From positions 186,001 through 250,000 of the forward strand of contig NZ_PJNW01000002.1 in assembly GCF_002844595.1 (NCBI RefSeq): a stretch of DNA of 64,000 nt, in the 5' to 3' direction. The notes under the pieces are model-generated. The model had not been told where the DNA came from and did not search any database. It saw only the letters and a list, made by a program, of their open reading frames with translations. Below, in pieces: positions 1 through 64,000 of the stretch (the stretch's first letter is position 1; each line of letters starts with the position of its first letter). This DNA comes from Pleomorphomonas diazotrophica. Its GTDB lineage: Bacteria > Pseudomonadota > Alphaproteobacteria > Rhizobiales > Pleomorphomonadaceae. A program made the position numbers and the translations under genes.

Positions 1-1
1 C

Positions 2-694
2 TATGCCGTCTTTGCGCTGGTCGCCTTGTCCACGGCCGGCCGTTCCGGCCGCCGGGCGGCCGCTGCGGCTGCCATCGCCATCGCGGCCTGGATCGTCCTC
101 TTCGTGGACGTTACCGGCCGAGGCATGATCAGCACCGACGTGTTCGGCATCGTCCGTTGCTTCCTGGGCTTCTTCACCGGCGTGGTGGCGGAGTGGCTGC
201 ACCGGCGGGGCACCTTCCGGGCGCTTGCCGGCGGAGGAGCCGAGATCCCCGCGATGCTGGCCGGCATCGTCCTTCTCTGGGTCACTGCCTCGCAGCCGGC
301 GGCTCGCTACGCCGCGCCGCTGGTCTTCATGCTGCTGGTGTTCGCCCATGCCAGCGATCGTGGCCCGCTGTCGCGCATCATGGCAACCGCGCCGATGCAA
401 CTGCTCGGCCGGCTTTCCTATTCGATCTACCTGACCCACCTGTTCCTGGTTGCCTATGTCGTTCCTCGCCTGTCGCAAACCGTCGGCAAGTTCCTGCCGG
501 ATGCTCTTGCGCTGCGCGAAATGGCGGTGGCAGCGATCTACATCGGACTGGTGCTGGTCATGTCGTCAGTGACGTGGCGGCTTATCGAGCTGCCGGGGCA
601 GCGTCTTGCGGCAAAGATCGCCGCCCGCATCGGCGGAGCTCAGACGTTGAGCAGCAGGTACTCGCGCTCCCAGCTCGAAATGACACGGTTGTAG
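2..694 (+). CDS. Acyltransferase-3 family membrane protein, C-terminal part (5' end outside window)
   Basis: The open frame runs in from the left edge, so the N-terminus is missing. About 230 residues remain, with at least five hydrophobic segments. The last part carries GRLSYSIYLTH followed by a membrane helix and an Ile-Glu-Leu-Pro ending, which is typical of the C-terminus of acyltransferase-3 (OatA/NolL-like) integral membrane proteins that O-acylate cell-surface sugars. The substrate cannot be told. The stop codon lies inside the end of the convergent glutamine-synthetase-like gene, giving a 55-base tail-to-tail overlap; the last ~20 residues are therefore read from sequence shared with that gene. 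Family assignment is fairly safe; specific function unknown. Confidence 0.75.
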   Translation, partial: YAVFALVALSTAGRSGRRAAAAAAIAIAAWIVLFVDVTGRGMISTDVFGIVRCFLGFFTGVVAEWLHRRGTFRALAGGGAEIPAMLAGIVLLWVTASQPAARYAAPLVFMLLVFAHASDRGPLSRIMATAPMQLLGRLSYSIYLTHLFLVAYVVPRLSQTVGKFLPDALALREMAVAAIYIGLVLVMSSVTWRLIELPGQRLAAKIAARIGGAQTLSSRYSRSQLEMTRL

Positions 695-2019
695 AGCCGG
701 AGTTCGAGCTGCTTGACGTCAATGTAGGCCTCGACGAAGCGAGAACCAAGCACGGCCTTCAGCCGCTCGCACTCGCCAAGTTCGATCAGAGCGTCCGACA
801 GGTGGATGGGTAGCGTCACGCCGAGCGTCTTGGCGTCGACCGTCACCATTTCGTCCGGCTTCACCTTGTCTTCGAGGCCGATCAGGCCGCAGGCCAGCGT
901 CGTCGCCATGGCAATGTAAGGATTGCTGTCGGCGCCGATCACCCGGTTCTCGACGCGGCGGGATTCCGGACCGGAATCCGGCACACGCAGGCCGCAGGTG
1001 CGGTTATCGCGGCCCCAGTGGACATTGATCGGCGCGTCGCTCTCGAGACGGATGCGGCGATAGCTGTTCACGTTGGGGCAGAACAGGCTCATCGACTTCG
1101 GCACATAGCGCTGCAGGCCGCCGATGTAGTGGCTGAGCTCATCGGTGTCCGTGCCGTCGGGGTTGGCGAAGATGTTGCCACCGTCGCCAACGCGCACCAC
1201 CGATTGGTGGATATGGGTGGCCGACCCCGGCATTTCCTGATGCGGCATGGCCATGAAGGTGGCGACCATGCCGAACTTGCGGGCGGCGAGGCGGGCGGTG
1301 CGCTTGAACAGGAAAGTCTGGTCGGCGAGTTCGATCGGGTCGCCGTGGCGGAAGTTCATCTCGAGCTGCGCCGGGCCGGCCTCGTGCGCCATGGTGGCGA
1401 TCTCGATGCGCGAAGCTTCGCAGTAGTCATACATCTGGTTGACGACGTGGTCGTAGTCGTTGGCATGCTCGATGCCATAGGCCTGACTGCCGCTTTCCTT
1501 GCGGCCGGACAGGCCGATCGGCACTTCCAGCGGCAGGTCTGGGTCGTCATTCTGACCGGTGAGGTAGAACTCCACCTCCGGCGCCACCACCGGGCGGATG
1601 CCGCGGGCGGCGTAGAGCTCGACGACATGGCGCAACACCGAGCGCGGCGCGAAATCGACGTGGCGTCCGTCGGCGAAATGGCAGTCGCAGATCACCTGGG
1701 CCGTCGGTTCGTCATACCAGGGGACGAGGCGTAGGGTCGAGAGATCGGGCACGCAGCGGATGTCGCGGTCGAGCGGGTTGACGATCTTGCTTTCGACGGC
1801 GCTGTCGCCGGTCACCGCCTGGAAGAACACGAACTCCGGCAGCCGTACGCCGGCCTCGATGATGCGGATGAAATCCTCGCGCGGCACGATCTTGCCGCGC
1901 ATGATGCCGTTCATGTCCGGGATGATGCACTCGACCTCGTTGATACGACGGTCGCGGAGCCAATGAATGGCGTCGGCCTGGTTGGAAAAACGCGGCGCGA
2001 CGTCTGAAGCGGTGGGCAT
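640..2019 (-). CDS. Glutamine synthetase family protein (gamma-glutamylputrescine synthetase-like)
   Basis: A 459-residue protein with the glutamine synthetase fold: an N-terminal beta-grasp region with MNGIMRGK, then the catalytic domain with EVEFYL, an HEAGPAQLEMN segment supplying metal and glutamate ligands, the ATP-side GSATHIHQS segment, and the arginine-rich RRVENRVIGADSNPY segment. Length and the PGSATHIHQS style match the PuuA-like branch, which ligates glutamate to putrescine or other amines in polyamine catabolism, rather than housekeeping GlnA (no C-terminal adenylylation-type region seen). No other polyamine genes lie nearby, so the substrate is inference. It is a single gene with convergent overlap at its 3' end. 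Confidence 0.85.
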   Translation of the reverse strand: MPTASDVAPRFSNQADAIHWLRDRRINEVECIIPDMNGIMRGKIVPREDFIRIIEAGVRLPEFVFFQAVTGDSAVESKIVNPLDRDIRCVPDLSTLRLVPWYDEPTAQVICDCHFADGRHVDFAPRSVLRHVVELYAARGIRPVVAPEVEFYLTGQNDDPDLPLEVPIGLSGRKESGSQAYGIEHANDYDHVVNQMYDYCEASRIEIATMAHEAGPAQLEMNFRHGDPIELADQTFLFKRTARLAARKFGMVATFMAMPHQEMPGSATHIHQSVVRVGDGGNIFANPDGTDTDELSHYIGGLQRYVPKSMSLFCPNVNSYRRIRLESDAPINVHWGRDNRTCGLRVPDSGPESRRVENRVIGADSNPYIAMATTLACGLIGLEDKVKPDEMVTVDAKTLGVTLPIHLSDALIELGECERLKAVLGSRFVEAYIDVKQLELRLYNRVISSWEREYLLLNV

Positions 2020-2165
2020 GAAATGATCCTCGGCGACCCGGACCGACCGGATTCGCGAGCCCCATGGGGCAGCGGATCGTCGAGGCCGCGTCGGCAGCCC
2101 GGAATCAGGTTAGAATGATTGAACATTACGCCAAGTCCGGCGCGATGGGAGTCCGGAGGCCGCCA

Positions 2166-2693
2166 ATGCCACGCCTTTTTCTTCTCCGCCACGCCAAGTC
2201 GCCTCCGGCCGTTGCCGGACAGAAGGACTTCGACCGGCCGCTCGCCGAGCGGGGCAGGGCGGCGATGACGGCGGTAGGGCGCTACATGACCAAGGAAGGC
2301 TATGTGCCCGACCTGGTGCTTTGTTCCCCGTCAGCACGGACGCGCGAGACGTTCGAGGAACTGAGGCCGTTTCTGCCCGATCATGTGGCCGTCGACTATG
2401 TGCGGGAGCTCTACGAAGCCTCGCTGGGCACCATGCTCAGGGTGATCACCAGCCACGCCGACAGTTCCGAACGGCTTCTGGTCGTCGGGCACAATCCTTC
2501 GATCCACAGGCTGGCGGCAACCTTGCCGGGAGAGGGCGATCCTGCCCTGCTTGCCGAGGTCGAGGCGAAGTATCCGACGGCATCGCTGGCCGTCATCGAT
2601 TTCTCGGTGAGTTGGCGGGAGGTCCGGCCAGATGGCGGGCGGCTCGTGGCCTTCGTCACGCCGGCCGATCTTGGCGGTCCGGCCGGCGACTAA
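2166..2693 (+). CDS. SixA-like histidine phosphatase
   Basis: A 175-residue member of the histidine phosphatase (phosphoglycerate-mutase-like) superfamily. The RHG-type motif LLRHAKS sits at residues 5-11 and the second catalytic His is in VVGHNPSIH. This small single-domain form resembles SixA, which dephosphorylates phosphohistidine on Hpt or PTS proteins. I chose the ATG at 2166 because it begins MPRLFLLRHAK and has a GGAGG about 8 bases upstream; the frame is open further upstream but that extension has no family resemblance. Target protein unknown. Confidence 0.8.
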   Translation: MPRLFLLRHAKSPPAVAGQKDFDRPLAERGRAAMTAVGRYMTKEGYVPDLVLCSPSARTRETFEELRPFLPDHVAVDYVRELYEASLGTMLRVITSHADSSERLLVVGHNPSIHRLAATLPGEGDPALLAEVEAKYPTASLAVIDFSVSWREVRPDGGRLVAFVTPADLGGPAGD

Positions 2694-2705
2694 TTCTTTA
2701 TTTGT

Positions 2706-2750
2706 GCATCGGATTTTCCGAAAACCGGATTCCACTTTTCGGTCCGATGC
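2706..2750. repeat. Palindromic intergenic repeat, Rhizobiales type
   Basis: Two nested inverted repeats: outer GCATCGGA (2706-2713) with TCCGATGC (2743-2750), inner CCGAAAA (2718-2724) with TTTTCGG (2736-2742). This resembles a short palindrome I recall as frequent between genes in Rhizobiales. It lies between sixA-like and ycjX-like genes and may act as a terminator of the first. Confidence 0.65.
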
Positions 2751-2829
2751 GCTGGGCCATTGTGGCGGCGCGGGCGGTGCCTACATAGAGGCGCGGCGCC
2801 TTTTGCGCCGAACGAGGTTCGACGAGGCC

Positions 2830-4293
2830 GTGAGCTTCACCACGCTTTCCGACGAAGCGCGCATCGCGCTCGACAACATGGCCGATTTCGCCTTCAGCCT
2901 CGGTTCGCCGTCGCTCAGGCTCGGCGTCACCGGCCTGTCCCGCGCCGGCAAGACCGTGTTCATCACGGCGCTGATCCACAACCTGACCCACGGTGGCCGG
3001 CTGCCGATGTTCGAGCCCTGGCGATCCGGCCGTCTGCAAGGCGCCGACATCCGGCCTCAGCTCCACCCGGACGTGCCGACCTTCGACTACCGCGGCCACG
3101 TGCGCAAACTGACCGACGCGCGCGTATGGCCGGAGTCGACGCGCCAGATTTCCGAGCTCAGGCTGACCATTGCCTATGAGAGCGCCACCTTCCTGGGGCG
3201 GTCGCTGGGGCGCGGCAAGCTCGATCTCGACATCGTCGACTATCCCGGCGAGTGGCTGTTGGATCTGCCGCTGCTCTCCAAGGACTATCGCGCCTTTTCC
3301 CGTGAGACTCTGGAGCGGGCGCGCGAGCCGCGCCGCACCGCCATTGCCGCCGACTGGCTGACCCATACGTCCGGCGTCGATCCGCTGGGGCCGGCCGATG
3401 ACGAGGTTGCGGGACGCCTGCACGCGCTGTTCTCGACCTATCTCGGCGCGGCGCGCGGCGGCAGCCTGTCGCTTTCCATGGTGCCACCGGGCCGCTTCCT
3501 GATGCCGGGCGACCTTGCCGGCTCGCCGGCGCTGACCTTTGCGCCGCTCGATCTGCCTGATACGGGCGAGGCGCCGCGTGACAGCCTGTGGGCGCTGATG
3601 GAGAGCCGCTTCGAGGCCTACAAGGACGTAGTCGTCAGGCCCTTCTTCCGCACCCATTTCGCCCGCCTCGACCGGCAGGTGGTGCTGGTCGACGTGCTTG
3701 CGGCGCTGAATGGTGGCCGGGAGGCGCTCCTTGATCTGGAAGTGGCGCTGGGCGAGATCCTTGCCTGTTTCCGGCCGGGCCATTCCTCCTGGTTGGGGCA
3801 GGTGCTGACGCGGCGCATCGACCGCATCCTGTTCGCCGCCACCAAGGCCGACCACCTCCACCACGTCAGCCACGACAGGCTTGAGCTGATCCTACGGCGC
3901 CTCACCGATCGGGCGATCGCCCGCGCTTCCTTCTCTGGTGCCGAGGTGGATGTGAAGGCGCTCGCCGCCGTGCGGGCGACGCGCGAGGCGACGGTCAGGC
4001 GCAATGGCGAGAGCCTGCCCTGCATCCTCGGCGTGCCGCAGGAGGGCGAACTGCTTGACGACCATCTCTATGATGGCAAGGAAGAAATCGCCCTGTTCCC
4101 CGGCGATCTTCCGGAGAACCCGCAGGCGCTGTTCCGCGAGCCCGAGGTCGGAGAGCCTGCCTTCGACGCGCTGCGCTTTTTGCGCTTCCGGCCGCCGCCG
4201 GTGGAGGTGACGGCCGAGGGCGTCAGCCTGTCGTTGCCGCATATCCGCCTCGACCGCGCCCTGGACTTCCTGATCGGAGATCGCCTGGCATGA
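2830..4293 (+). CDS. YcjX-family P-loop GTPase-like protein
   Basis: A 487-residue DUF463/YcjX protein. A P-loop GLSRAGKT lies at residues 35-42 and is followed by IDIVDYPGEWLLDLPLL, a DxxG-like switch region, and an ATKADHL segment resembling the NKxD base-recognition motif. The family is stress-inducible in enterobacteria; its molecular job is not settled. Start: GTG at 2830 (VSFTTLSDEARIALDN), which fits the short N-terminus before the P-loop seen in relatives; an upstream extension of the frame runs through the palindromic repeat and is unlikely to be translated. The stop overlaps the next gene by 4 bases, so the two are co-translated. Confidence 0.85.
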   Translation: MSFTTLSDEARIALDNMADFAFSLGSPSLRLGVTGLSRAGKTVFITALIHNLTHGGRLPMFEPWRSGRLQGADIRPQLHPDVPTFDYRGHVRKLTDARVWPESTRQISELRLTIAYESATFLGRSLGRGKLDLDIVDYPGEWLLDLPLLSKDYRAFSRETLERAREPRRTAIAADWLTHTSGVDPLGPADDEVAGRLHALFSTYLGAARGGSLSLSMVPPGRFLMPGDLAGSPALTFAPLDLPDTGEAPRDSLWALMESRFEAYKDVVVRPFFRTHFARLDRQVVLVDVLAALNGGREALLDLEVALGEILACFRPGHSSWLGQVLTRRIDRILFAATKADHLHHVSHDRLELILRRLTDRAIARASFSGAEVDVKALAAVRATREATVRRNGESLPCILGVPQEGELLDDHLYDGKEEIALFPGDLPENPQALFREPEVGEPAFDALRFLRFRPPPVEVTAEGVSLSLPHIRLDRALDFLIGDRLA

Positions 4294-5285
4294 CGCGCCG
4301 CCCCACCGCTTTCGATCTCAAGGCCGATGACGTCAGTCACGTCCGCCCCGGCGAGGCGCCACTGCCGGATGCGGCCGTCATCGTCGAGGAAGCCGCCGAG
4401 ACGGAGGATCTGCCCGTTCCGCTGCCATCTGCCCGCCGGCGCTTCCCTTGGTCGCGGCTGTTCTTCGGCGCTGTTGCCGGCATCCTGTCCCTGGCGATCG
4501 GTCTGTGGCTCGACCAACTGGTTCGCGAGCTGTTCGCCCGTGACGACTGGCTCGGCTGGCTGGCGATCGGGCTGATCGCGCTGGCGGTTCTCGCCGTCGT
4601 CGCCATCGCTGCCCGCGAGATCGCCGGTCTCATCTGGCTGAGGCGCATCGACCGGATGCGCAAACGCGCCGACCTTGCCGCCGTCCGCGACGACCGGCCG
4701 GAGGCCGAGGCGGTGGTCGGCGAACTGATGACGCTCTACGCCGACCGGCCCGACCTTGCGCCGGGGCGGCGGGCCACCGAGGCGCGCGTTCATGACGTCA
4801 TCGATGGCCGCGACCGGTTGGTGTTGGCCGAGGCCGACCTTCTTGCCCCGCTGGACGCGGCGGCGCGCCGGCTGGTGTCGGATGCCGCCGCCCGTGTGTC
4901 GGTGGTGACGGCGGTGTCGCCGCGCGCCGCCATCGACGTCATCTTCGTCGTGGTGGCGACGCTCGGCCTGATCCGCCGCCTCGCCGCGCTCTACGGCGGC
5001 CGGCCCGGTTTCATCGGGCTGGCGCGGCTGACCCGGCTGGTCCTCACCCACCTGGCGGTGACCGGCTCGATCGCCATAGGCGACGGCCTCGCCCAGCAAC
5101 TGATCGGCCATGGCCTTGCCGCCAAGCTGTCGGCGCGCCTCGGCGAAGGGGTGATCAACGGGTTGCTCACCGCCCGCGTCGGCGTCGCGGCCATCGACGT
5201 CTGCCGCCCCCTGCCGTTCCTCGAACGACGCCGGCCGCAGCTCTCCGAGATCATGGCCGGCATCCGCGCACCGCGCGCCAAATAA
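4290..5285 (+). CDS. YcjF / TIGR01620-family inner membrane protein
   Basis: A 331-residue protein that starts within the last codon of the ycjX-like gene (ATGA overlap). A charged cytoplasmic N-terminus (~55 residues) leads into two closely spaced membrane segments (around residues 55-75 and 90-110), then a soluble helical stretch and a C-terminal hydrophobic domain, as in the TIGR01620 / YcjF (DUF697) family. YcjX and YcjF pairs are conserved across proteobacteria; the arrangement supports a joint membrane-associated role, otherwise unknown. Confidence 0.85.
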   Translation: MTRRPTAFDLKADDVSHVRPGEAPLPDAAVIVEEAAETEDLPVPLPSARRRFPWSRLFFGAVAGILSLAIGLWLDQLVRELFARDDWLGWLAIGLIALAVLAVVAIAAREIAGLIWLRRIDRMRKRADLAAVRDDRPEAEAVVGELMTLYADRPDLAPGRRATEARVHDVIDGRDRLVLAEADLLAPLDAAARRLVSDAAARVSVVTAVSPRAAIDVIFVVVATLGLIRRLAALYGGRPGFIGLARLTRLVLTHLAVTGSIAIGDGLAQQLIGHGLAAKLSARLGEGVINGLLTARVGVAAIDVCRPLPFLERRRPQLSEIMAGIRAPRAK

Positions 5286-5297
5286 TGCCGGGTGGCC

Positions 5298-5334
5298 GGT
5301 TCGGCCCGGCAGGATTTGCCGGATGAGCCGAACC
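5298..5334 (+). terminator. Compound hairpin after the ycjX/ycjF operon
   Basis: Outer stem GGTTCGGC (5298-5305) / GCCGAACC (5327-5334) encloses an inner stem CCGGCA / TGCCGG (5306-5311, 5317-5322). It begins 13 bases after the stop codon, so it may end the upstream operon, although no T-run follows. The inner stem is also the candidate enhancer site of the flgE promoter listed separately. Confidence 0.45.
5307..5321. promoter_or_regulatory. FlbD/ftr-like palindrome upstream of flgE
   Basis: CGGCA-GGATT-TGCCG, 94 bases upstream of the flgE sigma-54 element. The same CGGCA-N5-TGCCG palindrome recurs 94 bases upstream of the flgI promoter and 86 bases upstream of the flgF promoter. In Caulobacter, FlbD activates sigma-54 flagellar promoters from ftr elements about 100 bases upstream; the match in place and pattern is seen, the binding is inferred. 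Confidence 0.6.
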
Positions 5335-5345
5335 TTGCCGGCGCG

Positions 5346-5361
5346 TTAACTTCTTGTTCAC
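5346..5361. promoter_or_regulatory. Degenerate CtrA-like site upstream of flgE
   Basis: TTAA-N7-TTCAC, one mismatch from TTAA-N7-TTAAC. It lies between the ftr-like site and the sigma-54 promoter of flgE. Weak evidence on its own. Confidence 0.3.
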
Positions 5362-5415
5362 CAGGGACAAACGCCTGTTTCCTGAAAACAAACGGAAAAA
5401 ATCGGAGCGGCCGTT

Positions 5416-5430
5416 TGGCACGCCCGTTGC
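5416..5430 (+). promoter_or_regulatory. Sigma-54 promoter of the flgEKL hook operon
   Basis: TGGCACGCCCGTTGC fits the -24/-12 consensus TGGCACG-N4-TTGC at every fixed position. It lies 62 bases before the flgE start codon, giving a transcript start near 5441 and a leader of about 50 bases. Confidence 0.85.
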
Positions 5431-5492
5431 CCTTAGATCGGTAGCGGCCAATCGTCCGGCCGACCGCGTTGCAGATCGTAAGGGAAACGAGC

Positions 5493-6995
5493 ATGGGTAT
5501 CCTGACCGCAATGAACTCGGCCGTTGGCGGCCTCGGAGCGCAGTCCTTCGCCCTCGAGAATATCTCGGGCAACATCGCCAACTCCTCGACCACCGGCTTC
5601 AAGCGCAAGGACACCAGCTTCGGCGACCTCGTGCGCTCCAACACCTCCAATGCAGCCCGCGTCACCTCGGGTGGCGTCACGGCCAACTCGCGTTCGACCA
5701 TCACGCTCGACGGCGACATCCAGGGCTCGAAGGTCGACACACACCTTGCCATCAACGGCACCGGCTTCTTCTCGGTGTCCGCCGACCCGCTCGATAACAC
5801 GCTGGGTACCCGATATACCCGCGCCGGCGACTTCGAGCAGTATTACGACTCGCGCAACGGCCAGACCTACCTGCGCAACGCGTCCGGCTACAGCCTGATC
5901 GGCGTCAATCTGACGCCGGCTGTCGGTGAGGACCCGAAAGGCCCGATCACCATCGACAAGACGTCGCAGAGCGCCAAGGCCAGCACCCAGATCACCTACA
6001 AGCTCAACCTGCCGACCGAGCCGGTGACGACCCATTCCGCCGCCAACAAGACGGTTGCCGGTGCCAACATCTACAATCCCGACTGGCCTAGCGGCGCCGC
6101 TGCGGGTCCAATTCCCTACCAGATCGCCAATACCGGCAGGGTGGTCGGTACGCAGGTCTCGGACTTCATGGACAACTCGATTTCCGGCGGCACGGTCACG
6201 GTTTACGATGCCCAGGGCACTCCCGCCGTCGTCCAGCTCCGCTGGGCGAAGTTCGAGGAAACCAGCACGGGCCGCAGTGAATGGGGACTGTTCTATCGCA
6301 ACCTGGAGACCTACAACTCCGCCAACACGACCGATGCCGTCTGGACGCAAATCCCCTCGGGCACCACGATCACCGACGGTACGCTGGGACGCCAGGCGAT
6401 AACCGACGGAACCAACGCGCCTGGCAATGCTGCCTGGGTCGAGACCTACGCCAGCCCGGTTGCCAATCCCACCGGGTTCTTCTTCGACAAGAACGGCAAG
6501 CAGCTCGACTCCACGTCGTCGTTGGCGATCACCAACCTCACCGTTGGCGGCAAGAACTTCGGCACCATGACGCTCGACATGGGCGCTACCGAGTTCGCCG
6601 ACAAGAATGGCCTCGCCTCCACCAGCCAGCTGACGCAGGACGGCTATTCGACGGGCGCTTTCGAGGGGGTATCGATCGACGATAACAGCGGTATCGTCAG
6701 CTACAACTACTCGAACGGCCAGACTGTCGAGAAGTGGAAGATCCCGATCGTCGCCTTCAACGGCGCGAGCTATCTCAAGGCGGAAGACGGCGGCGCCTAT
6801 ACCGAAACCATCCAGAGCGGCAGCCCGATCGATATCGACGGCGCTCTCTCGAGCTCGGCCCTCGAGGCGTCCAACGTGGACATCTCCGAAGAGTTCACCA
6901 AGCTGATCGTCACGCAGCAGGCCTTCTCGGCCAACTCCAAGGTCATCACGACGGCCGACCAGATGATGTCGGACATCCTGCAGATCATCCGCTGA
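5493..6995 (+). CDS. flgE: Flagellar hook protein FlgE
   Basis: A 500-residue hook subunit. The N-terminal rod/hook motif ANSSTTGFKRKDTSFGD is at about residues 29-45 and the C-terminal D0 helix ends in FSANSKVITTADQMMSDILQIIR-type sequence, the coiled-coil pair shared by axial proteins. It is exported by the flagellar type III system and polymerises into the hook. Start chosen at ATG 5493 (MGILTAMNSAVGG), with a purine-rich GGGAAACGAG just ahead; an earlier TTG in frame is unconvincing. First gene of flgE-flgK-flgL, driven by a near-perfect sigma-54 promoter, which matches the class III position of flgE in Caulobacter. Confidence 0.95.
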   Translation: MGILTAMNSAVGGLGAQSFALENISGNIANSSTTGFKRKDTSFGDLVRSNTSNAARVTSGGVTANSRSTITLDGDIQGSKVDTHLAINGTGFFSVSADPLDNTLGTRYTRAGDFEQYYDSRNGQTYLRNASGYSLIGVNLTPAVGEDPKGPITIDKTSQSAKASTQITYKLNLPTEPVTTHSAANKTVAGANIYNPDWPSGAAAGPIPYQIANTGRVVGTQVSDFMDNSISGGTVTVYDAQGTPAVVQLRWAKFEETSTGRSEWGLFYRNLETYNSANTTDAVWTQIPSGTTITDGTLGRQAITDGTNAPGNAAWVETYASPVANPTGFFFDKNGKQLDSTSSLAITNLTVGGKNFGTMTLDMGATEFADKNGLASTSQLTQDGYSTGAFEGVSIDDNSGIVSYNYSNGQTVEKWKIPIVAFNGASYLKAEDGGAYTETIQSGSPIDIDGALSSSALEASNVDISEEFTKLIVTQQAFSANSKVITTADQMMSDILQIIR

Positions 6996-7072
6996 TGCCT
7001 CTGGCGGCGGTCGCGCTCGCTGCGTGACGGCCGCCTCCCCAATCCGCGACGATTACCGACTGCGAGACGGAT

Positions 7073-8971
7073 ATGGCTGTATCGAGTGCCCTTTCCACGG
7101 CTTTGTCCGGCATCAGGACGACCCAGCAACAGTTGGGCGTCACGTCGGCCAATATCGCCAACGCCAAGAGCACCGGCTACAGCCGCCTGTCGACCTCGTC
7201 GTCGGCACAGGTTGCCAACTCGCGGGTCTACGGTGTCGAGGCCAACCAGGTCACGCGCGAGATCAACCTTCTCGTGCAGAAGCAGTGGCGGGTCTCGCAG
7301 GCCAACTCCGCCTATGCCGAGACGCGCGTCACGGCGCTGTCGGCACTGGACAACTACTGGGGCGCCCCCAACAGCGCCAGCTCGCTCAACTCGGTCTACA
7401 GCAGCTTCACGACCACGCTGCAGAAGCTGGCGACCACGCCCGGCGACACGGCGCTGCAGGGCAGCGCGGTGTCGGCGTCGCAAAACCTCGTCACCCGCCT
7501 CAACCAGCTGTCGGGCGACGTGCAGTCGCTACGCCAGGAGGCGGAATCCAACATCGGCAATGCCGTCAGCCGCGTGAACTCGCTGCTGGAAACCATCGCC
7601 GAACTCGACAAGCAGGTGGTGGCGGTTGGTGCCGGTGGCGTCAACAGCACCGCCGCCTTGCAGGACAAGCGCGACGCTGCCATCGACGAGCTGTCCGAGT
7701 ACATGGACATTCGGGTCACCGATCAGCCGGGCGGCGCCATCGCTATCTCGCTGACCGACGGTACCCAGCTCTACGACGACGTGGCGGTGACGCTGAGCTT
7801 CGACCAGCAGGGCGTGGTCGATGCCTCGCGTGTCTACTCGACCGACGACAGCCAGCGCTCGCTCGGCACCATTCGTATCAGCTCTGGCCCTGGTTCGGGT
7901 GTCGACCTCTTCAAGAGCGGATCGATCCGCTCGGGCAAGATCGCCGCCTACAAGGAACTGCGCGACGAGACGCTGGTCGACGCCCAGGCCCAGCTCGACA
8001 CCATTGCCGCGACGCTGTCGAGGGCGACGTCGACGCGCCAGGCAGCCGGCACGACCGTGACTGGCGCCGGTACGGCCGGCTATACGCTGGACGTCTCGGG
8101 CCTCACCGAGGGCAACACCCTCAAGGTTGAGTATACCACCGCCGCCGGCACCAAGGGGTCGCTCACCTTTGTCGCCCACAATGGCGGCACCGCCCCCGGC
8201 AATGGATTCACGCCAGATCCCAACGACACGGTCGTCGGTCTCGATCTGTCGAGCGGCACCGATATCGGCGCCCAGATCGCAGCGGCGCTCAATGCCGCGA
8301 ATGGCGGCGGCACCGACTTCACCGGGGCGGCGTTGCCTGCGCCGCCGGCCGCTCCGACCTCGGTCACGATCAATGCGACGACGGCTGCGGGAGCCCACGG
8401 CGTCGTCAACAGCCTGTCCGGCGAGATCTCCGTGCCGTCCGAGCAGGCGGGATACCAGGAATATCCGCTGTTCATCGACGGCTCCACCGGCAAGCCCTAT
8501 ACCGGCCTGACCGGCGGCGCCGACACCATCACCGGTCTTGCCTCGCGCATCTCGGTCAATCCCAAGGTGGTAGCCGATCCGTCGCTGACGGTGAAGTACA
8601 GCGGCAGCACCTTGTCGGGCGACGGCACGCGGCCGCAGGCGATCCTCGACGCGCTCGACAGCCGTGTCTTTTCCTATTCCTCCTCGATCGGCATCGGCTC
8701 GGTCACCACACCGTTCAAGGGCACCTTCGAGGGGCTGCTGTCCCAGGTGGTCAACACCCAGGGCTCCATCGTCGAGGACGCCAAGAATGTCGCCGACGGC
8801 CAGAAGGTCGTCACCTCGAATCTCAAGGAACGCTACGACAACAGCCGTGCCGTCGACCTCGACACCGAGCTTATGTCGCTGATCCAGCTTCAGAACTCCT
8901 ATTCGGCCAACGCCCGGGTTCTATCCGTGGCGCAGGAGCTGATGGATGTTCTGATGGCCACGTTCAAGTAG
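7073..8971 (+). CDS. flgK: Hook-associated protein 1 FlgK
   Basis: A 632-residue protein beginning MAVSSALSTALSGIRTTQQQ with the axial-protein motif SANIANAKSTGYSR near residues 25-38, and ending SYSANARVLSVAQELMDVLMATFK-like, as in FlgK. FlgK forms the first hook-filament junction ring. The central part (~residues 320-480) contains Gly/Thr-rich beta domains, a longer insert than in the enterobacterial protein. It starts 77 bases after flgE, with no promoter or terminator seen between, and is followed 35 bases later by flgL, so the three are probably one operon. Confidence 0.93.
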   Translation: MAVSSALSTALSGIRTTQQQLGVTSANIANAKSTGYSRLSTSSSAQVANSRVYGVEANQVTREINLLVQKQWRVSQANSAYAETRVTALSALDNYWGAPNSASSLNSVYSSFTTTLQKLATTPGDTALQGSAVSASQNLVTRLNQLSGDVQSLRQEAESNIGNAVSRVNSLLETIAELDKQVVAVGAGGVNSTAALQDKRDAAIDELSEYMDIRVTDQPGGAIAISLTDGTQLYDDVAVTLSFDQQGVVDASRVYSTDDSQRSLGTIRISSGPGSGVDLFKSGSIRSGKIAAYKELRDETLVDAQAQLDTIAATLSRATSTRQAAGTTVTGAGTAGYTLDVSGLTEGNTLKVEYTTAAGTKGSLTFVAHNGGTAPGNGFTPDPNDTVVGLDLSSGTDIGAQIAAALNAANGGGTDFTGAALPAPPAAPTSVTINATTAAGAHGVVNSLSGEISVPSEQAGYQEYPLFIDGSTGKPYTGLTGGADTITGLASRISVNPKVVADPSLTVKYSGSTLSGDGTRPQAILDALDSRVFSYSSSIGIGSVTTPFKGTFEGLLSQVVNTQGSIVEDAKNVADGQKVVTSNLKERYDNSRAVDLDTELMSLIQLQNSYSANARVLSVAQELMDVLMATFK

Positions 8972-9006
8972 GCGGCCTCGCGCCGCCAAGTCACGGGTAG
9001 AATGCC

Positions 9007-10668
9007 ATGTCGATCAACAGCGTGCTCGTCAGCCCCAACATGTCGCTTCTCTCGACCATGCGGGAGCAGCTCGAGGACATGCAGCGCCAGCTCTCCACCG
9101 GGCAGAAGGCGGCGACCTACGGCACGCTCGGTCCCGGGCGGACCCAGTCGATCACCTTCCGCTCGAAGATTTCCGAGATCAACGGCTACCTTCAGAACAC
9201 CGACGTCCTGAACATGCGCATCTCGCTGCTGGACAAGGCGATGGGGCGTCTTGAGGACATTCCCAGCGAGGCGTCGGCCGCCATCGATCCCAACACCTAC
9301 AACATCGATTCCACCGGCACCACCACCGGCCAGAAGGGCGCCAAGATCGCCTTGAACGAGGTGATCGGCTTGCTCAACTCCGAGGCCGACGGCCGCTATC
9401 TGATGTCGGGCAAGACCACCGACACCAAGCCGGTGGTCGGCATGAACGAGATGCTCTACGGCACCGGCAGCAAATACGGGCTTCAGAAGGTCGTCGCTGA
9501 GCGCTACACGGCGGACCTTGGCACCGGCAAGCTCGGCCGCCTCAACCTCGACAATCCCGTGGCCACTCCCGACACGGTGACGATCACCCGTCAGGGTACG
9601 CCGCCCTCCGCCGAGTTCGGCTACAAGATCGCCTCGGCGTCGGCCTCGACCACCGATACCACCCATATCGCGGTGACGCCGACCACGGGCCTCGACAGCG
9701 CCGGCGACACCGTCAACACCGCCTATGGCGTGCAGTTCGGCGCCAACCTGCAGGCCGGCGACAGCGTCTCGCTGGAGCTCGAAAACCCCGATGGCACGAA
9801 ATCGACCGTCAAGCTGACGGCGACGCTGACCAGCCCGCCCGGCGAGGGCCAGTTCACCATCGCCCAGGATACCAGCACCACGCCGCCCACGGTCGACGTC
9901 AACGCGACCGCCGCCAACTTCAAGACCCGTCTTGAAGACAGCCTCAAGATCGAAGCGAAGACCACCTTCCATGCGGCGTCGATGATGCGGGCGTCCGAGA
10001 CCTTCTTTGAAACGGCCAGTGGCGGCAAACCGCAGCGGGTCGACGTCCTCGATCCCACCGACAACAGCCAGTTGGCTACCGCCACAGGGCTGCGCGACGG
10101 TACCGACACGGACACGGTTGACTGGTATGTGGGCTACAACGCGACGATCGACCCCGCCGACAGCGCGACGTCGCCGCGCAACGACGTGACGGCGCGCGTC
10201 GACACCAACATCACCGTTGGTTACGGCGTCCGGGCCAACGAGGCCGCCTATACGGAAATGGTGCGCTCGCTCGCCGTCATGACCGTTGCCGAGTTCGACC
10301 CGAAGGCCGGCACGCTGGGCGACCCCAACGCGACAACCGACGCTGAGCGGCAGCAGAACCTCAAAGTCGAGAAGGCTCGCTACTCGGCCTTGGCCTCGCG
10401 GGTGGACGGTGTCCTCGCCTTCGCCGACGGCAGCCAGAAGCCGACCGACATCCACACGGAAATCGCCGTGTCCGGCAATGTCGCCAAGAGTGCGGCCGAG
10501 CGGCAGACCAACTCCAAGACGACGCTGCAGGTGATGCTGGACGGCGTCGAGGGCATCAACAAGGAAGAGCTGACGGCGCAGATCCTGACGCTGCAGACCC
10601 GGATGGAAGCGAGCTACACCACGTCGATGATGCTCAACAACCTCAGCCTTCTCAACTACATGAAGTAA
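9007..10668 (+). CDS. flgL: Hook-associated protein 3 FlgL, long form
   Basis: A 553-residue flagellin-like junction protein. The N-terminal region has MREQLEDMQRQLSTGQKAATYGTLGPGRTQSITF, equivalent to the flagellin N-domain, and the C-terminus has KEELTAQILTLQTRMEASYTTSMMLNNLSLLNYMK-like sequence. Enterobacterial FlgL is about 320 residues; the excess here lies in a middle region (~residues 190-400) of Thr/Asp-rich, probably beta-structured sequence. A downstream hairpin ends the operon. Identity rests on gene order after flgK and on the terminal helices. Confidence 0.88.
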   Translation: MSINSVLVSPNMSLLSTMREQLEDMQRQLSTGQKAATYGTLGPGRTQSITFRSKISEINGYLQNTDVLNMRISLLDKAMGRLEDIPSEASAAIDPNTYNIDSTGTTTGQKGAKIALNEVIGLLNSEADGRYLMSGKTTDTKPVVGMNEMLYGTGSKYGLQKVVAERYTADLGTGKLGRLNLDNPVATPDTVTITRQGTPPSAEFGYKIASASASTTDTTHIAVTPTTGLDSAGDTVNTAYGVQFGANLQAGDSVSLELENPDGTKSTVKLTATLTSPPGEGQFTIAQDTSTTPPTVDVNATAANFKTRLEDSLKIEAKTTFHAASMMRASETFFETASGGKPQRVDVLDPTDNSQLATATGLRDGTDTDTVDWYVGYNATIDPADSATSPRNDVTARVDTNITVGYGVRANEAAYTEMVRSLAVMTVAEFDPKAGTLGDPNATTDAERQQNLKVEKARYSALASRVDGVLAFADGSQKPTDIHTEIAVSGNVAKSAAERQTNSKTTLQVMLDGVEGINKEELTAQILTLQTRMEASYTTSMMLNNLSLLNYMK

Positions 10669-10703
10669 GGGACGCTGGCGGCTTTATCCGCTTGCCGCAA
10701 ACG

Positions 10704-10741
10704 AAACCGCCGACCGGGCTGCGACCTGGTCGGCGGTTTGC
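10704..10741. terminator. Bidirectional terminator between flgL and flbT
   Basis: A 12-base-pair perfect stem AAACCGCCGACC (10704-10715) / GGTCGGCGGTTT (10728-10739) with a 12-base loop. The A and T flanks could serve both converging transcripts. Confidence 0.8.
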
Positions 10742-10784
10742 ATTTGCGGACGCCATCTCGGGGGAGTGAACTTGTCGCTCGGCC

Positions 10785-11198
10785 TTACTTCTCCTCGCCG
10801 GCCATCGCGCCGGGATTGAGGGCGGCGAAGATTTTCTTCTCGTGCTCGATCAGCGCGCGGGCTTCCTTCAGCGCCTTGTAGAGCTGGTCGGCGATGATGT
10901 GATTGCTGATCTTCGTCACGAAGGGAATGGTGCTCGGTGCCGCCTGCATGATGTCCTGGATGAGCGCGAAATAGTTGTCCTGGAACTTGGTGACCTCGCG
11001 CGACAGGTACATGAGCTGCACGGCGAGGTAGATCCGCTTCGCCGGCGTGTCGGCCGACTCGACGGTCAGGATGTCCTTTTCGCGCAGGATAGGGGCATTG
11101 CCCTCGATGTAGAGACGCGTGCGCTGGTCGTCGTTGGTGATCATCGACTCGCCGATGATGATGCGCTCGCCGGGCTTCAGTTCAACCTTTAGGGTCAT
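10785..11198 (-). CDS. flbT: Flagellin mRNA regulator FlbT
   Basis: A 137-residue FlbT (starts MTLKVELKPGERIIIGESMI, contains LYIEGNAPILREKDILT and the helical QLMYLSREVTKFQDNYF). In Caulobacter FlbT binds the 5' leader of flagellin mRNA and destabilises it until the hook is complete; in rhizobia and Brucella it can act positively. It sits 24 bases downstream of a flagellin gene on the same strand, so the two are probably co-transcribed. Its usual partner flaF is not adjacent but lies 6.3 kb away beyond two more flagellin genes. Candidate target hairpins are present ahead of those two flagellins. Confidence 0.93.
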   Translation of the reverse strand: MTLKVELKPGERIIIGESMITNDDQRTRLYIEGNAPILREKDILTVESADTPAKRIYLAVQLMYLSREVTKFQDNYFALIQDIMQAAPSTIPFVTKISNHIIADQLYKALKEARALIEHEKKIFAALNPGAMAGEEK

Positions 11199-11222
11199 CT
11201 CTTCGCAATCCTGTCAGGGGGG

Positions 11223-12692
11223 TCAGCTACTTCCGCCTCCCAGCAGGCGGAGAATGCCGTTGTCGGCCGTCTGGGTGATCGAGAAGGAACTGATGGCGAG
11301 CTGCTGCTGGGTGCTGAGCGCCAGCATGATCGCCGCTTCCTCGTCCTTGTCGGAGGCGCGCATCGATTCGGCCGTCGAACTCAACACGTCGGAAAAGCCG
11401 CCGACATATTCGGCGCGGCTTTTCAGCAGCGTCAAGCCGATGCCGATGTTGGTGGCGTGCTTCTCGGCGGCGTGGCGGGCGTCGGTGACCGTCTGCTGCG
11501 CGGCCTCGGCATCGGTGCGCTTCACCCAGGATGATGCGGTGCCGGTGGTCAGATCGGCGGAAATCGAGGACTTGTCGATGGCGAAAGCGACCGAGGCAGA
11601 GTCGACGGTCAGGACGCCGGCAGCGTCGAGCGAGGCGCTGAGGCCGGAGGCCGGAATGGTGAAGGCGTTGACGAGGTCGTCCACCGTGGTGGCGGGGCCG
11701 ACCGTCAACGATCCGACGACGGTATTGCCCTGGCGGATGGAGATGACGTCGCCCTGCTTGTACTGGCCCGTCGCCGTCAACAGGTCGGTGCCGGTGGCCG
11801 GCGTTGCGCCGATCATCAGCGGGCTGGTCGACGCGGAGGGCGGCGCACCGGCGGACGATATCGTATCGGCGGCGCGGGTGATGTTGACGGTCATCTTGTC
11901 CGCCGCCTCGACGTTCAGGACACCGTCGCTGCCGAGCGTGGCGCGCAGGCCCTTGTCGGGCTGGGAGAGGGCGGTGACCAGATCGCCGGCGGTGGTGTCT
12001 GCGGTGATCTTCAACGTGCTGATGATGGTGCCGGACGCATCCTTGACGGCGATCTCGTCGCCAACCGCGTACTCCGGGGACTCCACGAGCTTGCTGGTGG
12101 ACTTCAGCGGCTTGGCGGGCGCGCCGCCGTCGGTCAGCTTGGTCTCGTAGGTGGCGAGCTTGCCTTCGTCGAGCTTCTTGAGACCGAGCGTGTTGAGAAG
12201 ATCGGTGAAGTCCACCGCCTCGATGGTGACGGACTCGTTCTGGTCGGACGACAGGTAGAGCGTCAGGTCGTTGCCGTCGCCGAGCAGCAGGTTCTTGCCG
12301 TTGTAGGACGAGTCCTTGGCGGTATCGACGATCTTGTCCAGGATGTCGTTGTATTCCTTGACGAGGTCGGCGCGCTCGAAGGCGTTCTTGCTGGCGGCGG
12401 CCCGCGATACCACGCCCTTCAGCGTGTTGATGCTGTCGCTGATCGAGGAGAGACCGTTGTCGGCGGCGTTGATGACGCCGAGCCCCTGATCGAGGCGCTC
12501 GAGATACTTGTCGAGCGCGGCGGCGTGCAGCGACAGGCTTTTCGCTGAAATATAGGTGCTGGGGTCGTCGAGCGCCGTCTGGACCTTGATGCCGGTCGTC
12601 AGGCGCTGGCTGGCAGCCGCCGATTCATTGCTCACCCAGTTCAGCGCCGAGACGGTGCTGCGCAGCGATTTCGTGAGGGAAATGTCGACCAT
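11223..12692 (-). CDS. Divergent flagellin paralog
   Basis: A 489-residue flagellin-family protein. The N-terminal helix (SLTKSLRSTVSALNWVSNES, LTTGIKVQTALDDPSTYISA) and the C-terminal helix (EEAAIMLALSTQQQLAISSFS) are flagellin D0/D1 regions, but clearly diverged from the two flagellins at 13.0 and 15.4 kb, and the end is LLGGGSS-like rather than LQLLR. The middle holds two similar Gly/Thr beta modules. It is divergent from the flagellin at 13020 and upstream of flbT. No leader hairpin of the kind found ahead of the other two flagellins is seen. It could be a minor filament or junction subunit. Confidence 0.88.
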   Translation of the reverse strand: MVDISLTKSLRSTVSALNWVSNESAAASQRLTTGIKVQTALDDPSTYISAKSLSLHAAALDKYLERLDQGLGVINAADNGLSSISDSINTLKGVVSRAAASKNAFERADLVKEYNDILDKIVDTAKDSSYNGKNLLLGDGNDLTLYLSSDQNESVTIEAVDFTDLLNTLGLKKLDEGKLATYETKLTDGGAPAKPLKSTSKLVESPEYAVGDEIAVKDASGTIISTLKITADTTAGDLVTALSQPDKGLRATLGSDGVLNVEAADKMTVNITRAADTISSAGAPPSASTSPLMIGATPATGTDLLTATGQYKQGDVISIRQGNTVVGSLTVGPATTVDDLVNAFTIPASGLSASLDAAGVLTVDSASVAFAIDKSSISADLTTGTASSWVKRTDAEAAQQTVTDARHAAEKHATNIGIGLTLLKSRAEYVGGFSDVLSSTAESMRASDKDEEAAIMLALSTQQQLAISSFSITQTADNGILRLLGGGSS

Positions 12693-13019
12693 GCGCGTGC
12701 CTCTGGTGGATGCCTTTCGGGGCGGCTCGTTGCATTTTGAGAATCATACCATCCAACTCGTTAAAAATAGCTGTTCGCCAGACGATGAAAAGACGGGAAC
12801 AGTCCGAAAAATCGGCCTAATTTTCGATTTTCCGCCATTAACCTTTGGATCGGTCGCTGTGGCTCCGCATGTACGACCAAAGACGTACTTGGGCGGAATT
12901 CGGTGGCGAAGACGGCATTTGAACCAATGCATTAACGGGTCGGCAACACCTCGGCGCTAGGGTCGGCGCACTTCCTCAGAAAGGGGAAGACCAATCACCC
13001 AAGGAATGGGATACAAGAA
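12693..13019. other. Divergent intergenic region between two flagellin genes
   Basis: AT-richer than its surroundings. It holds a TTAAC half-site (12838-12842), a small hairpin CTTCC/GGAAG (12971-12989) and the leader hairpin listed separately. I find no sigma-54 match with correct spacing and no full CtrA box, so both flagellin promoters remain unidentified. Confidence 0.5.
12998..13010 (+). promoter_or_regulatory. Leader hairpin with SD in its loop, flagellin 1
   Basis: CCCA-AGGAA-TGGG: a 4-base-pair stem whose loop is the AGGA ribosome binding site, 9 bases before the ATG. The same element precedes the flagellin at 15383. Candidate FlbT contact site (inference). Confidence 0.55.
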
Positions 13020-14849
13020 ATGTCTGAGATCAACCTGACCAAGGCCGTCCGTCAGAACCTGCTCACGCTGCAGGGCACCGCCTCGATGATGGCGAAGACG
13101 CAGAACAAGCTGGCCACCGGCAACAAGGTCAACTCTGCCCTCGACAATCCCTCGAACTACTTCACCGCCGCGTCGCTGAACTCTCGTGCCAGCGATCTCG
13201 GCAACCTGATGGATTCGATGGCGAGCGGCATCAAGACGATCGAAGCCGCCGACAACGGCCTCTCCTCGATCACCAAGACCCTCGAGTCGATGCAGTCGAC
13301 GCTGCGTCAGGCCCGCCAGGACAAGTCCTTCGAGACCGCGTCGTTCAGCCTCGACCCGGCCAACGTCGCACTCGGTTCTTCGCCGCAGCTCAAGTTCGTT
13401 GGCGGTGCGTTCGGTACGACGACGCCGGCTGTCGATCTGACCACGACTGGCTCCGGCCAGGCTGTGACCGGCAATGTTGCCTACGCGGCGCCGGTTGCTG
13501 CGACCAAGGCTTCGGCCAGCGGTAACGTCAATCTGTTGACGAATGCCGGCGGTGTCACCGGCGGCTCGCTCAGCATCACCTACGCTGGTAAGACCGTTAC
13601 GTCGACCATCGGCGCTTTCGCTGCGGCGGCCGACGCGAGGAGCGTGGCCACAACCATTCAGCAAGCGATCGACGGCAGCGATCTCGCCGGCAAGCTGACT
13701 GCCACGATCGACGGTTCCAACCAGCTGAAGATCGAAGCCACCGACACCCAGAACAGCGATATCACGTTCGGCGGTACGGCTGGCTTGGCTGCTGAACTGG
13801 TGGGTGCCGGTGCGTCGGGTGCGGCATCGGATGCCGTGGCAGCTGCAGGCGTGAACCACAAGGGCCATTCGGGCAAGACCGAGTTCTCCGTCAATGGTAC
13901 GGCGATTTCGCTTGACACCACGACTGGCTCGAACCTCACGACGGCTGTCGACAACATCAACAAGACGCTTGCGGCATCCGGATCCAAGTTCAAGGCCGTT
14001 GCAAGCGCCGGTAAGCTTGCGATCCAGGCGGCAACCACTGATGCCGGCAGCCTGCAGATCACAGGTAATGACGCCGACATCTTCTCCGCGACTGCCGATG
14101 TCACCAGCGTTGCCGGTGCTGCGACCAGCGGCCTCAACCTGCTGAAGACCGTCGACACGCTTGTGTCGGAGATCAATAGCGGATCGGGAACGACCGGTCT
14201 GGTGAAGGCTTCCAACGACAACGGTAAGCTGCGTGTGCAGAACCTGTCGACGCAGGATCTGCAAATCCAGGGTACCAACTCGTCGGGTAAGATCACCGGC
14301 AGCAACAGCAACAGCTCGACCGTGGACGGCAACTCCGTTCGTTCGGGCCTCGCTGACCAGTTCAACGAACTTCGCGACCAGCTCGACAAGCTGGCTGACG
14401 ACGCCTCGTTCAACGGTATCAACCTGCTGCGTGGCGACAAGCTGACGATCACCTTCAACGAGACCGGCACCTCGTCGATCGATATCCTGGCCAAGGACGG
14501 CAAGTCCGTCGACTCCACCACCCTCGGCGTGCCCACCACGCTGACGGCCAAGGACCTTGACTCGGATAGCGATATCGACGTCACGCTGGGCAAGGTGAAG
14601 ACGGCCCTCAATACGGTCCGTTCGCAGTCTTCGGCCTTCGGCTCGAACCTGTCGGTCGTCGAAAACCGCCAGAACTTCTCGAAGAGCATGATCAACACCC
14701 TGCAGACGGGCGCCGGCAACCTGACGCTCGCCGACATGAACGAGGAAGCGGCCAACATGGTTGCGCTGCAGACCCGCCAGTCCCTGGCGACCTCCTCGCT
14801 CTCCATGGCCAACTCGGCCGACCAGAACGTGCTTCAGCTTCTCCGCTGA
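13020..14849 (+). CDS. Flagellin 1
   Basis: A 609-residue flagellin. N-terminal D0/D1 helices (SEINLTKAVRQNLLTLQGTA, LATGNKVNSALDNPSNYFTA) and C-terminal helices (EEAANMVALQTRQSLATSSL, ending NVLQLLR) are standard; a Thr/Ala/Gly-rich central region of ~300 residues forms the exposed D2/D3 domains. It is nearly identical to flagellin 2 over the first ~100 and last ~200 residues. Exported and polymerised into the filament. A strong rho-independent terminator follows directly, so it is monocistronic. The leader carries a hairpin that may bind FlbT. Confidence 0.95.
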   Translation: MSEINLTKAVRQNLLTLQGTASMMAKTQNKLATGNKVNSALDNPSNYFTAASLNSRASDLGNLMDSMASGIKTIEAADNGLSSITKTLESMQSTLRQARQDKSFETASFSLDPANVALGSSPQLKFVGGAFGTTTPAVDLTTTGSGQAVTGNVAYAAPVAATKASASGNVNLLTNAGGVTGGSLSITYAGKTVTSTIGAFAAAADARSVATTIQQAIDGSDLAGKLTATIDGSNQLKIEATDTQNSDITFGGTAGLAAELVGAGASGAASDAVAAAGVNHKGHSGKTEFSVNGTAISLDTTTGSNLTTAVDNINKTLAASGSKFKAVASAGKLAIQAATTDAGSLQITGNDADIFSATADVTSVAGAATSGLNLLKTVDTLVSEINSGSGTTGLVKASNDNGKLRVQNLSTQDLQIQGTNSSGKITGSNSNSSTVDGNSVRSGLADQFNELRDQLDKLADDASFNGINLLRGDKLTITFNETGTSSIDILAKDGKSVDSTTLGVPTTLTAKDLDSDSDIDVTLGKVKTALNTVRSQSSAFGSNLSVVENRQNFSKSMINTLQTGAGNLTLADMNEEAANMVALQTRQSLATSSLSMANSADQNVLQLLR

Positions 14850-14882
14850 CGCCAAGTCTGGCCGAATCAAACGACAGATGTG

Positions 14883-14914
14883 GGGGCGGGCCAGAAGGCC
14901 CGCCCCTTCTTTTT
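14883..14914 (+). terminator. Terminator of flagellin 1
   Basis: Perfect 10-base-pair GC stem GGGGCGGGCC (14883-14892) / GGCCCGCCCC (14897-14906), AGAA loop, then TTCTTTTT. Confidence 0.92.
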
Positions 14915-15382
14915 GCGCTCTTTCATTTTGCACCCGCCGGTTTGGGGCGAGCGGCGCTCCTTTCCATGTTCTTAACGAACTGTTTCGATCTCCTTGCTGG
15001 GCAATGGCGAGGCTTTGCCCGCTATGCTGGGCCGGCGTTTGTCGCGTCTATGTGAAATAAGTAATTAAATCAATATTTTGCATCGTATCGATGCGGTGTG
15101 GCTGACGCTTGTCCATCGGATTGGGCGAGCCGGTGCGCGCGATAGAAGCCGTTCCGGCCATTGTGGATCGGATGCCTTGGTTTGCTCCGGTTAACAAGGG
15201 TTTATCCGAATTAATTCCGCTTCGTTGCAAAACGCCACTGAGAAACTTTTTGTTAACCATGTCGGGTGTTAACTCGCATCCGAAAGGCACCGCCGCGTCC
15301 GCCGTTCTTGATGGTCGACGGTCAGGTCCGGTTCGTTTTCGGGTGAAAGAAACCCGTCAGCCCAAGGAAGTGGGATGCAGAA
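14915..15382. other. Intergenic region upstream of flagellin 2
   Basis: About 470 bases without a convincing gene. It contains several TTAAC words: TTAACGAAC near 14973, a near CtrA box TTAA-N7-TTATC (15191-15206), TTAACC near 15254 and TTAACTC near 15269, plus a hairpin CGGGT/ACCCG (15340-15356) and the leader hairpin of flagellin 2. A TGGCGA-N4-TTTGC-like string at 15005-15018 has sigma-54 character but the spacing is one base short. Confidence 0.5.
15361..15374 (+). promoter_or_regulatory. Leader hairpin with SD in its loop, flagellin 2
   Basis: CCCA-AGGAAG-TGGG, 8 bases before the ATG at 15383. Equivalent in place and sequence to the element ahead of flagellin 1. Confidence 0.55.
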
Positions 15383-17179
15383 ATGAGCGAGATCAATCTG
15401 ACCAAGGCAGTTCGCCAGAACCTTCTGTCTCTGCAGAACACCGCCTCGATGATGGCGACGACACAGAATCGTCTGGCAACCGGCAACAAGGTCAATACGG
15501 CCCTCGACAACCCAACCAATTTCTTCACAGCATCCTCGCTTAACTCGCGAGCCGGCGAACTCGACGCCCTGCTCGACTCGATGAACAACGGCGTGAAGAC
15601 GCTGGAAGCGGCGGACAACGGCCTGACTTCGATCACCAAGACGCTGGAATCGATGCAGTCGACACTACGTCAGGCTCGCCAGGACAAGACATTCGAGACG
15701 GCGTCCTACACGCTCTCCCCGGCCAATGTGTCGCTGACCTCTGGTGCGGCGAAGCTGACCCTGGTCGGTGGCGCCTTCGGAACGTCCACCCCGAGCATCG
15801 ATCTGACGACGACTGCTTCCGGCCAGAAAGTGGTCTCGAACGCCGCCTACGCGGCACCGGCGGCGACGGCCGCCAAGGCCACGCTGAACAGCGCCGAAGA
15901 CCTCACCGCCGCTCGTGCCACTCCGATCACCGGCAACGGCGTCTCCACCATCACCTACGAAGGCAAGTCGGTTTCGGTCACGCTTTCCGACTACGCGGCG
16001 GGTGTCGATGCGACCGGTGTCGTGACGACGATCAACCAGGCGATCGCCGGCAGTGATCTTAACGGCAAGCTGGAAGCCAAGCTGGTCGGCGGTACCCTGC
16101 AACTGCAGGCCAAGGACACCTTCAACAGCAACATCACCACCACCGGCAACATCTCGAACTTCCTGACTGGTGGCCCGGCGGACGTAAACGGCGCTTCTGG
16201 CAAGTATGAGTTCTCGGTCAATGGCGTGCCGATCACGCTCGACGCCACCACCGGCTCGGACGTGACGACGGCCGTTGAGAATGTCAACAGCCAGCTCGCG
16301 GCGGCCGGATCGAAGTTCAAGGCGATCATCGGGCCCGGCTCGACGCTGCAGATCCAGGGCGCCACAACCAACGCAGGCGCGCTGCAGATCACCGGCGCTG
16401 ACGCAGACATCTTCTCCGGCACTGCCGACGTCACCAGTGTCGCCGGTACGACGGACGCGGCTCTGGTCGTGATGAAGACGATCGACACGCTGGTCGCCGA
16501 GATCAACAACAACGCCACGACCAAGGGCATCATCAAGGCCTCCAACGACGACGGCAAGCTGCGCATCCAGAACCTGTCGACCCAGGATCTTACCGTCCAG
16601 GGCACCGACAGCTCGGGCAAGGCGACGGGCGATGCCAGCGATAGCTCGGTGGTCGACGGCAACTCGGTCCGCTCGGGCCTCGCCGACCAGTTCAACGTGC
16701 TGCGCGACCAGCTCGACAAGATGGCCGACGATGCCTCGTTCAACGGCGTCAACCTGCTGCGTGGCGACAAGCTGAAGATCACCTTCAACGAGACCGGTAC
16801 GTCGTCGATCGACATTCAGGTGAAGGACGGCAAATCCGTCGACTCGACCGAGCTCGGCCTGCCGACCACCATGGTCGCCAAGGATCTCGATACCGACAAC
16901 GGCATCGATGCCCTTCTTGACGATGTGAAGGCCGCCATCACCCAGGTTCGCGCGCAGGCGTCGACCTTCGGCTCCAACCTGTCGGTCGTCGAAAACCGCC
17001 AGGACTTCACCAAGAAGATGATGAACACCCTGCAGGGCGGCGCCAGCAACCTGACGCTCGCCGACATGAACGAGGAGGCGGCCAACATGGTTGCGCTGCA
17101 GACCCGCCAGTCGCTGGCGACCTCCTCGCTCTCCATGGCCAACCAGGCCGATCAGAACGTGCTTCAGCTTCTCCGCTGA
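15383..17179 (+). CDS. Flagellin 2
   Basis: A 598-residue flagellin and close paralog of flagellin 1: same N-terminus (SEINLTKAVRQNLLSLQNTA), same C-terminal block (EEAANMVALQTRQSLATSSL ... NVLQLLR), and parallel central motifs such as YEFSVNGVPITLD and ADIFSGTADVTSVAG. The central exposed region differs most, notably at about residues 165-275. It has its own leader hairpin and its own terminator, so it is separately transcribed. The pair probably arose by tandem duplication. Confidence 0.95.
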   Translation: MSEINLTKAVRQNLLSLQNTASMMATTQNRLATGNKVNTALDNPTNFFTASSLNSRAGELDALLDSMNNGVKTLEAADNGLTSITKTLESMQSTLRQARQDKTFETASYTLSPANVSLTSGAAKLTLVGGAFGTSTPSIDLTTTASGQKVVSNAAYAAPAATAAKATLNSAEDLTAARATPITGNGVSTITYEGKSVSVTLSDYAAGVDATGVVTTINQAIAGSDLNGKLEAKLVGGTLQLQAKDTFNSNITTTGNISNFLTGGPADVNGASGKYEFSVNGVPITLDATTGSDVTTAVENVNSQLAAAGSKFKAIIGPGSTLQIQGATTNAGALQITGADADIFSGTADVTSVAGTTDAALVVMKTIDTLVAEINNNATTKGIIKASNDDGKLRIQNLSTQDLTVQGTDSSGKATGDASDSSVVDGNSVRSGLADQFNVLRDQLDKMADDASFNGVNLLRGDKLKITFNETGTSSIDIQVKDGKSVDSTELGLPTTMVAKDLDTDNGIDALLDDVKAAITQVRAQASTFGSNLSVVENRQDFTKKMMNTLQGGASNLTLADMNEEAANMVALQTRQSLATSSLSMANQADQNVLQLLR

Positions 17180-17213
17180 CGCCGACTCCGGAGAGGGCAA
17201 GAACGAAATGCAA

Positions 17214-17239
17214 GGGCGGGCCGAAAGGCCCGCCTTTTT
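17214..17239 (+). terminator. Terminator of flagellin 2
   Basis: GGCGGGCC (17215-17222), GAAA loop, GGCCCGCC (17227-17234), then TTTTT. Same design as the flagellin 1 terminator. Confidence 0.92.
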
Positions 17240-17529
17240 CGTTCGCTGGTTGCGACAACTCTTCCGTTATTTGCAGAACGAAGCATATTTGGGGATCGTT
17301 AACTTCGTTTGATTGCAAAGGTCTTTGGCGAAACTTGTTGTTAACCGTGATGGGTGTCTAATCAGGGTGATGGGAGGAGTCGGCTTGGGCCGGTTTCCGA
17401 ACACCGGAACGCGACGAGCGATACCGCCCTCATGAAAACCAACAGGTTTCCTGACGGGATGGAACGATAATAGGCCCGAAGGCGACAGGTAAGGCCACGG
17501 GTACGAGAACACTGGGGAGTGTTTGTTCG
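17240..17529. other. Region upstream of flaF
   Basis: Contains TTAAC half-sites (17299-17303 and 17341-17345), the first as TTAA-N7-TGATT, a poor CtrA match. No sigma-54 element and no gene seen. It shares with the flagellin 2 leader region a GTTAAC ... TTGCAAA arrangement. Confidence 0.4.
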
Positions 17530-17904
17530 ATGAACGGTTATGGAGCGTCGGCGTACCAGCGGGTCCAGACGACATTGGGACCGCGCGATCTGGAAGCGCA
17601 CCTGCTGCTCAAGGCAGCGGCGCAGTTGCAGTCGTTCAAGGACAACTGGTCTTACGACGAGAGTGCCGTCGCAGAGGCCCTGATGCTCAACCGCAAGCTC
17701 TGGACCATCCTCGGCACGTCGGCGACCGACGAGACCAACCCCTTGCCGGCGGCGATCAAGGAGAACATCGGCAATCTCACCGTGTTCGTCCTGAAGCGCA
17801 CGCTGGAGATCATGGACGATCCGTCGCCCGAGAAGCTTTCGGCGCTGATCTCCATCAATCGCTCGCTGGCTCAGGGGCTGCGTGGACAGGCCGACGAGGA
17901 ATAG
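17530..17904 (+). CDS. flaF: Flagellin synthesis regulator FlaF
   Basis: A 124-residue all-helical FlaF (GASAYQRVQTTLGPRDLEAHLL, FKDNWSYDESAVAEALMLNRKLWTIL). FlaF is needed for flagellin synthesis or secretion in alphaproteobacteria and works with FlbT in post-transcriptional control. In many Rhizobiales flaF and flbT are neighbours; here flagellins 1 and 2 separate them. A terminator lies 28 bases after the stop. Confidence 0.93.
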   Translation: MNGYGASAYQRVQTTLGPRDLEAHLLLKAAAQLQSFKDNWSYDESAVAEALMLNRKLWTILGTSATDETNPLPAAIKENIGNLTVFVLKRTLEIMDDPSPEKLSALISINRSLAQGLRGQADEE

Positions 17905-17931
17905 GCGAGGGGGGAGGTACCCCAGAACAGC

Positions 17932-17955
17932 AAAGGCGCCCAGAAGGCGCCTTTT
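17932..17955. terminator. Bidirectional terminator between flaF and the FlaG-like gene
   Basis: AAAGGCGCC (17932-17940), CAGAA loop, GGCGCCTTT (17946-17954). A and T flanks allow action on both strands. Confidence 0.88.
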
Positions 17956-17999
17956 GTCGTTTGTGGGCTCATCGGTCCGGGCGCGGTCGCACGGGGAGC

Positions 18000-18383
18000 T
18001 CAGGCGAAGGTGCTCGCCGCCGACGTCGTCGGGCTGTGCGCCGCCTCGGTCCATGCATTGATCATCGCCCTGAGGCGCAGACGGCTCTCATCGGGAATCT
18101 GGTCGACAACGTCGCCCGTCACCTTGTCGATCTGGCGATAGACGATGATGTCGGCTTCCTCGTCTCGGGTGACCGTGGACTTGAGGTTCTGCGAGTAGAC
18201 GGAGGATTGGCTGGCGTTGCCGCGCGTGTCATTGCCGGCGTAGGCCGTATCGCCGGACCTGACGATTGCCGATCCGACGGGCAGGTCGGTGCTCGCCGCC
18301 TGTTCCGCCGCCGCCGGCGCTCTCGGCACCGGCGCGTTCATGCCGGTTATCACCGGTCTCACGCTGCCGATATCCATGACCAA
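18000..18383 (-). CDS. FlaG-like flagellar protein
   Basis: A 127-residue protein. Residues ~70-105 read as IIVYRQIDKVTGDVVDQIPD, which matches the core of FlaG-family proteins (an IVKVID..TGEVIRQIP-like pattern), small proteins that limit filament length in polar flagellates. The N-terminal half is Ala/Pro-rich and probably disordered. It is a lone gene converging on flaF. Family call from one motif only. Confidence 0.65.
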   Translation of the reverse strand: MVMDIGSVRPVITGMNAPVPRAPAAAEQAASTDLPVGSAIVRSGDTAYAGNDTRGNASQSSVYSQNLKSTVTRDEEADIIVYRQIDKVTGDVVDQIPDESRLRLRAMINAWTEAAHSPTTSAASTFA

Positions 18384-18706
18384 TATCCTTTTCCGCGAAT
18401 CCCATGGGGTTCGCCTGAAAAGGACGTTAGCATTGAAAAATGAAAGCGGCGTTTAGGAAACTGGTAAAGTTTTATCGATCCGGCGTTTTCCGCAGGTTAC
18501 TGAATGGTCGAATTGTCTGGGAGAGTACGGGCTGTCGCTCCTCCGGCCGCTTCAGATAAGGGCTCAAGTCTTAACAAAGCGCCAACGGATGGGGCCGCCG
18601 ACCATGGAAAGATTGACAATCCGCGACAACACGTAGGTCGCATCCGTTCGGCGGGCTGCGCCGGTCATGCGGTGACGCTGATGTCAGCGAAACGGGACGA
18701 AGCGGG
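18384..18706. other. Intergenic region, FlaG-like gene to flgN-like gene
   Basis: About 320 bases. The upstream side of the FlaG-like gene is A/T-rich near 18420-18480; a short frame at 18504-18752 has no recognisable product and runs into the convergent flgN-like gene. I see no terminator or sigma-54 site. Confidence 0.4.
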
Positions 18707-19186
18707 TCAAAGGCTACGGTTGACGGCGACGCCCCGGGCGCTCATGGCGTAGGCCGCCTGGGCATGGCCGCTGCGGCCGTAGACGGCGGGCGTTTCGGCC
18801 TGGCCGACCTCGGTCGCCACGGTGCGCAGAATGTCCTCGGCGACGTCGCGGGCCGTGTCGAGCACGGCGAGGTTGATCTGCACTTCCGAGCGGAACAGCT
18901 CGTGGCGCTTGAGAAGGGCGGCCGTGGCGTCGGGCACGTAGCCCTTCAGCGTTTCGATCTCGTCGCGGGCGGCGAGCATCAGCCGGGTGTAGAGGGCGGC
19001 CTTCTCCTCCTTGTCCATGGCGAGTTCGCCGGCCTGCCTGAGCTTGCCGGCCTTGACCAGCGCCGTCTCCTCGCGGAGCAGCACGAGGAGGTCTTCCATG
19101 GCGTTGCCGAGCTTCTCGACCAGCTTGCCGGCGATTTCCGGGCTCGTGACGAGCCTCGGACGGTTCTCTTGCAGTGCTACGCTCAT
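18707..19186 (-). CDS. FlgN-like flagellar export chaperone (FlbY-type)
   Basis: A 159-residue helical protein with LGNAMEDLLVLLREETALVKAGKL and KEEKAALYTRL, the pattern of the FlgN fold, which chaperones hook-associated proteins FlgK and FlgL. It overlaps the flgJ-like gene by 4 bases and is the last gene of flgI-flgJ-flgN. In Caulobacter an equivalent small gene is called flbY. Its likely clients are the flgK and flgL products of this window. Confidence 0.75.
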   Translation of the reverse strand: MSVALQENRPRLVTSPEIAGKLVEKLGNAMEDLLVLLREETALVKAGKLRQAGELAMDKEEKAALYTRLMLAARDEIETLKGYVPDATAALLKRHELFRSEVQINLAVLDTARDVAEDILRTVATEVGQAETPAVYGRSGHAQAAYAMSARGVAVNRSL

Positions 19187-19506
19187 TCGGCGCGCCCTTC
19201 CTGTATCTTGATCAGTTGCGCGGCGATGCCGTCGGCGATGCCGATGCCGCCCTTCTTGACGAAATCCATGGCGTATTGATCCAGCAGCATGTCGCGCCAG
19301 GTTTCGTTGGACGTATTCGAGGTGCCGGTCAGCGGGTCGACCGACACGTCCTTGAACATGGCCTTGAAGGCGTCGGCGACATAGATCGACTCGAAGTCGG
19401 CGGCGACCTCGTGGGCCTTCCTGGCCACGGCGTTCCTGTCCATGCCGGCATAGGCCTTCGAGGCGAAGGCGGAGGCGACCGAGGAGAGACCGTTGGTTTC
19501 CATCAC
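19183..19506 (-). CDS. Rod-binding protein, FlgJ N-terminal domain only (CheL)
   Basis: A 107-residue protein consisting of the rod-binding domain: AADFESIYVADAFKAMF and WRDMLLDQYAMDFVKKGGIGIAD match the FlgJ N-terminal domain. The muramidase domain of enterobacterial FlgJ is absent, as is usual in alphaproteobacteria, where a separate hydrolase does that work. It caps the growing rod in the periplasm. ATGA-type overlaps with flgI upstream and flgN-like downstream indicate tight co-translation. Confidence 0.88.
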   Translation of the reverse strand: MMETNGLSSVASAFASKAYAGMDRNAVARKAHEVAADFESIYVADAFKAMFKDVSVDPLTGTSNTSNETWRDMLLDQYAMDFVKKGGIGIADGIAAQLIKIQEGRAE

Positions 19507-20615
19507 ATCACCTCCACGTCGGCCTGCAGCGCGCCGGCCGCCTTGATTGCCTGGAGTATGGAGATGAGGTCACGCGGGCCGAGGCCGAGCGCGTTGAGCC
19601 CGTCGACCAGTTCCTGCAGCGTCACGCCGGAGCGGACAACGGCGAGCTGGTGCTCCTTGCCGTCGGCGACCTGGATCTGGGTCCGTGGCGTCACAGTGGT
19701 TTCGCCGTCCGACAGCGGCGCCGGCTGCGACACCTGCGGGTCCTCGGTGATCATCACCGTGAGGTTGCCCTGGGCGACGGCCACCGTCGACACGCGCACT
19801 TCCTGGCCCATGACGATGATGCCGGTGGCCTCGTCGACGACAACCTTGGCCGGCAGGTCCGGCTCGACGATCAGTTGCTCGACGTCGGTCAGGAGGTCGA
19901 CGATGTTGCCCCGGAACTTGGGCGGCATCGACAAGCGAACGGTGGAGGGGTCGGTCGGCTCGGCCACCGGCGAGCCGTAGAGGTCGTTGATGGCGAGGGC
20001 GATACGACGCGAGGTGGTGAAGTCAGGATTGCGCAGCGACAGGCGTACGGCGCCGAGCTGCGCGAGATTGAACTGCAACTCGCGCTCGATGACGGCGCCG
20101 TTGCTGATGCGCCCCTGGGTCGGCACGCCGCGGGAAATCTTGGCGCCTTCGCCCTGGATGTCGAAGCCACCGACGGCGATGGCGCCTTGGGCGATGGCGT
20201 AGACTTCGCCGTCAGCGCCCATCAGCGGCGTTACCAGGAGTTGGCCGCCCTGAAGGTTCTTGGCGTCGCCGAGCGCGCTGACCGACACGTCGATGGCGGT
20301 GCCCTGGGCGGCAAAGGCCGGCAGCTTGGCAGTGACCATGACGGCGGCCGTATTGGCGGTGCGCATGGTGGAATCGCGCACGTTGACGCCGAGCCGCTCC
20401 AGCATCGCCTGCAGGCTCTGCTTGGTGAAAGGCGAGTTGTTGAGGCTGTCGCCTGTGCCTTGAAGGCCGACGACCAGGCCGTAGCCGATGAGCTGGTTCT
20501 CGCGAACACCCTCGACGTCGACGATATCCTTGATGCGCGAGGCGGCAACCGCCGCTTCGGCGCCCATCAGGATGAGCATGAAGGCGCCCAGTGCGCCGAG
20601 AATCCTAATCCGCAT
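19503..20615 (-). CDS. flgI: Flagellar P-ring protein FlgI
   Basis: A 370-residue P-ring subunit. A Sec signal peptide (about 25 residues ending AAVAA) precedes SRIKDIVDVEGVRENQLIGYGLVVGL, the FlgI signature, and the end LGLGPRDLISILQAIKAAGALQA is also typical. Three ATGs crowd the start (20624, 20621, 20615); I chose 20615 because the GGGG at 20625-20628 is then 9 bases away. The gene has a perfect sigma-54 element 48 bases upstream and an ftr-like palindrome beyond it. It is divergent from fliX, as I recall for Caulobacter. Confidence 0.94.
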   Translation of the reverse strand: MRIRILGALGAFMLILMGAEAAVAASRIKDIVDVEGVRENQLIGYGLVVGLQGTGDSLNNSPFTKQSLQAMLERLGVNVRDSTMRTANTAAVMVTAKLPAFAAQGTAIDVSVSALGDAKNLQGGQLLVTPLMGADGEVYAIAQGAIAVGGFDIQGEGAKISRGVPTQGRISNGAVIERELQFNLAQLGAVRLSLRNPDFTTSRRIALAINDLYGSPVAEPTDPSTVRLSMPPKFRGNIVDLLTDVEQLIVEPDLPAKVVVDEATGIIVMGQEVRVSTVAVAQGNLTVMITEDPQVSQPAPLSDGETTVTPRTQIQVADGKEHQLAVVRSGVTLQELVDGLNALGLGPRDLISILQAIKAAGALQADVEVM

Positions 20616-20662
20616 TGTCATCATCCCCGTGTTTCCCGACACGGCTTCCCAACGAACGGTTC

Positions 20663-20677
20663 GCAATCGGCGTGCCA
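20663..20677 (-). promoter_or_regulatory. Sigma-54 promoter of flgI-flgJ-flgN
   Basis: On the minus strand TGGCACGCCGATTGC, a match at every fixed position of TGGCACG-N4-TTGC. Its -12 side lies 47 bases upstream of the chosen flgI start. Confidence 0.87.
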
Positions 20678-20771
20678 AGCTATGGGGAAATGGGGATTCT
20701 ATGTAAGTATTTGAAATATAATATATTCTCTAGGGGTTTGTGAGATCGGACCGGCGCCAGTGTTTTTGGGG

Positions 20772-20786
20772 CGGCATTTCTTGCCG
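20772..20786. promoter_or_regulatory. FlbD/ftr-like palindrome between flgI and fliX
   Basis: CGGCA-TTTCT-TGCCG, separated by 94 bases from the flgI -24 element, the same gap as at flgE. It is also 64 bases before the fliX start codon and could influence fliX. Confidence 0.6.
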
Positions 20787-20850
20787 GGCCGGCGGGGAAG
20801 CGGTAACCTTGGCGGGTCGAAACTGCCGGGTCAGCTTCAGGGAACGAGCG

Positions 20851-21273
20851 ATGCGCATTCAGGGTCCGAACCGCCTCGGTGGCGTCTCCACGGGGTCGCC
20901 GACCAAGCGAACCGATGGGTCGGGATTCGCGCTGCCGTCCGAGGGCGAGGGCGGCGCGCCGAAAGCCGCCACCGCCACGGCGACCCACGCGCTCGCCGGC
21001 CTCGATGCGCTGATCGCCCTGCAGGCGGTCGATGCCGATGCGCCGCGCAAGAAACGCAAGGCCGTCAAAAGAGGGCGCGACCTTCTGGATCGGCTCGACG
21101 AGATCCGCATCGGCCTCCTGTCCGGACAGTTGTCGGGCGAGGCGATTGCCCGCATCCTGAACCTTCTGGACGAAGCGGAGCCAACCGGCGATCCGCGTCT
21201 CGACGGCCTGATGGAGGACATCGCGCTGAGGGCGGAAGTGGAACTTGCCAAGCTCGGCTACTTCAGAAATTGA
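20851..21273 (+). CDS. fliX: Flagellar assembly regulator FliX
   Basis: A 140-residue FliX (MRIQGPNRLGG at the start; helical C-terminus RGRDLLDRLDEIRIGLLSG ... LMEDIALRAEVELAKLGYF). In Caulobacter FliX binds the sigma-54 activator FlbD and couples its activity to completion of the early basal body. Start set at ATG 20851, with AGGGAACG just upstream; the frame extends upstream without family resemblance. Divergent from flgI. Its presence implies an FlbD encoded elsewhere in the genome and fits the sigma-54/ftr signals in this window. Confidence 0.9.
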   Translation: MRIQGPNRLGGVSTGSPTKRTDGSGFALPSEGEGGAPKAATATATHALAGLDALIALQAVDADAPRKKRKAVKRGRDLLDRLDEIRIGLLSGQLSGEAIARILNLLDEAEPTGDPRLDGLMEDIALRAEVELAKLGYFRN

Positions 21274-21436
21274 GCAGCCCGCCCCTGGGTGATGACACGA
21301 AGTTAAGCTTAAATGATTGATATGTATGGCTAATCGCCTGCCCTACAAGGTTTGGTGATTTTCTTGCATTTGCCGTTGTCGGGCGGGGGTCAGATAGCTA
21401 TATTCCGCCCGCCTTTGTGGTGTATGAGGACCGTCG

Positions 21437-21853
21437 ATGTCGATTGAGCTTGCCGATGACTACCGGCCGTCCGACGACGAGCCGTTCATGAACGACCGCC
21501 AGCGCGAGTACTTCAGGCGCAAACTGCTTCAGTGGAAGGAGGACATCCTGCGCGAAAGCAAGGAGACCCTCCAGAACCTTCAGAACGAAAACACCAACCT
21601 GCCCGACATCGCCGATCGCGCGTCGTCGGAGACCGACCGGTCGATCGAGCTTCGGGCGCGCGACCGCCAGCGCAAGCTGATCTCCAAGATCGAGGCAGCC
21701 ATCAAGCGGATCGAGGATGGTTCCTATGGCTATTGCGAGGAGACCGGCGAGCCGATCTCGCTGAAGCGCCTCGACGCCCGTCCGATCGCCACGCTGTCGA
21801 TTGAGGCGCAGGAGCGGCACGAGCGGCGCGAGAAGGTCTATCGCGACGAGTGA
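21437..21853 (+). CDS. dksA: RNA polymerase-binding protein DksA
   Basis: A 138-residue DksA: a long coiled coil (residues ~20-90, with NLPDIADRASSETDRSIELRARDR including the Asp tip region) then the globular GYCEETGEPISLKRLDARP. DksA binds the secondary channel of RNA polymerase and potentiates ppGpp. Only one of the four zinc-finger cysteines is kept, which is common in alphaproteobacterial DksA and not a defect. It has its own terminator and sits inside the flagellar island, next to fliX, without an evident operon link. Confidence 0.93.
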   Translation: MSIELADDYRPSDDEPFMNDRQREYFRRKLLQWKEDILRESKETLQNLQNENTNLPDIADRASSETDRSIELRARDRQRKLISKIEAAIKRIEDGSYGYCEETGEPISLKRLDARPIATLSIEAQERHERREKVYRDE

Positions 21854-21880
21854 TGCTGCCGTCTTGAGCGGAACTGACGA

Positions 21881-21907
21881 AGGGGCGTCCTAAGGGCGCC
21901 CCTTTTT
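21881..21907 (+). terminator. Terminator of dksA
   Basis: AGGGGCG (21881-21887) / CGCCCCT (21897-21903) followed by a T-run to 21907. Confidence 0.85.
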
Positions 21908-22138
21908 CGTTGGTCTTGGTCGCTGGTTCCCGGCAGTTCGGATGTCTCCCTGGGCGCGACCTCCGTGATGACTTGGGAAGGGAGGTCGCGCCGCTCGGGG
22001 AAAGCCGGCCCGGACTTGGGGAAGGGGCCGGCGGGATCGCGTCGGGCCATTTGGGGAGCGGCCTTCGGCGATACGGCTCGCTTGGGATGCTTGGGGAGCG
22101 CGAGCCGATCTCTTGGGGGCTTGGAGCCGTGGCTTCCG

Positions 22139-22882
22139 TCAGAAGGGCAGCAGGATATCCAGCACCTGCTGGCCGGTGCGCGGCTGCTGCACGTCGGAGA
22201 TCTGGCCGCGGCCGCCGTAGGAAATGCGGGCCTCGGCGATCTTCGTGCTCTCGATGGTATTGTCGGCGGCGATGTCTTCGGGGCGGACGACGCCGGCCAC
22301 CACCAGTTCGCGGATCTCGTAATTGACGCGCACCTCCTGGCGGCCCTCGATGACGAGATTGCCGTTGGGCAGGAGCTGGGTCACGACGGCGGCGACGTTG
22401 GTCGACAGCTTTTCCGAGCGGTCGATCGAGCCGGTCCCCTTGTAGGACGAGGCGCCCTCGGTCGAGGCGAGATTGCTGGCCGCCATGCCGGCCGGCAGGG
22501 CGATGGTGTCGATGGCCGTGCCGAGCGCGCCGCCGACACCAGTCGAGTCGCTGGAGTCGCGCGAGCGTTCCGACGAGTTGTCGAAGGCGGCCTTGTCGGA
22601 GATCGACACCTTGACGGTGAGGATATCGCCGACATTGCGGGCGCGCTGGTCCTTGAAGAAGGTGCGCGAACCGGACTGCCACAACGAGTTGGGGCTGTAG
22701 GCCACCGGCTCGATGACGGGCATCGGCATCTGCACCGGCTTGTAGCCGGGCTGGGCGGTGGGGTTCTCGATGGCCGTCAGCTTGGGCGTCTGACCGACCT
22801 GCGACAGGCGGTCCATGGTGCTGCCGCAGGCGGAAAGGCCGATGCCGAGGAGGGCGATGGCGAGGGTGGTGGAGAAACGCAT
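22139..22882 (-). CDS. flgH: Flagellar L-ring lipoprotein FlgH
   Basis: A 247-residue L-ring subunit. The signal peptide ends in the lipobox LSAC with Cys19 as the acylated residue. Later motifs LWQSGSRTFFKDQRARNVGDIL and the NGNLVIEGRQEVRVNYE segment are FlgH signatures. It sits in the outer membrane as part of the LP bushing with FlgI. Last gene of flgF-flgG-flgA-flgH, 20 bases after flgA. The stretch between its stop and dksA (about 230 bases) shows no gene. Confidence 0.94.
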   Translation of the reverse strand: MRFSTTLAIALLGIGLSACGSTMDRLSQVGQTPKLTAIENPTAQPGYKPVQMPMPVIEPVAYSPNSLWQSGSRTFFKDQRARNVGDILTVKVSISDKAAFDNSSERSRDSSDSTGVGGALGTAIDTIALPAGMAASNLASTEGASSYKGTGSIDRSEKLSTNVAAVVTQLLPNGNLVIEGRQEVRVNYEIRELVVAGVVRPEDIAADNTIESTKIAEARISYGGRGQISDVQQPRTGQQVLDILLPF

Positions 22883-22902
22883 CGGATGATCCTCGGTTCT
22901 TC

Positions 22903-23892
22903 TCAGTTCATTGCCGTCTTGACGACGGTCGGGCTCGACGCCGTGACGGCAACGGTGCCGGCGCCGGTGACGATGCCCTGAATGGTGCGCTTGGACTGCT
23001 CGTTGAGCACGGAGACGATGTCTCCCTTGGCACCGTCACCGAGCGCGCGTCCGCGGGCGGAGAGCGTCAGGCCGGGGCGCGAGTACTGCAAGGTGATGAG
23101 GTCGCCGCGCAGGACGACGCGGGGCGGCTCGACGTCAGCAGTGGCGATCAACTCGCCGGCCCGGAGCGGGCGCTTGGCGGCCATGTCGACGAGTTCGTCT
23201 GTGTCGATCGCCGCCGTTCCCGGCACGCGCCGCTTGTCGATGCGGACGATGGTCACGTCGGACGCGTGGATGACGGCGCGGCGGTCGATCGGTCGGTTCA
23301 GCACCGGCACGGCCATGGTCTCGACGGCCCGGCCGGAGAGCGCAATCGGGCGGCTGCTGCCCCCGACATCGATGGCGATGATGGCGTTGAACCGGCCCGA
23401 TGCCGACTGCAGGACGAAGTCGGAGAGAACGGCCGGAGCTACGGCGGTCGCCGCGGCGGCAACCGGGGCGACGGTTCCGTCGATGGTCACCTCGACGTTT
23501 TCGGTCGCGGCGCCCAGGCGGGTGGCGGCGGCTTCGGCGACCAGCATCCTGAGGGCTTCGGCGTCGACCATGACGGCGCGGCGGACGACGGTCACGCTGG
23601 CGAAGGTCGGCAAGCGATCGACGGCGAGGCCGGCGGCGACGGCGGCCTTGACGGCGTCGGCGGCGGGCAGGGCGCCGGTGACGCCGAGGTCGGGCGCCCG
23701 GAACACGGCGCGGTCAGTAAGATCGCCGGCTCCGTCGAACAGGTCGCCGAGCGTGACGATGGCGCCGTCGATCTCGATGCGCGGCCGAAGGTCGGCCGCC
23801 GACGCCGGGTGGGTGGCGATGAAGCCGGCTGCGAGCGTGGCGAGCGCGGCGGCGAGAACGATCCGGAGGAGGAGGGCGTGCATCGTGGCCAT
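22903..23892 (-). CDS. flgA: P-ring assembly chaperone FlgA
   Basis: A 329-residue periplasmic FlgA with a signal peptide (hydrophobic core at residues 7-24, cleavage near ASA). The C-terminal SAF-like domain has MAAKRPLRAGELIATADVEPPRVVLRGDLI and GLTLSARGRALGDGAKGDIV, the classic FlgA pattern. It assists FlgI assembly. Longer than the enterobacterial protein because of an extra N-terminal domain of about 100 residues. It starts 3 bases after flgG ends. Confidence 0.92.
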   Translation of the reverse strand: MATMHALLLRIVLAAALATLAAGFIATHPASAADLRPRIEIDGAIVTLGDLFDGAGDLTDRAVFRAPDLGVTGALPAADAVKAAVAAGLAVDRLPTFASVTVVRRAVMVDAEALRMLVAEAAATRLGAATENVEVTIDGTVAPVAAAATAVAPAVLSDFVLQSASGRFNAIIAIDVGGSSRPIALSGRAVETMAVPVLNRPIDRRAVIHASDVTIVRIDKRRVPGTAAIDTDELVDMAAKRPLRAGELIATADVEPPRVVLRGDLITLQYSRPGLTLSARGRALGDGAKGDIVSVLNEQSKRTIQGIVTGAGTVAVTASSPTVVKTAMN

Positions 23893-23895
23893 GCC

Positions 23896-24684
23896 TTACT
23901 TGCCGAGGTTGGACGTCGTCTGCGACATCTCGTCTGCGGCCGTGATGATGCGAGAGTTCATCTCATAGGCGCGCTGGGCCGAGATGAGCGACGACAGTTC
24001 GCTCACCGACTCGACGTTGGAGGATTCGAGGTAGGACTGCAGCAGCGTGCCGTAGCCGGCATCGCCCGGATTGCCAGTCTGGGCGGCGCCGCTCGACGCC
24101 GTCTCGAGAAACAGGTTGTCGCCCATGGGCTCTAGACCGTTCTTGTTGACGAAGCGGGCGAGCTCGATCTGGCCGAGTACCGTCGCGGTCGTGTCGTTGC
24201 CGATCTTGGCCTGTACCTGGCCGGTGTTGGAAATGCTGAGGTCGCTGGCGTTCTGCGGCACGGTAATGGCCGGATTGACGGTGTAGCCGTCGGCGGTGAC
24301 CAGCGTGCCGGTGGAATCGAGCTCGAAGGAGCCGTCGCGGGTGTAGGCGGTCCGGCCATCGGGCAGGGTGATCTGGAAGAAGCCCTCGCCACGGATGGCG
24401 ATGTCCTTGTCATTGCCGGTGGACTCGGGGTCGCCCTGCGTCATGTTGCGCGGCGTTGCGACGACACGTACGCCCGAACCGAGCTGCACGCCGGCCGGCA
24501 CCTGGGTGCCGGCGTCGGACGTGGTGGCGCCCTGCCGGCGCAGCGTCTGGTAGAGCAGATCCTGGAAGTTGGCGCGCTGGCTCTTGTAGCCGGTGGTGCG
24601 CATGTTGGCGATGTTGTTGGAGATAACGTTGACGTTGGTCTCCTGGGCCTTCATGCCGGTGGCGGCGATGGTCAGGGCTTTCAT
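23896..24684 (-). CDS. flgG: Flagellar distal rod protein FlgG
   Basis: A 262-residue distal rod subunit of standard length. N-terminus MKALTIAATGMKAQETNVN with NNIANMRTTGYKSQRANFQ, C-terminus LESSNVESVSELSSLISAQ and INAADEM-like ITAADEMSQTTSNL. Exported by the type III system. Co-directional with flgF, 16 bases downstream of it. Confidence 0.95.
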   Translation of the reverse strand: MKALTIAATGMKAQETNVNVISNNIANMRTTGYKSQRANFQDLLYQTLRRQGATTSDAGTQVPAGVQLGSGVRVVATPRNMTQGDPESTGNDKDIAIRGEGFFQITLPDGRTAYTRDGSFELDSTGTLVTADGYTVNPAITVPQNASDLSISNTGQVQAKIGNDTTATVLGQIELARFVNKNGLEPMGDNLFLETASSGAAQTGNPGDAGYGTLLQSYLESSNVESVSELSSLISAQRAYEMNSRIITAADEMSQTTSNLGK

Positions 24685-24700
24685 GTTCTATCGCTCCGGA

Positions 24701-25444
24701 TCAGGCGTTGACGGAGCCGAGGCGCTCGATCGCCCTGGCGCTGAGGTCGTTCTGCTGCTTGACCATGTTGGAGATGCGCTCGTAGGCGCGCTGGACGCCC
24801 AGCATGGCGGTGAGTTCCTGAACGCCCGAGACGTTGGACTTCTCGAGGGCGCCCTGGCGGACGCGGACAAAGGCAGGGGGCGTGGGTGCGGCGCTGGCCG
24901 AATAAAGGTTGTCGCCGTCCTTGGAGAGCACGCTCGTGTCGGTGAAGGCGGCGATGCGGAGCCTGCCCTTCAGGCCGGCACTGGAGGAGATGGTGCCGTC
25001 GCGGGCGATGGCAATGTTGGTCTCTTCGTTGCCGAAGACGATCTCGCCGCCGTCGCCGAGCACGGGCTTGCCGTCGGCGGTCACCAGACGGCCGGTGTTG
25101 TCGATGGCAAAATCGCCGGCGCGGGTATAGCGCTCGCCGGCCGGCGTTCCCACGACGAAGAAGCTGTCCTCGGCTTCGATCGCCACGTCGAGCTCGTTGC
25201 CGGTCATCTCGACCGAGCCGGCCGAGAAGTCATGAACCGTGGCCAGCTCGCGGACGAAGCGGTTGTCGCGGTCGCGGCGAGGAAAAAGCGTTGCCGACGC
25301 CTTCGGCATCGTCGTCTCCTCGAAGTCGAGCGAAACGCGCTTGAAGCCGGCGGTGTCCATGTTGGCTACGTTGTTGGCGATGACGTCCAGCTTGCGCCTC
25401 AGCGCAACCTGACCCGACAGCGCCACCAGAGTTGCATTCTGCAT
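24701..25444 (-). CDS. flgF: Flagellar proximal rod protein FlgF
   Basis: A 247-residue rod protein (VIANNVANMDTAGFKRVSLD near the N-terminus; LEKSNVSGVQELTAMLGVQR at the C-terminus). First gene of the flgFGAH operon. A sigma-54 element lies 69 bases before the start codon, with ftr-like palindromes further up. The same operon order and sigma-54 class III control are known for Caulobacter flgF. Confidence 0.94.
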   Translation of the reverse strand: MQNATLVALSGQVALRRKLDVIANNVANMDTAGFKRVSLDFEETTMPKASATLFPRRDRDNRFVRELATVHDFSAGSVEMTGNELDVAIEAEDSFFVVGTPAGERYTRAGDFAIDNTGRLVTADGKPVLGDGGEIVFGNEETNIAIARDGTISSSAGLKGRLRIAAFTDTSVLSKDGDNLYSASAAPTPPAFVRVRQGALEKSNVSGVQELTAMLGVQRAYERISNMVKQQNDLSARAIERLGSVNA

Positions 25445-25513
25445 GGCAAATCGTTCCCAAGTCCCAGTCGGACGGCGTCACGCTCCCCAGCGTCGCCGCC
25501 CGAGACATTCATC

Positions 25514-25528
25514 GCAGGGAACGTGCCA
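25514..25528 (-). promoter_or_regulatory. Sigma-54 promoter of flgFGAH
   Basis: Minus strand TGGCACGTTCCCTGC: matches TGGCACG-N4-TTGC except for C in place of the first T of TTGC; the invariant GG and GC are kept with exact spacing. Confidence 0.75.
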
Positions 25529-25583
25529 ACTTGGTATGTAAGGTATTTCAATTGGTTATCGGCTCTTTGTCGGCGAAGACCCA

Positions 25584-25598
25584 TGGCGTTTCTTGCCG
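25584..25598. promoter_or_regulatory. Secondary ftr-like site, flgF promoter
   Basis: TGGCG-TTTCT-TGCCG, two mismatches from CGGCA-N5-TGCCG but with the same TTTCT spacer as the flgI site. A further TTGCCG-AC-CGGCAA inverted repeat overlaps it (25593-25606). Confidence 0.4.
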
Positions 25599-25614
25599 AC
25601 CGGCAAGCCGAGGG

Positions 25615-25629
25615 CGGCAACTTTTGCCG
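25615..25629. promoter_or_regulatory. FlbD/ftr-like palindrome between flgF and fliL
   Basis: CGGCA-ACTTT-TGCCG, 86 bases upstream of the flgF -24 element and only 5 bases from the CtrA-type boxes that precede fliL. It may activate flgF and repress fliL (inference by analogy with FlbD repression of early genes). Confidence 0.6.
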
Positions 25630-25634
25630 GGCCG

Positions 25635-25661
25635 TTAACCAATTATCAACCAATCGTTAAC
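25635..25661. promoter_or_regulatory. Phased CtrA-type boxes upstream of fliL
   Basis: TTAA-N7-TCAAC and TCAA-N7-TTAAC share their middle half-site, giving three half-sites spaced 11 bases apart, one helical turn. Each pair differs from TTAA-N7-TTAAC by one base. They start 155 bases before the fliL ATG. Confidence 0.65.
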
Positions 25662-25789
25662 TATCCTGACCATCAATGAATGGGCTGTGGGCGCCGGCAA
25701 AGAATCGTTGTCGCTGACTTGGGGCCGACCCATAGCTTTGTGGTGGAGGCGCTTGGCTTCCCCCGATTCCGGAACAGGCGCCAGAGGCC

Positions 25790-26299
25790 ATGGCCAAGAC
25801 CCCGAAAACAGACGGCGAGCAGGAAGGCGGCGAGGCCGGCGGCGGCGGCTCGAAGAAGAAGCTGATCATCATCGGCGGCGCTGCCGCGGCGGTGGTACTG
25901 GTCGGTGGCGGCGCGGCCTTCTTTCTGATGGGCGGCACGCCGGCGACGCCGGCGGTGACCGATGTCGCGGCGGTCGAGGCGGCCTCTCAACCGCACGCCT
26001 ATTACTATGACCTGCCGATGATGATCCTCAACCTGTCGACGGCCGACGAACGGCCGACTTTCGTCAAGATGGAGATCGCGCTCGAGGTCAGTGACGACAA
26101 GATGCTGGAGGTGATCAAGCCCAACCTGCCGCGCGTGCTCGACGCCTTCCAGACCTACATGCGCGAGCTCAGGGCTTCCGACCTGCAGGGCTCGGCCGGC
26201 CTGTTCCGCCTGAAGGAAGAGCTGCAGCGGCGCGTCAACATCGCGGTCTATCCGGCCCGTGTCGACGACGTGCTCTTCAAGAACGTCATCGTGCAATAA
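25790..26299 (+). CDS. fliL: Flagellar basal body protein FliL
   Basis: A 169-residue single-pass membrane protein: Gly/Lys-rich cytoplasmic N-terminus (to residue ~23), one membrane helix (LIIIGGAAAAVVLVGGGAAFFLM), then the periplasmic stomatin-like FliL domain with YDLPMMILNLST. FliL surrounds the stator and supports torque. First gene of fliL-fliM-DUF6468-motE-TPR. In Caulobacter fliL and fliM form a CtrA-controlled early operon, which fits the boxes upstream. Confidence 0.92.
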   Translation: MAKTPKTDGEQEGGEAGGGGSKKKLIIIGGAAAAVVLVGGGAAFFLMGGTPATPAVTDVAAVEAASQPHAYYYDLPMMILNLSTADERPTFVKMEIALEVSDDKMLEVIKPNLPRVLDAFQTYMRELRASDLQGSAGLFRLKEELQRRVNIAVYPARVDDVLFKNVIVQ

Positions 26300-26310
26300 G
26301 GATGTCGAGC

Positions 26311-27528
26311 ATGGCTGACGACGACGATCTCTCGGCGGACTGGGGCGCGGCACTGGCCGAGCAGCGGGCCGACAGCGGCGACGACATGGACGACCTGGCC
26401 GCCGAATGGGGCGCCGCGCTTGAGGAGCAGGGCGTCGAGAATGCCGACGCGGTGGCCGCCCAGTGGGCGGCGATGATCGACGACAACGACGCCGAGCTCG
26501 ACGCATCGAGCCGCGGCGCCGACCGCGTGCTGAACCAGGAGGAAATCGACAACCTCCTCGGCTTCAACGTCGAGGACCACGTGTCCAGCGACCAGAGCGG
26601 CATCCGTTCGCTGGTCAACTCGGCGCTGGTTTCCTACGAACGTCTGCCGATGCTGGAAATCGTCTTCGACCGCTTCGTGCGGGAGACGACGACCACGCTC
26701 CGGAACTTCACCTCCGACAATGTCGAAGTGTCGCTCGACGGCATCTCCTCGGTGCGCTTCGGCGACTATCTCAACTCCATTCCGCTGCCGGCCATCCTCG
26801 CCGTGGTCAAGGCCGAGCAGTGGGACAACTATGGCCTGATGACGGTCGACTCGTCGCTCATCTATTCGATCATCGACGTTCTGCTGGGCGGCGGACGGGG
26901 TACGACGGCAATCCGCGTCGAGGGCCGGCCCTATACGACCATCGAGATGAACCTCGTGCGGCGGATGATCGACCTTTTGCTCGCCGACTGCGAGAAGGCC
27001 TTCGCCCCGCTCACCCAGATCAACTTCACCCTTGAGCGCCTCGAAACCAACCCGCGCTTCGCGCCGATCTCCCGGCCGGCCAACGCCTGTATCCTGATCC
27101 AGTTCCGCGTCGACATGGAAGACCGCGGCGGCCTCGTCGAGATGCTGCTGCCGTACGCCACCATCGAGCCCATCCGCAACCTTCTGTTGCAGATGATCAT
27201 GGGCGAGAAGTTCGGCCGCGACAACATCTGGGAAGGCCACCTCGCCACCGAGATCTACAATGCCGGCATCGAGGTCGACGCCGTGCTGGTGGAGGAAGAG
27301 CTGCCGCTGTCCATGGTGATGGATCTCGAAGTCGGGCAGACGTTGCTGTTCGGCGTGTCGCCGGAGGATCCGGTGGCGATCAAGTGCGGCGACGTCCACA
27401 TCACCTCCGGCAATATCGGCCGGCTTGGCGACAAGGTATCGGTGAAGATCAACAGGAACCTGAAGCGGCCGCGCATGACGCTGGCCGCCTTCGAGCGCGC
27501 GGTCCAGAAGGAGATGCAGAACACATGA
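26311..27528 (+). CDS. fliM: Flagellar motor switch protein FliM with extended N-terminus
   Basis: A 405-residue FliM. The CheY-P docking motif LNQEEIDNLLGF lies at residues 74-85 instead of the usual first ~15, because of a ~70-residue acidic extension that carries three similar segments, DWGAAL (Trp11), EWGAAL (Trp33) and QWAAM (Trp52). The middle domain and the C-terminal FliN-like domain (VGQTLLFGVSPEDPVAIKCG) are complete. Start chosen at 26311, 9 bases after AAGG; an ATG at 26302 abuts that AAGG. It forms the C-ring with FliG and FliN, neither of which is encoded here. Confidence 0.93.
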   Translation: MADDDDLSADWGAALAEQRADSGDDMDDLAAEWGAALEEQGVENADAVAAQWAAMIDDNDAELDASSRGADRVLNQEEIDNLLGFNVEDHVSSDQSGIRSLVNSALVSYERLPMLEIVFDRFVRETTTTLRNFTSDNVEVSLDGISSVRFGDYLNSIPLPAILAVVKAEQWDNYGLMTVDSSLIYSIIDVLLGGGRGTTAIRVEGRPYTTIEMNLVRRMIDLLLADCEKAFAPLTQINFTLERLETNPRFAPISRPANACILIQFRVDMEDRGGLVEMLLPYATIEPIRNLLLQMIMGEKFGRDNIWEGHLATEIYNAGIEVDAVLVEEELPLSMVMDLEVGQTLLFGVSPEDPVAIKCGDVHITSGNIGRLGDKVSVKINRNLKRPRMTLAAFERAVQKEMQNT

Positions 27529-28001
27529 TTTCCGGCCTCAATCTCGGCGTGGCGATTGAGATCGTCGTTGCCATTCTCCTCGCGCTCACCATCGTCTATT
27601 GCGCCATTCTCAATCGCCGTCTGACGCGTCTCAGGGCCGATGAAGAGGTGCTGCGTGCCACCATCTCCGAGCTGATCACCGCCACCGAGATCGCCGAGCG
27701 GGCGATCCTGGGTCTCAAGGCGACGGCCTCCGAATGCGAGCGGGCGCTGGGCGGCCGCATGCTGGCCGCCGAGACGCTGCTCGGCGACCTCGATCAGCGG
27801 CTGACCGCGGGCAACGAGATCGTGAAACGCATCGGCGCCATCGTCGGCGCGGCCCGTAGCGGCGCAGTCGCGCCGATTGCCGAGGTCGAGGCTGAGCCGG
27901 TGGCACGCGAGAGCACGGCGCGCAATCTCAAGGCGGCGGCCGAGGCGGCGGCGGAACGTCTGTCGGCGCTTCGGCGCGGCAAGCGGGAGGCCGCTGCGTG
28001 A
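27525..28001 (+). CDS. DUF6468-type flagellar cluster membrane protein
   Basis: A 158-residue protein that overlaps fliM by ATGA. One N-terminal membrane helix (IVVAILLALTIVYCAIL, residues ~12-28) is followed by NRRLTRLRADEEVLRATISELITATEIAERAILGLK and a long coiled coil. I recall this as the DUF6468 family, found after fliM in Rhizobiales flagellar loci; its function is not known to me. The topology (short tail, one helix, cytoplasmic coiled coil) would suit an adaptor at the switch or stator. GTGA overlap with the next gene. Confidence 0.75.
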   Translation: MISGLNLGVAIEIVVAILLALTIVYCAILNRRLTRLRADEEVLRATISELITATEIAERAILGLKATASECERALGGRMLAAETLLGDLDQRLTAGNEIVKRIGAIVGAARSGAVAPIAEVEAEPVARESTARNLKAAAEAAAERLSALRRGKREAAA

Positions 28002-29359
28002 AACGAATCCGCCTGCTTCCATTGGTGCTGATTGCGATCACGGCGCTGCTTGCCGTGAAAGTGCTCGGCTTCGTGATGGGGGTGGAGCCGCTTGCCGTGG
28101 GGCCGCGTTCGGCAGTTGCCTCGGGTGCCGAGCCGGCGGCGGAACACGGCGAAGCGGCAGCCGAGACGGGGGGCGGGGCCGACACGTCGACCGTCGACCG
28201 TCTGACGGCGCCGATCAACCTGGCCGATGAATACAAGAAGCTGAAGGCCGAGCAGGAAAAAGGCGGCGGACATGGGGCGGCGCCGGCCGGGGGGCATGGC
28301 GAGGCGACCGCGCCGGCCGACGGCGCCGGGCACGAGGCTGCGCCTGCTGCCGAACCTGGGCACGACGCGCCGGCCGCCGAGACGCCCGCCGACGCCGGGC
28401 ATGAGGCTGCGCCCGCCGCCGAGACCGGGCACGATGCGCCGGCTGCCGAGACGCCTGCCGATGCCGGGCATGAGGCAGCGCCCGCTGCCGAGACCGGGCA
28501 CGACGCGCCGGCGGCGGAGAAGCCCGCCGACGCCGGGCACGAAGAAGCGCCGGCCAGCGATGCCGGTCATGGTGCGCCGGCGGCGGCCGAGAAACCCGCC
28601 GATGCTGGCCACGGCGCGCCTGCTGGGGGCGAGCATGGCGCCAAGACGCCTGCCGACCTCTATACCGAGCGCCCCAAGGAGTATTCGCCGCCAATTGGCT
28701 CGTCGGAACGGGCGATCCTCGAAGGCCTCGCCGTGCGCCGGGATGCGCTCGACAAGCGCGAGCATGATCTCGATCTGCGTGCCAAGCTGCTTGAGGCAAC
28801 GGAAAAGCGGCTCAACGAACGGCTCAACCAACTCCAGTCCATCGAATCCCAGCTCGGCGGCGCCGGCGCCGCGCCTCTGGCGGCAGGGGAAGCAACTCCC
28901 CCGCCGGCTTCGGCGCCTGCAGCAGGCGGCGCAGCCCCCTCGCCGACCGCCGGAGCTGCACCGGCGGCCAGCGCAGCGACGCCCGGAGGGGCTCCTGCAC
29001 CCGGCGCAGCGGCGCAGCCGGCCGTTGACGAGCGGCTCGCGGCGCTTGTTTCGCTTTACGAGGGCATGAAGCCAAAGGCCGCCGCCGCCGTGTTCGACAA
29101 GCTCGATACCGGCACGTTGCTCGAACTGGCCGGCCACATGAGCCCGCGCAAGCTGTCCCCCATCATCGCGGCCATGGACCCGGAAAAGGCCAGTCGCATC
29201 ACCAGTCTGATGGTTGGCGCCCAGCAGGCGCAGAAGCGCGTGGTCGTCCAGGTGGAACAGGTCGCGCCGCAGGTCGGCCCGACATCCGCCGAGGGCGCGG
29301 TGGCGCCGGAAGACGCCTCGCAATTGCCGCAGATCATGCCGGCGCCAGCGGCGCCGTGA
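27998..29359 (+). CDS. MotE-like flagellar protein with Ala/Pro/His repeat linker
   Basis: A 453-residue protein starting at GTG inside the previous stop. An N-terminal signal or anchor (LLPLVLIAITALLAVKVLGFVMG) leads to a disordered Ala/Pro/His/Glu stretch with four near-identical 23-24-residue repeats (~residues 111-203), then a coiled coil (~230-290), a second Ala/Pro linker, and a C-terminal MgtE-N/MotE-like domain (MKPKAAAAVFDKLDTGTLLE, MSPRKLSPIIAAMDPEKAS). In Sinorhizobium, MotE is a periplasmic chaperone of MotC. It is far longer than MotE there because of the linkers. It is followed by a giant periplasmic protein that could be its client. Confidence 0.7.
   Translation: MKRIRLLPLVLIAITALLAVKVLGFVMGVEPLAVGPRSAVASGAEPAAEHGEAAAETGGGADTSTVDRLTAPINLADEYKKLKAEQEKGGGHGAAPAGGHGEATAPADGAGHEAAPAAEPGHDAPAAETPADAGHEAAPAAETGHDAPAAETPADAGHEAAPAAETGHDAPAAEKPADAGHEEAPASDAGHGAPAAAEKPADAGHGAPAGGEHGAKTPADLYTERPKEYSPPIGSSERAILEGLAVRRDALDKREHDLDLRAKLLEATEKRLNERLNQLQSIESQLGGAGAAPLAAGEATPPPASAPAAGGAAPSPTAGAAPAASAATPGGAPAPGAAAQPAVDERLAALVSLYEGMKPKAAAAVFDKLDTGTLLELAGHMSPRKLSPIIAAMDPEKASRITSLMVGAQQAQKRVVVQVEQVAPQVGPTSAEGAVAPEDASQLPQIMPAPAAP
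28328..28606 (+). repeat. Four tandem 69-72-bp repeats inside the motE-like gene
   Basis: Each unit encodes GHEAAPAAETGHDAP followed by AAETPADA or a close variant; the fourth copy is one codon longer and more diverged. In-frame units of this kind expand and contract by slippage or recombination, so length is likely to differ between strains. Confidence 0.85.
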
Positions 29360-29488
29360 CAGGCGGCGGACGCTACGGTATTTCCCTGAAAACCCGACCG
29401 TTTTCCAAACGGAAGTAACGTCAAATTAAGCGCATGCCGCCTAGGCTATTCGATGCGCCGGTGTGTCCGGCGTCATCGGGGTGTGTTC

Positions 29489-32400
29489 ATGCGTTTGACC
29501 CGGTTGGTGCGTGAGGTTTTGTTGCGTGTTCGGTCGTCGGTTCGCCTTGTGGCCGTCGCCGCGACGCTATGCCTTGTCACGATCGGAGCGGCGAACGTCG
29601 TCAGGGCGCAGGACGCCGCCGAGCCGGTGACCGTCGACTTCCGGTCAGGCCCCGATTTCGGCCGCATGGTCCTCACCTTTCCCAATCTCAATCTTCTGCC
29701 CACGCACAAGGTGACGTCGGACAGCGGCGTGCTGGTCATCCAGTTCGATCAGCCCGTCAACCTTGATGCCGAGGCGGCGGTAACCCGGCTTGCCGACTAT
29801 GTGCTGATCGTGCGCACCGATCCCGACGGTTTCGGCGTGCGTATGGCGCTGGCCCGCTCGGTCAAGGTCAACGTGATGGAGGCCGGGCCGCAACTCTTCG
29901 TCGACTTCCTGCCGGGCACATGGAAGGGCGAACCGCCGCGCCTGCCCGACGAGGTCGTAACGGCCCTTGCCAAGAAGGCCGACGAGATGGCCAAGGCGGC
30001 CGCGGCTGCGCAGCGGCTCATCGCCGAGACCGAGAAGCCGATCCGGATCGACGTGTCGGCCGCGCGGGCGCCGACCTTCAGTCGCCTGAACTTCAAGTGG
30101 AACGTGCCGTTCGACGTCGACTTCCGCCGCACCGATCTCGGCGTCGACCTGCGTTTCAACCGGGTGTCGATGCCGGATCTGACGGCCATCCGTTCCGATC
30201 CTCCGCCCTTCGTCAACGACATCACCGCCGAGCAGGGCGATGAAGGACTGGTCGTTCACATACTGACCGACAGCGTTGCCGATGTCCGCGCCTACAAGGA
30301 CGACGACAGCTATGTCGTTGACGTGCGCGGCCCGGACAACCCGGCCGCCATGACGCCGCTTGATCGTGCGTTGCAGGCGGCCGTCGCGCCGCTGCCGGCC
30401 GTTCCCGCCGGTGCGACGCAAGCGGTCAGCGCCGGCGGCGGCGATGCTTCAGGTCATGCCGTGCCGAAAGCCGACCATGGCGCGCCGACGACGTCGCACG
30501 AAGCCACCGGACCGGCTGCCGGCGATGCGCCGCATGCCGCGCCCGCTGCTGCCGATCACGTTGCGGCCGCGCCGGATCAAGCCACGCCGTCAGCTTCGCA
30601 TGAGGTCGCGGCACTGGCCGCCGGTGAGGCACCGCATGCCGCGCCGGCCACTCCCGATCACGCTGCGCCTGCGCCGGATCAAGCCGTGCCAGCCGCCTCC
30701 CATGAGGTCGCAGCGGCCACCCATGCCGAAGCGACGCCCCCTAGCGAAACACCTCCGACGGCGAGTGAGGTCGCCGCCGCAACGCCGCCAACGGACTCCC
30801 CATCCGAGCACACGGCCCAAGCCTCGCCGGCGCGGCCGGTGATCGTTTCGTCTGCCGACAAGCCGCGTGCCGACATTGCCGAGCTGCCGGAGAACGCCGT
30901 GGCGCGAGCGCTGGTCGACGGCGTCATCCGCGTCGAGTCCGAGCGCGTCGGTCAGGCCGTTCACATCACCTTCCCCTACAAGAAGGAGGTCGGCGCGGCG
31001 CTGTTCATGCGCGACAGCACGCTCTGGATGGTGTTCGACGACACGGCGCCCATCGATGCCGCCACGTTGCAGGATGCCTTTGTGGGCTTTGCCCGCAGCA
31101 TCGAGCCGACGACGATCGACGGTGCCCAGCTCATCCGCATTGAGATGACCGACCGCTTCGTCTCGACCATGAGCCCGGACGGGCCCAAGTGGATCGTGAC
31201 GATCGGCGAACTGGTCACCGATCCGACCCGGCCGCTGTCGATCGGCCGGCAAGTTCATCCCGATGGCTCCAAGTCGCTCGACATTCCGTTCGGTCCTGTT
31301 TCTCGCATTCACAAGCTGACCGATCCCCACAGCGAGGACGCCGTCATCGTCGTGACCGGCAAGGGGCAGGCGCGCGGTTTCGTCAAGCCTCATGCCTTCG
31401 CCGAACTGGACGCGCTGGCCTCGATCCACGGCCTCGCCCTGTTGCCGAAGGTTGACGATCTCACGGTGACGTCCGACGGCATCCTGGTCTCGATCGGCCG
31501 GCCCGGAGGGCTGGCCGTGTCGACGCTGGCCGAGGAGAAGAAGGCCACCCTCTTCGATCTGCCGGCCGCGCTCGGTTCCTCGGTCGCCCGCAAGGCGGCC
31601 GTCATCGATTTTGGCGACGCCCGCAATGTCGATGCGGCCAGCTACTGGCAAACCCGCCACAAGTTGATGACCGATGTCGCCCAGGCGCGCGACCTGCCCG
31701 AGCGCGTCGATCGCTGGTACAAGGCGGCGACCTTCGCGCTGGCCCAGGGCCTCGGCCCCGAGACCACCGGCATACTCGACCTCGTCGGCAAGCTTGCGCC
31801 GGAGGAAACCGTCTCCAACCGCATGGCCGCGTTGAGGGCGGGCGGGGAGTATTTCACCTATCGCCCCGACCGGACGCTGAAGCTCCTGGAACGGCGCGAG
31901 CTGGAAGACAGCCCGGACGCGGCGGTCTGGAAGGCGATGGCGCTCAGCGATCTCGGCCGGCACGCCGACTCCGTACCAGAGTTCGCCAAGGGCGATGCAG
32001 TGATCGGCAGCTTCCCGCCGGTCATCCAACGGCGCTATGCGCTGAGCCATATCGCATCGGCCATTGATCTCAAGGACTACACGACGGCGCGCGACCTCCT
32101 GGCACGGCTCGATCCGAGCAGCGTCAGCGCCAGCGAGCGCGCCCGGCTCGATCTGCTGAACGCCCTTGCGCGCGATGCGGCCGGTCATGCTCTCGACGCC
32201 GTGACGCTCCTGTCCAACATCGTGCGCGAGAACAAGGGACCGATCGCCGCCGAGGCTACCTATCGTCTGGTCCAGCTCCAGCGGCGCGAAGGCCTCATCA
32301 CGCTCGATCAGGCGATCGATCGGCTGGAGCAACTGGCCGTCACCTGGCGCGGCGACGAGATGGAGCTCAAGACACTGCGTCTGCTGGGGCAGTACTCGAT

Positions 32401-33400
32401 CGAGCGCGGCAACTATCGTCGTGCCTTCGAGGTGATGCGCGTTGCCGAGCAGGTCAATCCCGACTCGATCACCTCGCGGCAGATGACCGAGGAGATGCAG
32501 GCCGCCTTCTCGCAGGTGTTCCTCGACAAGAGGAACTCCGATCTCAGCCCGGTACAGGCGCTGTCGCTCTACTATGACTATCGCGAACTGACTCCGAGCG
32601 GACGCCGGGGCGACGCCATGGTCCGCAAGCTGGCCGACCGCCTCGTCGAGGTCGACTTGCTGCCGCAGGCGGCGTCCTTGCTTGAGTATCAGGTGAAAAA
32701 CCGTCTTCGCGGCGCGGCGCGCGCCCAGGTGGCGGCTGATCTGGCGCTGGTCTATCTCTTGGATGATCGGCCGGACAAGGCGCTGTTCACGCTGTCGACC
32801 ACGCGCCAGGCGTCACTGCCGGTGGCGATCGAGCGGCAGCGACGCACCGTCGAAGCCAAGGCGATGGCCGAGTCCGGCAACCCCGACGGCGCGCTCGAGG
32901 TGCTGATGCCGCTCGATGGCGTGGAGATCGGGCGCCTCAAGGCCGACATCATGTGGTCGGCCGATCGCTATGCCGAGGCGGGAGCGGCCTATGAGCGGAC
33001 GCTCGGCGCCCGCTGGACCGATGCCATGCCACTCAGCGACAGCGAGCAACTGGCCGTGCTGAAGGCAGGTATCGCCTATACTCTGTCCGGCGATCGCATG
33101 AGCGTCGACCGGCTTCGCTCCAAGTATACGGAGAAGATGGCTCCGACCGCCAACGGCTCGGCCTTCGACGCCGTGACCGGCCCGATCGTGGCGAGTGGCA
33201 GCGATTTCCAGAGCATCGTCAAGTCGATCGCTGACGCCGACACCATGAAGAGCTTCCTCGCCGATTATCGGAAGCGCTATCTCGACGTCGAAACCGGCGA
33301 CAAGCCCGATATGGTCGCGCCTCCCGAGGGGGGCGCCGCGCCGACGCAGCCCGAGTCCAACGCGTCGGTGGATGCGGGCGGCGCAACCAGCGCCGGCTGA
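29489..33400 (+). CDS. Giant periplasmic beta/TPR protein of the flagellar cluster, unknown function
   Basis: A 1303-residue protein I cannot name. A signal peptide (~residues 1-40, ending VVRAQ) precedes an AMIN-like beta domain (VTVDFRSGPDFGRMVLTF), a short helical spacer, a second beta domain, an Ala/Pro/His-rich linker (~residues 305-455), another beta region (~455-690), and a long all-helical region of TPR-like repeats (~720-1260) with recurring A-x-x-L-L patterns. It ends in a Pro/Gly/Ala tail. It lies 129 bases after the motE-like gene in the same direction. The make-up resembles periplasmic scaffold proteins of other flagellar motors (beta sandwich plus TPR, as in Campylobacter PflA), but that is analogy only. 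Start at ATG 29489. Confidence 0.75.
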   Translation: MRLTRLVREVLLRVRSSVRLVAVAATLCLVTIGAANVVRAQDAAEPVTVDFRSGPDFGRMVLTFPNLNLLPTHKVTSDSGVLVIQFDQPVNLDAEAAVTRLADYVLIVRTDPDGFGVRMALARSVKVNVMEAGPQLFVDFLPGTWKGEPPRLPDEVVTALAKKADEMAKAAAAAQRLIAETEKPIRIDVSAARAPTFSRLNFKWNVPFDVDFRRTDLGVDLRFNRVSMPDLTAIRSDPPPFVNDITAEQGDEGLVVHILTDSVADVRAYKDDDSYVVDVRGPDNPAAMTPLDRALQAAVAPLPAVPAGATQAVSAGGGDASGHAVPKADHGAPTTSHEATGPAAGDAPHAAPAAADHVAAAPDQATPSASHEVAALAAGEAPHAAPATPDHAAPAPDQAVPAASHEVAAATHAEATPPSETPPTASEVAAATPPTDSPSEHTAQASPARPVIVSSADKPRADIAELPENAVARALVDGVIRVESERVGQAVHITFPYKKEVGAALFMRDSTLWMVFDDTAPIDAATLQDAFVGFARSIEPTTIDGAQLIRIEMTDRFVSTMSPDGPKWIVTIGELVTDPTRPLSIGRQVHPDGSKSLDIPFGPVSRIHKLTDPHSEDAVIVVTGKGQARGFVKPHAFAELDALASIHGLALLPKVDDLTVTSDGILVSIGRPGGLAVSTLAEEKKATLFDLPAALGSSVARKAAVIDFGDARNVDAASYWQTRHKLMTDVAQARDLPERVDRWYKAATFALAQGLGPETTGILDLVGKLAPEETVSNRMAALRAGGEYFTYRPDRTLKLLERRELEDSPDAAVWKAMALSDLGRHADSVPEFAKGDAVIGSFPPVIQRRYALSHIASAIDLKDYTTARDLLARLDPSSVSASERARLDLLNALARDAAGHALDAVTLLSNIVRENKGPIAAEATYRLVQLQRREGLITLDQAIDRLEQLAVTWRGDEMELKTLRLLGQYSIERGNYRRAFEVMRVAEQVNPDSITSRQMTEEMQAAFSQVFLDKRNSDLSPVQALSLYYDYRELTPSGRRGDAMVRKLADRLVEVDLLPQAASLLEYQVKNRLRGAARAQVAADLALVYLLDDRPDKALFTLSTTRQASLPVAIERQRRTVEAKAMAESGNPDGALEVLMPLDGVEIGRLKADIMWSADRYAEAGAAYERTLGARWTDAMPLSDSEQLAVLKAGIAYTLSGDRMSVDRLRSKYTEKMAPTANGSAFDAVTGPIVASGSDFQSIVKSIADADTMKSFLADYRKRYLDVETGDKPDMVAPPEGGAAPTQPESNASVDAGGATSAG

Positions 33401-33421
33401 AAGCCTCGAGCTTGTCAAGAC

Positions 33422-33465
33422 GCAACTCCGGACGCAAAACCGGTTCCCACTCTTGCTGGCGTTGC
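33422..33465. repeat. Second palindromic intergenic repeat, Rhizobiales type
   Basis: GCAAC (33422-33426) pairs with GTTGC (33461-33465), with partly paired CGGACGCAAAACCGG / TCTTGCTGG inside. I recall closely similar strings at gene ends in many Rhizobiales. It fills the gap between the convergent TPR gene and fliP and may terminate both. Confidence 0.6.
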
Positions 33466-33466
33466 T

Positions 33467-34294
33467 CTAGCCACCGTAACTGCGCACCAGGCTGCCGGCC
33501 AACATGGCCCAGCCGTCGACCAGCACGAAGAAGATCAGCTTGAACGGCAGCGACACCACCTGCGGCGGCAGCATCATCATGCCCATGGCCATCAGGATCG
33601 AGGCGACGACCATGTCGATGATCAGGAAGGGCAGGTAGATCAGGAAGCCGATCTCGAAGGCACGACGCAGCTCGGAGATCATGAAAGCCGGAATGATGAT
33701 GCGCGTTTCGAGATCTTCCTGGCTTTCCGGCTGCGGCAGGCCGGCGAGATCGACGAAAAGCCGCAGATCGACCTCGCGGGTGTGGGCCAGCATGAAGGTG
33801 CGCATCGGCTGCATGGTACGGGCGAAGCCCTCGGTCAGCTCGATCTGATTGTTGACCACCGGTTCGATGCCGTTGGTGTAGGCGTCCTGAAAGGTTGGCG
33901 CCATGATGAAGGCGGTCAGGAACAGCGCCAGCGAGATCATCACCGCGTTGGGCGGGGCCGTCTGCAAGCCAATGGCCGATCTCAGGAGCGAAAGGACCAC
34001 GACGATGCGCGTGAATGAGGTCATCATCACGGCGATCGACGGAGCAAGGCTGAGAACGGTGAGCAGGCCGACGAGCTGGACGGCCCGTTCCGTCAGCGTC
34101 GATCCCTCGCCGAGCGAGATGCTGACGTCCTGGGCGAGGGCCATGCCGGCGGAAAGGCCGAGCCAGAGCAGGCAGAAAAAGAGCGGGCAAAGCAGAGCGA
34201 GGATCAACCGCCAGCCGTGAGAGCGGCCCTGCGCGTCGGCTTTCTTGGTTTCAGTCTCGCCCGTTCCGCCATTGTCCGTGGTCATCGCGCCCAT
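33467..34294 (-). CDS. fliP: Flagellar export gate protein FliP
   Basis: A 275-residue FliP. N-terminal signal-like segment, then LTVLSLAPSIAVMMTSFTRIVVVLSLLRSAIGLQ and the C-terminal membrane pair with FLIYLPFLIIDMVVASILMAMGMMMLPP, all highly characteristic. Forms the core of the export gate with FliQ and FliR, which are encoded divergently 3 kb away. Second gene of fliO-fliP. An extra ATG lies at codon 4; the start is not certain. Confidence 0.95.
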   Translation of the reverse strand: MGAMTTDNGGTGETETKKADAQGRSHGWRLILALLCPLFFCLLWLGLSAGMALAQDVSISLGEGSTLTERAVQLVGLLTVLSLAPSIAVMMTSFTRIVVVLSLLRSAIGLQTAPPNAVMISLALFLTAFIMAPTFQDAYTNGIEPVVNNQIELTEGFARTMQPMRTFMLAHTREVDLRLFVDLAGLPQPESQEDLETRIIIPAFMISELRRAFEIGFLIYLPFLIIDMVVASILMAMGMMMLPPQVVSLPFKLIFFVLVDGWAMLAGSLVRSYGG

Positions 34295-34415
34295 CCGAGA
34301 GGCCGGCGCACGCTGCGCCGGTCACGGCCGGACACGAATCATCCGGCTTCCCGCGACACTGTCGCCCCGGCTGGCGGAGGGCTCAAGGCGACAGCCGTCG
34401 AAAGCGGAGAAGCGC

Positions 34416-35750
34416 TCAGCGTTTTCCCTTGGAATCGCCGGCCAGATCGTCGAGCAGGCGAGCCATCTCGCTTTCCAGCGAGGAGAACTCGGAGTTGTCG
34501 CGGCCGTCTTCTTCCGGCGCCTCTGCCGGTCTGCCTGACGGGCGGGGCGTCGCCACCGGTTCCGGCGCGGCAGCCGGTTCCGGGGTTGGCTCGGCCGCGC
34601 GGGGCTCGGCGACAGGCGGCCGGATCGGCGAGCGAGCCGGTGCGGCCGGGACGACCGGTTCTCGAGGAACCATGGGCTCTCGGGCGACGACGGGCTCGCG
34701 TACGGTAGCCGGCTCACGCGGAACGATCGGCTCGCGCGGGGCAATGGGGCGTGGCGCCTGGGTGGCGCGCGGCCGAAGCCAGGCGGAAGCGGCGGCGGCA
34801 GCCGGCTTCGGCGGCTCAACCTTGGGCGCCGGCTCCGGGGCGGGGGGCGCGGCGGGCGTCTCGGCCGTCGGGGTCGCGGCCTCGATCTTCATTTCCTCGA
34901 TTTCGCTTTTCAGCGCCTCATCGAGCTGACGGGCGAGGTCGTCGAAACCGAGGGCATCGTCGGGCTCGGAAACGGCCGGCTCACTGACTGGCACAGGACG
35001 CACCGGCTCGACCCTGCGTTCGACCTTCGCCTCCTGGGCGGGCTCGAATCTGTCGGCGGCCGGCCTGTCCGTTCCCGGCTTGTCAGGCACAATCGGCGAG
35101 ATGGCGGCCACCGTCGGCTCGACGCGATGGGCTTCCGGTGGAATATAGGGCGAGGTCGGCGCGGGCCGGGGGGCTTCCGGGGTGCGGGGCTGGGCGCGGT
35201 TGAGACGCGCCTGGATCGATGTGGCCTTCGGGTGCTCGCCAGCGACATGCGAGGGGAAGGCGGGGCGGACCGGCTCGGCGGTCGACGGCCGCGCAACCGG
35301 CGCGGGCCGGATGGCAGCGGCAGCTTCGACCATCGGAACGACGGAAGCCGTTGCCGCGGCGGGCGTTTCAACCGCGTGGGACTCGCCATCCTCGGCGACG
35401 GTCGGCGCGGTTGGAGCCGGACGGGCGGCCCGTCCAAGGCTGCCGACCGGGACGCCCCTGATGATGGTCGGCTCGACCACGAGATCGTTGCCACCGCCTA
35501 CCAGGATGAGATGCTCGACGCCGTCGCGCCGGACGAGCAGGAGCCGCCGGCGCTGGTCGAGGGCGACCTGCTCGACGACGGTCAGCCTGTTCTGGCGGCT
35601 CCGGCCGATCGAGAGCTGGCCGCCGGTGGCATAGGTCCGGAGCACCCAGCGGAGCAGCAGCAGCAGTCCGACCACCACCGTCAGGGCTAGGACATAGCGC
35701 ACGACGGTTGCTCCCGTGTCGCCAAACCAGGTTACCAGCAAATCCTGCAT
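34416..35750 (-). CDS. fliO: FliO with very long Pro/Ala-rich cytoplasmic tail
   Basis: A 444-residue protein. The first ~110 residues are FliO: one membrane helix (YVLALTVVVGLLLLLRWVL), then LSIGRSRQNRLTVVEQVALDQRRRLLLVRRDG. The remaining ~330 residues are low-complexity Pro/Ala/Glu/Arg sequence, including serial REP-x-V repeats near residues 335-380, and a short charged C-terminus. FliO helps assemble the FliP ring and is usually 90-200 residues long. The position directly upstream of fliP supports the call. Confidence 0.85.
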   Translation of the reverse strand: MQDLLVTWFGDTGATVVRYVLALTVVVGLLLLLRWVLRTYATGGQLSIGRSRQNRLTVVEQVALDQRRRLLLVRRDGVEHLILVGGGNDLVVEPTIIRGVPVGSLGRAARPAPTAPTVAEDGESHAVETPAAATASVVPMVEAAAAIRPAPVARPSTAEPVRPAFPSHVAGEHPKATSIQARLNRAQPRTPEAPRPAPTSPYIPPEAHRVEPTVAAISPIVPDKPGTDRPAADRFEPAQEAKVERRVEPVRPVPVSEPAVSEPDDALGFDDLARQLDEALKSEIEEMKIEAATPTAETPAAPPAPEPAPKVEPPKPAAAAASAWLRPRATQAPRPIAPREPIVPREPATVREPVVAREPMVPREPVVPAAPARSPIRPPVAEPRAAEPTPEPAAAPEPVATPRPSGRPAEAPEEDGRDNSEFSSLESEMARLLDDLAGDSKGKR

Positions 35751-36147
35751 CTTACTTTTCCACTCAAGACCCGTTTCGTCGAAGGCGCCAGTTCGTCAAG
35801 TCGATAGCCGGTTTATCTCGAAATGGGAAATTAATCGGAAACGTCTTCCGCCAATGTCGGCATCGCCCCGCTTGGCTCCGAAATTCCTCCACCCGGCAGC
35901 CGTTGCAGAGCGCAACCATAAGCTCATTCGGCACTTTTTCCCAGCTATCAGCCAAATCAGGCGTTTTTCAAGTCTCTAGGCGGGCAGAAGAAAGGATTGT
36001 TAACCATTCATTAACCGTGAGGTCGGCAAATATTGCCTATGGTTTTCAAGTTGCGAATCCTTGTGCCGGATTGTGACTTTCAGGGCGCCGCTCCCCAGGC
36101 GGTGTATCAGCCGGCCGGTTCGGCCGCCATCTGCGGTGAGTTGTTCG
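35751..36147. other. Divergent control region between fliO and flgB
   Basis: About 400 bases with A/T-rich parts and a perfect CtrA box (listed separately). No ftr-like palindrome or sigma-54 element is seen, in contrast to the flgE, flgI and flgF regions. No gene seen. Confidence 0.6.
36000..36015. promoter_or_regulatory. Perfect CtrA box between fliO and flgB
   Basis: TTAA-CCATTCA-TTAAC fits TTAA-N7-TTAAC exactly. It is 132 bases before the flgB ATG and 250 bases before the fliO ATG on the other strand, so it could serve both early operons. Confidence 0.75.
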
Positions 36148-36558
36148 ATGTCGATGACCGATCTGCCGGTATTGCAGGCCATCAAAGGGAAACTGCGTTT
36201 CCACGAGACGCGGCAGAAGGTGCTCGCCGAAAACGTCGCCAACGCCGAGACGCCGGGCTACACGGCGCGTGACCTCAAGGCGCCGGATTTCTTCCGCATG
36301 GCGGTGGACGGCGATCGCGAAGTCGGCGTTTCAACCGTGCTGACCAACCCGATGCATATCGCCGGGCCGCGCATCAGCACCGGCACGCCCTTCCGGTCCG
36401 AGAAAGTCGGTGGCTACGAGGTGACGCCCGACGGCAATGCGGTGTCGCTCGAAGACCAGATGATGAAGGTCACAAGCAACCAGATGGACTTTCAGACCGT
36501 GACTTCGCTCTACCAGCGCAGCCTCGGCCTTCTCAAGACCGCCGTCGGCAAGAAGTGA
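36148..36558 (+). CDS. flgB: Flagellar rod protein FlgB
   Basis: A 136-residue proximal rod subunit with LAENVANAETPGYTARDLKA near residues 25-45 and a C-terminal NQMDFQTVTSLYQRSLGLLK. ATG at 36148 has GGTGAG 6-8 bases upstream; a second ATG two codons later is possible. First gene of flgB-flgC-fliE-fliQ-fliR-flhB, downstream of the CtrA box. Confidence 0.93.
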   Translation: MSMTDLPVLQAIKGKLRFHETRQKVLAENVANAETPGYTARDLKAPDFFRMAVDGDREVGVSTVLTNPMHIAGPRISTGTPFRSEKVGGYEVTPDGNAVSLEDQMMKVTSNQMDFQTVTSLYQRSLGLLKTAVGKK

Positions 36559-36567
36559 GGTGAGGCC

Positions 36568-36978
36568 ATGGACTTTCTGAAGACCCTGATGATCTCTTCC
36601 GCTGGCCTCAAGGTGCAGACCGGCCGCATGCGGATCATTGCCGAGAACGTCGCCAACTCCGACTCGGTGGCGTCGACGCCGGGCGGCGATCCCTACCGGC
36701 GTCAGATTCCCACGGTGACCTCGAAGTTCGACAAGGAACTCGGCGCCGAGATGGTGCGGCTCGGCAAGGTGGTGCCCGACCGCTCGGATTTCGAGCTGAA
36801 ATACGAGCCGAACAGCCCCGCCGCCGATGCGAGAGGCAACGTCAAGTATCCCAACGTGTCGCCGCTCATCGAGATGGTGGACATGCAGAGCGCCCAGCGC
36901 ACCTACGAGGCCAATCTCAACGTGGTCTCCTCGACGCGCGCCATGCTCCAGAAGACCATCGACATCCTGCGCGGCTGA
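36568..36978 (+). CDS. flgC: Flagellar rod protein FlgC
   Basis: A 136-residue rod protein (IIAENVANSDSVASTPGGDP; C-terminal EMVDMQSAQRTYEANLNVVS). Starts 9 bases after flgB with a GAGGTGAGG ribosome binding site. Standard length. Confidence 0.95.
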   Translation: MDFLKTLMISSAGLKVQTGRMRIIAENVANSDSVASTPGGDPYRRQIPTVTSKFDKELGAEMVRLGKVVPDRSDFELKYEPNSPAADARGNVKYPNVSPLIEMVDMQSAQRTYEANLNVVSSTRAMLQKTIDILRG

Positions 36979-37004
36979 GCGCGTAATCTAGGAGGACCCT
37001 GACC

Positions 37005-37343
37005 ATGGCGCTCACCACCACCGCCCTCAACGCCAGCAGTGTGTACGGCGCCATGTCGAGGCTGGCGAATCGCGGCCAGGCGGGGCAGGCTGATGGCGCA
37101 GCCGCCGGGGCTGCCGGGGTGACGGCGTCCGACTTCGGCGCCATGCTGCGCGACCAGGTGCAGCAGGTGGTCGATCAGGGCAATGCCTCGGAAGTCAAGC
37201 AGGCGAGCTACATGGCCGGCAAGGGCGACATCATCGACGTCGTCACGGCCGTGTCGGAAGCCGAGGTGGCGCTCGATACGATGGTGTCGGTGCGCGACAA
37301 GGTGATCTCGGCCTATGAGGAAATCATGCGCATGGCGATCTGA
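37005..37343 (+). CDS. fliE: Flagellar MS ring-rod junction protein FliE
   Basis: A 112-residue FliE. The C-terminal half IIDVVTAVSEAEVALDTMVS and VRDKVISAYEEIMRM is the family signature; the N-terminal ~45 residues are Ala/Gly-rich. It links the MS ring and the FlgB/FlgC rod. AGGAGG lies 10 bases before the ATG. Confidence 0.93.
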   Translation: MALTTTALNASSVYGAMSRLANRGQAGQADGAAAGAAGVTASDFGAMLRDQVQQVVDQGNASEVKQASYMAGKGDIIDVVTAVSEAEVALDTMVSVRDKVISAYEEIMRMAI

Positions 37344-37370
37344 CGCCAGCGCCGGTTCGGAGCGGACGGT

Positions 37371-37634
37371 ATGGGTGGCGCTGAGGTTCTCGACCTGGCC
37401 CGGACCGCCATCTGGGTGACCATCAAGATCGCGGCGCCGGTGATGCTGGCCGGTCTCGCGGTCGGCTTTGTCGTGTCCCTGTTTCAGGCGCTGACCCAGA
37501 TCCAGGAACAGACGCTGGCCTTCATCCCGAAGATACTCTCAATCTTCATCGTGCTCATGCTGACGCTGCCCTTCATGGCAGACTCGCTCAACAGCTTCAT
37601 GGTGACGCTTTCCGAATGGATCATCCGAGGATGA
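37371..37634 (+). CDS. fliQ: Flagellar export gate protein FliQ
   Basis: An 87-residue protein with two membrane helices and the conserved VGFVVSLFQALTQIQEQTLA loop between them, as in all FliQ. Overlaps fliR by 4 bases. Confidence 0.95.
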   Translation: MGGAEVLDLARTAIWVTIKIAAPVMLAGLAVGFVVSLFQALTQIQEQTLAFIPKILSIFIVLMLTLPFMADSLNSFMVTLSEWIIRG

Positions 37635-38395
37635 CCATCCGGATCCTCCCCGACGTGACGGTGCTGTTTCTCTTGCTGTTCGCCCGCGTCGGCACGCTCT
37701 GCATGCTGATGCCCGGCATCGGTGAGCCGACGATCTCGGCCCGCGCCCGTCTCACTTTCGCGCTGCTCTTGACGCTGGTCTTCTACCCCGTCCTGTCGAA
37801 CCGGCTGCCATCAGGGCTTGCCAACGACATGAACCGGCTGATCTTCGCGCTTGTCGCCGAGGTGATCATCGGTCTCGCCATCGGCCTCACCGCCCGCCTG
37901 CTGATGAGCGTGATCCAGACCGCCGGCACCGCCATCGCCTCCGACATCGGTCTCGGCTTTGCTCAGAGCGTCGATCCCACCATGGGCCAGCAGGGCGCGA
38001 TCATCTCGTCCTTCCTGTCGGTGACGGGCATGACCGTCATCTTCATGACCGACCTGCATCACGTGGCGCTGGCCGGCATTGCCGGCAGCTACACCATGTT
38101 CCCGCCCGGCGAGATGGTGCCGGTCGGCGACTTCAAGGACGCCGCCATCCTGACCATCGCCGAATCCTTCAAGACGGCCCTGCAAATCGCCGCGCCCTTC
38201 ATGGTCTTTGCCCTGGTCTACAACCTCGGTCTCGGCGTGCTGCAGAAGCTGATGCCGCAATTCCAGGTCTATTTCCTGGCGATGCCGCTGACCATCATGA
38301 TCGGCCTCGCCATCCTTGCCTCGTTGATCGCCACCATTCTCGGCCTCTACCGGTCCTTCATGGAAACCGGTCTGATGCGCCTCGTTCCCACCTGA
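37631..38395 (+). CDS. fliR: Flagellar export gate protein FliR
   Basis: A 254-residue polytopic protein with FARVGTLCMLMPGIGEPTIS at the start and the conserved AIASDIGLGFAQSVDPTMGQ segment. ATG at 37631 follows CCGAGG and overlaps the fliQ stop, so translation is coupled; a longer upstream frame is unlikely. Together with FliP and FliQ it makes the export gate. Confidence 0.95.
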   Translation: MTIRILPDVTVLFLLLFARVGTLCMLMPGIGEPTISARARLTFALLLTLVFYPVLSNRLPSGLANDMNRLIFALVAEVIIGLAIGLTARLLMSVIQTAGTAIASDIGLGFAQSVDPTMGQQGAIISSFLSVTGMTVIFMTDLHHVALAGIAGSYTMFPPGEMVPVGDFKDAAILTIAESFKTALQIAAPFMVFALVYNLGLGVLQKLMPQFQVYFLAMPLTIMIGLAILASLIATILGLYRSFMETGLMRLVPT

Positions 38396-38405
38396 GGGCA
38401 GCGCC

Positions 38406-39482
38406 ATGGCCGGTCCGGACGACGACAGCGACAAAACAGAAGAACCTACCCAACGAAAACTCGAGCAGGCGCACGAGCAGGGCGACGTCATCAAGAGCAT
38501 GGAGGTGAGCACCTTTTTCGGGCTCGTCGCCGTGACCGCCGTCGTCGGGCTTACCGGTTCGGGAATGACCGGCGTGCTGCTGCCATCTCTCAGGGGTCTG
38601 TTCGAGCACGCCGCCGACATCTCCGTGGACGGCGGCGGTCTTCGCCGCCTCTACCTCACCCTGGTCGGCGGCTTCATGCTGGCGCTTGCCTTCCCGCTGG
38701 TGCTGATGGCGCTCGGCGGCATTGTCGGCAGCCTTGCCCAGCATCGCATGGTGTTCTCATGGAAGTCGCTGGAACCGCGGCTCGACAAGGTGTCGCCGCT
38801 TGCCGGGCTCAAGCGCTTGTTCTCGCCCGAGAGCCTCGCCAACTTCGTCAAGGGCCTGCTCAAGGTGGCGATCCTGGGCACGGTGATGACCATGGTGCTG
38901 TGGCCGGAGCGTGATCGCCTGGACGCGCTGGTCACCATCGACATTGCCCGGACGCTCTCGGTGGCCAAGTCGATTGCCCTGCGCATGCTGGGCTTCATGC
39001 TGGTGCTGATGTTCCTGATCGCCGCCGCCGACTACTTCTGGTCGCGTTACCGCTACATGCATCGCCAGCGGATGTCGTTGCAGGAAGTCAAGGACGAGCA
39101 CAAGCAGACCGAAGGTGACCCGCATATCAAGGGCCGCATCCGTTCGTTGCGCATGCAGCGGGCGCGGCAGCGCATGATGCAGAAGGTGCCGGAGGCAACG
39201 GTGGTCGTCACCAACCCGACCCATTATGCGGTGGCGCTGAAATATGACGATACGACGCCCGCCCCGGTCTGCGTCGCCAAGGGCGTCGACGAGGTGGCGC
39301 TGCGCATTCGCGAGATGGCAAAGGGCGCCGACGTGCCGATCGTCGAGAACCCGCCGCTGGCTCGCGCCCTCTATGCCAGCGTCGATCTCGACGAGGTCAT
39401 CCCGGAGCAGCATTACAAGGCGGTGGCGCAGGTGGTGGGCTACGTGTTGAACCTCAAGAAAAAGCCGAGCTGGCGGTCCTGA
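38406..39482 (+). CDS. flhB: Flagellar export switch protein FlhB
   Basis: A 358-residue FlhB. N-terminal DKTEEPTQRKLEQAHEQGDV, four membrane helices, and a cytoplasmic domain with the autocleavage motif NPTH in VVVTNPTHYAVALKY. Self-cleavage there switches export from rod/hook to filament substrates. Starts 10 bases after fliR. The next gene in the same direction is cckA. Confidence 0.96.
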   Translation: MAGPDDDSDKTEEPTQRKLEQAHEQGDVIKSMEVSTFFGLVAVTAVVGLTGSGMTGVLLPSLRGLFEHAADISVDGGGLRRLYLTLVGGFMLALAFPLVLMALGGIVGSLAQHRMVFSWKSLEPRLDKVSPLAGLKRLFSPESLANFVKGLLKVAILGTVMTMVLWPERDRLDALVTIDIARTLSVAKSIALRMLGFMLVLMFLIAAADYFWSRYRYMHRQRMSLQEVKDEHKQTEGDPHIKGRIRSLRMQRARQRMMQKVPEATVVVTNPTHYAVALKYDDTTPAPVCVAKGVDEVALRIREMAKGADVPIVENPPLARALYASVDLDEVIPEQHYKAVAQVVGYVLNLKKKPSWRS

Positions 39483-39590
39483 TGGCGGCGTGCAGGGTGC
39501 CGACGAGCGGCAAAAGCCGGAATCATCGGGCCAGATCGGCGAAAAGGCGCAAGTCGGCGTTTGCCTCGTCACGGGTGATTGTTAAAGATC

Positions 39591-42200
39591 ATGCCGAGAA
39601 CAGACGATTCCCGGCCGGGGCGCGGAGCATCGGCAGGCGGGCAGGGTAACAGCAGCATGAACGAAACCGAGCCGTCGGCACCTTCCATCGAAACGCCGAT
39701 CGTCGACCGTTCCGAGCGCGGCGGCAACGTCGGGCTGGTGATCGCGCTGGCGCTGGCGCTGGTGGCCGCCGCCGCGGTGTTCGCCGTGCTCGACCGGGCA
39801 GCGGCAGAACCCTTTGTGCTCGGCCTTCTCGGCCTCCTGGCGGTGATCGGCGTCTTCTCGCTGTTCGCCATCGCCATCGGTCTCGTACGCCTGTCGTCGC
39901 GCAACGATGGGCAGGTGCAGCTCGCCAAGCGCTTCCTCGACACCATGACGGACGGCGTCTGCGTCACCGACGGCGATGGCCGCATCGTCTATGCCAACGC
40001 CACCTATGGCCGCCTTATCCGCGCCGAATCGGCGGTCGACGTCCGGACCGTCGAGAGGGTGTTCTCGGGTGATCCCGATACGGCCGACGTGATTTTCCGG
40101 CTGGCCCAGGCCTCGCGCGAAGGGCGGCGGGCGACAGAGGAACTGCGCGTCGCTCATCCGCTCGGCCGGATCGACGGGCCTGCCCGCTGGTACCGCATCC
40201 GCGTGCGGCCGCTCAACGGCCTGTTCCAGCCGCTCAACGTCTGGCAGGTGGCGGACATTACGCGCGACCGCGATGAACAGGAAAACAGCTTCCAGGCGCT
40301 GCAGCGGGCGGTGAACTTCCTCGATCATGCGCCGGCCGGCTTCCTGTCGGCCAACGCACTCGGCCGCGTCGTCTACATGAATGCCACGCTGACCGACTGG
40401 CTCGGCTACGACCTCGCCGAGTTCGAGGCCGGCGCCATGCAGCTCAAGGAAATCGTGGTCGGCGATGGTGTCGCGTTGCTCGACGGCATCCGCGGCGCCT
40501 CGGGCGAGGTGAAGACCGGCATCGTCGACCTCGACATGGTCAAGCGCAACGGCCAGATCCTGCCGGTCCGCATCATCCACCGCGTGCCGGTGGGCAGCGA
40601 TGGCGCCGTCGGCGACAGCCGCACGCTGGTGCTCAACCGCTCGCCCGGCGAGGATGTGTCGGAATCGCTCCGGGCGGCGGAGGTGCGCTTCACCCGCTTC
40701 TTCAACAACACGCCGGCTGCCATCGCCTCGATCGACAAGGACGGTCGAATCGGCCGCAACAACGCGCCGTTCATGCGCCTGTTCGGCGCCACCATCCGGC
40801 CGGACCCCTCGGCGCCGCGCGGCCGGCTGACCGACGTGGTGGCGGAACGCGACCGCAAGGCGATTTCCGAGGCCATCGTGTCGGCGGTGAACGGGCAGGG
40901 CACCCTCTCGGGCATCGATGTATCGCTGGCCGGAGAGGGCGAACGCTCGGCCCGCGTTTACGTGTCGCCCGTCGAGGAGGGCGCCGGCGACGGCGAGGTG
41001 GCCATCGTCTACGCTCTGGAGACCACCGAGCAGCGGGCGCTGGAGGCGCAGTTCGCGCAAGGGCAGAAGATGCAGGCAGTCGGCCAGTTGGCCGGCGGCG
41101 TGGCGCATGACTTCAACAATGTGCTGACCGCCATCATCGGCTTCTCCGACCTGTTGCTCAACAACCACCGGCCGACCGATCCGTCCTTCCAGGACATCAT
41201 GAACATCAAGCAGAACGCCAACCGCGCAGCCGGCCTCGTCCGGCAGCTGCTGGCCTTCTCGCGCCGCCAGACCCTTCGGCCGCAGGTGCTGGTGCTGTCC
41301 GACGTTCTGGCCGAGCTGACCAACCTTCTGAGCCGTCTGCTCGGCGAGAAGGTGCAGCTCAAGGTCAACAACGGCCGCGACGTCTGGCCGGTTATGGCCG
41401 ACCTCAACCAGCTCGAGCAGGTGATCATCAACCTCGCGGTCAACGCCCGCGACGCCATGACCAAGGCGGGCAAGCTGGAGATCCGCACCTCCAACGTGAT
41501 GGAGGCCGACTGTGCCGCCTCTTATCCCTTCAAGGGCATGCCGGCCGCCGACTACGTGCACATCGAGGTGGAGGACAATGGCTCGGGCATGACGCCGGAG
41601 ATCATGGAGAAGATCTTCGATCCCTTCTTCTCGACCAAGGAAGTGGGCAAGGGTACCGGCCTCGGTCTCTCCACCGTCTATGGCATCATCAAGCAGACCG
41701 GTGGCTACATCTATCCGGTGTCTGAGGTGGGCGTCGGCACCACCTTCCACATCTTCCTGCCGCGCCACGAAGCGCCGGCCGAGGCGGTGCCGAAGAAGAA
41801 CGTCGAGGCGACGCCGATCGCCGACCTCACCGGCAACGCATCCATCCTGTTGGTCGAGGACGAGGAGGCGGTGCGCGCCTTCGCGGCACGTGCGCTGGTC
41901 TCGCGCGGCTACACCGTCCACGAGGCGTCCACCGGCGCCGAGGCGCTGGAGGTGATGGCGGACGTGGGCGGCAAGATCGATCTGGTTGTGTCGGACGTGG
42001 TGATGCCGGAGATGGATGGCCCGACGCTGCTGCGCGAGTTGCGCAAAACGCAGCCCGACCTCAAGATCATCTTCGTGTCGGGCTATGCCGAGGACGCGTT
42101 CAAGAAGAACCTGCCGGAAAACGAGCAGTTCAACTTCCTGCCCAAACCCTTCTCGCTGAAGCAATTGGCGACGACGGTCAAGGAAACGCTGGCCGAGTAG
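39591..42200 (+). CDS. cckA: Hybrid histidine kinase CckA
   Basis: An 869-residue hybrid kinase. Two membrane helices (~residues 45-97) are followed by several PAS-type regions (~105-480), a HisKA domain with [20 protein letters not shown] (His506), an HATPase domain ([32 protein letters not shown]) and a C-terminal receiver with phospho-acceptor Asp802 in [12 protein letters not shown]. The order and the H-box wording match CckA, which passes phosphate through ChpT to CtrA and CpdR and so controls the alphaproteobacterial cell cycle and motility. The start is uncertain: ATG 39591 is used, ATG 39657 is also good. It lies 108 bases downstream of flhB. Confidence 0.9.
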
Positions 42201-42319
42201 CTTGGCCGAGACTTTCTCAGCGCGGGCGCATGTCTTCGGGGCTGGGTGAACCAGTCCCGAAGCATTTCGGCTGTCAAGCCAATTCGCGAAGATGCTAGCG
42301 CATCCGCTCATTGAGATTA

Positions 42320-42362
42320 TTGCCGATTTCTCATTTGCATCAGTGGCATGAGAAATCGGCAA
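42320..42362. repeat. 15-bp perfect inverted repeat after cckA
   Basis: TTGCCGATTTCTCAT (42320-42334) and ATGAGAAATCGGCAA (42348-42362) with a 13-base loop. Lies between convergent cckA and psuG. No T-run; possible bidirectional terminator or protein site. Confidence 0.75.
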
Positions 42363-42367
42363 GCAGA

Positions 42368-42400
42368 ATACCAAGAGGCATTTTTGATGCCTCCTGGTAT
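42368..42400. terminator. Hairpin at the end of psuG
   Basis: ATACCAAGAGGCAT / ATGCCTCCTGGTAT, one A-C mismatch, loop TTTTG. It begins 5 bases after the perfect inverted repeat and touches the psuG stop codon. Confidence 0.6.
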
Positions 42401-43311
42401 CAAGCCTTCAGGGCCTTGGCGATGTCGGCGGCGAGGCGGGCGTTGTTCATGACCAGGGCGATGTTGGTCTTGAGCGACGAGCCGGCGGTGCGCTCGAACA
42501 TGTCGGCGAGGAGATAGGGTGTTACCTGCTTGGCCGAGATGCCGGCGGCCTTGGCCGAGGCCAGCGACGCCGCGATGAAGCCCTGCATGCGGACGGCCGG
42601 GATCTCGTCGGTCTCCGGCACCGGATTGGCGATCAGCATGCCCCCCTCGATGCCGATCATCTCGCGCGCCTTCTGGAAGGCGGCAATCTCCGAGGCCGAA
42701 TCGAGCCGCAGGGGGGCCTTCAGGCCGGAGCCGCGCGACCAGAAGGCCGGAAACTCGTCGGTGCGATAGCCGACCACCGGCACGCCCTTGGTTTCCAGCA
42801 CTTCCAGCGTCTTCGGCAGGTCGAGAATGGCCTTGGCGCCGGCGGCGACGACGATGACCGAGGTGCGGCCGAGCTCTTCGAGGTCGGCGGAGACGTCGAA
42901 GCTCTCCTCGGCGCCCTGATGGACGCCGCCGATGCCGCCGGTGGCGAACACGTCGATGCCGGCGAGACGGGCGCAGATCATGGTGGCGGCGACGGTCGTC
43001 GAGCCCGGCCGGCCGGTGGCCAGCGCGAAGGCGAGGTCGGCGCGCGACAGCTTCATGACGCCGGTCATGGTGCCGAGCCGGTCGAGCGTCTCGGCGTCGA
43101 GACCGACGCGGATCTTGCCTTCCAGCACGGCGATGGTGGCCGGCACGGCGCCCCGGCTACGGATTTCCGCCTCGACGGCGCGCGCCGTCTCGACATTGTC
43201 CGGGTAGGGCATGCCGTGGGTGACGATGGTGGACTCGAGCGCGACGACGGGCTTGCCGGCGGCGAGCGCAGCGTCGACTTCCGGCGAATAGACGAGTGGC
43301 AGGGATGCCAT
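42400..43311 (-). CDS. psuG: Pseudouridine-5'-phosphate glycosidase PsuG
   Basis: A 303-residue PsuG: VVALESTIVTHGMPYPDNVETA near the N-terminus (catalytic Glu in LEST), GATPATIAV-like VPATIAVLEGKIRVG, and FATGGIGGVHQGAEESFDVSADL. It cleaves pseudouridine 5'-phosphate into uracil and ribose 5-phosphate. ATG 43311 has GGAGG 4 bases upstream. It follows a PfkB-family kinase on the same strand with 189 bases between, a psuK-psuG pair for pseudouridine breakdown. Confidence 0.93.
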   Translation of the reverse strand: MASLPLVYSPEVDAALAAGKPVVALESTIVTHGMPYPDNVETARAVEAEIRSRGAVPATIAVLEGKIRVGLDAETLDRLGTMTGVMKLSRADLAFALATGRPGSTTVAATMICARLAGIDVFATGGIGGVHQGAEESFDVSADLEELGRTSVIVVAAGAKAILDLPKTLEVLETKGVPVVGYRTDEFPAFWSRGSGLKAPLRLDSASEIAAFQKAREMIGIEGGMLIANPVPETDEIPAVRMQGFIAASLASAKAAGISAKQVTPYLLADMFERTAGSSLKTNIALVMNNARLAADIAKALKA

Positions 43312-43500
43312 CATGCCTCCGAATGTGGCCGCACGACAGGGCCACGGAGTGGGCACGCGACGTCGGCGGCGGGTGATGGATCTCCGAGCCAAACCCTATA
43401 CGACGAGACGGCTGCCTTGCGAAAGAGGGAAGACGCGGCTTGCGCCGAAAAGGGGAATAGCCCTGATCTTTCAATCAAGGCTGCGGATCTTGAATGCCGT

Positions 43501-44382
43501 CTAGGTCTCCGCCGCCAGAGCCGCAGCGATCACGTCGGCCGGAAGTTCGCCAAGGGCACCGGCGGTGGCGAGCGCAGCGCGGGCGGCCATCATGCCGACC
43601 TTGACGGCGGCGGCGAGCGGAGCGCCGGCCGCCAGCGCTAAGAGTATGCCGGCCGTCTGGGCATCGCCGACGCCGGTGACGTCGACAACTTCGGTCGGCA
43701 GGGGCGTCAACTCAATGATGCCTCCGTCGTCCAAGATCGCCAGCGGTTTGGAACCGCCGGTGATGACGGCTCGCCGGGCGCCGGTGGTCAGCAGCCGCTC
43801 GGCAGCCTCGATCGGCCTTTCTACAGGATGACCGACCAGAAGCTCCGCCGAGGGCAGGTTGCAGATGATGAGCGCGCCCGAGGCAACGAGTGGCTTGAGG
43901 CGCGGCGCCTTGGCTCTGGATATGGCGTCGAACACCAGCCTGTCGCCATAGGCGTCGGCGAGGCGGGCAAGTTCGCCAGGGGCGAGGTTGGCATCGGCGA
44001 AGACGAGCGGATCGCCATCGTTGTTCAGCGCGGCTGCCGGCAGAACGAAACTGTCATAGAGACCAAGATCGGAGATGGCCGATACGAGCTCGCCGGCCTC
44101 GTCGTGGATGGCGAGATAGGTGCCGGTGCGGCCGTTGGCGTCGACGACCATGGCGGAGGTGTCGATACCGGCGGACGTGAGCTCAGCGATGAGCTCGCGG
44201 CCAGCGGCGTCGTTGCCGACCTTCGACACGAAGCGGCAGGGCGCGCCGGCCCGTCCGAGCAGCACCGCCACATTGCGCGCCACCCCGCCGGGACGGCGCG
44301 TGACGATCCCCGGACAGGAGGTTGCAGGCTCATAGATGAAGGCCGCTCGGCCAAGCACATCCTGGTGACAACCGCCGACCAC
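43501..44382 (-). CDS. PfkB-family carbohydrate kinase, probable pseudouridine kinase
   Basis: A 293-residue ribokinase-fold kinase: N-terminal [13 protein letters not shown], a [18 protein letters not shown] substrate segment, and the C-terminal anion-hole/catalytic motif [14 protein letters not shown] (catalytic Asp in GVGDA). Its place upstream of psuG makes pseudouridine kinase (PsuK) likely. The start is uncertain: GTG at 44382 places the first beta strand at the N-terminus as in relatives, but no clear ribosome binding site is seen; the frame is open upstream. Confidence 0.8.
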
Positions 44383-44529
44383 AAGAAGCGATCGAAAGCC
44401 GCCGTTTCGATTCCCCGATTTCAGAATTTTTCTCCCTATTTTCCGGCACCTTAACCTGACCGGAACACGACGGGAACGAAACCAGACTTGTATTTTTATG
44501 TCAAGGACATATATGCCGCTTGCTCTAGG

Positions 44530-44544
44530 GAACAAATCGTGTAC
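44530..44544. promoter_or_regulatory. Probable LexA (SOS) box of recA
   Basis: GAAC-N7-GTAC, one mismatch from the alphaproteobacterial LexA site GAAC-N7-GAAC / GTTC-N7-GTTC. It lies 53 bases before the recA start. Confidence 0.6.
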
Positions 44545-44596
44545 ATTGACCGTGAGTTTGAAATCCGGGAACGCCCGTGAAATAAGGAGCGGAGCA

Positions 44597-45682
<1,086 letters not shown>

Positions 45683-45757
45683 GCTAGGCTTGCCGCGCGT
45701 GTCGCCCCCGCCCGAGGGGGGAGGGCGGCCCGTTCGGCGCCGGTTCGGGAGACAGAA

Positions 45758-46153
45758 ATGCAGTTTCGCAATCCGGCCGGCGTTCACGCGCCGGTCGCTG
45801 CCTATAGTCACCAGGCCGAGGTACCGGCCGGAGCCCGTTGGCTCGTGATGGCCGGTCAGGTCGGCATGCGGCCCGACGGCAGCCTGCCTGTTGACCCGGC
45901 GGAACAGCTCGAAGTGGCGCTCGACAACGTCCGTCACAATCTTGAAGCGGCGGGCATGGGGATCGGCGATCTGGTCAAGATGACGACCTATCTGGTTGGC
46001 GAGGTCGATCCCGATCGGCGCCGGCAGATATTCGGCGCATTCTTCGGCGATCATCGGCCTTGCACCACGCTTCTTTATGTGTCGGCGCTGGGTACGCCGG
46101 CCCTCAAGGCCGAGGTCGACGCCTGGGCGGCGCGTGAGGCGCAGGAGGGCTGA
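45758..46153 (+). CDS. RidA/YjgF-family protein
   Basis: A 131-residue Rid-family protein. YSHQAEVPAGARWLVMAGQVG, ALDNVRHNLEAAGMGIGDLVKMTTYL and PCTTLLYVSAL follow the family pattern. Archetypal RidA deaminates reactive enamine/imine intermediates through a conserved Arg in the R-x-x-x-x-V region; here the equivalent position reads RPCTTLLYV, so Arg is present. The exact subgroup is unclear. It lies 75 bases after recA. Confidence 0.82.
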   Translation: MQFRNPAGVHAPVAAYSHQAEVPAGARWLVMAGQVGMRPDGSLPVDPAEQLEVALDNVRHNLEAAGMGIGDLVKMTTYLVGEVDPDRRRQIFGAFFGDHRPCTTLLYVSALGTPALKAEVDAWAAREAQEG

Positions 46154-46506
46154 CCCGGCCTGTTGGATGAAAGCGGCTCCGTTGCACAGAAATCGGTCGG
46201 TTGCAGTCTTTCGCCGCCGCTGGACAGTCGCATGGCCGGCGGCTAAATAACGCTTTGCCTTGCTTGGAACCGATGACGTCGGAGCCGGTCTGGCCTGCGC
46301 GTCCTTCCCTCCGAGAGACTGCCCCCACGAGGCGCCCTCCGGATTGCCGAGACGATCCCCGCCGGCTGGTGCCCTGTTTCGCTGTCTCTCGACGCAGGGC
46401 TCAAGTTTGCGGGAGCGTGCGAGCGGCTCGCGGGAAATGGGGTTCGGGCGGACCGGCTGCGTGATGACGCGAGCGGTGCCGTCCCAGCGCAGGCAGGCGG
46501 ATCGTC
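46154..46506. other. Intergenic region upstream of alaS
   Basis: About 350 GC-rich bases. Open frames exist on both strands but none resembles a family or has a convincing start. I see no riboswitch-like or T-box-like structure. Confidence 0.5.
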
Positions 46507-49161
<2,655 letters not shown>

Positions 49162-49186
49162 GGTCTGTCGACAGACAGAAACAAGG

Positions 49187-49225
49187 ACGCCCGTCCGAGC
49201 GGTGGCTCGGGCGGGCGTTTCTTTT
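49187..49225 (+). terminator. Terminator of alaS
   Basis: ACGCCCGTCCGAGC (49187-49200) / GCTCGGGCGGGCGT (49205-49218), one G-T pair, GGTG loop, then TTCTTTT. Confidence 0.93.
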
Positions 49226-49240
49226 CAGCGAAAGCCACTG

Positions 49241-49861
49241 TCAAATCTGTTCGATCTTGCGGGCGGTTTCGTCGAGAAGCTCGGCCAGCGCGTCGATTTG
49301 CTCGGCCGTCAGCGTGGCGCCATGCGTCTTCAGGCGCAGGGCGAGACGCATGTTCTCGACGGCCCGGATGAGGCGCGGATCGCGCTCGGGCCGGCGGTCC
49401 GAGCCGGCTTCGGCAAAGCGAGCGAGGACGGCGTCGATGGCGGCGCGGTTCTCCTCGACAGTGGCCCGGCCGGTCTCGGTGGCAGCGTAGAGCTTCTTGT
49501 TGCCCTCGGCGCTCGCGACCTCGATCTGGCCGGTCTCTTCGAGCAGCGTCAGCGTCGGATAGATGACGCCAGCGCTCGGTGCATAGGCGCCGCCGGTGCG
49601 CTCTTCGATCTCCTTGATGATCTCGTAGCCGTGGCGGGGCTGCTCGGCGATCAGCGCCAGCACGACGAGGCGCAGCACACCGTTGTCGAAGAAGCGGCCG
49701 CGGCCGAAGGGGCCGCCGCGATGGCCGGGGCCGTGACGGTCGGGACGTTCGCCGCGTTCGCCCCAGAGGGAGCGGCCGAACGGACCGCGGCCACCGGTGG
49801 CGCGGGAATCGTCATGGTCCTGATCGTGAAGGCCGCGAAGGAAGTGGAACTTGTGATGCAT
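49241..49861 (-). CDS. PadR-family transcriptional regulator with His/Gly/Arg-rich N-terminus
   Basis: A 206-residue PadR regulator: winged-helix core LRLVVLALIAEQPRHGYEIIKE, SAGVIYPTLTLLEETGQIE, then a C-terminal helical dimerisation domain. The first ~50 residues are rich in His, Gly, Arg and Phe and precede the DNA-binding domain. Start at ATG 49861 with GGAG 8 bases upstream. A perfect palindrome 27 bases ahead of the start is probably its own operator. The ligand is unknown; the His-rich tail could sense metal, as a guess. Confidence 0.85.
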   Translation of the reverse strand: MHHKFHFLRGLHDQDHDDSRATGGRGPFGRSLWGERGERPDRHGPGHRGGPFGRGRFFDNGVLRLVVLALIAEQPRHGYEIIKEIEERTGGAYAPSAGVIYPTLTLLEETGQIEVASAEGNKKLYAATETGRATVEENRAAIDAVLARFAEAGSDRRPERDPRLIRAVENMRLALRLKTHGATLTAEQIDALAELLDETARKIEQI

Positions 49862-49888
49862 GGATATCTCCGTTAGTTCGTGATGCAA

Positions 49889-49902
49889 TTAGATATATCT
49901 AA
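49889..49902. promoter_or_regulatory. Probable PadR operator
   Basis: TTAGATATATCTAA, a perfect 14-base palindrome 27 bases upstream of the padR-type start codon. PadR family members often autoregulate from such A/T-rich palindromes. Confidence 0.65.
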
Positions 49903-50079
49903 AATGACTCTTATGACAAGAGGCGAGAGGTTTTGAGATGTGAATGGCCATGCGTTTCCGTCGAAGGCGATTTGCTCAAGTATTTGAGAAATATCGGTAT
50001 AATCACTTGATCACAAAGCCGTGTTCTCCGCTCCCGATAACGCGGTGCCCGTTGCTCTCGCTCGGCGATCGGGATCGGC

Positions 50080-50088
50080 TATATCTAA
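50080..50088. promoter_or_regulatory. Half-copy of the PadR palindrome upstream of the GNAT gene
   Basis: TATATCTAA equals one arm of the palindrome at 49889-49902. It lies 57 bases before the GTG of the acetyltransferase gene. Confidence 0.35.
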
Positions 50089-50145
50089 ATGGGCCGGTGA
50101 CTGTCGGTCGTTCGGTGAGAGCCAACCAGGAAATGGAGGCGGGCG

Positions 50146-50625
50146 GTGTCTTTTGAGACAGAGATCGGTGAGATGGTTCGGGATGAGCGGGAATGGGTGA
50201 TGGCGCTGTGGTCACGCTGCGGATTGACGCGGCCATGGAACGATCCGGAGGCGGATATGGCGCTGGCCGAGGCGACCGAGAATGCCACCGTTCTCGTGGC
50301 ACGAGCAGAGGGACGCATCGTTGGAGCCGCCATGACCGGTCATGATGGCCATCGGGGGGCGCTCTACTATCTGGGCGTCGATCCGGATTGCCGCAGGGGT
50401 GGCATCGGCAAGGCGCTGGTACGGGCGGCTGAGGCTTGGTGCAAGACACGCGGCGCGCCCAAGCTCAACCTTCTCGTTCGCAACGAGAACCAGGTCGTGC
50501 TCGCCTTCTACGCGGCGCTCGGCTACCTGCCGACCAACTGCGTTTCGCTTTATCGAACGCTCGACCCTGAGCGTGCCGAGCGCGAGCGTTTAGAGAAAGC
50601 CGCCTGGGCAACGGCGCGTAGCTGA
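50146..50625 (+). CDS. GNAT-family N-acetyltransferase (YpeA-like)
   Basis: A 159-residue GNAT. ALYYLGVDPDCRRGGIGKALV carries the acetyl-CoA pyrophosphate loop (RRGGIGKA), and LNLLVRNENQVVLAFYAALGY is motif B. The N-terminal WSRCGLTRPWNDPEADM matches the YpeA group, whose substrate is not well known. GTG 50146 has GGAGG 8 bases upstream. Divergent from the padR-type gene. Confidence 0.85.
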   Translation: MSFETEIGEMVRDEREWVMALWSRCGLTRPWNDPEADMALAEATENATVLVARAEGRIVGAAMTGHDGHRGALYYLGVDPDCRRGGIGKALVRAAEAWCKTRGAPKLNLLVRNENQVVLAFYAALGYLPTNCVSLYRTLDPERAERERLEKAAWATARS

Positions 50626-50897
50626 CGGTCGGTCCGAGCCGACCCTCAACTAAAGTCTAATGATTGGATATAGTGTTCAAACTGTTGAACAAAACAGGAT
50701 ACTCGCTCGGCGAACGCATGTCGTCGGGGCAATATTTGCAAATGGGTAGCGATTTCACGTGTTACTACGACTAAGTAGAAATAGACCGATCGGTAAGATT
50801 TAAACATGATAGATTCCTGACGGATTGAAATCGCAGCCTGAGCGGTTGTTCTGTCCCGCGGCGGGGAGAGGCGATCGCGAGTGTCGGAGGCCGATAC
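50626..50897. other. Control region with two palindromes upstream of a small membrane protein gene
   Basis: Contains TGTTCAA-ACTG-TTGAACA (50674-50691), a perfect 7+7 inverted repeat, and ACCGATCGGT (50785-50794), a perfect 10-base palindrome of the style bound by TetR-type repressors. No gene is seen in this stretch. Confidence 0.5.
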
Positions 50898-51158
50898 ATG
50901 CTTGCGCTCGAGTTGGTGCTTGTACTGGTCGTGGCCGGCCTTGTCGTCGGAACTCAGTTCCGACTCATCGCCATGGCGCCGCTAGCGCTTGCGGCTTGCG
51001 CCTGTGCCTTTCTGGAAGCCATGACACTTGGCGCCTCCGGGTCACGTATCGCCCTGCATATCGCCGAAGCCGCCATCTTCTTTGAAGTTGCCTATGCGCT
51101 GGGGGCCATGCTGGTTCACGTCCGCCTGCCGTTCCTGCCGGTGCGGCCGCGCATCTGA
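50898..51158 (+). CDS. Small membrane protein, function unknown
   Basis: An 86-residue, strongly hydrophobic protein with about three membrane segments (residues ~2-20, ~25-45 and ~55-75) and a short basic tail. I do not recognise a family. A good CGGAGG ribosome binding site lies 7 bases before the ATG, which supports real translation. The palindromes upstream suggest regulated expression. Confidence 0.6.
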   Translation: MLALELVLVLVVAGLVVGTQFRLIAMAPLALAACACAFLEAMTLGASGSRIALHIAEAAIFFEVAYALGAMLVHVRLPFLPVRPRI

Positions 51159-51262
51159 GGCTCCCTGAACGATCGGACTATTTTCCAGGGTTTTGCTGCT
51201 GACAAAATTTGGCAGCATGGTGACGTATGTATGCTCCATCGCACTATTGCGAGGAGATGTTC

Positions 51263-51631
51263 ATGGTCACGCCCACCTATTACCTGCTGCATGTCGCCGA
51301 CCCCGAACGGAGTGGTCGCTTTTATGGCGAGCTGTTCGGTCGAGCTCCGGTCGAGACGTCGCCGACCTTCGTTCTGTTCGTTCTCGACGGCGGCATCAAG
51401 GTAGGGCTGTGGTCCGGTGCCACCGTCGAACCGGCAACCGGCGGAGCGCCGGGCGCCATGGAGATCGGCATCGCCATGAAGGCGCCGGCCGAGGTCGATG
51501 CCTTCCATGAAGGCTGGATCGCGCGCGGCTTACAGGTGTTTCAGGCCCCCACCGACATGGATTTCGGTCGTAGCTTCATGGTGACCGATCCGGACGGCCA
51601 CCGCATTCGCATCTTTGCCGTTACCGCCTGA
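51263..51631 (+). CDS. VOC-family (glyoxalase-like) protein
   Basis: A 122-residue single-domain vicinal oxygen chelate protein: YYLLHVADPERSGRFYGELF at the start and FMVTDPDGHRIRIFAV at the end give the usual paired beta-alpha-beta-beta-beta modules. Bleomycin-resistance-like or dioxygenase-like members share this form; no substrate can be assigned. ATG 51263 is 6 bases after GAGGAG; an ATG at 51257 abuts it. Confidence 0.82.
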   Translation: MVTPTYYLLHVADPERSGRFYGELFGRAPVETSPTFVLFVLDGGIKVGLWSGATVEPATGGAPGAMEIGIAMKAPAEVDAFHEGWIARGLQVFQAPTDMDFGRSFMVTDPDGHRIRIFAVTA

Positions 51632-51637
51632 TACACC

Positions 51638-51669
51638 GAGGCCCCGCCGGCGGATGTCGGCGGGGCCTC
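51638..51669. terminator. Hairpin between the VOC gene and the DUF1508 gene
   Basis: GAGGCCCCGCCG (51638-51649) / CGGCGGGGCCTC (51658-51669), 12 perfect pairs. Placed between convergent genes, so probably used from both sides. Confidence 0.85.
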
Positions 51670-51691
51670 AGCTTATCCAGGTGGGAGAGGA

Positions 51692-51868
51692 TCAGCTGTT
51701 GTCCTCGGTGGGGGCATCTGGGCCGTTCTTCTTGATCGACTCGATGGCGTTCATGGCGGAAGCCTTGGACTTGTAGCCCTCGGTCCAGAAAATGGTCTCG
51801 CCGTTGTATTTGAAGTAGGCGACGTATTCGTCGGCCTTGTTCTTCTTGATCTCGAACTTGTGTGCCAC
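51692..51868 (-). CDS. DUF1508 (YegP-type) small protein
   Basis: A 58-residue protein with KFEIKKNKADEYVAYFKYNG and SKASAMNAIESIKKNGPDA, the single-unit form of the YegP/DUF1508 fold. The family is of unknown function, often stress-related. Start is GTG 51868, with GGAGGGG 5 bases upstream; the frame is open further upstream without similarity. Confidence 0.85.
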   Translation of the reverse strand: MAHKFEIKKNKADEYVAYFKYNGETIFWTEGYKSKASAMNAIESIKKNGPDAPTEDNS

Positions 51869-52039
51869 GTTTGCCCCTCCGTTTGAAGTTTCAGACGTTG
51901 GATGAGCTGTCCGATATCCTGCCCTAAGGCGACGCTCTGCGGACAGCACCATCCAACGGGAAAGTATTGCCAGCCTTGGAAGCTGTCATTGCTCTTCAGG
52001 TATGAGTTCGGCTTGAAGTTCTCATCAATATGTCTAGCC

Positions 52040-52076
52040 AAACGAAACGCGACGGACCGTTTCCGATCCGCCGCGT
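52040..52076 (-). terminator. Terminator of icd
   Basis: Read on the minus strand: ACGCGGCGGA (52076-52067) / TCCGTCGCGT (52056-52047), one wobble pair, then TTCGTTT. Confidence 0.85.
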
Positions 52077-52101
52077 GATATCTCCATTCGTAGATGTCGG
52101 C

Positions 52102-53319
52102 TTACCACTTGGCCATTTCGGCTTCGAGGTTGGAGGCGACCTTCTCGAGGAAGCCGGTGGTCGACAGCCACTTCTGATCCGGCCCGATGAGAAGGGCGAG
52201 ATCCTTGGTCATGAAGCCGGCCTCGACGGTGTCGACGCAGACCTTCTCCAGCGTCGCCGCGAACTTGGCGAGCTCGGCATTGTCGTCCAGCTTGGCGCGA
52301 TGGGCGAGGCCGCGCGTCCAGGCGAAGATCGAGGCGATGGAGTTGGTCGAGGTCTCCTTGCCCTTCTGGTGCTCGCGATAGTGGCGGGTGACGGTGCCGT
52401 GGGCCGCCTCGGCTTCCACGGTCTTGCCATCCGGCGTCAGCAGCACGGAGGTCATCAGGCCGAGCGAGCCGAAGCCCTGGGCCACGGTGTCGGACTGCAC
52501 GTCGCCGTCGTAGTTCTTGCAGGCCCAGATATAGCCGCCGGACCACTTCAGCGCCGAGGCGACCATGTCGTCGATCAGGCGGTGCTCGTAGGTGATGCCC
52601 AGCTTGTCGAACTCGCCCTTGAACTCGGCGTCGAACACCTCCTGGAAGATATCCTTGAAGCGGCCGTCATAGGCCTTGAGGATGGTGTTCTTGGTCGACA
52701 GGTAGACCGGCCACTTGCGCATGATGCCGTAGTTGAACGAAGCGCGGGCGAACTCGCGGATCGATTCGTCGAGGTTGTACATGGCGAGCGCCACGCCGGC
52801 GCCGGGGGCCTTGAAAACTTCCTTCTCGATCACCGCGCCGTCCTCACCGACGAACTTGATGGAGAGGGTGCCCTTGGTGGGGAACTTGAAATCGGTAGCC
52901 TTGTACTGGTCGCCGAAGGCATGACGGCCGACGACGATCGGCTGCGTCCAGCCGGGCACGAGGCGTGGCACGTTCTTGCAGATGATCGGCTCGCGGAAGA
53001 TGACGCCGCCCAGGATGTTGCGGATGGTGCCGTTGGGCGACTTCCACATTTCCTTGAGGTTGAACTCCTTCACGCGCGCTTCGTCGGGCGTGATGGTGGC
53101 GCACTTGATGCCGACGCCGTGCTTCTTGATGGCGTTGGCGGCATCGACCGTCACCTGGTCGGCCGTGGCGTCGCGGTTCTCAACGGAGAGGTCGTAGTAT
53201 TCGATGTCGATATCGAGATAGGGCAGGATCAGCTTGTCCTTGATCAACTGCCAAATGATGCGGGTCATCTCGTCGCCGTCGAGATCGACGACCGGGTTCG
53301 CAACCTTGATCTTCGCCAT
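52102..53319 (-). CDS. icd: NADP-dependent isocitrate dehydrogenase
   Basis: A 405-residue enzyme of the dimeric, eukaryote-like NADP-IDH type: [20 protein letters not shown] at the start, [12 protein letters not shown], and [15 protein letters not shown] near the end. Converts isocitrate to 2-oxoglutarate with NADPH production in the TCA cycle. ATG 53319 follows GGTCACCCCAC-like sequence without a strong SD; a longer frame upstream has no similarity. Single gene with a good terminator. Confidence 0.96.
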
Positions 53320-53478
53320 AGTGGGGTGACCTTCCGAACGTGGGACCGGGGCCCTGGGGCCGGTTCGCGCGCCTGCCGATACGCAAACGCACGGATGAAC
53401 CGCCTGTAGCATGGCGTTGCTGCCGAGACCAGTCCGGCCAGTACGCTTTTGGGCGTACGCTAACGTAAACGGAAGGTG

Positions 53479-54228
53479 TCAGGACGGCAGAGTGACGACC
53501 ACCGGCCCGTTGCGGGTGGCGACGATGGTGTGCTCGAACTGCACCGTCGGCGCACGCGGCTCGGAATAGAGCGTCCAATCGTCGTCGCCATCCTCAGCCC
53601 ATTCGGCGCCCAGCGACAGGAAGGGTTCGACGGTGAAGACGAGGCCGTCGGTGATGACGCGCCGTTCGCGTGGGTCCGGCCAGGTGGCGATATCGGACGG
53701 CTCCTCGTGCAGGGCGCGGCCGACGCCATGGCTGCCGAGGTTGCGCACCAGCGTGTAGCCGTTCTTGCGGGCGAAGGCGCCGACGGCGCGGCCGACGCCG
53801 GCCAGAGGCTTGCCGGGCGCCACGGCGCCAATGCCGGCCCACATGGCCCGCCTACCGTCTCGGCAGAGCTTGTCCAGCCGGGTCGGAATGGGAGAGACGC
53901 CGAAGGAGGCGCCGCTGTCGGCAAAGAAGCCGTCCTTGGAGGCGGATACGTCGAGGTTGATCAGGTCACCTGCCTTGAGAACCCGGTCGCCGGGGATGCC
54001 ATGGGCAATCTCCTCGTTGACCGAGATGCAGGCGATGCCGGGAAAGCCGTAGCTGGCCTTCGGCGCCGGGATGGCCCCGGCTTCGTCCAGAACGCGGCCG
54101 GCGATCTCATCGAGTTCGGCGGTGGTGATACCGGGGCGGACGGCGGTGGCCATGGCGGCGATGGCGTCAGCCACGGCGCGGCCGATGGCCTTGAGGCCGT
54201 CGAGCTCGTCTTCGTTGGTAACGGTCAT
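53479..54228 (-). CDS. map: Methionine aminopeptidase, type I
   Basis: A 249-residue type I MetAP. Metal ligands Asp93 (LINLDVSA) and Asp104 (FADSG) and the GSHGVGRALHEEP and FTVEPF segments are present, as is His76. It removes the initiator Met. No N-terminal zinc-finger or SH3-like extension. It is the second MetAP-like possibility in such genomes, so it may not be the only one. It precedes icd on the same strand by 160 bases. Confidence 0.94.
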   Translation of the reverse strand: MTVTNEDELDGLKAIGRAVADAIAAMATAVRPGITTAELDEIAGRVLDEAGAIPAPKASYGFPGIACISVNEEIAHGIPGDRVLKAGDLINLDVSASKDGFFADSGASFGVSPIPTRLDKLCRDGRRAMWAGIGAVAPGKPLAGVGRAVGAFARKNGYTLVRNLGSHGVGRALHEEPSDIATWPDPRERRVITDGLVFTVEPFLSLGAEWAEDGDDDWTLYSEPRAPTVQFEHTIVATRNGPVVVTLPS

Positions 54229-54255
54229 ATCGTCTTTCTCGGCGCCACGCGGCGC

Positions 54256-54807
54256 TTACTTGTGTTTGCCGATCCAGGTCGCGAAGGCGGCGAGGAAGCC
54301 GTTGAGGAAGGATTTGGTGTCCTCGCTCATGAGCTTTCCGTCCTTGTCCAGGATGTCGCCGATCTTGGAAACATAGGCTTCCGGCTGCTGCATGGGCGGC
54401 ATGTCGAGGAAGACCAGCGACTGGCGCAGGTGGTGATTGGCACCGAAGGCGCCGAGCAAGCCCGGCGATACGCTGACGACGGCGGTGGGCTTGCCCTTCC
54501 AGACGCTGTGGCCATAGGGGCGGGAGCCGACGTCGAGGGCATTCTTCAGGAGGCCGGGAACCGACCTGTTGTACTCTGGCGTCACGAACAGCACGGCGTC
54601 GGCGCCAGCGATCTCGCTCCGGAACTTGGCCCAGGCAGCCGGCGGAGCGTCGCCTTCAAGGTCTGGATTGTAGAGCGGCAGGTCGCCGATCTCGACGATG
54701 CGGAGCGCCAGCTTGTCGGCGGCCAGCGTTGCGAGATTTTCGGCCACTGCCCGTGAGAAGGATCCCTTGCGCAGGCTGCCGACCAGAACTGCGACGTCAT
54801 AGGCCAT
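54256..54807 (-). CDS. NADPH-dependent FMN reductase family protein
   Basis: A 183-residue flavodoxin-like quinone/azo reductase: VAVLVGSLRKGSFSRAVAEN is the FMN phosphate loop, VLFVTPEYNRSVPGLLKNALD the characteristic second motif, and GLLGAFGANHHLRQSL the third. ATG 54807 has AGGAGG 5 bases upstream. Ends 27 bases before map, so the two may be co-transcribed. Confidence 0.9.
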   Translation of the reverse strand: MAYDVAVLVGSLRKGSFSRAVAENLATLAADKLALRIVEIGDLPLYNPDLEGDAPPAAWAKFRSEIAGADAVLFVTPEYNRSVPGLLKNALDVGSRPYGHSVWKGKPTAVVSVSPGLLGAFGANHHLRQSLVFLDMPPMQQPEAYVSKIGDILDKDGKLMSEDTKSFLNGFLAAFATWIGKHK

Positions 54808-54905
54808 GCTTTCCTCCTGTGTCCGGCGGGTTGCCGCCATCGTTATAGGGGATTTGCCGGAATGCTGTCCATGCGCAGGATTGTTTGGGGGATTTAGTCT
54901 GTGTC

Positions 54906-54979
54906 GTCAAAATTTCCTGTCTAGTGATTTGATGGCGTGAAAATCTATTGACAGATAGGGGAATGAGAGGAATTTTGTC
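54906..54979. promoter_or_regulatory. Inverted repeat operator region of the Lrp/AsnC gene
   Basis: GTCAAAATTTCCTGTC (54906-54921) and GAGAGGAATTTTGTC (54965-54979) are near-perfect inverted copies about 44 bases apart. A TTGACA (54948-54953) lies between. The right copy ends 3 bases before the start codon. Suits autoregulation by an Lrp-type multimer. Confidence 0.5.
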
Positions 54980-54982
54980 GGA

Positions 54983-55438
54983 ATGGATGAGATCGATCGT
55001 CAAATCGTGATCTGCCTCGGCGACGATGCGCGCCGCTCGCTGGCCGACATCGGCCGCGAAGTCGGTCTGTCGACCTCGGCGGTGAACGAGCGCATCCGCC
55101 GCCTTCAGGCAGGCGGGGTGATCCGCCGCTTTACCGTCGATGCGGACGCCGAGGCGATGGGTCTTGGTGTGTCCGCCTTCGTCTTCATCGGGTTGGCTGC
55201 CGATGCCGATGAGGCGGCGTTCAGGCTGGTTGCCGCCGAACACCCCGCCATCGTCGAGTGCCAGCACGTCACTGGCGGCTGGAACTATCTCGTCAAGATC
55301 CGCGTGGCGTCGCTTTCCGGCATCGAGGCCTTTCTCGATGATCTCAAGCGGCGGCGGTTGATCGCTCGTAGCGAGACGATGATTGCGCTTTCCACCGTCG
55401 TCGAGCCGCCGTTTCGGCCAAGAGGGGATAGATCGTGA
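54983..55438 (+). CDS. Lrp/AsnC-family transcriptional regulator
   Basis: A 151-residue regulator: N-terminal helix-turn-helix (RQIVICLGDDARRSLADIGR, LSTSAVNERIRRLQAGGVI) and a C-terminal RAM ligand domain (HVTGGWNYLVKIRVASLSGI). It overlaps the start of a LysE-type exporter by 4 bases, so it most likely controls amino-acid export, in the manner of the LysG/ArgP or Lrp with LysE pairs, although those are usually divergent. Confidence 0.9.
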   Translation: MDEIDRQIVICLGDDARRSLADIGREVGLSTSAVNERIRRLQAGGVIRRFTVDADAEAMGLGVSAFVFIGLAADADEAAFRLVAAEHPAIVECQHVTGGWNYLVKIRVASLSGIEAFLDDLKRRRLIARSETMIALSTVVEPPFRPRGDRS

Positions 55439-56064
55439 GTTTGCTGCTGTTTGCCGCCAAGGGTTTCGCTCTCGGATTTGCCGTCGCCGCACCACTGGGA
55501 CCGATCGGGGCGCTCTGCATCAACAGGACGCTGCAGCGCGGCTTCTGGGTGGGGCTTTCCGGTGGCCTGGGCACAGCGTTCGCCGATGCTTTCTATGGAG
55601 CCCTGGCGGCACTTGGGTTTGCTGCCTTTTCGGCCTTTCTCGCCACGATCGACGGACCGATGCGCCTTGTCGGCGGCCTTGTCATGATCTGGCTTGGGTG
55701 GAAGGGCATGCAGCCGAAGCCGCCGCGCCCGGCGGCCGAGATCGGGGCACGTGACCTTCTCGGCACCATAGGCGCCACCTTTCTCCTCACCATCGCCAAC
55801 CCGACGACGATCCTTTCTTTCGCGGTGTTCTTTGCAGGACTGGGCCTCGCCTCGGCGGCGGACGCGCCGTCCGCCCTGGTGGTGGTGGCCGGTGTCTTCG
55901 CCGGCTCGCTCGCCTGGTGGATCATTCTGACGGGCGGCGTGTCGCTGGTTCGCCACAAGCTGAGCGACCGCTTTGCGCTCTGGGTCGGCCGTCTGTCCGG
56001 TGGCCTTATCCTCGCCTTCGGCCTGCTGGCTGTGGGATCCTTCGTGCTCGGCCTTGTGCGCTAA
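55435..56064 (+). CDS. LysE/RhtB-family amino acid exporter
   Basis: A 209-residue exporter with about six membrane helices. GFAVAAPLGPIGALCINRTL (N-terminal), GLGTAFADAFYG and NPTTILSFAVFFAG are family landmarks. GTG start at 55435 lies in the stop of the AsnC-type gene. Substrate unknown. Converges with a LysR gene, overlapping it by 4 bases at the stops. Confidence 0.9.
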   Translation: MSLLLFAAKGFALGFAVAAPLGPIGALCINRTLQRGFWVGLSGGLGTAFADAFYGALAALGFAAFSAFLATIDGPMRLVGGLVMIWLGWKGMQPKPPRPAAEIGARDLLGTIGATFLLTIANPTTILSFAVFFAGLGLASAADAPSALVVVAGVFAGSLAWWIILTGGVSLVRHKLSDRFALWVGRLSGGLILAFGLLAVGSFVLGLVR

Positions 56065-56975
56065 CCCCTCGATCGTTCGCGCATGCTCCTGAGGCAAGCC
56101 TCGATAAAAACGCGCAGCTTGGGCTGCAGCCGGCTCGACCTGGGGTAATAAAGGTAGAGCGCATCCTGAGCCGGTGCGAAGTTGTCAAGGCAGGTTTCGA
56201 GACGCCCGTCGGCCAACTCGCGGCGGATGTTTTGCGATGAGGCATAGGTAAGCCCGAGACCGGCCACCGCCATGGCGAGCAGGAGGGCGGAGTCGTCGGA
56301 GGTGAGTTGCCCCGGCGGGTCGATGGCGACGGCGATTCCCTCCCGCTCGAACTCCCAGCGATAGAGATCCCCGCTCGGCGGCAGGCGGAAGCGCAGGCAG
56401 ACGTGGTGGGCGAGATCGTCAGGCGTCGTAGGCCGGCCGTGCGCGGCGAAATAGGCCGGCGAACCAACGACGACCCAGGAGAAGGGCGGGGTGACGCGGA
56501 CTGTCAGCATATCCTGATCGATGAACTCGCCGATGCGGATGCCGGCGTCAAAGCCGCTCTCGACCAGGTCGTGGCGCTTGGTGTCGGTGATCACTTCGAC
56601 GGCAATGTCGGGGTAGGCCGTCAGGAAGGCCGGCAGCATGGGGGTGAGTACTTCGCGCGCGATGATGGGATGGGTGAGAAGGCGGAGTGTGCCCGACGGC
56701 TTGGAGCTGAGGCTGGCGAGATTGCTGAGCGAGCCGGCAATGGCATCGGCGGCCGGCCTGACCTCGCCGAGAAGCCGCTCACCGGCTTCCGTGAGGGCGA
56801 CGTGACGTGTGGTGCGGTGAAACAGTGGCAGGCCGATGCGTCGTTCCAGTGTCTGCACGGCCTGACTGACGGCGCCGGGCGTGACGCCGAGCTCGCCGGC
56901 GGCGGCACGGAAGCTGCCGCGCCGGACCACCGCAAGAAACTCGCTGATGCCATCAAAGAGGTCGGGCCGTGCCAT
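56061..56975 (-). CDS. LysR-family transcriptional regulator
   Basis: A 304-residue LTTR: HTH LAVVRRGSFRAAAGELGVTPGAVSQAVQTLE, then the substrate-binding domain with the GESGFDAGIRIGEFI-type ESGFDAGIRIGEF segment typical of the CrgA/AaeR-like group. ATG 56975 is 5 bases after AGGAG. Divergent from an aldo/keto reductase gene, a common regulator-target pair. Confidence 0.9.
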   Translation of the reverse strand: MARPDLFDGISEFLAVVRRGSFRAAAGELGVTPGAVSQAVQTLERRIGLPLFHRTTRHVALTEAGERLLGEVRPAADAIAGSLSNLASLSSKPSGTLRLLTHPIIAREVLTPMLPAFLTAYPDIAVEVITDTKRHDLVESGFDAGIRIGEFIDQDMLTVRVTPPFSWVVVGSPAYFAAHGRPTTPDDLAHHVCLRFRLPPSGDLYRWEFEREGIAVAIDPPGQLTSDDSALLLAMAVAGLGLTYASSQNIRRELADGRLETCLDNFAPAQDALYLYYPRSSRLQPKLRVFIEACLRSMRERSRG

Positions 56976-57233
56976 GATCACTCCTGCGCGCGCGTGGTGC
57001 GGGCTCGCCCAAGCGCGATTTGGCAGCTCCGCTGCGGACGATGCATGATAACCGCCTCAATAGCGGATCATTGTATAGTTGATCTAATTAGCCTGTTGCG
57101 TTCGGCCTGGCTATTCCGACCGCAAGTCGAGGCTTATGTCATTGGTGGGCGCTGGTCGCTTCCATTGATGACCCCATCCGCCCGCCGCGCCGGCCGCTTT
57201 CTTGTTTCCCAATCGATTCTTCAAGGTGATGAC
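56976..57233. promoter_or_regulatory. Divergent control region, lysR and aldo/keto reductase
   Basis: Holds an imperfect inverted repeat ATGAT-AA-CCGC / GCGG-ATCAT (57045-57071) and an A/T-rich stretch TATAGTTGATCTAATTA (57075-57091) that could contain -10 sequences. A likely LysR binding region. Confidence 0.45.
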
Positions 57234-58271
57234 ATGCGCTACAACACGCTCGGGGGCACCGGCCTTCTCGTCTCGGAAATCTGCCTCGGCGCCATGACCT
57301 TCGGCGGCAAGGGTTTCTGGACCGTCGTCGGTTCGCTCGATCAGTCGGTGGCCGACCGCATCGTGGCCGGCGCTCTCGACAAGGGCGTCAACTTCATCGA
57401 CACCGCCGACGTCTATTCGGAAGGGTTGTCGGAGGAGATCACCGGCGCGGCGATCCGCAACTCCGGCCGCGCCCGCTCGGACGTGGTGCTGGCCACCAAG
57501 GTGTTCGGTCCGGTTGGCAATGGTGTCAACGATCGCGGCGCCTCGCGCGGCCACATCATGGATGCCGTCAAAGGCAGTCTGAAGCGGCTCGGCACCGACT
57601 ACATCGATCTCTACCAGATCCACGGCACGGATGTGGTGACGCCGATCGAGGAAACGGTGCGGGCGCTCGACGATCTCGTGCGTGAAGGTCTCATCCGCTA
57701 TGTCGGCGTCTCCAACTGGCCGGCCTGGCGGATCATGAAGGCGCTCGGCATCGCCGACCGCCTCGGTCTCGATCGCATCGCCAGCCTTCAGGCCTATTAC
57801 TCCATCGCCGGCCGCGACCTCGAACGCGAGATCGCGCCCCTTCTTCAGGCCGAGAAGGTTGGCCTGATGGTGTGGAGCCCGCTGGCGGGCGGCCTTCTGT
57901 CCGGCAAATACGGCCGCGACGGGTCGGCGCCGGAGGGCGCGCGGCGGGCCAACTTCGATTTCCCGCCGGTGAACAAGGACCGAGCCTTCGACGCCATCGA
58001 CGTGATGGCCGAGATCGCCAGAGACAAGGGTGTGTCGGTGGCGCGCATTGCGCTGGCCTACGTGCTGCACAAGCCGTTCGTCTCCTCGGTGATCATCGGC
58101 GCCAAGTCGGTCGAACAGCTCGACGACAATATTGCCGCTGGCGATGTGGTCCTGTCGGCCGACGAACTCGCCCGCCTCGATGCCGTCTCGGCCCTGCCGG
58201 CCGAATATCCCGGCTGGATGCTGGAGCGGCAGGGCAACGAGCGCCTGGCCTCCGTCGCCAAGCCACGCTGA
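57234..58271 (+). CDS. Aldo/keto reductase
   Basis: A 345-residue AKR with the TIM-barrel motifs ISEICLGAMTFGG-like VSEICLGAMTFGG, NFIDTADVYSEG (catalytic Asp and Tyr), VLATKVFG (Lys), DYIDLYQIHGTD (His) and SVIIGAKSVEQL (NADPH). Closest in wording to YajO/IolS-type enzymes; substrate unknown. The ATG at 57234 is preceded by AAGGTGATG. The frame is open far upstream but only this part has similarity. Confidence 0.93.
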   Translation: MRYNTLGGTGLLVSEICLGAMTFGGKGFWTVVGSLDQSVADRIVAGALDKGVNFIDTADVYSEGLSEEITGAAIRNSGRARSDVVLATKVFGPVGNGVNDRGASRGHIMDAVKGSLKRLGTDYIDLYQIHGTDVVTPIEETVRALDDLVREGLIRYVGVSNWPAWRIMKALGIADRLGLDRIASLQAYYSIAGRDLEREIAPLLQAEKVGLMVWSPLAGGLLSGKYGRDGSAPEGARRANFDFPPVNKDRAFDAIDVMAEIARDKGVSVARIALAYVLHKPFVSSVIIGAKSVEQLDDNIAAGDVVLSADELARLDAVSALPAEYPGWMLERQGNERLASVAKPR

Positions 58272-58384
58272 ACGATCGGTCGGGTGGTGCGGCGAGGCGC
58301 CACCCACCGCGTGTTCCGAATATCGCCCTTTTCTTGACCGACGTGATGTGCCAAACCCGCGCCAAACTTGGGACAGGCAAGATC

Positions 58385-59176
58385 ATGTCGGACGACACAG
58401 CGGCCGGCCGCGGACCGGCCATCATCCTCTGCGAGCCGCAGATGGGCGAGAATATCGGCGCGGCAGCACGCGCCATGGCGAACTTCGGGCTTTCCGATCT
58501 TCGGATCGTTGCGCCGCGCGACGGCTGGCCCAACGAGAAGGCGGAAGCCAATGCCGCCAAGGCGACGCACATCATCCATGCCGCGCGGGTCTATGACCGG
58601 CTGGAAGAGGCGATCACCGATCTTTCCTTCGTCTACGCCACCACGGCGCGCGATCGCGACGTCACCAAGGCCGTGCGCGGGCCGGTGCATGCCGCCAAGC
58701 ACATGCGGGCGCTCGAAGCCCAGGGCGCGGGCGTCGGGCTGCTGTTCGGGCGCGAGCGCTGGGGCCTCAACAACGACGAGGTGGCGCTGGCCGACGAGAT
58801 CCTGACGCTGCCGGTGGTGCCGGAATACGCCTCGCTCAACATCGCCCAGGCGGTGCTGGTGGTGGCCTACGAGTGGCGCAAAGCCGGGTTCGAGGATCCA
58901 GATGCGGCGCTGCCCTTTGCCGCGTCCGATCGATCGCCGCCGGCCGGCAAGGCGGAACTGCTCGGTCTGTTCGATCATCTGGAATCGGTGCTCGACGAGC
59001 GGCACTTTTTCCATCCGCCCGAGAAGCGGCCGACGATGATCCGAAACCTCCGCGCCATCTTCCAGCGCCAGCAACTGACGCAGCAGGAGATCCGGACGCT
59101 CCGGGGCATCATCACTTGCCTTGATGGCAAGAACCATCGGCCGAAGAAGCCTGTCACCGACAACGGCGAGGCCTAG
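58385..59176 (+). CDS. tRNA/rRNA methyltransferase, TrmJ-like SPOUT family
   Basis: A 263-residue SPOUT methyltransferase: IILCEPQMGENIGAAARAMANFG, LFGRERWGLNNDEV (knot loop) and LPVVPEYASLNIAQAVLVVA. Together with a C-terminal helical extension (~residues 170-263) this matches TrmJ, which 2'-O-methylates tRNA position 32. Start ATG 58385. It precedes murI in the same direction. Confidence 0.88.
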   Translation: MSDDTAAGRGPAIILCEPQMGENIGAAARAMANFGLSDLRIVAPRDGWPNEKAEANAAKATHIIHAARVYDRLEEAITDLSFVYATTARDRDVTKAVRGPVHAAKHMRALEAQGAGVGLLFGRERWGLNNDEVALADEILTLPVVPEYASLNIAQAVLVVAYEWRKAGFEDPDAALPFAASDRSPPAGKAELLGLFDHLESVLDERHFFHPPEKRPTMIRNLRAIFQRQQLTQQEIRTLRGIITCLDGKNHRPKKPVTDNGEA

Positions 59177-59285
59177 GCCAAAGGTTTCGTTAACCCTGCG
59201 GGCCGCAGGATGAAAGCCGCTCGGCCCGATGTCGCCGCATTCGGCTGGCAAGGCTGGATGGACGAGGCAGGCTCTAGGGAATTCC

Positions 59286-60128
59286 ATGCGCATCCTGGTG
59301 TTCGACAGCGGAGTCGGCGGCCTTTCGGTCGCCCGCGAGATCGGCAAGGCGTTGCCGGATGCCGGCATGGACTATGTCGCCGACCTCGCCGTGTTTCCTT
59401 ATGGCGCTCTTGAGCCGGACGTCCTCATCGAGCGCGTCGTCTCGCTGATGGACGAGGCGTTTGCGGTGCTCGATCCGGCGGCGCTGGTGATCGCCTGCAA
59501 CACCGCCTCGACGCTGGTGCTGCCGCCACTGCGCGCCCGTTTCAAACTGCCGATCGTCGGTACCGTGCCGGCAGTGAAGCCGGCGGCGGAGCACAGTCGG
59601 TCGCGCCTGGCCTCGGTGCTGGCAACGCCCGGCACGGTGAAGCGCGACTATACGCACGACCTCATCGAAACCTTCGGTGGCGACTGTCGCTTCACGCTGG
59701 TGGGGTCCGGGGCGCTGGCCGGGCTCGTCGAGCGGCAGTTCTCGGGCGAGGCGGTCACCGACACGGAGCTTTTCGCCGAGATCGCCCCCTGCTTCGTGGA
59801 AGAGGAGGGCAGGCGGACCGACACGGTGGTGCTCGCCTGCACCCACTATCCGCTCGTTCTCGATCGGCTGAAGGCGCTGGCGCCGTGGCCGGTGGAGTGG
59901 ATCGATCCAGCACCGGCCATCGCGCGCCGCGTCGCGACGGTGACGGCCGGCGCCGGTCCGTCGCGCGACGAGGGTCTCCCGCTCCGCTTCTTCTCGACCG
60001 GCCGCCGTCCGGCCCGCGCCATGCTCGATGCCTTCGGATTCGTCGAAGGCACTGGGCTTTTCAGCGCTGCCGCGGAAAAAAGCGCTGATCTCGGCTCGAA
60101 AGCCGGCAAAGCCGCGCTTTCAGTTTGA
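59286..60128 (+). CDS. murI: Glutamate racemase MurI
   Basis: A 280-residue racemase: ILVFDSGVGGLSVAREI, the first catalytic Cys in VIACNTAS and the second in VLACTHYPL. Supplies D-glutamate for peptidoglycan. ATG 59286 is chosen from alignment of the first strand; the ribosome binding site is weak. Confidence 0.95.
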   Translation: MRILVFDSGVGGLSVAREIGKALPDAGMDYVADLAVFPYGALEPDVLIERVVSLMDEAFAVLDPAALVIACNTASTLVLPPLRARFKLPIVGTVPAVKPAAEHSRSRLASVLATPGTVKRDYTHDLIETFGGDCRFTLVGSGALAGLVERQFSGEAVTDTELFAEIAPCFVEEEGRRTDTVVLACTHYPLVLDRLKALAPWPVEWIDPAPAIARRVATVTAGAGPSRDEGLPLRFFSTGRRPARAMLDAFGFVEGTGLFSAAAEKSADLGSKAGKAALSV

Positions 60129-60327
60129 CAGCGGCCGCTCCCTCGACTATTCACCCCTCAACCCGCCGGTTCCTTGGCAACGAGGAGCCGGCGTGGCCGT
60201 TCACGTGTCCCGTGGGGGACCTGCCGCGCGCAGTGTTTCCCTGTCGGTTTCGGGTGGCTATCGGGCCAGATCGAAGCAGAGGAGGGCGCGCGTCCTGAAT
60301 GAACACTGACAAAAAGCGGGATACGCG

Positions 60328-60945
60328 ATGTCTAAGCGCCATAGTGCAAAGTACAAGATCGACCGCCGCATGGGCGAGAACCTCTGGGGTCGCCCGAAGA
60401 GCCCGGTCAACAAGCGTGAATACGGCCCCGGCCAGCACGGCCAGCGCCGCAAGGGCAAGACCTCGGACTACGGTCTGCAGCTGCGCGCCAAGCAGAAGCT
60501 GAAGGGTTACTACGGTGACCTCAGCGAGAAGCAGTTCTACAAGATTTACGAAGAGGCCGTCCGCCTGCGTGGCGACACCTCGGAAGCGCTGATCGGCTTG
60601 CTCGAGACCCGTCTCGACGCCGTCGTCTATCGCGCCAAGTTCGTGCCGACCCCCTTCGCGGCCCGCCAGTTCGTCAACCACGGCCACGTCACCGTCAACG
60701 GCCGCAAGGTCAACGTCGGTTCGTACCGCTGCAAGGTCGGCGACGTGATCGAGGTTCGCCAGAAGTCCAAGGAACTGGCGATCGTTCTCGAGTCGGTCGA
60801 GCTCGCCGAGCGCGACACGCCCGACTACATCGAGGTCGACACCTCCAAGAAGATCGCCAAGCTGGTCCGCGTGCCGGCCCTGGCCGACGTTCCCTACGCC
60901 GTCAAGATGGAGCCGAACCTGGTCGTCGAGTATTACTCGCGCTGA
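60328..60945 (+). CDS. rpsD: 30S ribosomal protein S4
   Basis: A 205-residue S4 ([40 protein letters not shown] in the S4 RNA-binding domain). Standard length. It binds 16S rRNA early in assembly. Upstream, 60129-60327 carries GC-rich palindromic stretches that could form a structured leader, but no specific S4 operator is recognised. A clear terminator follows. Confidence 0.97.
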
Positions 60946-60971
60946 TAGGGTTCCGAGCTTCGGACAAGTGG

Positions 60972-60999
60972 AAAGGCCGCCCCGCAAGGCGGCCTTTTT
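60972..60999 (+). terminator. Terminator of rpsD
   Basis: AAAGGCCGCC (60972-60981) / GGCGGCCTTT (60988-60997) with a 6-base loop and a T-run. Confidence 0.92.
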
Positions 61000-61004
61000 G
61001 CTGT

Positions 61005-62126
61005 TCAGAGACCCAGATCCTCATAAACGGCCTGGAAGATGTCCTTCGGGAAGGCACCGACGCAGCCCTCAATGGCCGTGTTGGTGAAGATGACGATCGT
61101 GAGGCCGCTGGCCGGATCGACATACCACTGATGGCCGTAGATGCCGCCCCAGGCCCAGGTGCCGGGCTTGCAGGGCGCCTTCTGCACTGTGGGATCGCGA
61201 TAGACCGACCAGCCATGCGAATAGCCCTGGCCGGACGGTGCCGGGTCGATATCCACCGTGTGCGCCTCGGCGAGCAGCGGCATGGAGGCCGGCGACAGGA
61301 GCGGCCTGCCGCCTTGGCGCATCGCTTCGAGGAACACAAGGAAGTCCTCGGCCGTGCCGATCATGCCGGCGCCGCCGGAGGGAAAGGCCGTGGGGTCGAA
61401 GGCGCGCCCCGTCCAGAACTCGATAAACCCCTCGCCGTCCTTCACGCGTTCGATGTTGCCCATGCGGGTCGGTGGGGTGCCATCGGCATAGACCACGGCA
61501 AGACGGGAGGGATCGACGGGGCGGAAGGCGGTGTCGGCCATGCCGAGCGGGTGGGTGACGCGGGCCTTGACGATCTCGGGCAGGGAGCGGCCGTCGGCCA
61601 CTTCCATCACTCCGCCCAACACGTCGATGGCGACGGAGTAACGCCAGCCGGCACCAGGCGGGAAGGCGAGGGGCAGGGCGGCGATGCGTCGGATGTTCTC
61701 GGCAAGGTCGAAGTCGGACGGACCGGTACCGCCGGCCGCTGGCCTGCCGTTGCCATTGTCGAGGTCATAGCTGAGGCCGGCTGTGTGGTTCATGAGCTGC
61801 GAAATGGTGATCGGCGGGGCACTGCCGTCGGCAAGGCGTGGCCGGAAGTCGGGCAGGTAACGGGTGACCGGATCGTCGAGCCGCATCCTGCCGGCCTCCA
61901 CCATGGCAAGGGCGGCCACGGAAACCATCGGCTTGGTCACGGACGCCAGGCGAAAGATAGTGTGTGGCGCCATGGGCCAGTCGGCCTCTCGATCGAAGAA
62001 GCCGGCCTGCCGATCGTAGACAAGCTCGCCATTCAGCTTGATCAATATGTTGGCGCCGACGATCGTTCTGTCCACGGCGCGGTCGACGACCCTGTCGACT
62101 CCTGGAAACTGGCTGGCCTTGCCCAC
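61005..62126 (-). CDS. Serine hydrolase, beta-lactamase (class C-like) family
   Basis: A 373-residue protein with the SxxK motif SVTK at residues 62-65 (nucleophile Ser62) and a Tyr in the MNHTAGLSYD segment in the place of YxN. Fits the DUF/esterase-like beta-lactamase family, cytoplasmic here because no signal peptide is seen. Start is GTG 62126 with GGGAG 8 bases upstream; a longer frame to 62186 lacks one. Divergent from an arsR-type gene that may control it. Confidence 0.85.
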   Translation of the reverse strand: MGKASQFPGVDRVVDRAVDRTIVGANILIKLNGELVYDRQAGFFDREADWPMAPHTIFRLASVTKPMVSVAALAMVEAGRMRLDDPVTRYLPDFRPRLADGSAPPITISQLMNHTAGLSYDLDNGNGRPAAGGTGPSDFDLAENIRRIAALPLAFPPGAGWRYSVAIDVLGGVMEVADGRSLPEIVKARVTHPLGMADTAFRPVDPSRLAVVYADGTPPTRMGNIERVKDGEGFIEFWTGRAFDPTAFPSGGAGMIGTAEDFLVFLEAMRQGGRPLLSPASMPLLAEAHTVDIDPAPSGQGYSHGWSVYRDPTVQKAPCKPGTWAWGGIYGHQWYVDPASGLTIVIFTNTAIEGCVGAFPKDIFQAVYEDLGL

Positions 62127-62252
62127 TTCGTCTTCTCCCTCAGATTGTTCGCATGCACTCTGCCATTCTATGGCTGCGGCCGGCATCCTAATATCTCACG
62201 GGTCGAGTTTTGGCAGGATGGCGAGTGGACCACTTTCGGATAAGCGGTCGCC

Positions 62253-62309
62253 AAGTTACAATACGTTACCATATTGACACGTTACTAAAATGGAACATAT
62301 TATCTCGCC
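62253..62309 (+). promoter_or_regulatory. Promoter/operator of the arsR-type gene; apparent leaderless start
   Basis: TTGACA (62274-62279), 18-base spacer, TATTAT (62298-62303); the ATG begins 7 bases after the -10 box, so the transcript should start at or next to the ATG. Three GTTAC words (62255, 62265, 62281) and CAATA-N8-TATTG (62259-62276) overlap the promoter and look like an operator. Confidence 0.6.
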
Positions 62310-63095
62310 ATGGCAGATGTTTTCGATGCCCTCGCCAGTGCGCACCGTCGCCAGTTGCTGGACGCCCTCAGAGAACGGGACGGCCAGACGCTGGGCGAGC
62401 TCGAAGGCTGTCTGCCGTTGTCACGCTTCGCGGTGATGAAGCATCTCGGCGTTCTGGAGGATGCCGGGCTGGTGGTCACCCGCAAGGTCGGGCGCGAGAA
62501 GTTTCACTATCTCAACCCCGTTCCCATTCAGGAAGTGAGCGATCGCTGGATCTCGCGCTACGCTTCGCCGTTTGCCCGCGGTCTTGCCGATCTCAAGGGC
62601 GGATTTCAGCAGGGGATTTTCAAGATGAACACCGCAGTGGTTGCACCGAAGCATGTTTACGAGCTTTTCATCGACGCCGCGCCGGAGGCCGTCTGGGCCG
62701 TTCTGACAGATGACGCCAAGACGCCGCTCTGGCAGCATTTCAACATGGCCTCGCGCACTGAATGGCGGGTCGGCGGCAAGATCGAGTTCCTCTTGGGCGG
62801 ACATTCGATGATCGTTGGCGAACTGCTCGAGTTGACGCCGCCGAAGCGTCTGTCTCACAGCTTCGCTGCCCGGTGGGCAGACGATGTCGCCGGCGATCCG
62901 CCATCACGCGTCACCTGGGATCTGGAGCCGGCAGGCGACGGAGCAACAAAGTTGACGCTGGTACACGATGATTTCGGCGGCGATACCACCACCAGCCGCA
63001 TGGTGACGGCCGGCTGGGTCGAGGCCATCTCTCGCCTGAAGACGCTGGTCGAAACGGGGCGGACCTTCTCGATGCCCGGACGGCCTGGTGCGTAG
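62310..63095 (+). CDS. ArsR-type regulator fused to SRPBCC (AHSA1) domain
   Basis: A 261-residue two-domain protein. Residues ~1-95 are an ArsR winged helix (DALASAHRRQLLDALRERDG, SRFAVMKHLGVLEDAGLVVT) without the cysteine metal motif. Residues ~110-255 are a SRPBCC/AHSA1 domain (HVYELFIDAAPEAVWAVLTD ... GWVEAISRLKTLVETG), a hydrophobic ligand pocket. Such fusions probably sense organic ligands. No ribosome binding site precedes the ATG. Confidence 0.88.
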   Translation: MADVFDALASAHRRQLLDALRERDGQTLGELEGCLPLSRFAVMKHLGVLEDAGLVVTRKVGREKFHYLNPVPIQEVSDRWISRYASPFARGLADLKGGFQQGIFKMNTAVVAPKHVYELFIDAAPEAVWAVLTDDAKTPLWQHFNMASRTEWRVGGKIEFLLGGHSMIVGELLELTPPKRLSHSFAARWADDVAGDPPSRVTWDLEPAGDGATKLTLVHDDFGGDTTTSRMVTAGWVEAISRLKTLVETGRTFSMPGRPGA

Positions 63096-63109
63096 GCGGT
63101 ACGCAGACA

Positions 63110-63141
63110 AGCAGAAAGGCCGCCCTTGAGGACGGCCCTTC
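63110..63141 (+). terminator. Weak hairpin after the arsR-type gene
   Basis: AAAGGCCGCCC / GGACGGCCCTT with a mismatch; no clear T-run. Low confidence. Confidence 0.35.
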
Positions 63142-63255
63142 GGAATATTACGCTGGATTGAGGCTCAGATCCGGGCGCGTCCGCCCGGACCGAGGGCCGG
63201 CGGCCGATGGGTCGCTCGACCTTCCCTCACCTCATTACCGCTGGACTATCGGCGT

Positions 63256-63699
63256 TCAGCCGGCGAAGCCGCGGCGGAAGTTGACAGTGGCGTTCTCGTC
63301 CGAGGAGTCGCCGCTGTAGTAGACCGGCGCCGGATAACGGGCGGCGTCAGCCTTGGCAGCCGCAGCGTTGGCCGGGTTCTCGATCACCACGCGGTTGACG
63401 AGAAGCGGTTCGTCGGAATCGGACGAGGGGTTCACCTCGGTGACGATCCGAGCACCGGTGTCACCATGGGTGGCGATCACGGCGCCGGACGTGTCGGTGC
63501 TGGCCGCGGCGGCATAGCGGGCGGCATCGGCCTTGGCGGCAGCGGCGTTAGCCGGATTGGGAGCCGGGTTCACCTGGACCCAACGCGCCTCGGCGCTGTC
63601 GTCGGCCGCAGCCGGGTCATACATGAGGCCGGCAGCGGAAGCGACGGTCGGCAGGGCGAACAGGGCAACGGCAGCGGCGGTGATGATGGAGGTCTTCAT
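63256..63699 (-). CDS. Small secreted Ala-rich protein with duplicated 15-residue motif
   Basis: A 147-residue protein I cannot name. Signal peptide at residues 1-22 (cleavage near ASA). The exact sequence NPANAAAAKADAARY occurs at residues 48-62 and again at 108-122, each followed by a less regular Asp/Ser/Val-rich stretch. ATG 63699 has AAGGAG 8 bases upstream. The repeated segments should form amphipathic or plain Ala-rich helices. Periplasmic or extracellular; function unknown. Confidence 0.65.
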   Translation of the reverse strand: MKTSIITAAAVALFALPTVASAAGLMYDPAAADDSAEARWVQVNPAPNPANAAAAKADAARYAAAASTDTSGAVIATHGDTGARIVTEVNPSSDSDEPLLVNRVVIENPANAAAAKADAARYPAPVYYSGDSSDENATVNFRRGFAG

Positions 63700-63710
63700 G
63701 GTCTTAACTC

Positions 63711-63743
63711 CTTGTGAGGGACATGTGCTTGTGAGGGACATGT
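63711..63743 (-). repeat. 17-bp tandem duplication in the leader of the small secreted protein gene
   Basis: CTTGTGAGGGACATGT occurs at 63711-63726 and 63728-63743 with one base between. The copy next to the gene forms part of its ribosome binding region. Confidence 0.8.
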
Positions 63744-64000
63744 ACGCGTTACGCTTGGTGTCTTGGCAGCGTGGAGGTCTTGGTGGAGATCTTGGGGCGC
63801 TGCCGATGACCCTCATTTGGACCCTGACCGTTCACGTTCAAACCGGCCGGCGCTGACGTATGCGCGCCGGTCTGTTGAACGCGAGTCGCGAAAAAGTGTG
63901 CGGGGAGTTGAACGGCTCGGGGTGGTCAGGAAAAGTCCGCAGTCTTGCGCGGGAAACCGTCCTTTGCTGGCTCACACGGCGTGAGTCAGCCTGTGAAGAG
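63744..64000. other. End of window, no gene recognised
   Basis: An open frame at 63763-63984 has no recognisable features. I see no conserved coding or RNA signal in this stretch. Confidence 0.4.

Follow-up and report, generated by a model that had tools for sequence, protein, structure and literature searches.

The closest described system is that of Caulobacter crescentus, in which FlbD represses class II and activates class III flagellar genes, IHF is needed, and FliX controls FlbD (PMC3096577). FlbD binds to the ftr elements of late genes, which, like the sites described here, lie near sigma-54 flagellar promoters in a genome encoding both FlbD and FliX; ftr2 and ftr3 are called downstream elements in the title of the paper concerned. 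The negative element ftr4 represses fliF (PMC3930126). According to PMC6180460, most rod genes of Caulobacter are RpoN- and FlbD-dependent, and flgB is repressed by CtrA. For the fla2 genes of Rhodobacter sphaeroides, the same source describes CtrA boxes within short regions that hold divergent flagellar promoters, likewise as in the present DNA; the Rhodobacteraceae shown in that source have no FlbD, and fla2 is expressed without a role of RpoN (given there as unpublished results). A genome-wide list of Caulobacter FlbD sites exists (Fumeaux et al., cited in PMC12421884) and may already contain more early-gene FlbD sites. In the open-licence literature, we recognised no printed description of FlbD sites outside Caulobacter.

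The window analysed in this study is the whole stretch of 64,000 nucleotides from Pleomorphomonas diazotrophica. A pattern search of the window found CGGCA-N5-TGCCG at 5307-5321 (spacer GGATT), 20772-20786 (TTTCT), and 25615-25629 (ACTTT), exactly as the first-pass annotation had listed. Sites matching the sigma-54 consensus TGGCACG-N4-TTGC were observed at 5416-5430 and 20663-20677 (no mismatch) and at 25514-25528 (one mismatch), and the window scan at 0-1 mismatch gave nothing beyond these flgE, flgI, and flgF sites; the palindrome therefore stands upstream of every such site in the window, as had been claimed. The gap between the palindrome and the -24 element was 94, 94, and 86 bases, respectively. 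Two further palindromes with one mismatch and A+T-rich cores were found beside the flgE site and before flgB. Pfam profiles confirmed the FlgE, FlgI, FlgF, FliX, and FliL genes. The features are as follows, with the scores of the site matrix described below.

5276..5290, no strand: second FlbD-like candidate site for flgE, CGCCA AATAA TGCCG, one arm mismatch; matrix score 15.8, reached at times by random sequences
5307..5321, no strand: ftr-like palindrome before flgE, a predicted FlbD site with gap 94; matrix score 23.2, the top in the window
5416..5430, + strand: sigma-54 promoter of flgE, TGGCACGCCCGTTGC; consensus match
5493..6995, + strand: flgE, hook protein; Pfam FlgE/F/G domains, start codon by reading
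19503..20618, - strand: flgI, P-ring protein; Pfam PF02119
20663..20677, - strand: sigma-54 promoter of flgI, TGGCACGCCGATTGC; consensus match
20772..20786, no strand: predicted FlbD site in the flgI-fliX intergenic region, 94 bases from the flgI -24 element; matrix score 18.3, conserved in relatives
20851..21273, + strand: fliX, regulator of FlbD activity; Pfam PF10768 over cut-off, start codon by reading
24701..25444, - strand: flgF, rod protein; Pfam FlgE/F/G domains, named by its position before flgG
25514..25528, - strand: sigma-54 promoter of flgF, TGGCACGTTCCCTGC; consensus match with one mismatch
25615..25629, no strand: predicted FlbD site between flgF and fliL, gap 86; matrix score 23.0, seen at flgF loci of relatives
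25646..25660, - strand: CtrA-like box TTAACGATTGGTTGA toward fliL, at 16 bp from the predicted FlbD site
25790..26299, + strand: fliL, early gene divergent from flgF; Pfam PF03748
36000..36014, + strand: CtrA box TTAACCATTCATTAA upstream of flgB
36024..36038, no strand: predicted FlbD site, CGGCA AATAT TGCCT, one arm mismatch, in a presumed repressor position; matrix score 19.9
36148..36558, + strand: flgB, first gene of a flagellar operon; Pfam Flg_bb_rod, named by domain and position, start codon by reading

The chance of a palindrome within 150 bases upstream is approximately 0.0018 per promoter at the density of this genome, so that the closeness to the three promoters is far beyond chance, although the pattern was itself picked post hoc from these sites. 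The flgF copy closely fits C-CGGC--AAA--GC-G, which we take to be the Caulobacter ftr consensus. The candidate site at 5276-5290 has a gap of 125 to the -24 element and shares bases with the final codons of ORF 4290-5285 upstream. A fourth exact palindrome, absent from the first-pass annotation, lies at 13822-13836 within a flagellin ORF; it looks like chance and scored only 2.4 with the matrix trained on relatives outside the family.

The palindrome was kept at the late loci of relatives. It was exact in 71 of the 80 named flgI loci and carried one mismatch in 7 more, and the lack of conservation that the first-pass annotation had named as a refutation was thus not observed. The flgF loci were weaker (n = 30 including this genome: 11 exact, 13 with one mismatch, and 6 worse). 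Among 199 genomes of the order, 46 palindrome and sigma-54 pairs were found in 40 genomes, compared with none for the reversed pattern. The pair adjoined fliX (flgI) in 27 cases, and the gene downstream of the other 19 best matched FlgE (14), FlgG (3), FlgK (1), or nothing (1); the three FlgG cases are read as flgF operons. These sites lie upstream of the promoters, unlike the downstream ftr2 and ftr3 of Caulobacter. As for the spacing, the values of 94, 94, and 86 stand for the window, but 94 is not a fixed distance because the gaps vary: 69 of the 78 flgI loci with an exact or one-mismatch palindrome fell between 82 and 98, and the gaps of relatives extend from about 74 to 110 and further, clustering near 75, 84-87, 95, and 106. 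The equal gaps at flgE and flgI fall in a preferred range. A rough helix-phase test on distinct family-gap pairs from the pair scan, in which 20 flgI values were matched by 0 of 5000 uniform draws and 16 flgE/flgF values by 50 of 5000, was broad (periods of 9.5 to 12 scored alike) and takes the background as uniform within a truncated range; helix phasing is only suggestive, and no conclusion rests on it. IHF-like sites with at most one mismatch were present in 25 of 70 flgI spacers of named loci versus 0 of 70 shuffled ones, an arrangement that may parallel that of the Caulobacter ftr elements; because of relatedness among the genomes and loci compared, these shuffle numbers, like the Fisher numbers, overstate independence. 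The IHF-like sites of this genome were weak, with one mismatch at flgI and flgF and two at flgE.

The same palindrome was also found beside CtrA boxes of early genes. It lies 9 bp past the CtrA box of flgB in the window (36000-36038) and of flhA outside it (L035:8848-8886), in the order of an ftr4-type element; the fliF gene of this genome has a weaker, degenerate form. As with ftr4, fliF here has a FlbD-like site placed after a CtrA-like box, whereas the exact pairs of this order stand at flgB and flhA, unlike ftr4 at Caulobacter fliF. Across the 199 genomes, 132 CtrA-box/palindrome pairs were found in 86 genomes with one match for the reversed control, and the gap was 9 bp in 66 pairs and 8 bp in 8. 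Among these 74 pairs, 43 were examined: 27 lay before flgB, 12 before flhA, 3 before fliO, and 1 before no query gene. At fliF loci of the order (n = 30 including this genome), the gap to a degenerate site was 9 in 12 and 8-11 in 19; in genomes of the class outside the order, it was 9-10 in 11 of 20 (hand count). The strict pair (gaps 4-14) occurred in only 10 of 289 class genomes (7 from other orders; one match for the reversed control), whereas FlbD is encoded in 137 of the 289; the pair is therefore not a general property of FlbD. Pairing of CtrA box and palindrome was not found at the flagellin promoters checked. At the fliX promoter in the window, the CtrA box that relatives have at 5 bp is degraded. 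A flgF/fliL CtrA box 5 bp from the palindrome was considered and dropped, since relatives keep the box 14-16 bp away in many loci.

We hold with considerable confidence the reading as a whole, in which the palindrome is an ftr-like FlbD site that turns late genes on and, after a CtrA box, early genes off. At flgE, flgI, and flgF, FlbD would bind some 75-110 bases before the -24 element; a bend made by IHF would help the bound FlbD touch the sigma-54 polymerase, so that late transcription could start. The positions and their conservation are observed, and binding and activation are inferred from Caulobacter. At flgB and flhA, and more weakly at fliF, the palindrome 9 bp past the CtrA box would cover the -10 region, and FlbD bound there should shut off genes earlier turned on by CtrA. 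By analogy with Caulobacter, FliX would couple both acts of FlbD to basal-body assembly. The proposal that one activator uses the palindrome as its enhancer was right for the late genes but incomplete, as the same element also stands at a presumed repressor position of early genes. Because FlbD represses fliF in Caulobacter, the early-off, late-on switch is likely, and on the observed arrangement and this analogy, repression of flgB, flhA, and fliF by FlbD, taken alone, is the probable outcome.

It is less plausible, though worth weighing, that FlbD binds these sites and at flgB and flhA aids activation or fine-tunes timing beside CtrA, without repression. At fliX and many fliL loci, the CtrA box has the site on its opposite side, at 5 bp and often at 14-16 bp, a position from which the early promoter need not be blocked. 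In addition, for 4 of 43 CtrA-palindrome pairs the 250 bases downstream contained a sigma-54-like site with one mismatch, compared with 1% of 400 random pieces, and some such operons may therefore also use sigma-54. However, the 9 bp position places the palindrome centre 24 bases past that of the CtrA box; CtrA boxes are located near -35 (PMC6180460), and the palindrome should therefore overlap the -10 region. Moreover, Caulobacter fliF, the sole studied case found, is repressed according to PMC3096577 and PMC3930126.

The palindrome is very probably where the known regulator FlbD docks. FlbD is encoded outside the window (L035:13073-14452), scoring 825 bits against the NCBIfam equivalog cut-off of 750, and FliX, as had been noted, is encoded beside the copy at 20772-20786, which lies about 64 bases before fliX; the Pfam PF10768 match exceeded its cut-off, and the NCBIfam FliX models matched below theirs. 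FlbD and FliX genes and nearby sigma-54 flagellar promoters, as known for ftr elements, are thus all found in this genome. The naming of FlbD as the prime candidate is well supported, if indirectly, by its presence here and by co-occurrence: FliX was present in 40 of the 40 genomes with a palindrome and sigma-54 pair, and the CtrA-palindrome pair was found in 24 of 35 FlbD-bearing versus 0 of 26 FlbD-less genomes. Likewise, fliX was present in 83 of the 86 genomes with a CtrA-palindrome pair and in 33 of the 113 without an exact one. That a different regulator binds, whether an alternative sigma-54 activator or a flagellar regulator not yet known, is very unlikely: the genome has 11 PF00158 matches, FlbD among them and 8 above 100 bits, so several other activators are available, but the palindrome pairs follow FliX and FlbD as above, and in the 300 bases upstream of each of the six remaining strict sigma-54 matches in the genome, no exact palindrome occurs. 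For one of the six (C11:179111), a copy with one mismatch lies 16 bases upstream.

As a genome-wide marker, the bare palindrome was rejected. The whole genome contains 55 copies versus 69 for the pattern read backwards, giving no enrichment of the bare arms, and most of the 55 lie away from sigma-54 promoters. The refutation proposed by the first-pass annotation, a palindrome equally common away from such promoters, therefore literally applies to the bare arms, whereas sites with the conserved core and flanks withstand it; the real sites stand out by their A+T-rich core, their position, and their conservation. Examined among 50 of these 55 places were the three copies of the first-pass annotation, the copy at 13822, those before flhA and fliF, and six others with A+T-richer cores (four inside ORFs and two between ORFs). 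The site matrix was trained on 98 sites, with six named close relatives and all loci labelled as same-family left out. It placed the flagellar sites at the top of the window ranking, and the first seven ranks were unchanged whether or not same-family and same-genus loci were included. The best score in 40 random window-length sequences was 22.2, and a score near 20 alone is thus no proof. That the G+C-rich DNA merely holds palindromes by chance or transcription terminators, for which the unenriched 55 copies and the start of the 5307 copy 21 bases past the stop codon of ORF 4290-5285 might speak, is hardly credible given that the exact copy in 71 of 80 flgI loci refutes such a reading for the flgI copy, divergent genes flank two of the three copies so that a terminator is needless there, and the matrix puts the flagellar copies first.

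This kind of site is already known, and the ordered layout goes beyond what the first-pass annotation had claimed. The analysis provides an exact, testable site definition and a flagellar map of predicted FlbD sites outside Caulobacter, in an order that includes Bradyrhizobium. As Caulobacter flgB is reported to be CtrA-repressed and flgB here has a CtrA-FlbD pair, the control of flgB seems to have changed. We lean slightly toward a joint reading for much of the Hyphomicrobiales, in which one DNA word would act as a spacing-coded switch (late genes on from about 75-110 bases ahead of a sigma-54 promoter; early genes off from 9 bp past a CtrA box; the divergent flgI/fliX pair served from the opposite side of the box, at 4-6 bp) and the rod gene flgB would have moved from the FlbD-activated class, reported for most Caulobacter rod genes, to a CtrA-activated, FlbD-repressed one; in that event, a regulator would have changed sign at a gene while the site type was kept. 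The sharp 9 bp CtrA-FlbD pair offers a simple handle on how an assembly signal could turn early genes off and late genes on, and also on the evolutionary sign change of a regulator.

A palindrome, CGGCA-N5-TGCCG, had been claimed in the first-pass annotation as an enhancer at three sigma-54 promoters, with FlbD, the sigma-54 flagellar activator, as the prime candidate for binding it. A pattern scan of the window located the three exact palindromes at flgE, flgI, and flgF (starting, in window order, at 5307, 20772, and 25615), with gaps of 94, 94, and 86 bases, respectively, to the -24 end of the sigma-54 sites, as claimed. TGGCACG-N4-TTGC within one mismatch occurred at only three sites in the window, all with a palindrome upstream, and the genes behind them are flgE, flgI, and flgF; the divergent neighbours are fliX, encoding the FlbD partner, for flgI and fliL for flgF. 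A fourth exact palindrome (13822-13836), with a G+C-richer core, lies within a flagellin ORF and was taken as chance (site-matrix score 2.4). The one-mismatch copies of use were those at 5276 and 36024.

The bare arms proved not to be special in the genome-wide scan, as 55 copies were counted in 4.53 Mb against 69 for the reversed pattern; what stood was their proximity to the three promoters. From the genome density of the bare arms, any one promoter would have a copy in the 150 bases preceding it with a probability of about 0.0018, and hence the occurrence at three of three promoters is not chance, although the pattern was picked after these sites were seen. Strict sigma-54 matches number eight in the genome. 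Two of them, at flgE and flgI, have an exact palindrome within 300 bases upstream; the flgF promoter, owing to its one mismatch, falls outside this set. The other six had no exact palindrome in that interval; one of them, at 179111 of contig C11, is preceded at a distance of 16 bases by a copy with one mismatch.

The expected conservation in relatives was borne out. The nearest named relatives by FlgI are Pleomorphomonas (order Hyphomicrobiales), three loci of which show 95-96% identity. Eighty named loci were found with FlgI, many of them from Bradyrhizobium and Methylobacterium and thus not independent. In the 200 bases preceding the best sigma-54-like site, 71 of the 80 had an exact palindrome, seven a copy with one mismatch, one a copy with two, and one a copy with three. 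The gap was 82-98 bases in 69 of the 78 flgI loci with at most one palindrome mismatch. On the fliX side, 63 of the 80 loci had a CtrA-like box with no more than one mismatch exactly 5 bp from the palindrome; in eight of them the box was exact. This box is degraded at the organism's own fliX promoter (20786-20851) and in the relatives' loci L049, L052, and L053, and is retained in L050 and L051. The flgF sites are weaker than the flgI sites: 30 loci (own included) gave 11 exact palindromes (at three of these loci no sigma-54 site was recognised), 13 palindromes with a single mismatch, and six worse. Across 199 genomes of the order as the search tool delimits it, the own genome among the 199, a palindrome followed by a sigma-54-like site at 78-108 bases was found as 46 pairs in 40 genomes, and as zero pairs with the reversed control. 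This count is a lower bound, since the -12 part of the scan was so narrow that the three window sites escaped it. Twenty-seven pairs adjoin fliX; the other 19 lead into FlgE (14), FlgG as the best downstream match (three, read as flgF operons), FlgK (one), and nothing recognised (one).

The palindrome also follows CtrA boxes before early genes. Ahead of flgB in the window, the copy at 36024 stands 9 bp behind a CtrA box (36000-36014); the same arrangement precedes flhA, and fliF has a weaker site behind a CtrA-like box, both outside the window. The pattern TTAA-N7-TTAA, then 1-29 bases, then CGGCA-N5-TGCC gave 132 pairs in 86 of the 199 genomes, and one match with the reversed control. The gap was 9 in 66 pairs, 8 in eight, and 4-6 in 30, the rest being scattered; within 400 bases of fliX (32 pairs), it was 4 or 5 in 22 and 8 or 9 in none. 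Of the 74 gap-8/9 pairs, 43 were inspected in 40 fetched stretches: flgB was downstream in 27, flhA in 12, and fliO in three, and one had none of the query genes within 400 bases. A one-mismatch sigma-54-like site was downstream in four of the 43, compared with 1% of 400 random pieces, and some of these operons may therefore be mixed.

At fliF, the gap to a degenerate site was 9 in 12 of 30 loci (own included) and 8-11 in 19, under a loose rule that gave any match at all in 27. Of 20 FlbD-bearing genomes of the class outside the order, counted by hand, 11 had such a site at fliF 9-10 bp behind a CtrA-like box with no more than one mismatch, seven had a site lacking that box, and two had nothing. 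In the class, the strict pair (gaps 4-14) is otherwise uncommon: FlbD was found in 137 of 289 class genomes, yet the pair in only 10, three of them in the order (reversed control, one match). A full palindrome was also observed upstream of the own fliF CtrA-like box (L035:18463-18477), about 100 bases before the fliF start, and an exact one upstream of fliF in a few relatives (L206, L216, and L218).

As to the kind of site, the assignment of these predicted sites to FlbD holds. The genome encodes FlbD about 2 kb past fliF, on the same strand, in L035, a stretch outside the window:
L035:13073-14452, minus strand, FlbD, 459 aa, with receiver, sigma-54 AAA, and Fis-type HTH domains.
In a profile search, this protein cleared the FlbD equivalog cut-off; of 14 control genomes, the model matched only in that of Caulobacter vibrioides. 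FlbD reached at least 608 bits in 35 of 61 genomes of the order, the next protein scoring 289, and the CtrA-palindrome pair was present in 24 of these 35 and in none of the other 26, all 61 genomes being related to one another. Likewise, among the 199 related genomes of the order, FliX was found in 83 of the 86 with the pair (the three without it are 58%, 78%, and 99% complete) and in 33 of the 113 without an exact pair. A site matrix from 98 distinct training sites, leaving out loci labelled as the same family, ranked five places in the window highest: 5307 (23.2), 25615 (23.0), 36024 (19.9), 20772 (18.3), and 5276 (15.8), followed by two within ORFs (13.3 and 12.4). Forty random sequences of window length reached 22.2 and then 18.1; therefore, a single score proves no site, whereas the location of all top five at flagellar promoters does carry weight.

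The regions upstream of three flagellin-like genes (12693-13019 and 14850-15382) contained no sigma-54-like site within two mismatches and no palindrome copy within one; TTAACC-like words were observed there instead. This differs from Caulobacter, whose flagellin genes are described in PMC3930126 as RpoN-dependent. A second, divergent set of FliF-, FlgF/FlgG-, and FlgE-like matches at C11:836850-865121 suggests a second flagellar system in this genome. An ORF of 1315 aa (29453-33400), flanked by the fliM region and fliP, gave no match in NCBIfam.

According to PMC3096577 and PMC3930126, Caulobacter FlbD activates class III genes and represses class II genes, fliF among the latter, FliX controls FlbD through contact, and late promoters require IHF. 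CtrA boxes sit near -35, as PMC6180460 states. A palindrome 9 bp past a CtrA box would cover the -10 region, so that FlbD bound there would block the early promoter, and the upstream copies would be enhancers acting via a bent loop. An IHF-like site (at most one mismatch) was found in 25 of 70 flgI spacers, those of the 80 loci meeting the scan pattern, compared with none of 70 mononucleotide shuffles. A list of Caulobacter FlbD sites is cited in PMC12421884, and early-gene sites beyond fliF may already be published, for example in that list. Taken together, the palindrome finding is real, and it represents a known kind of site in a layout more ordered than had been claimed.
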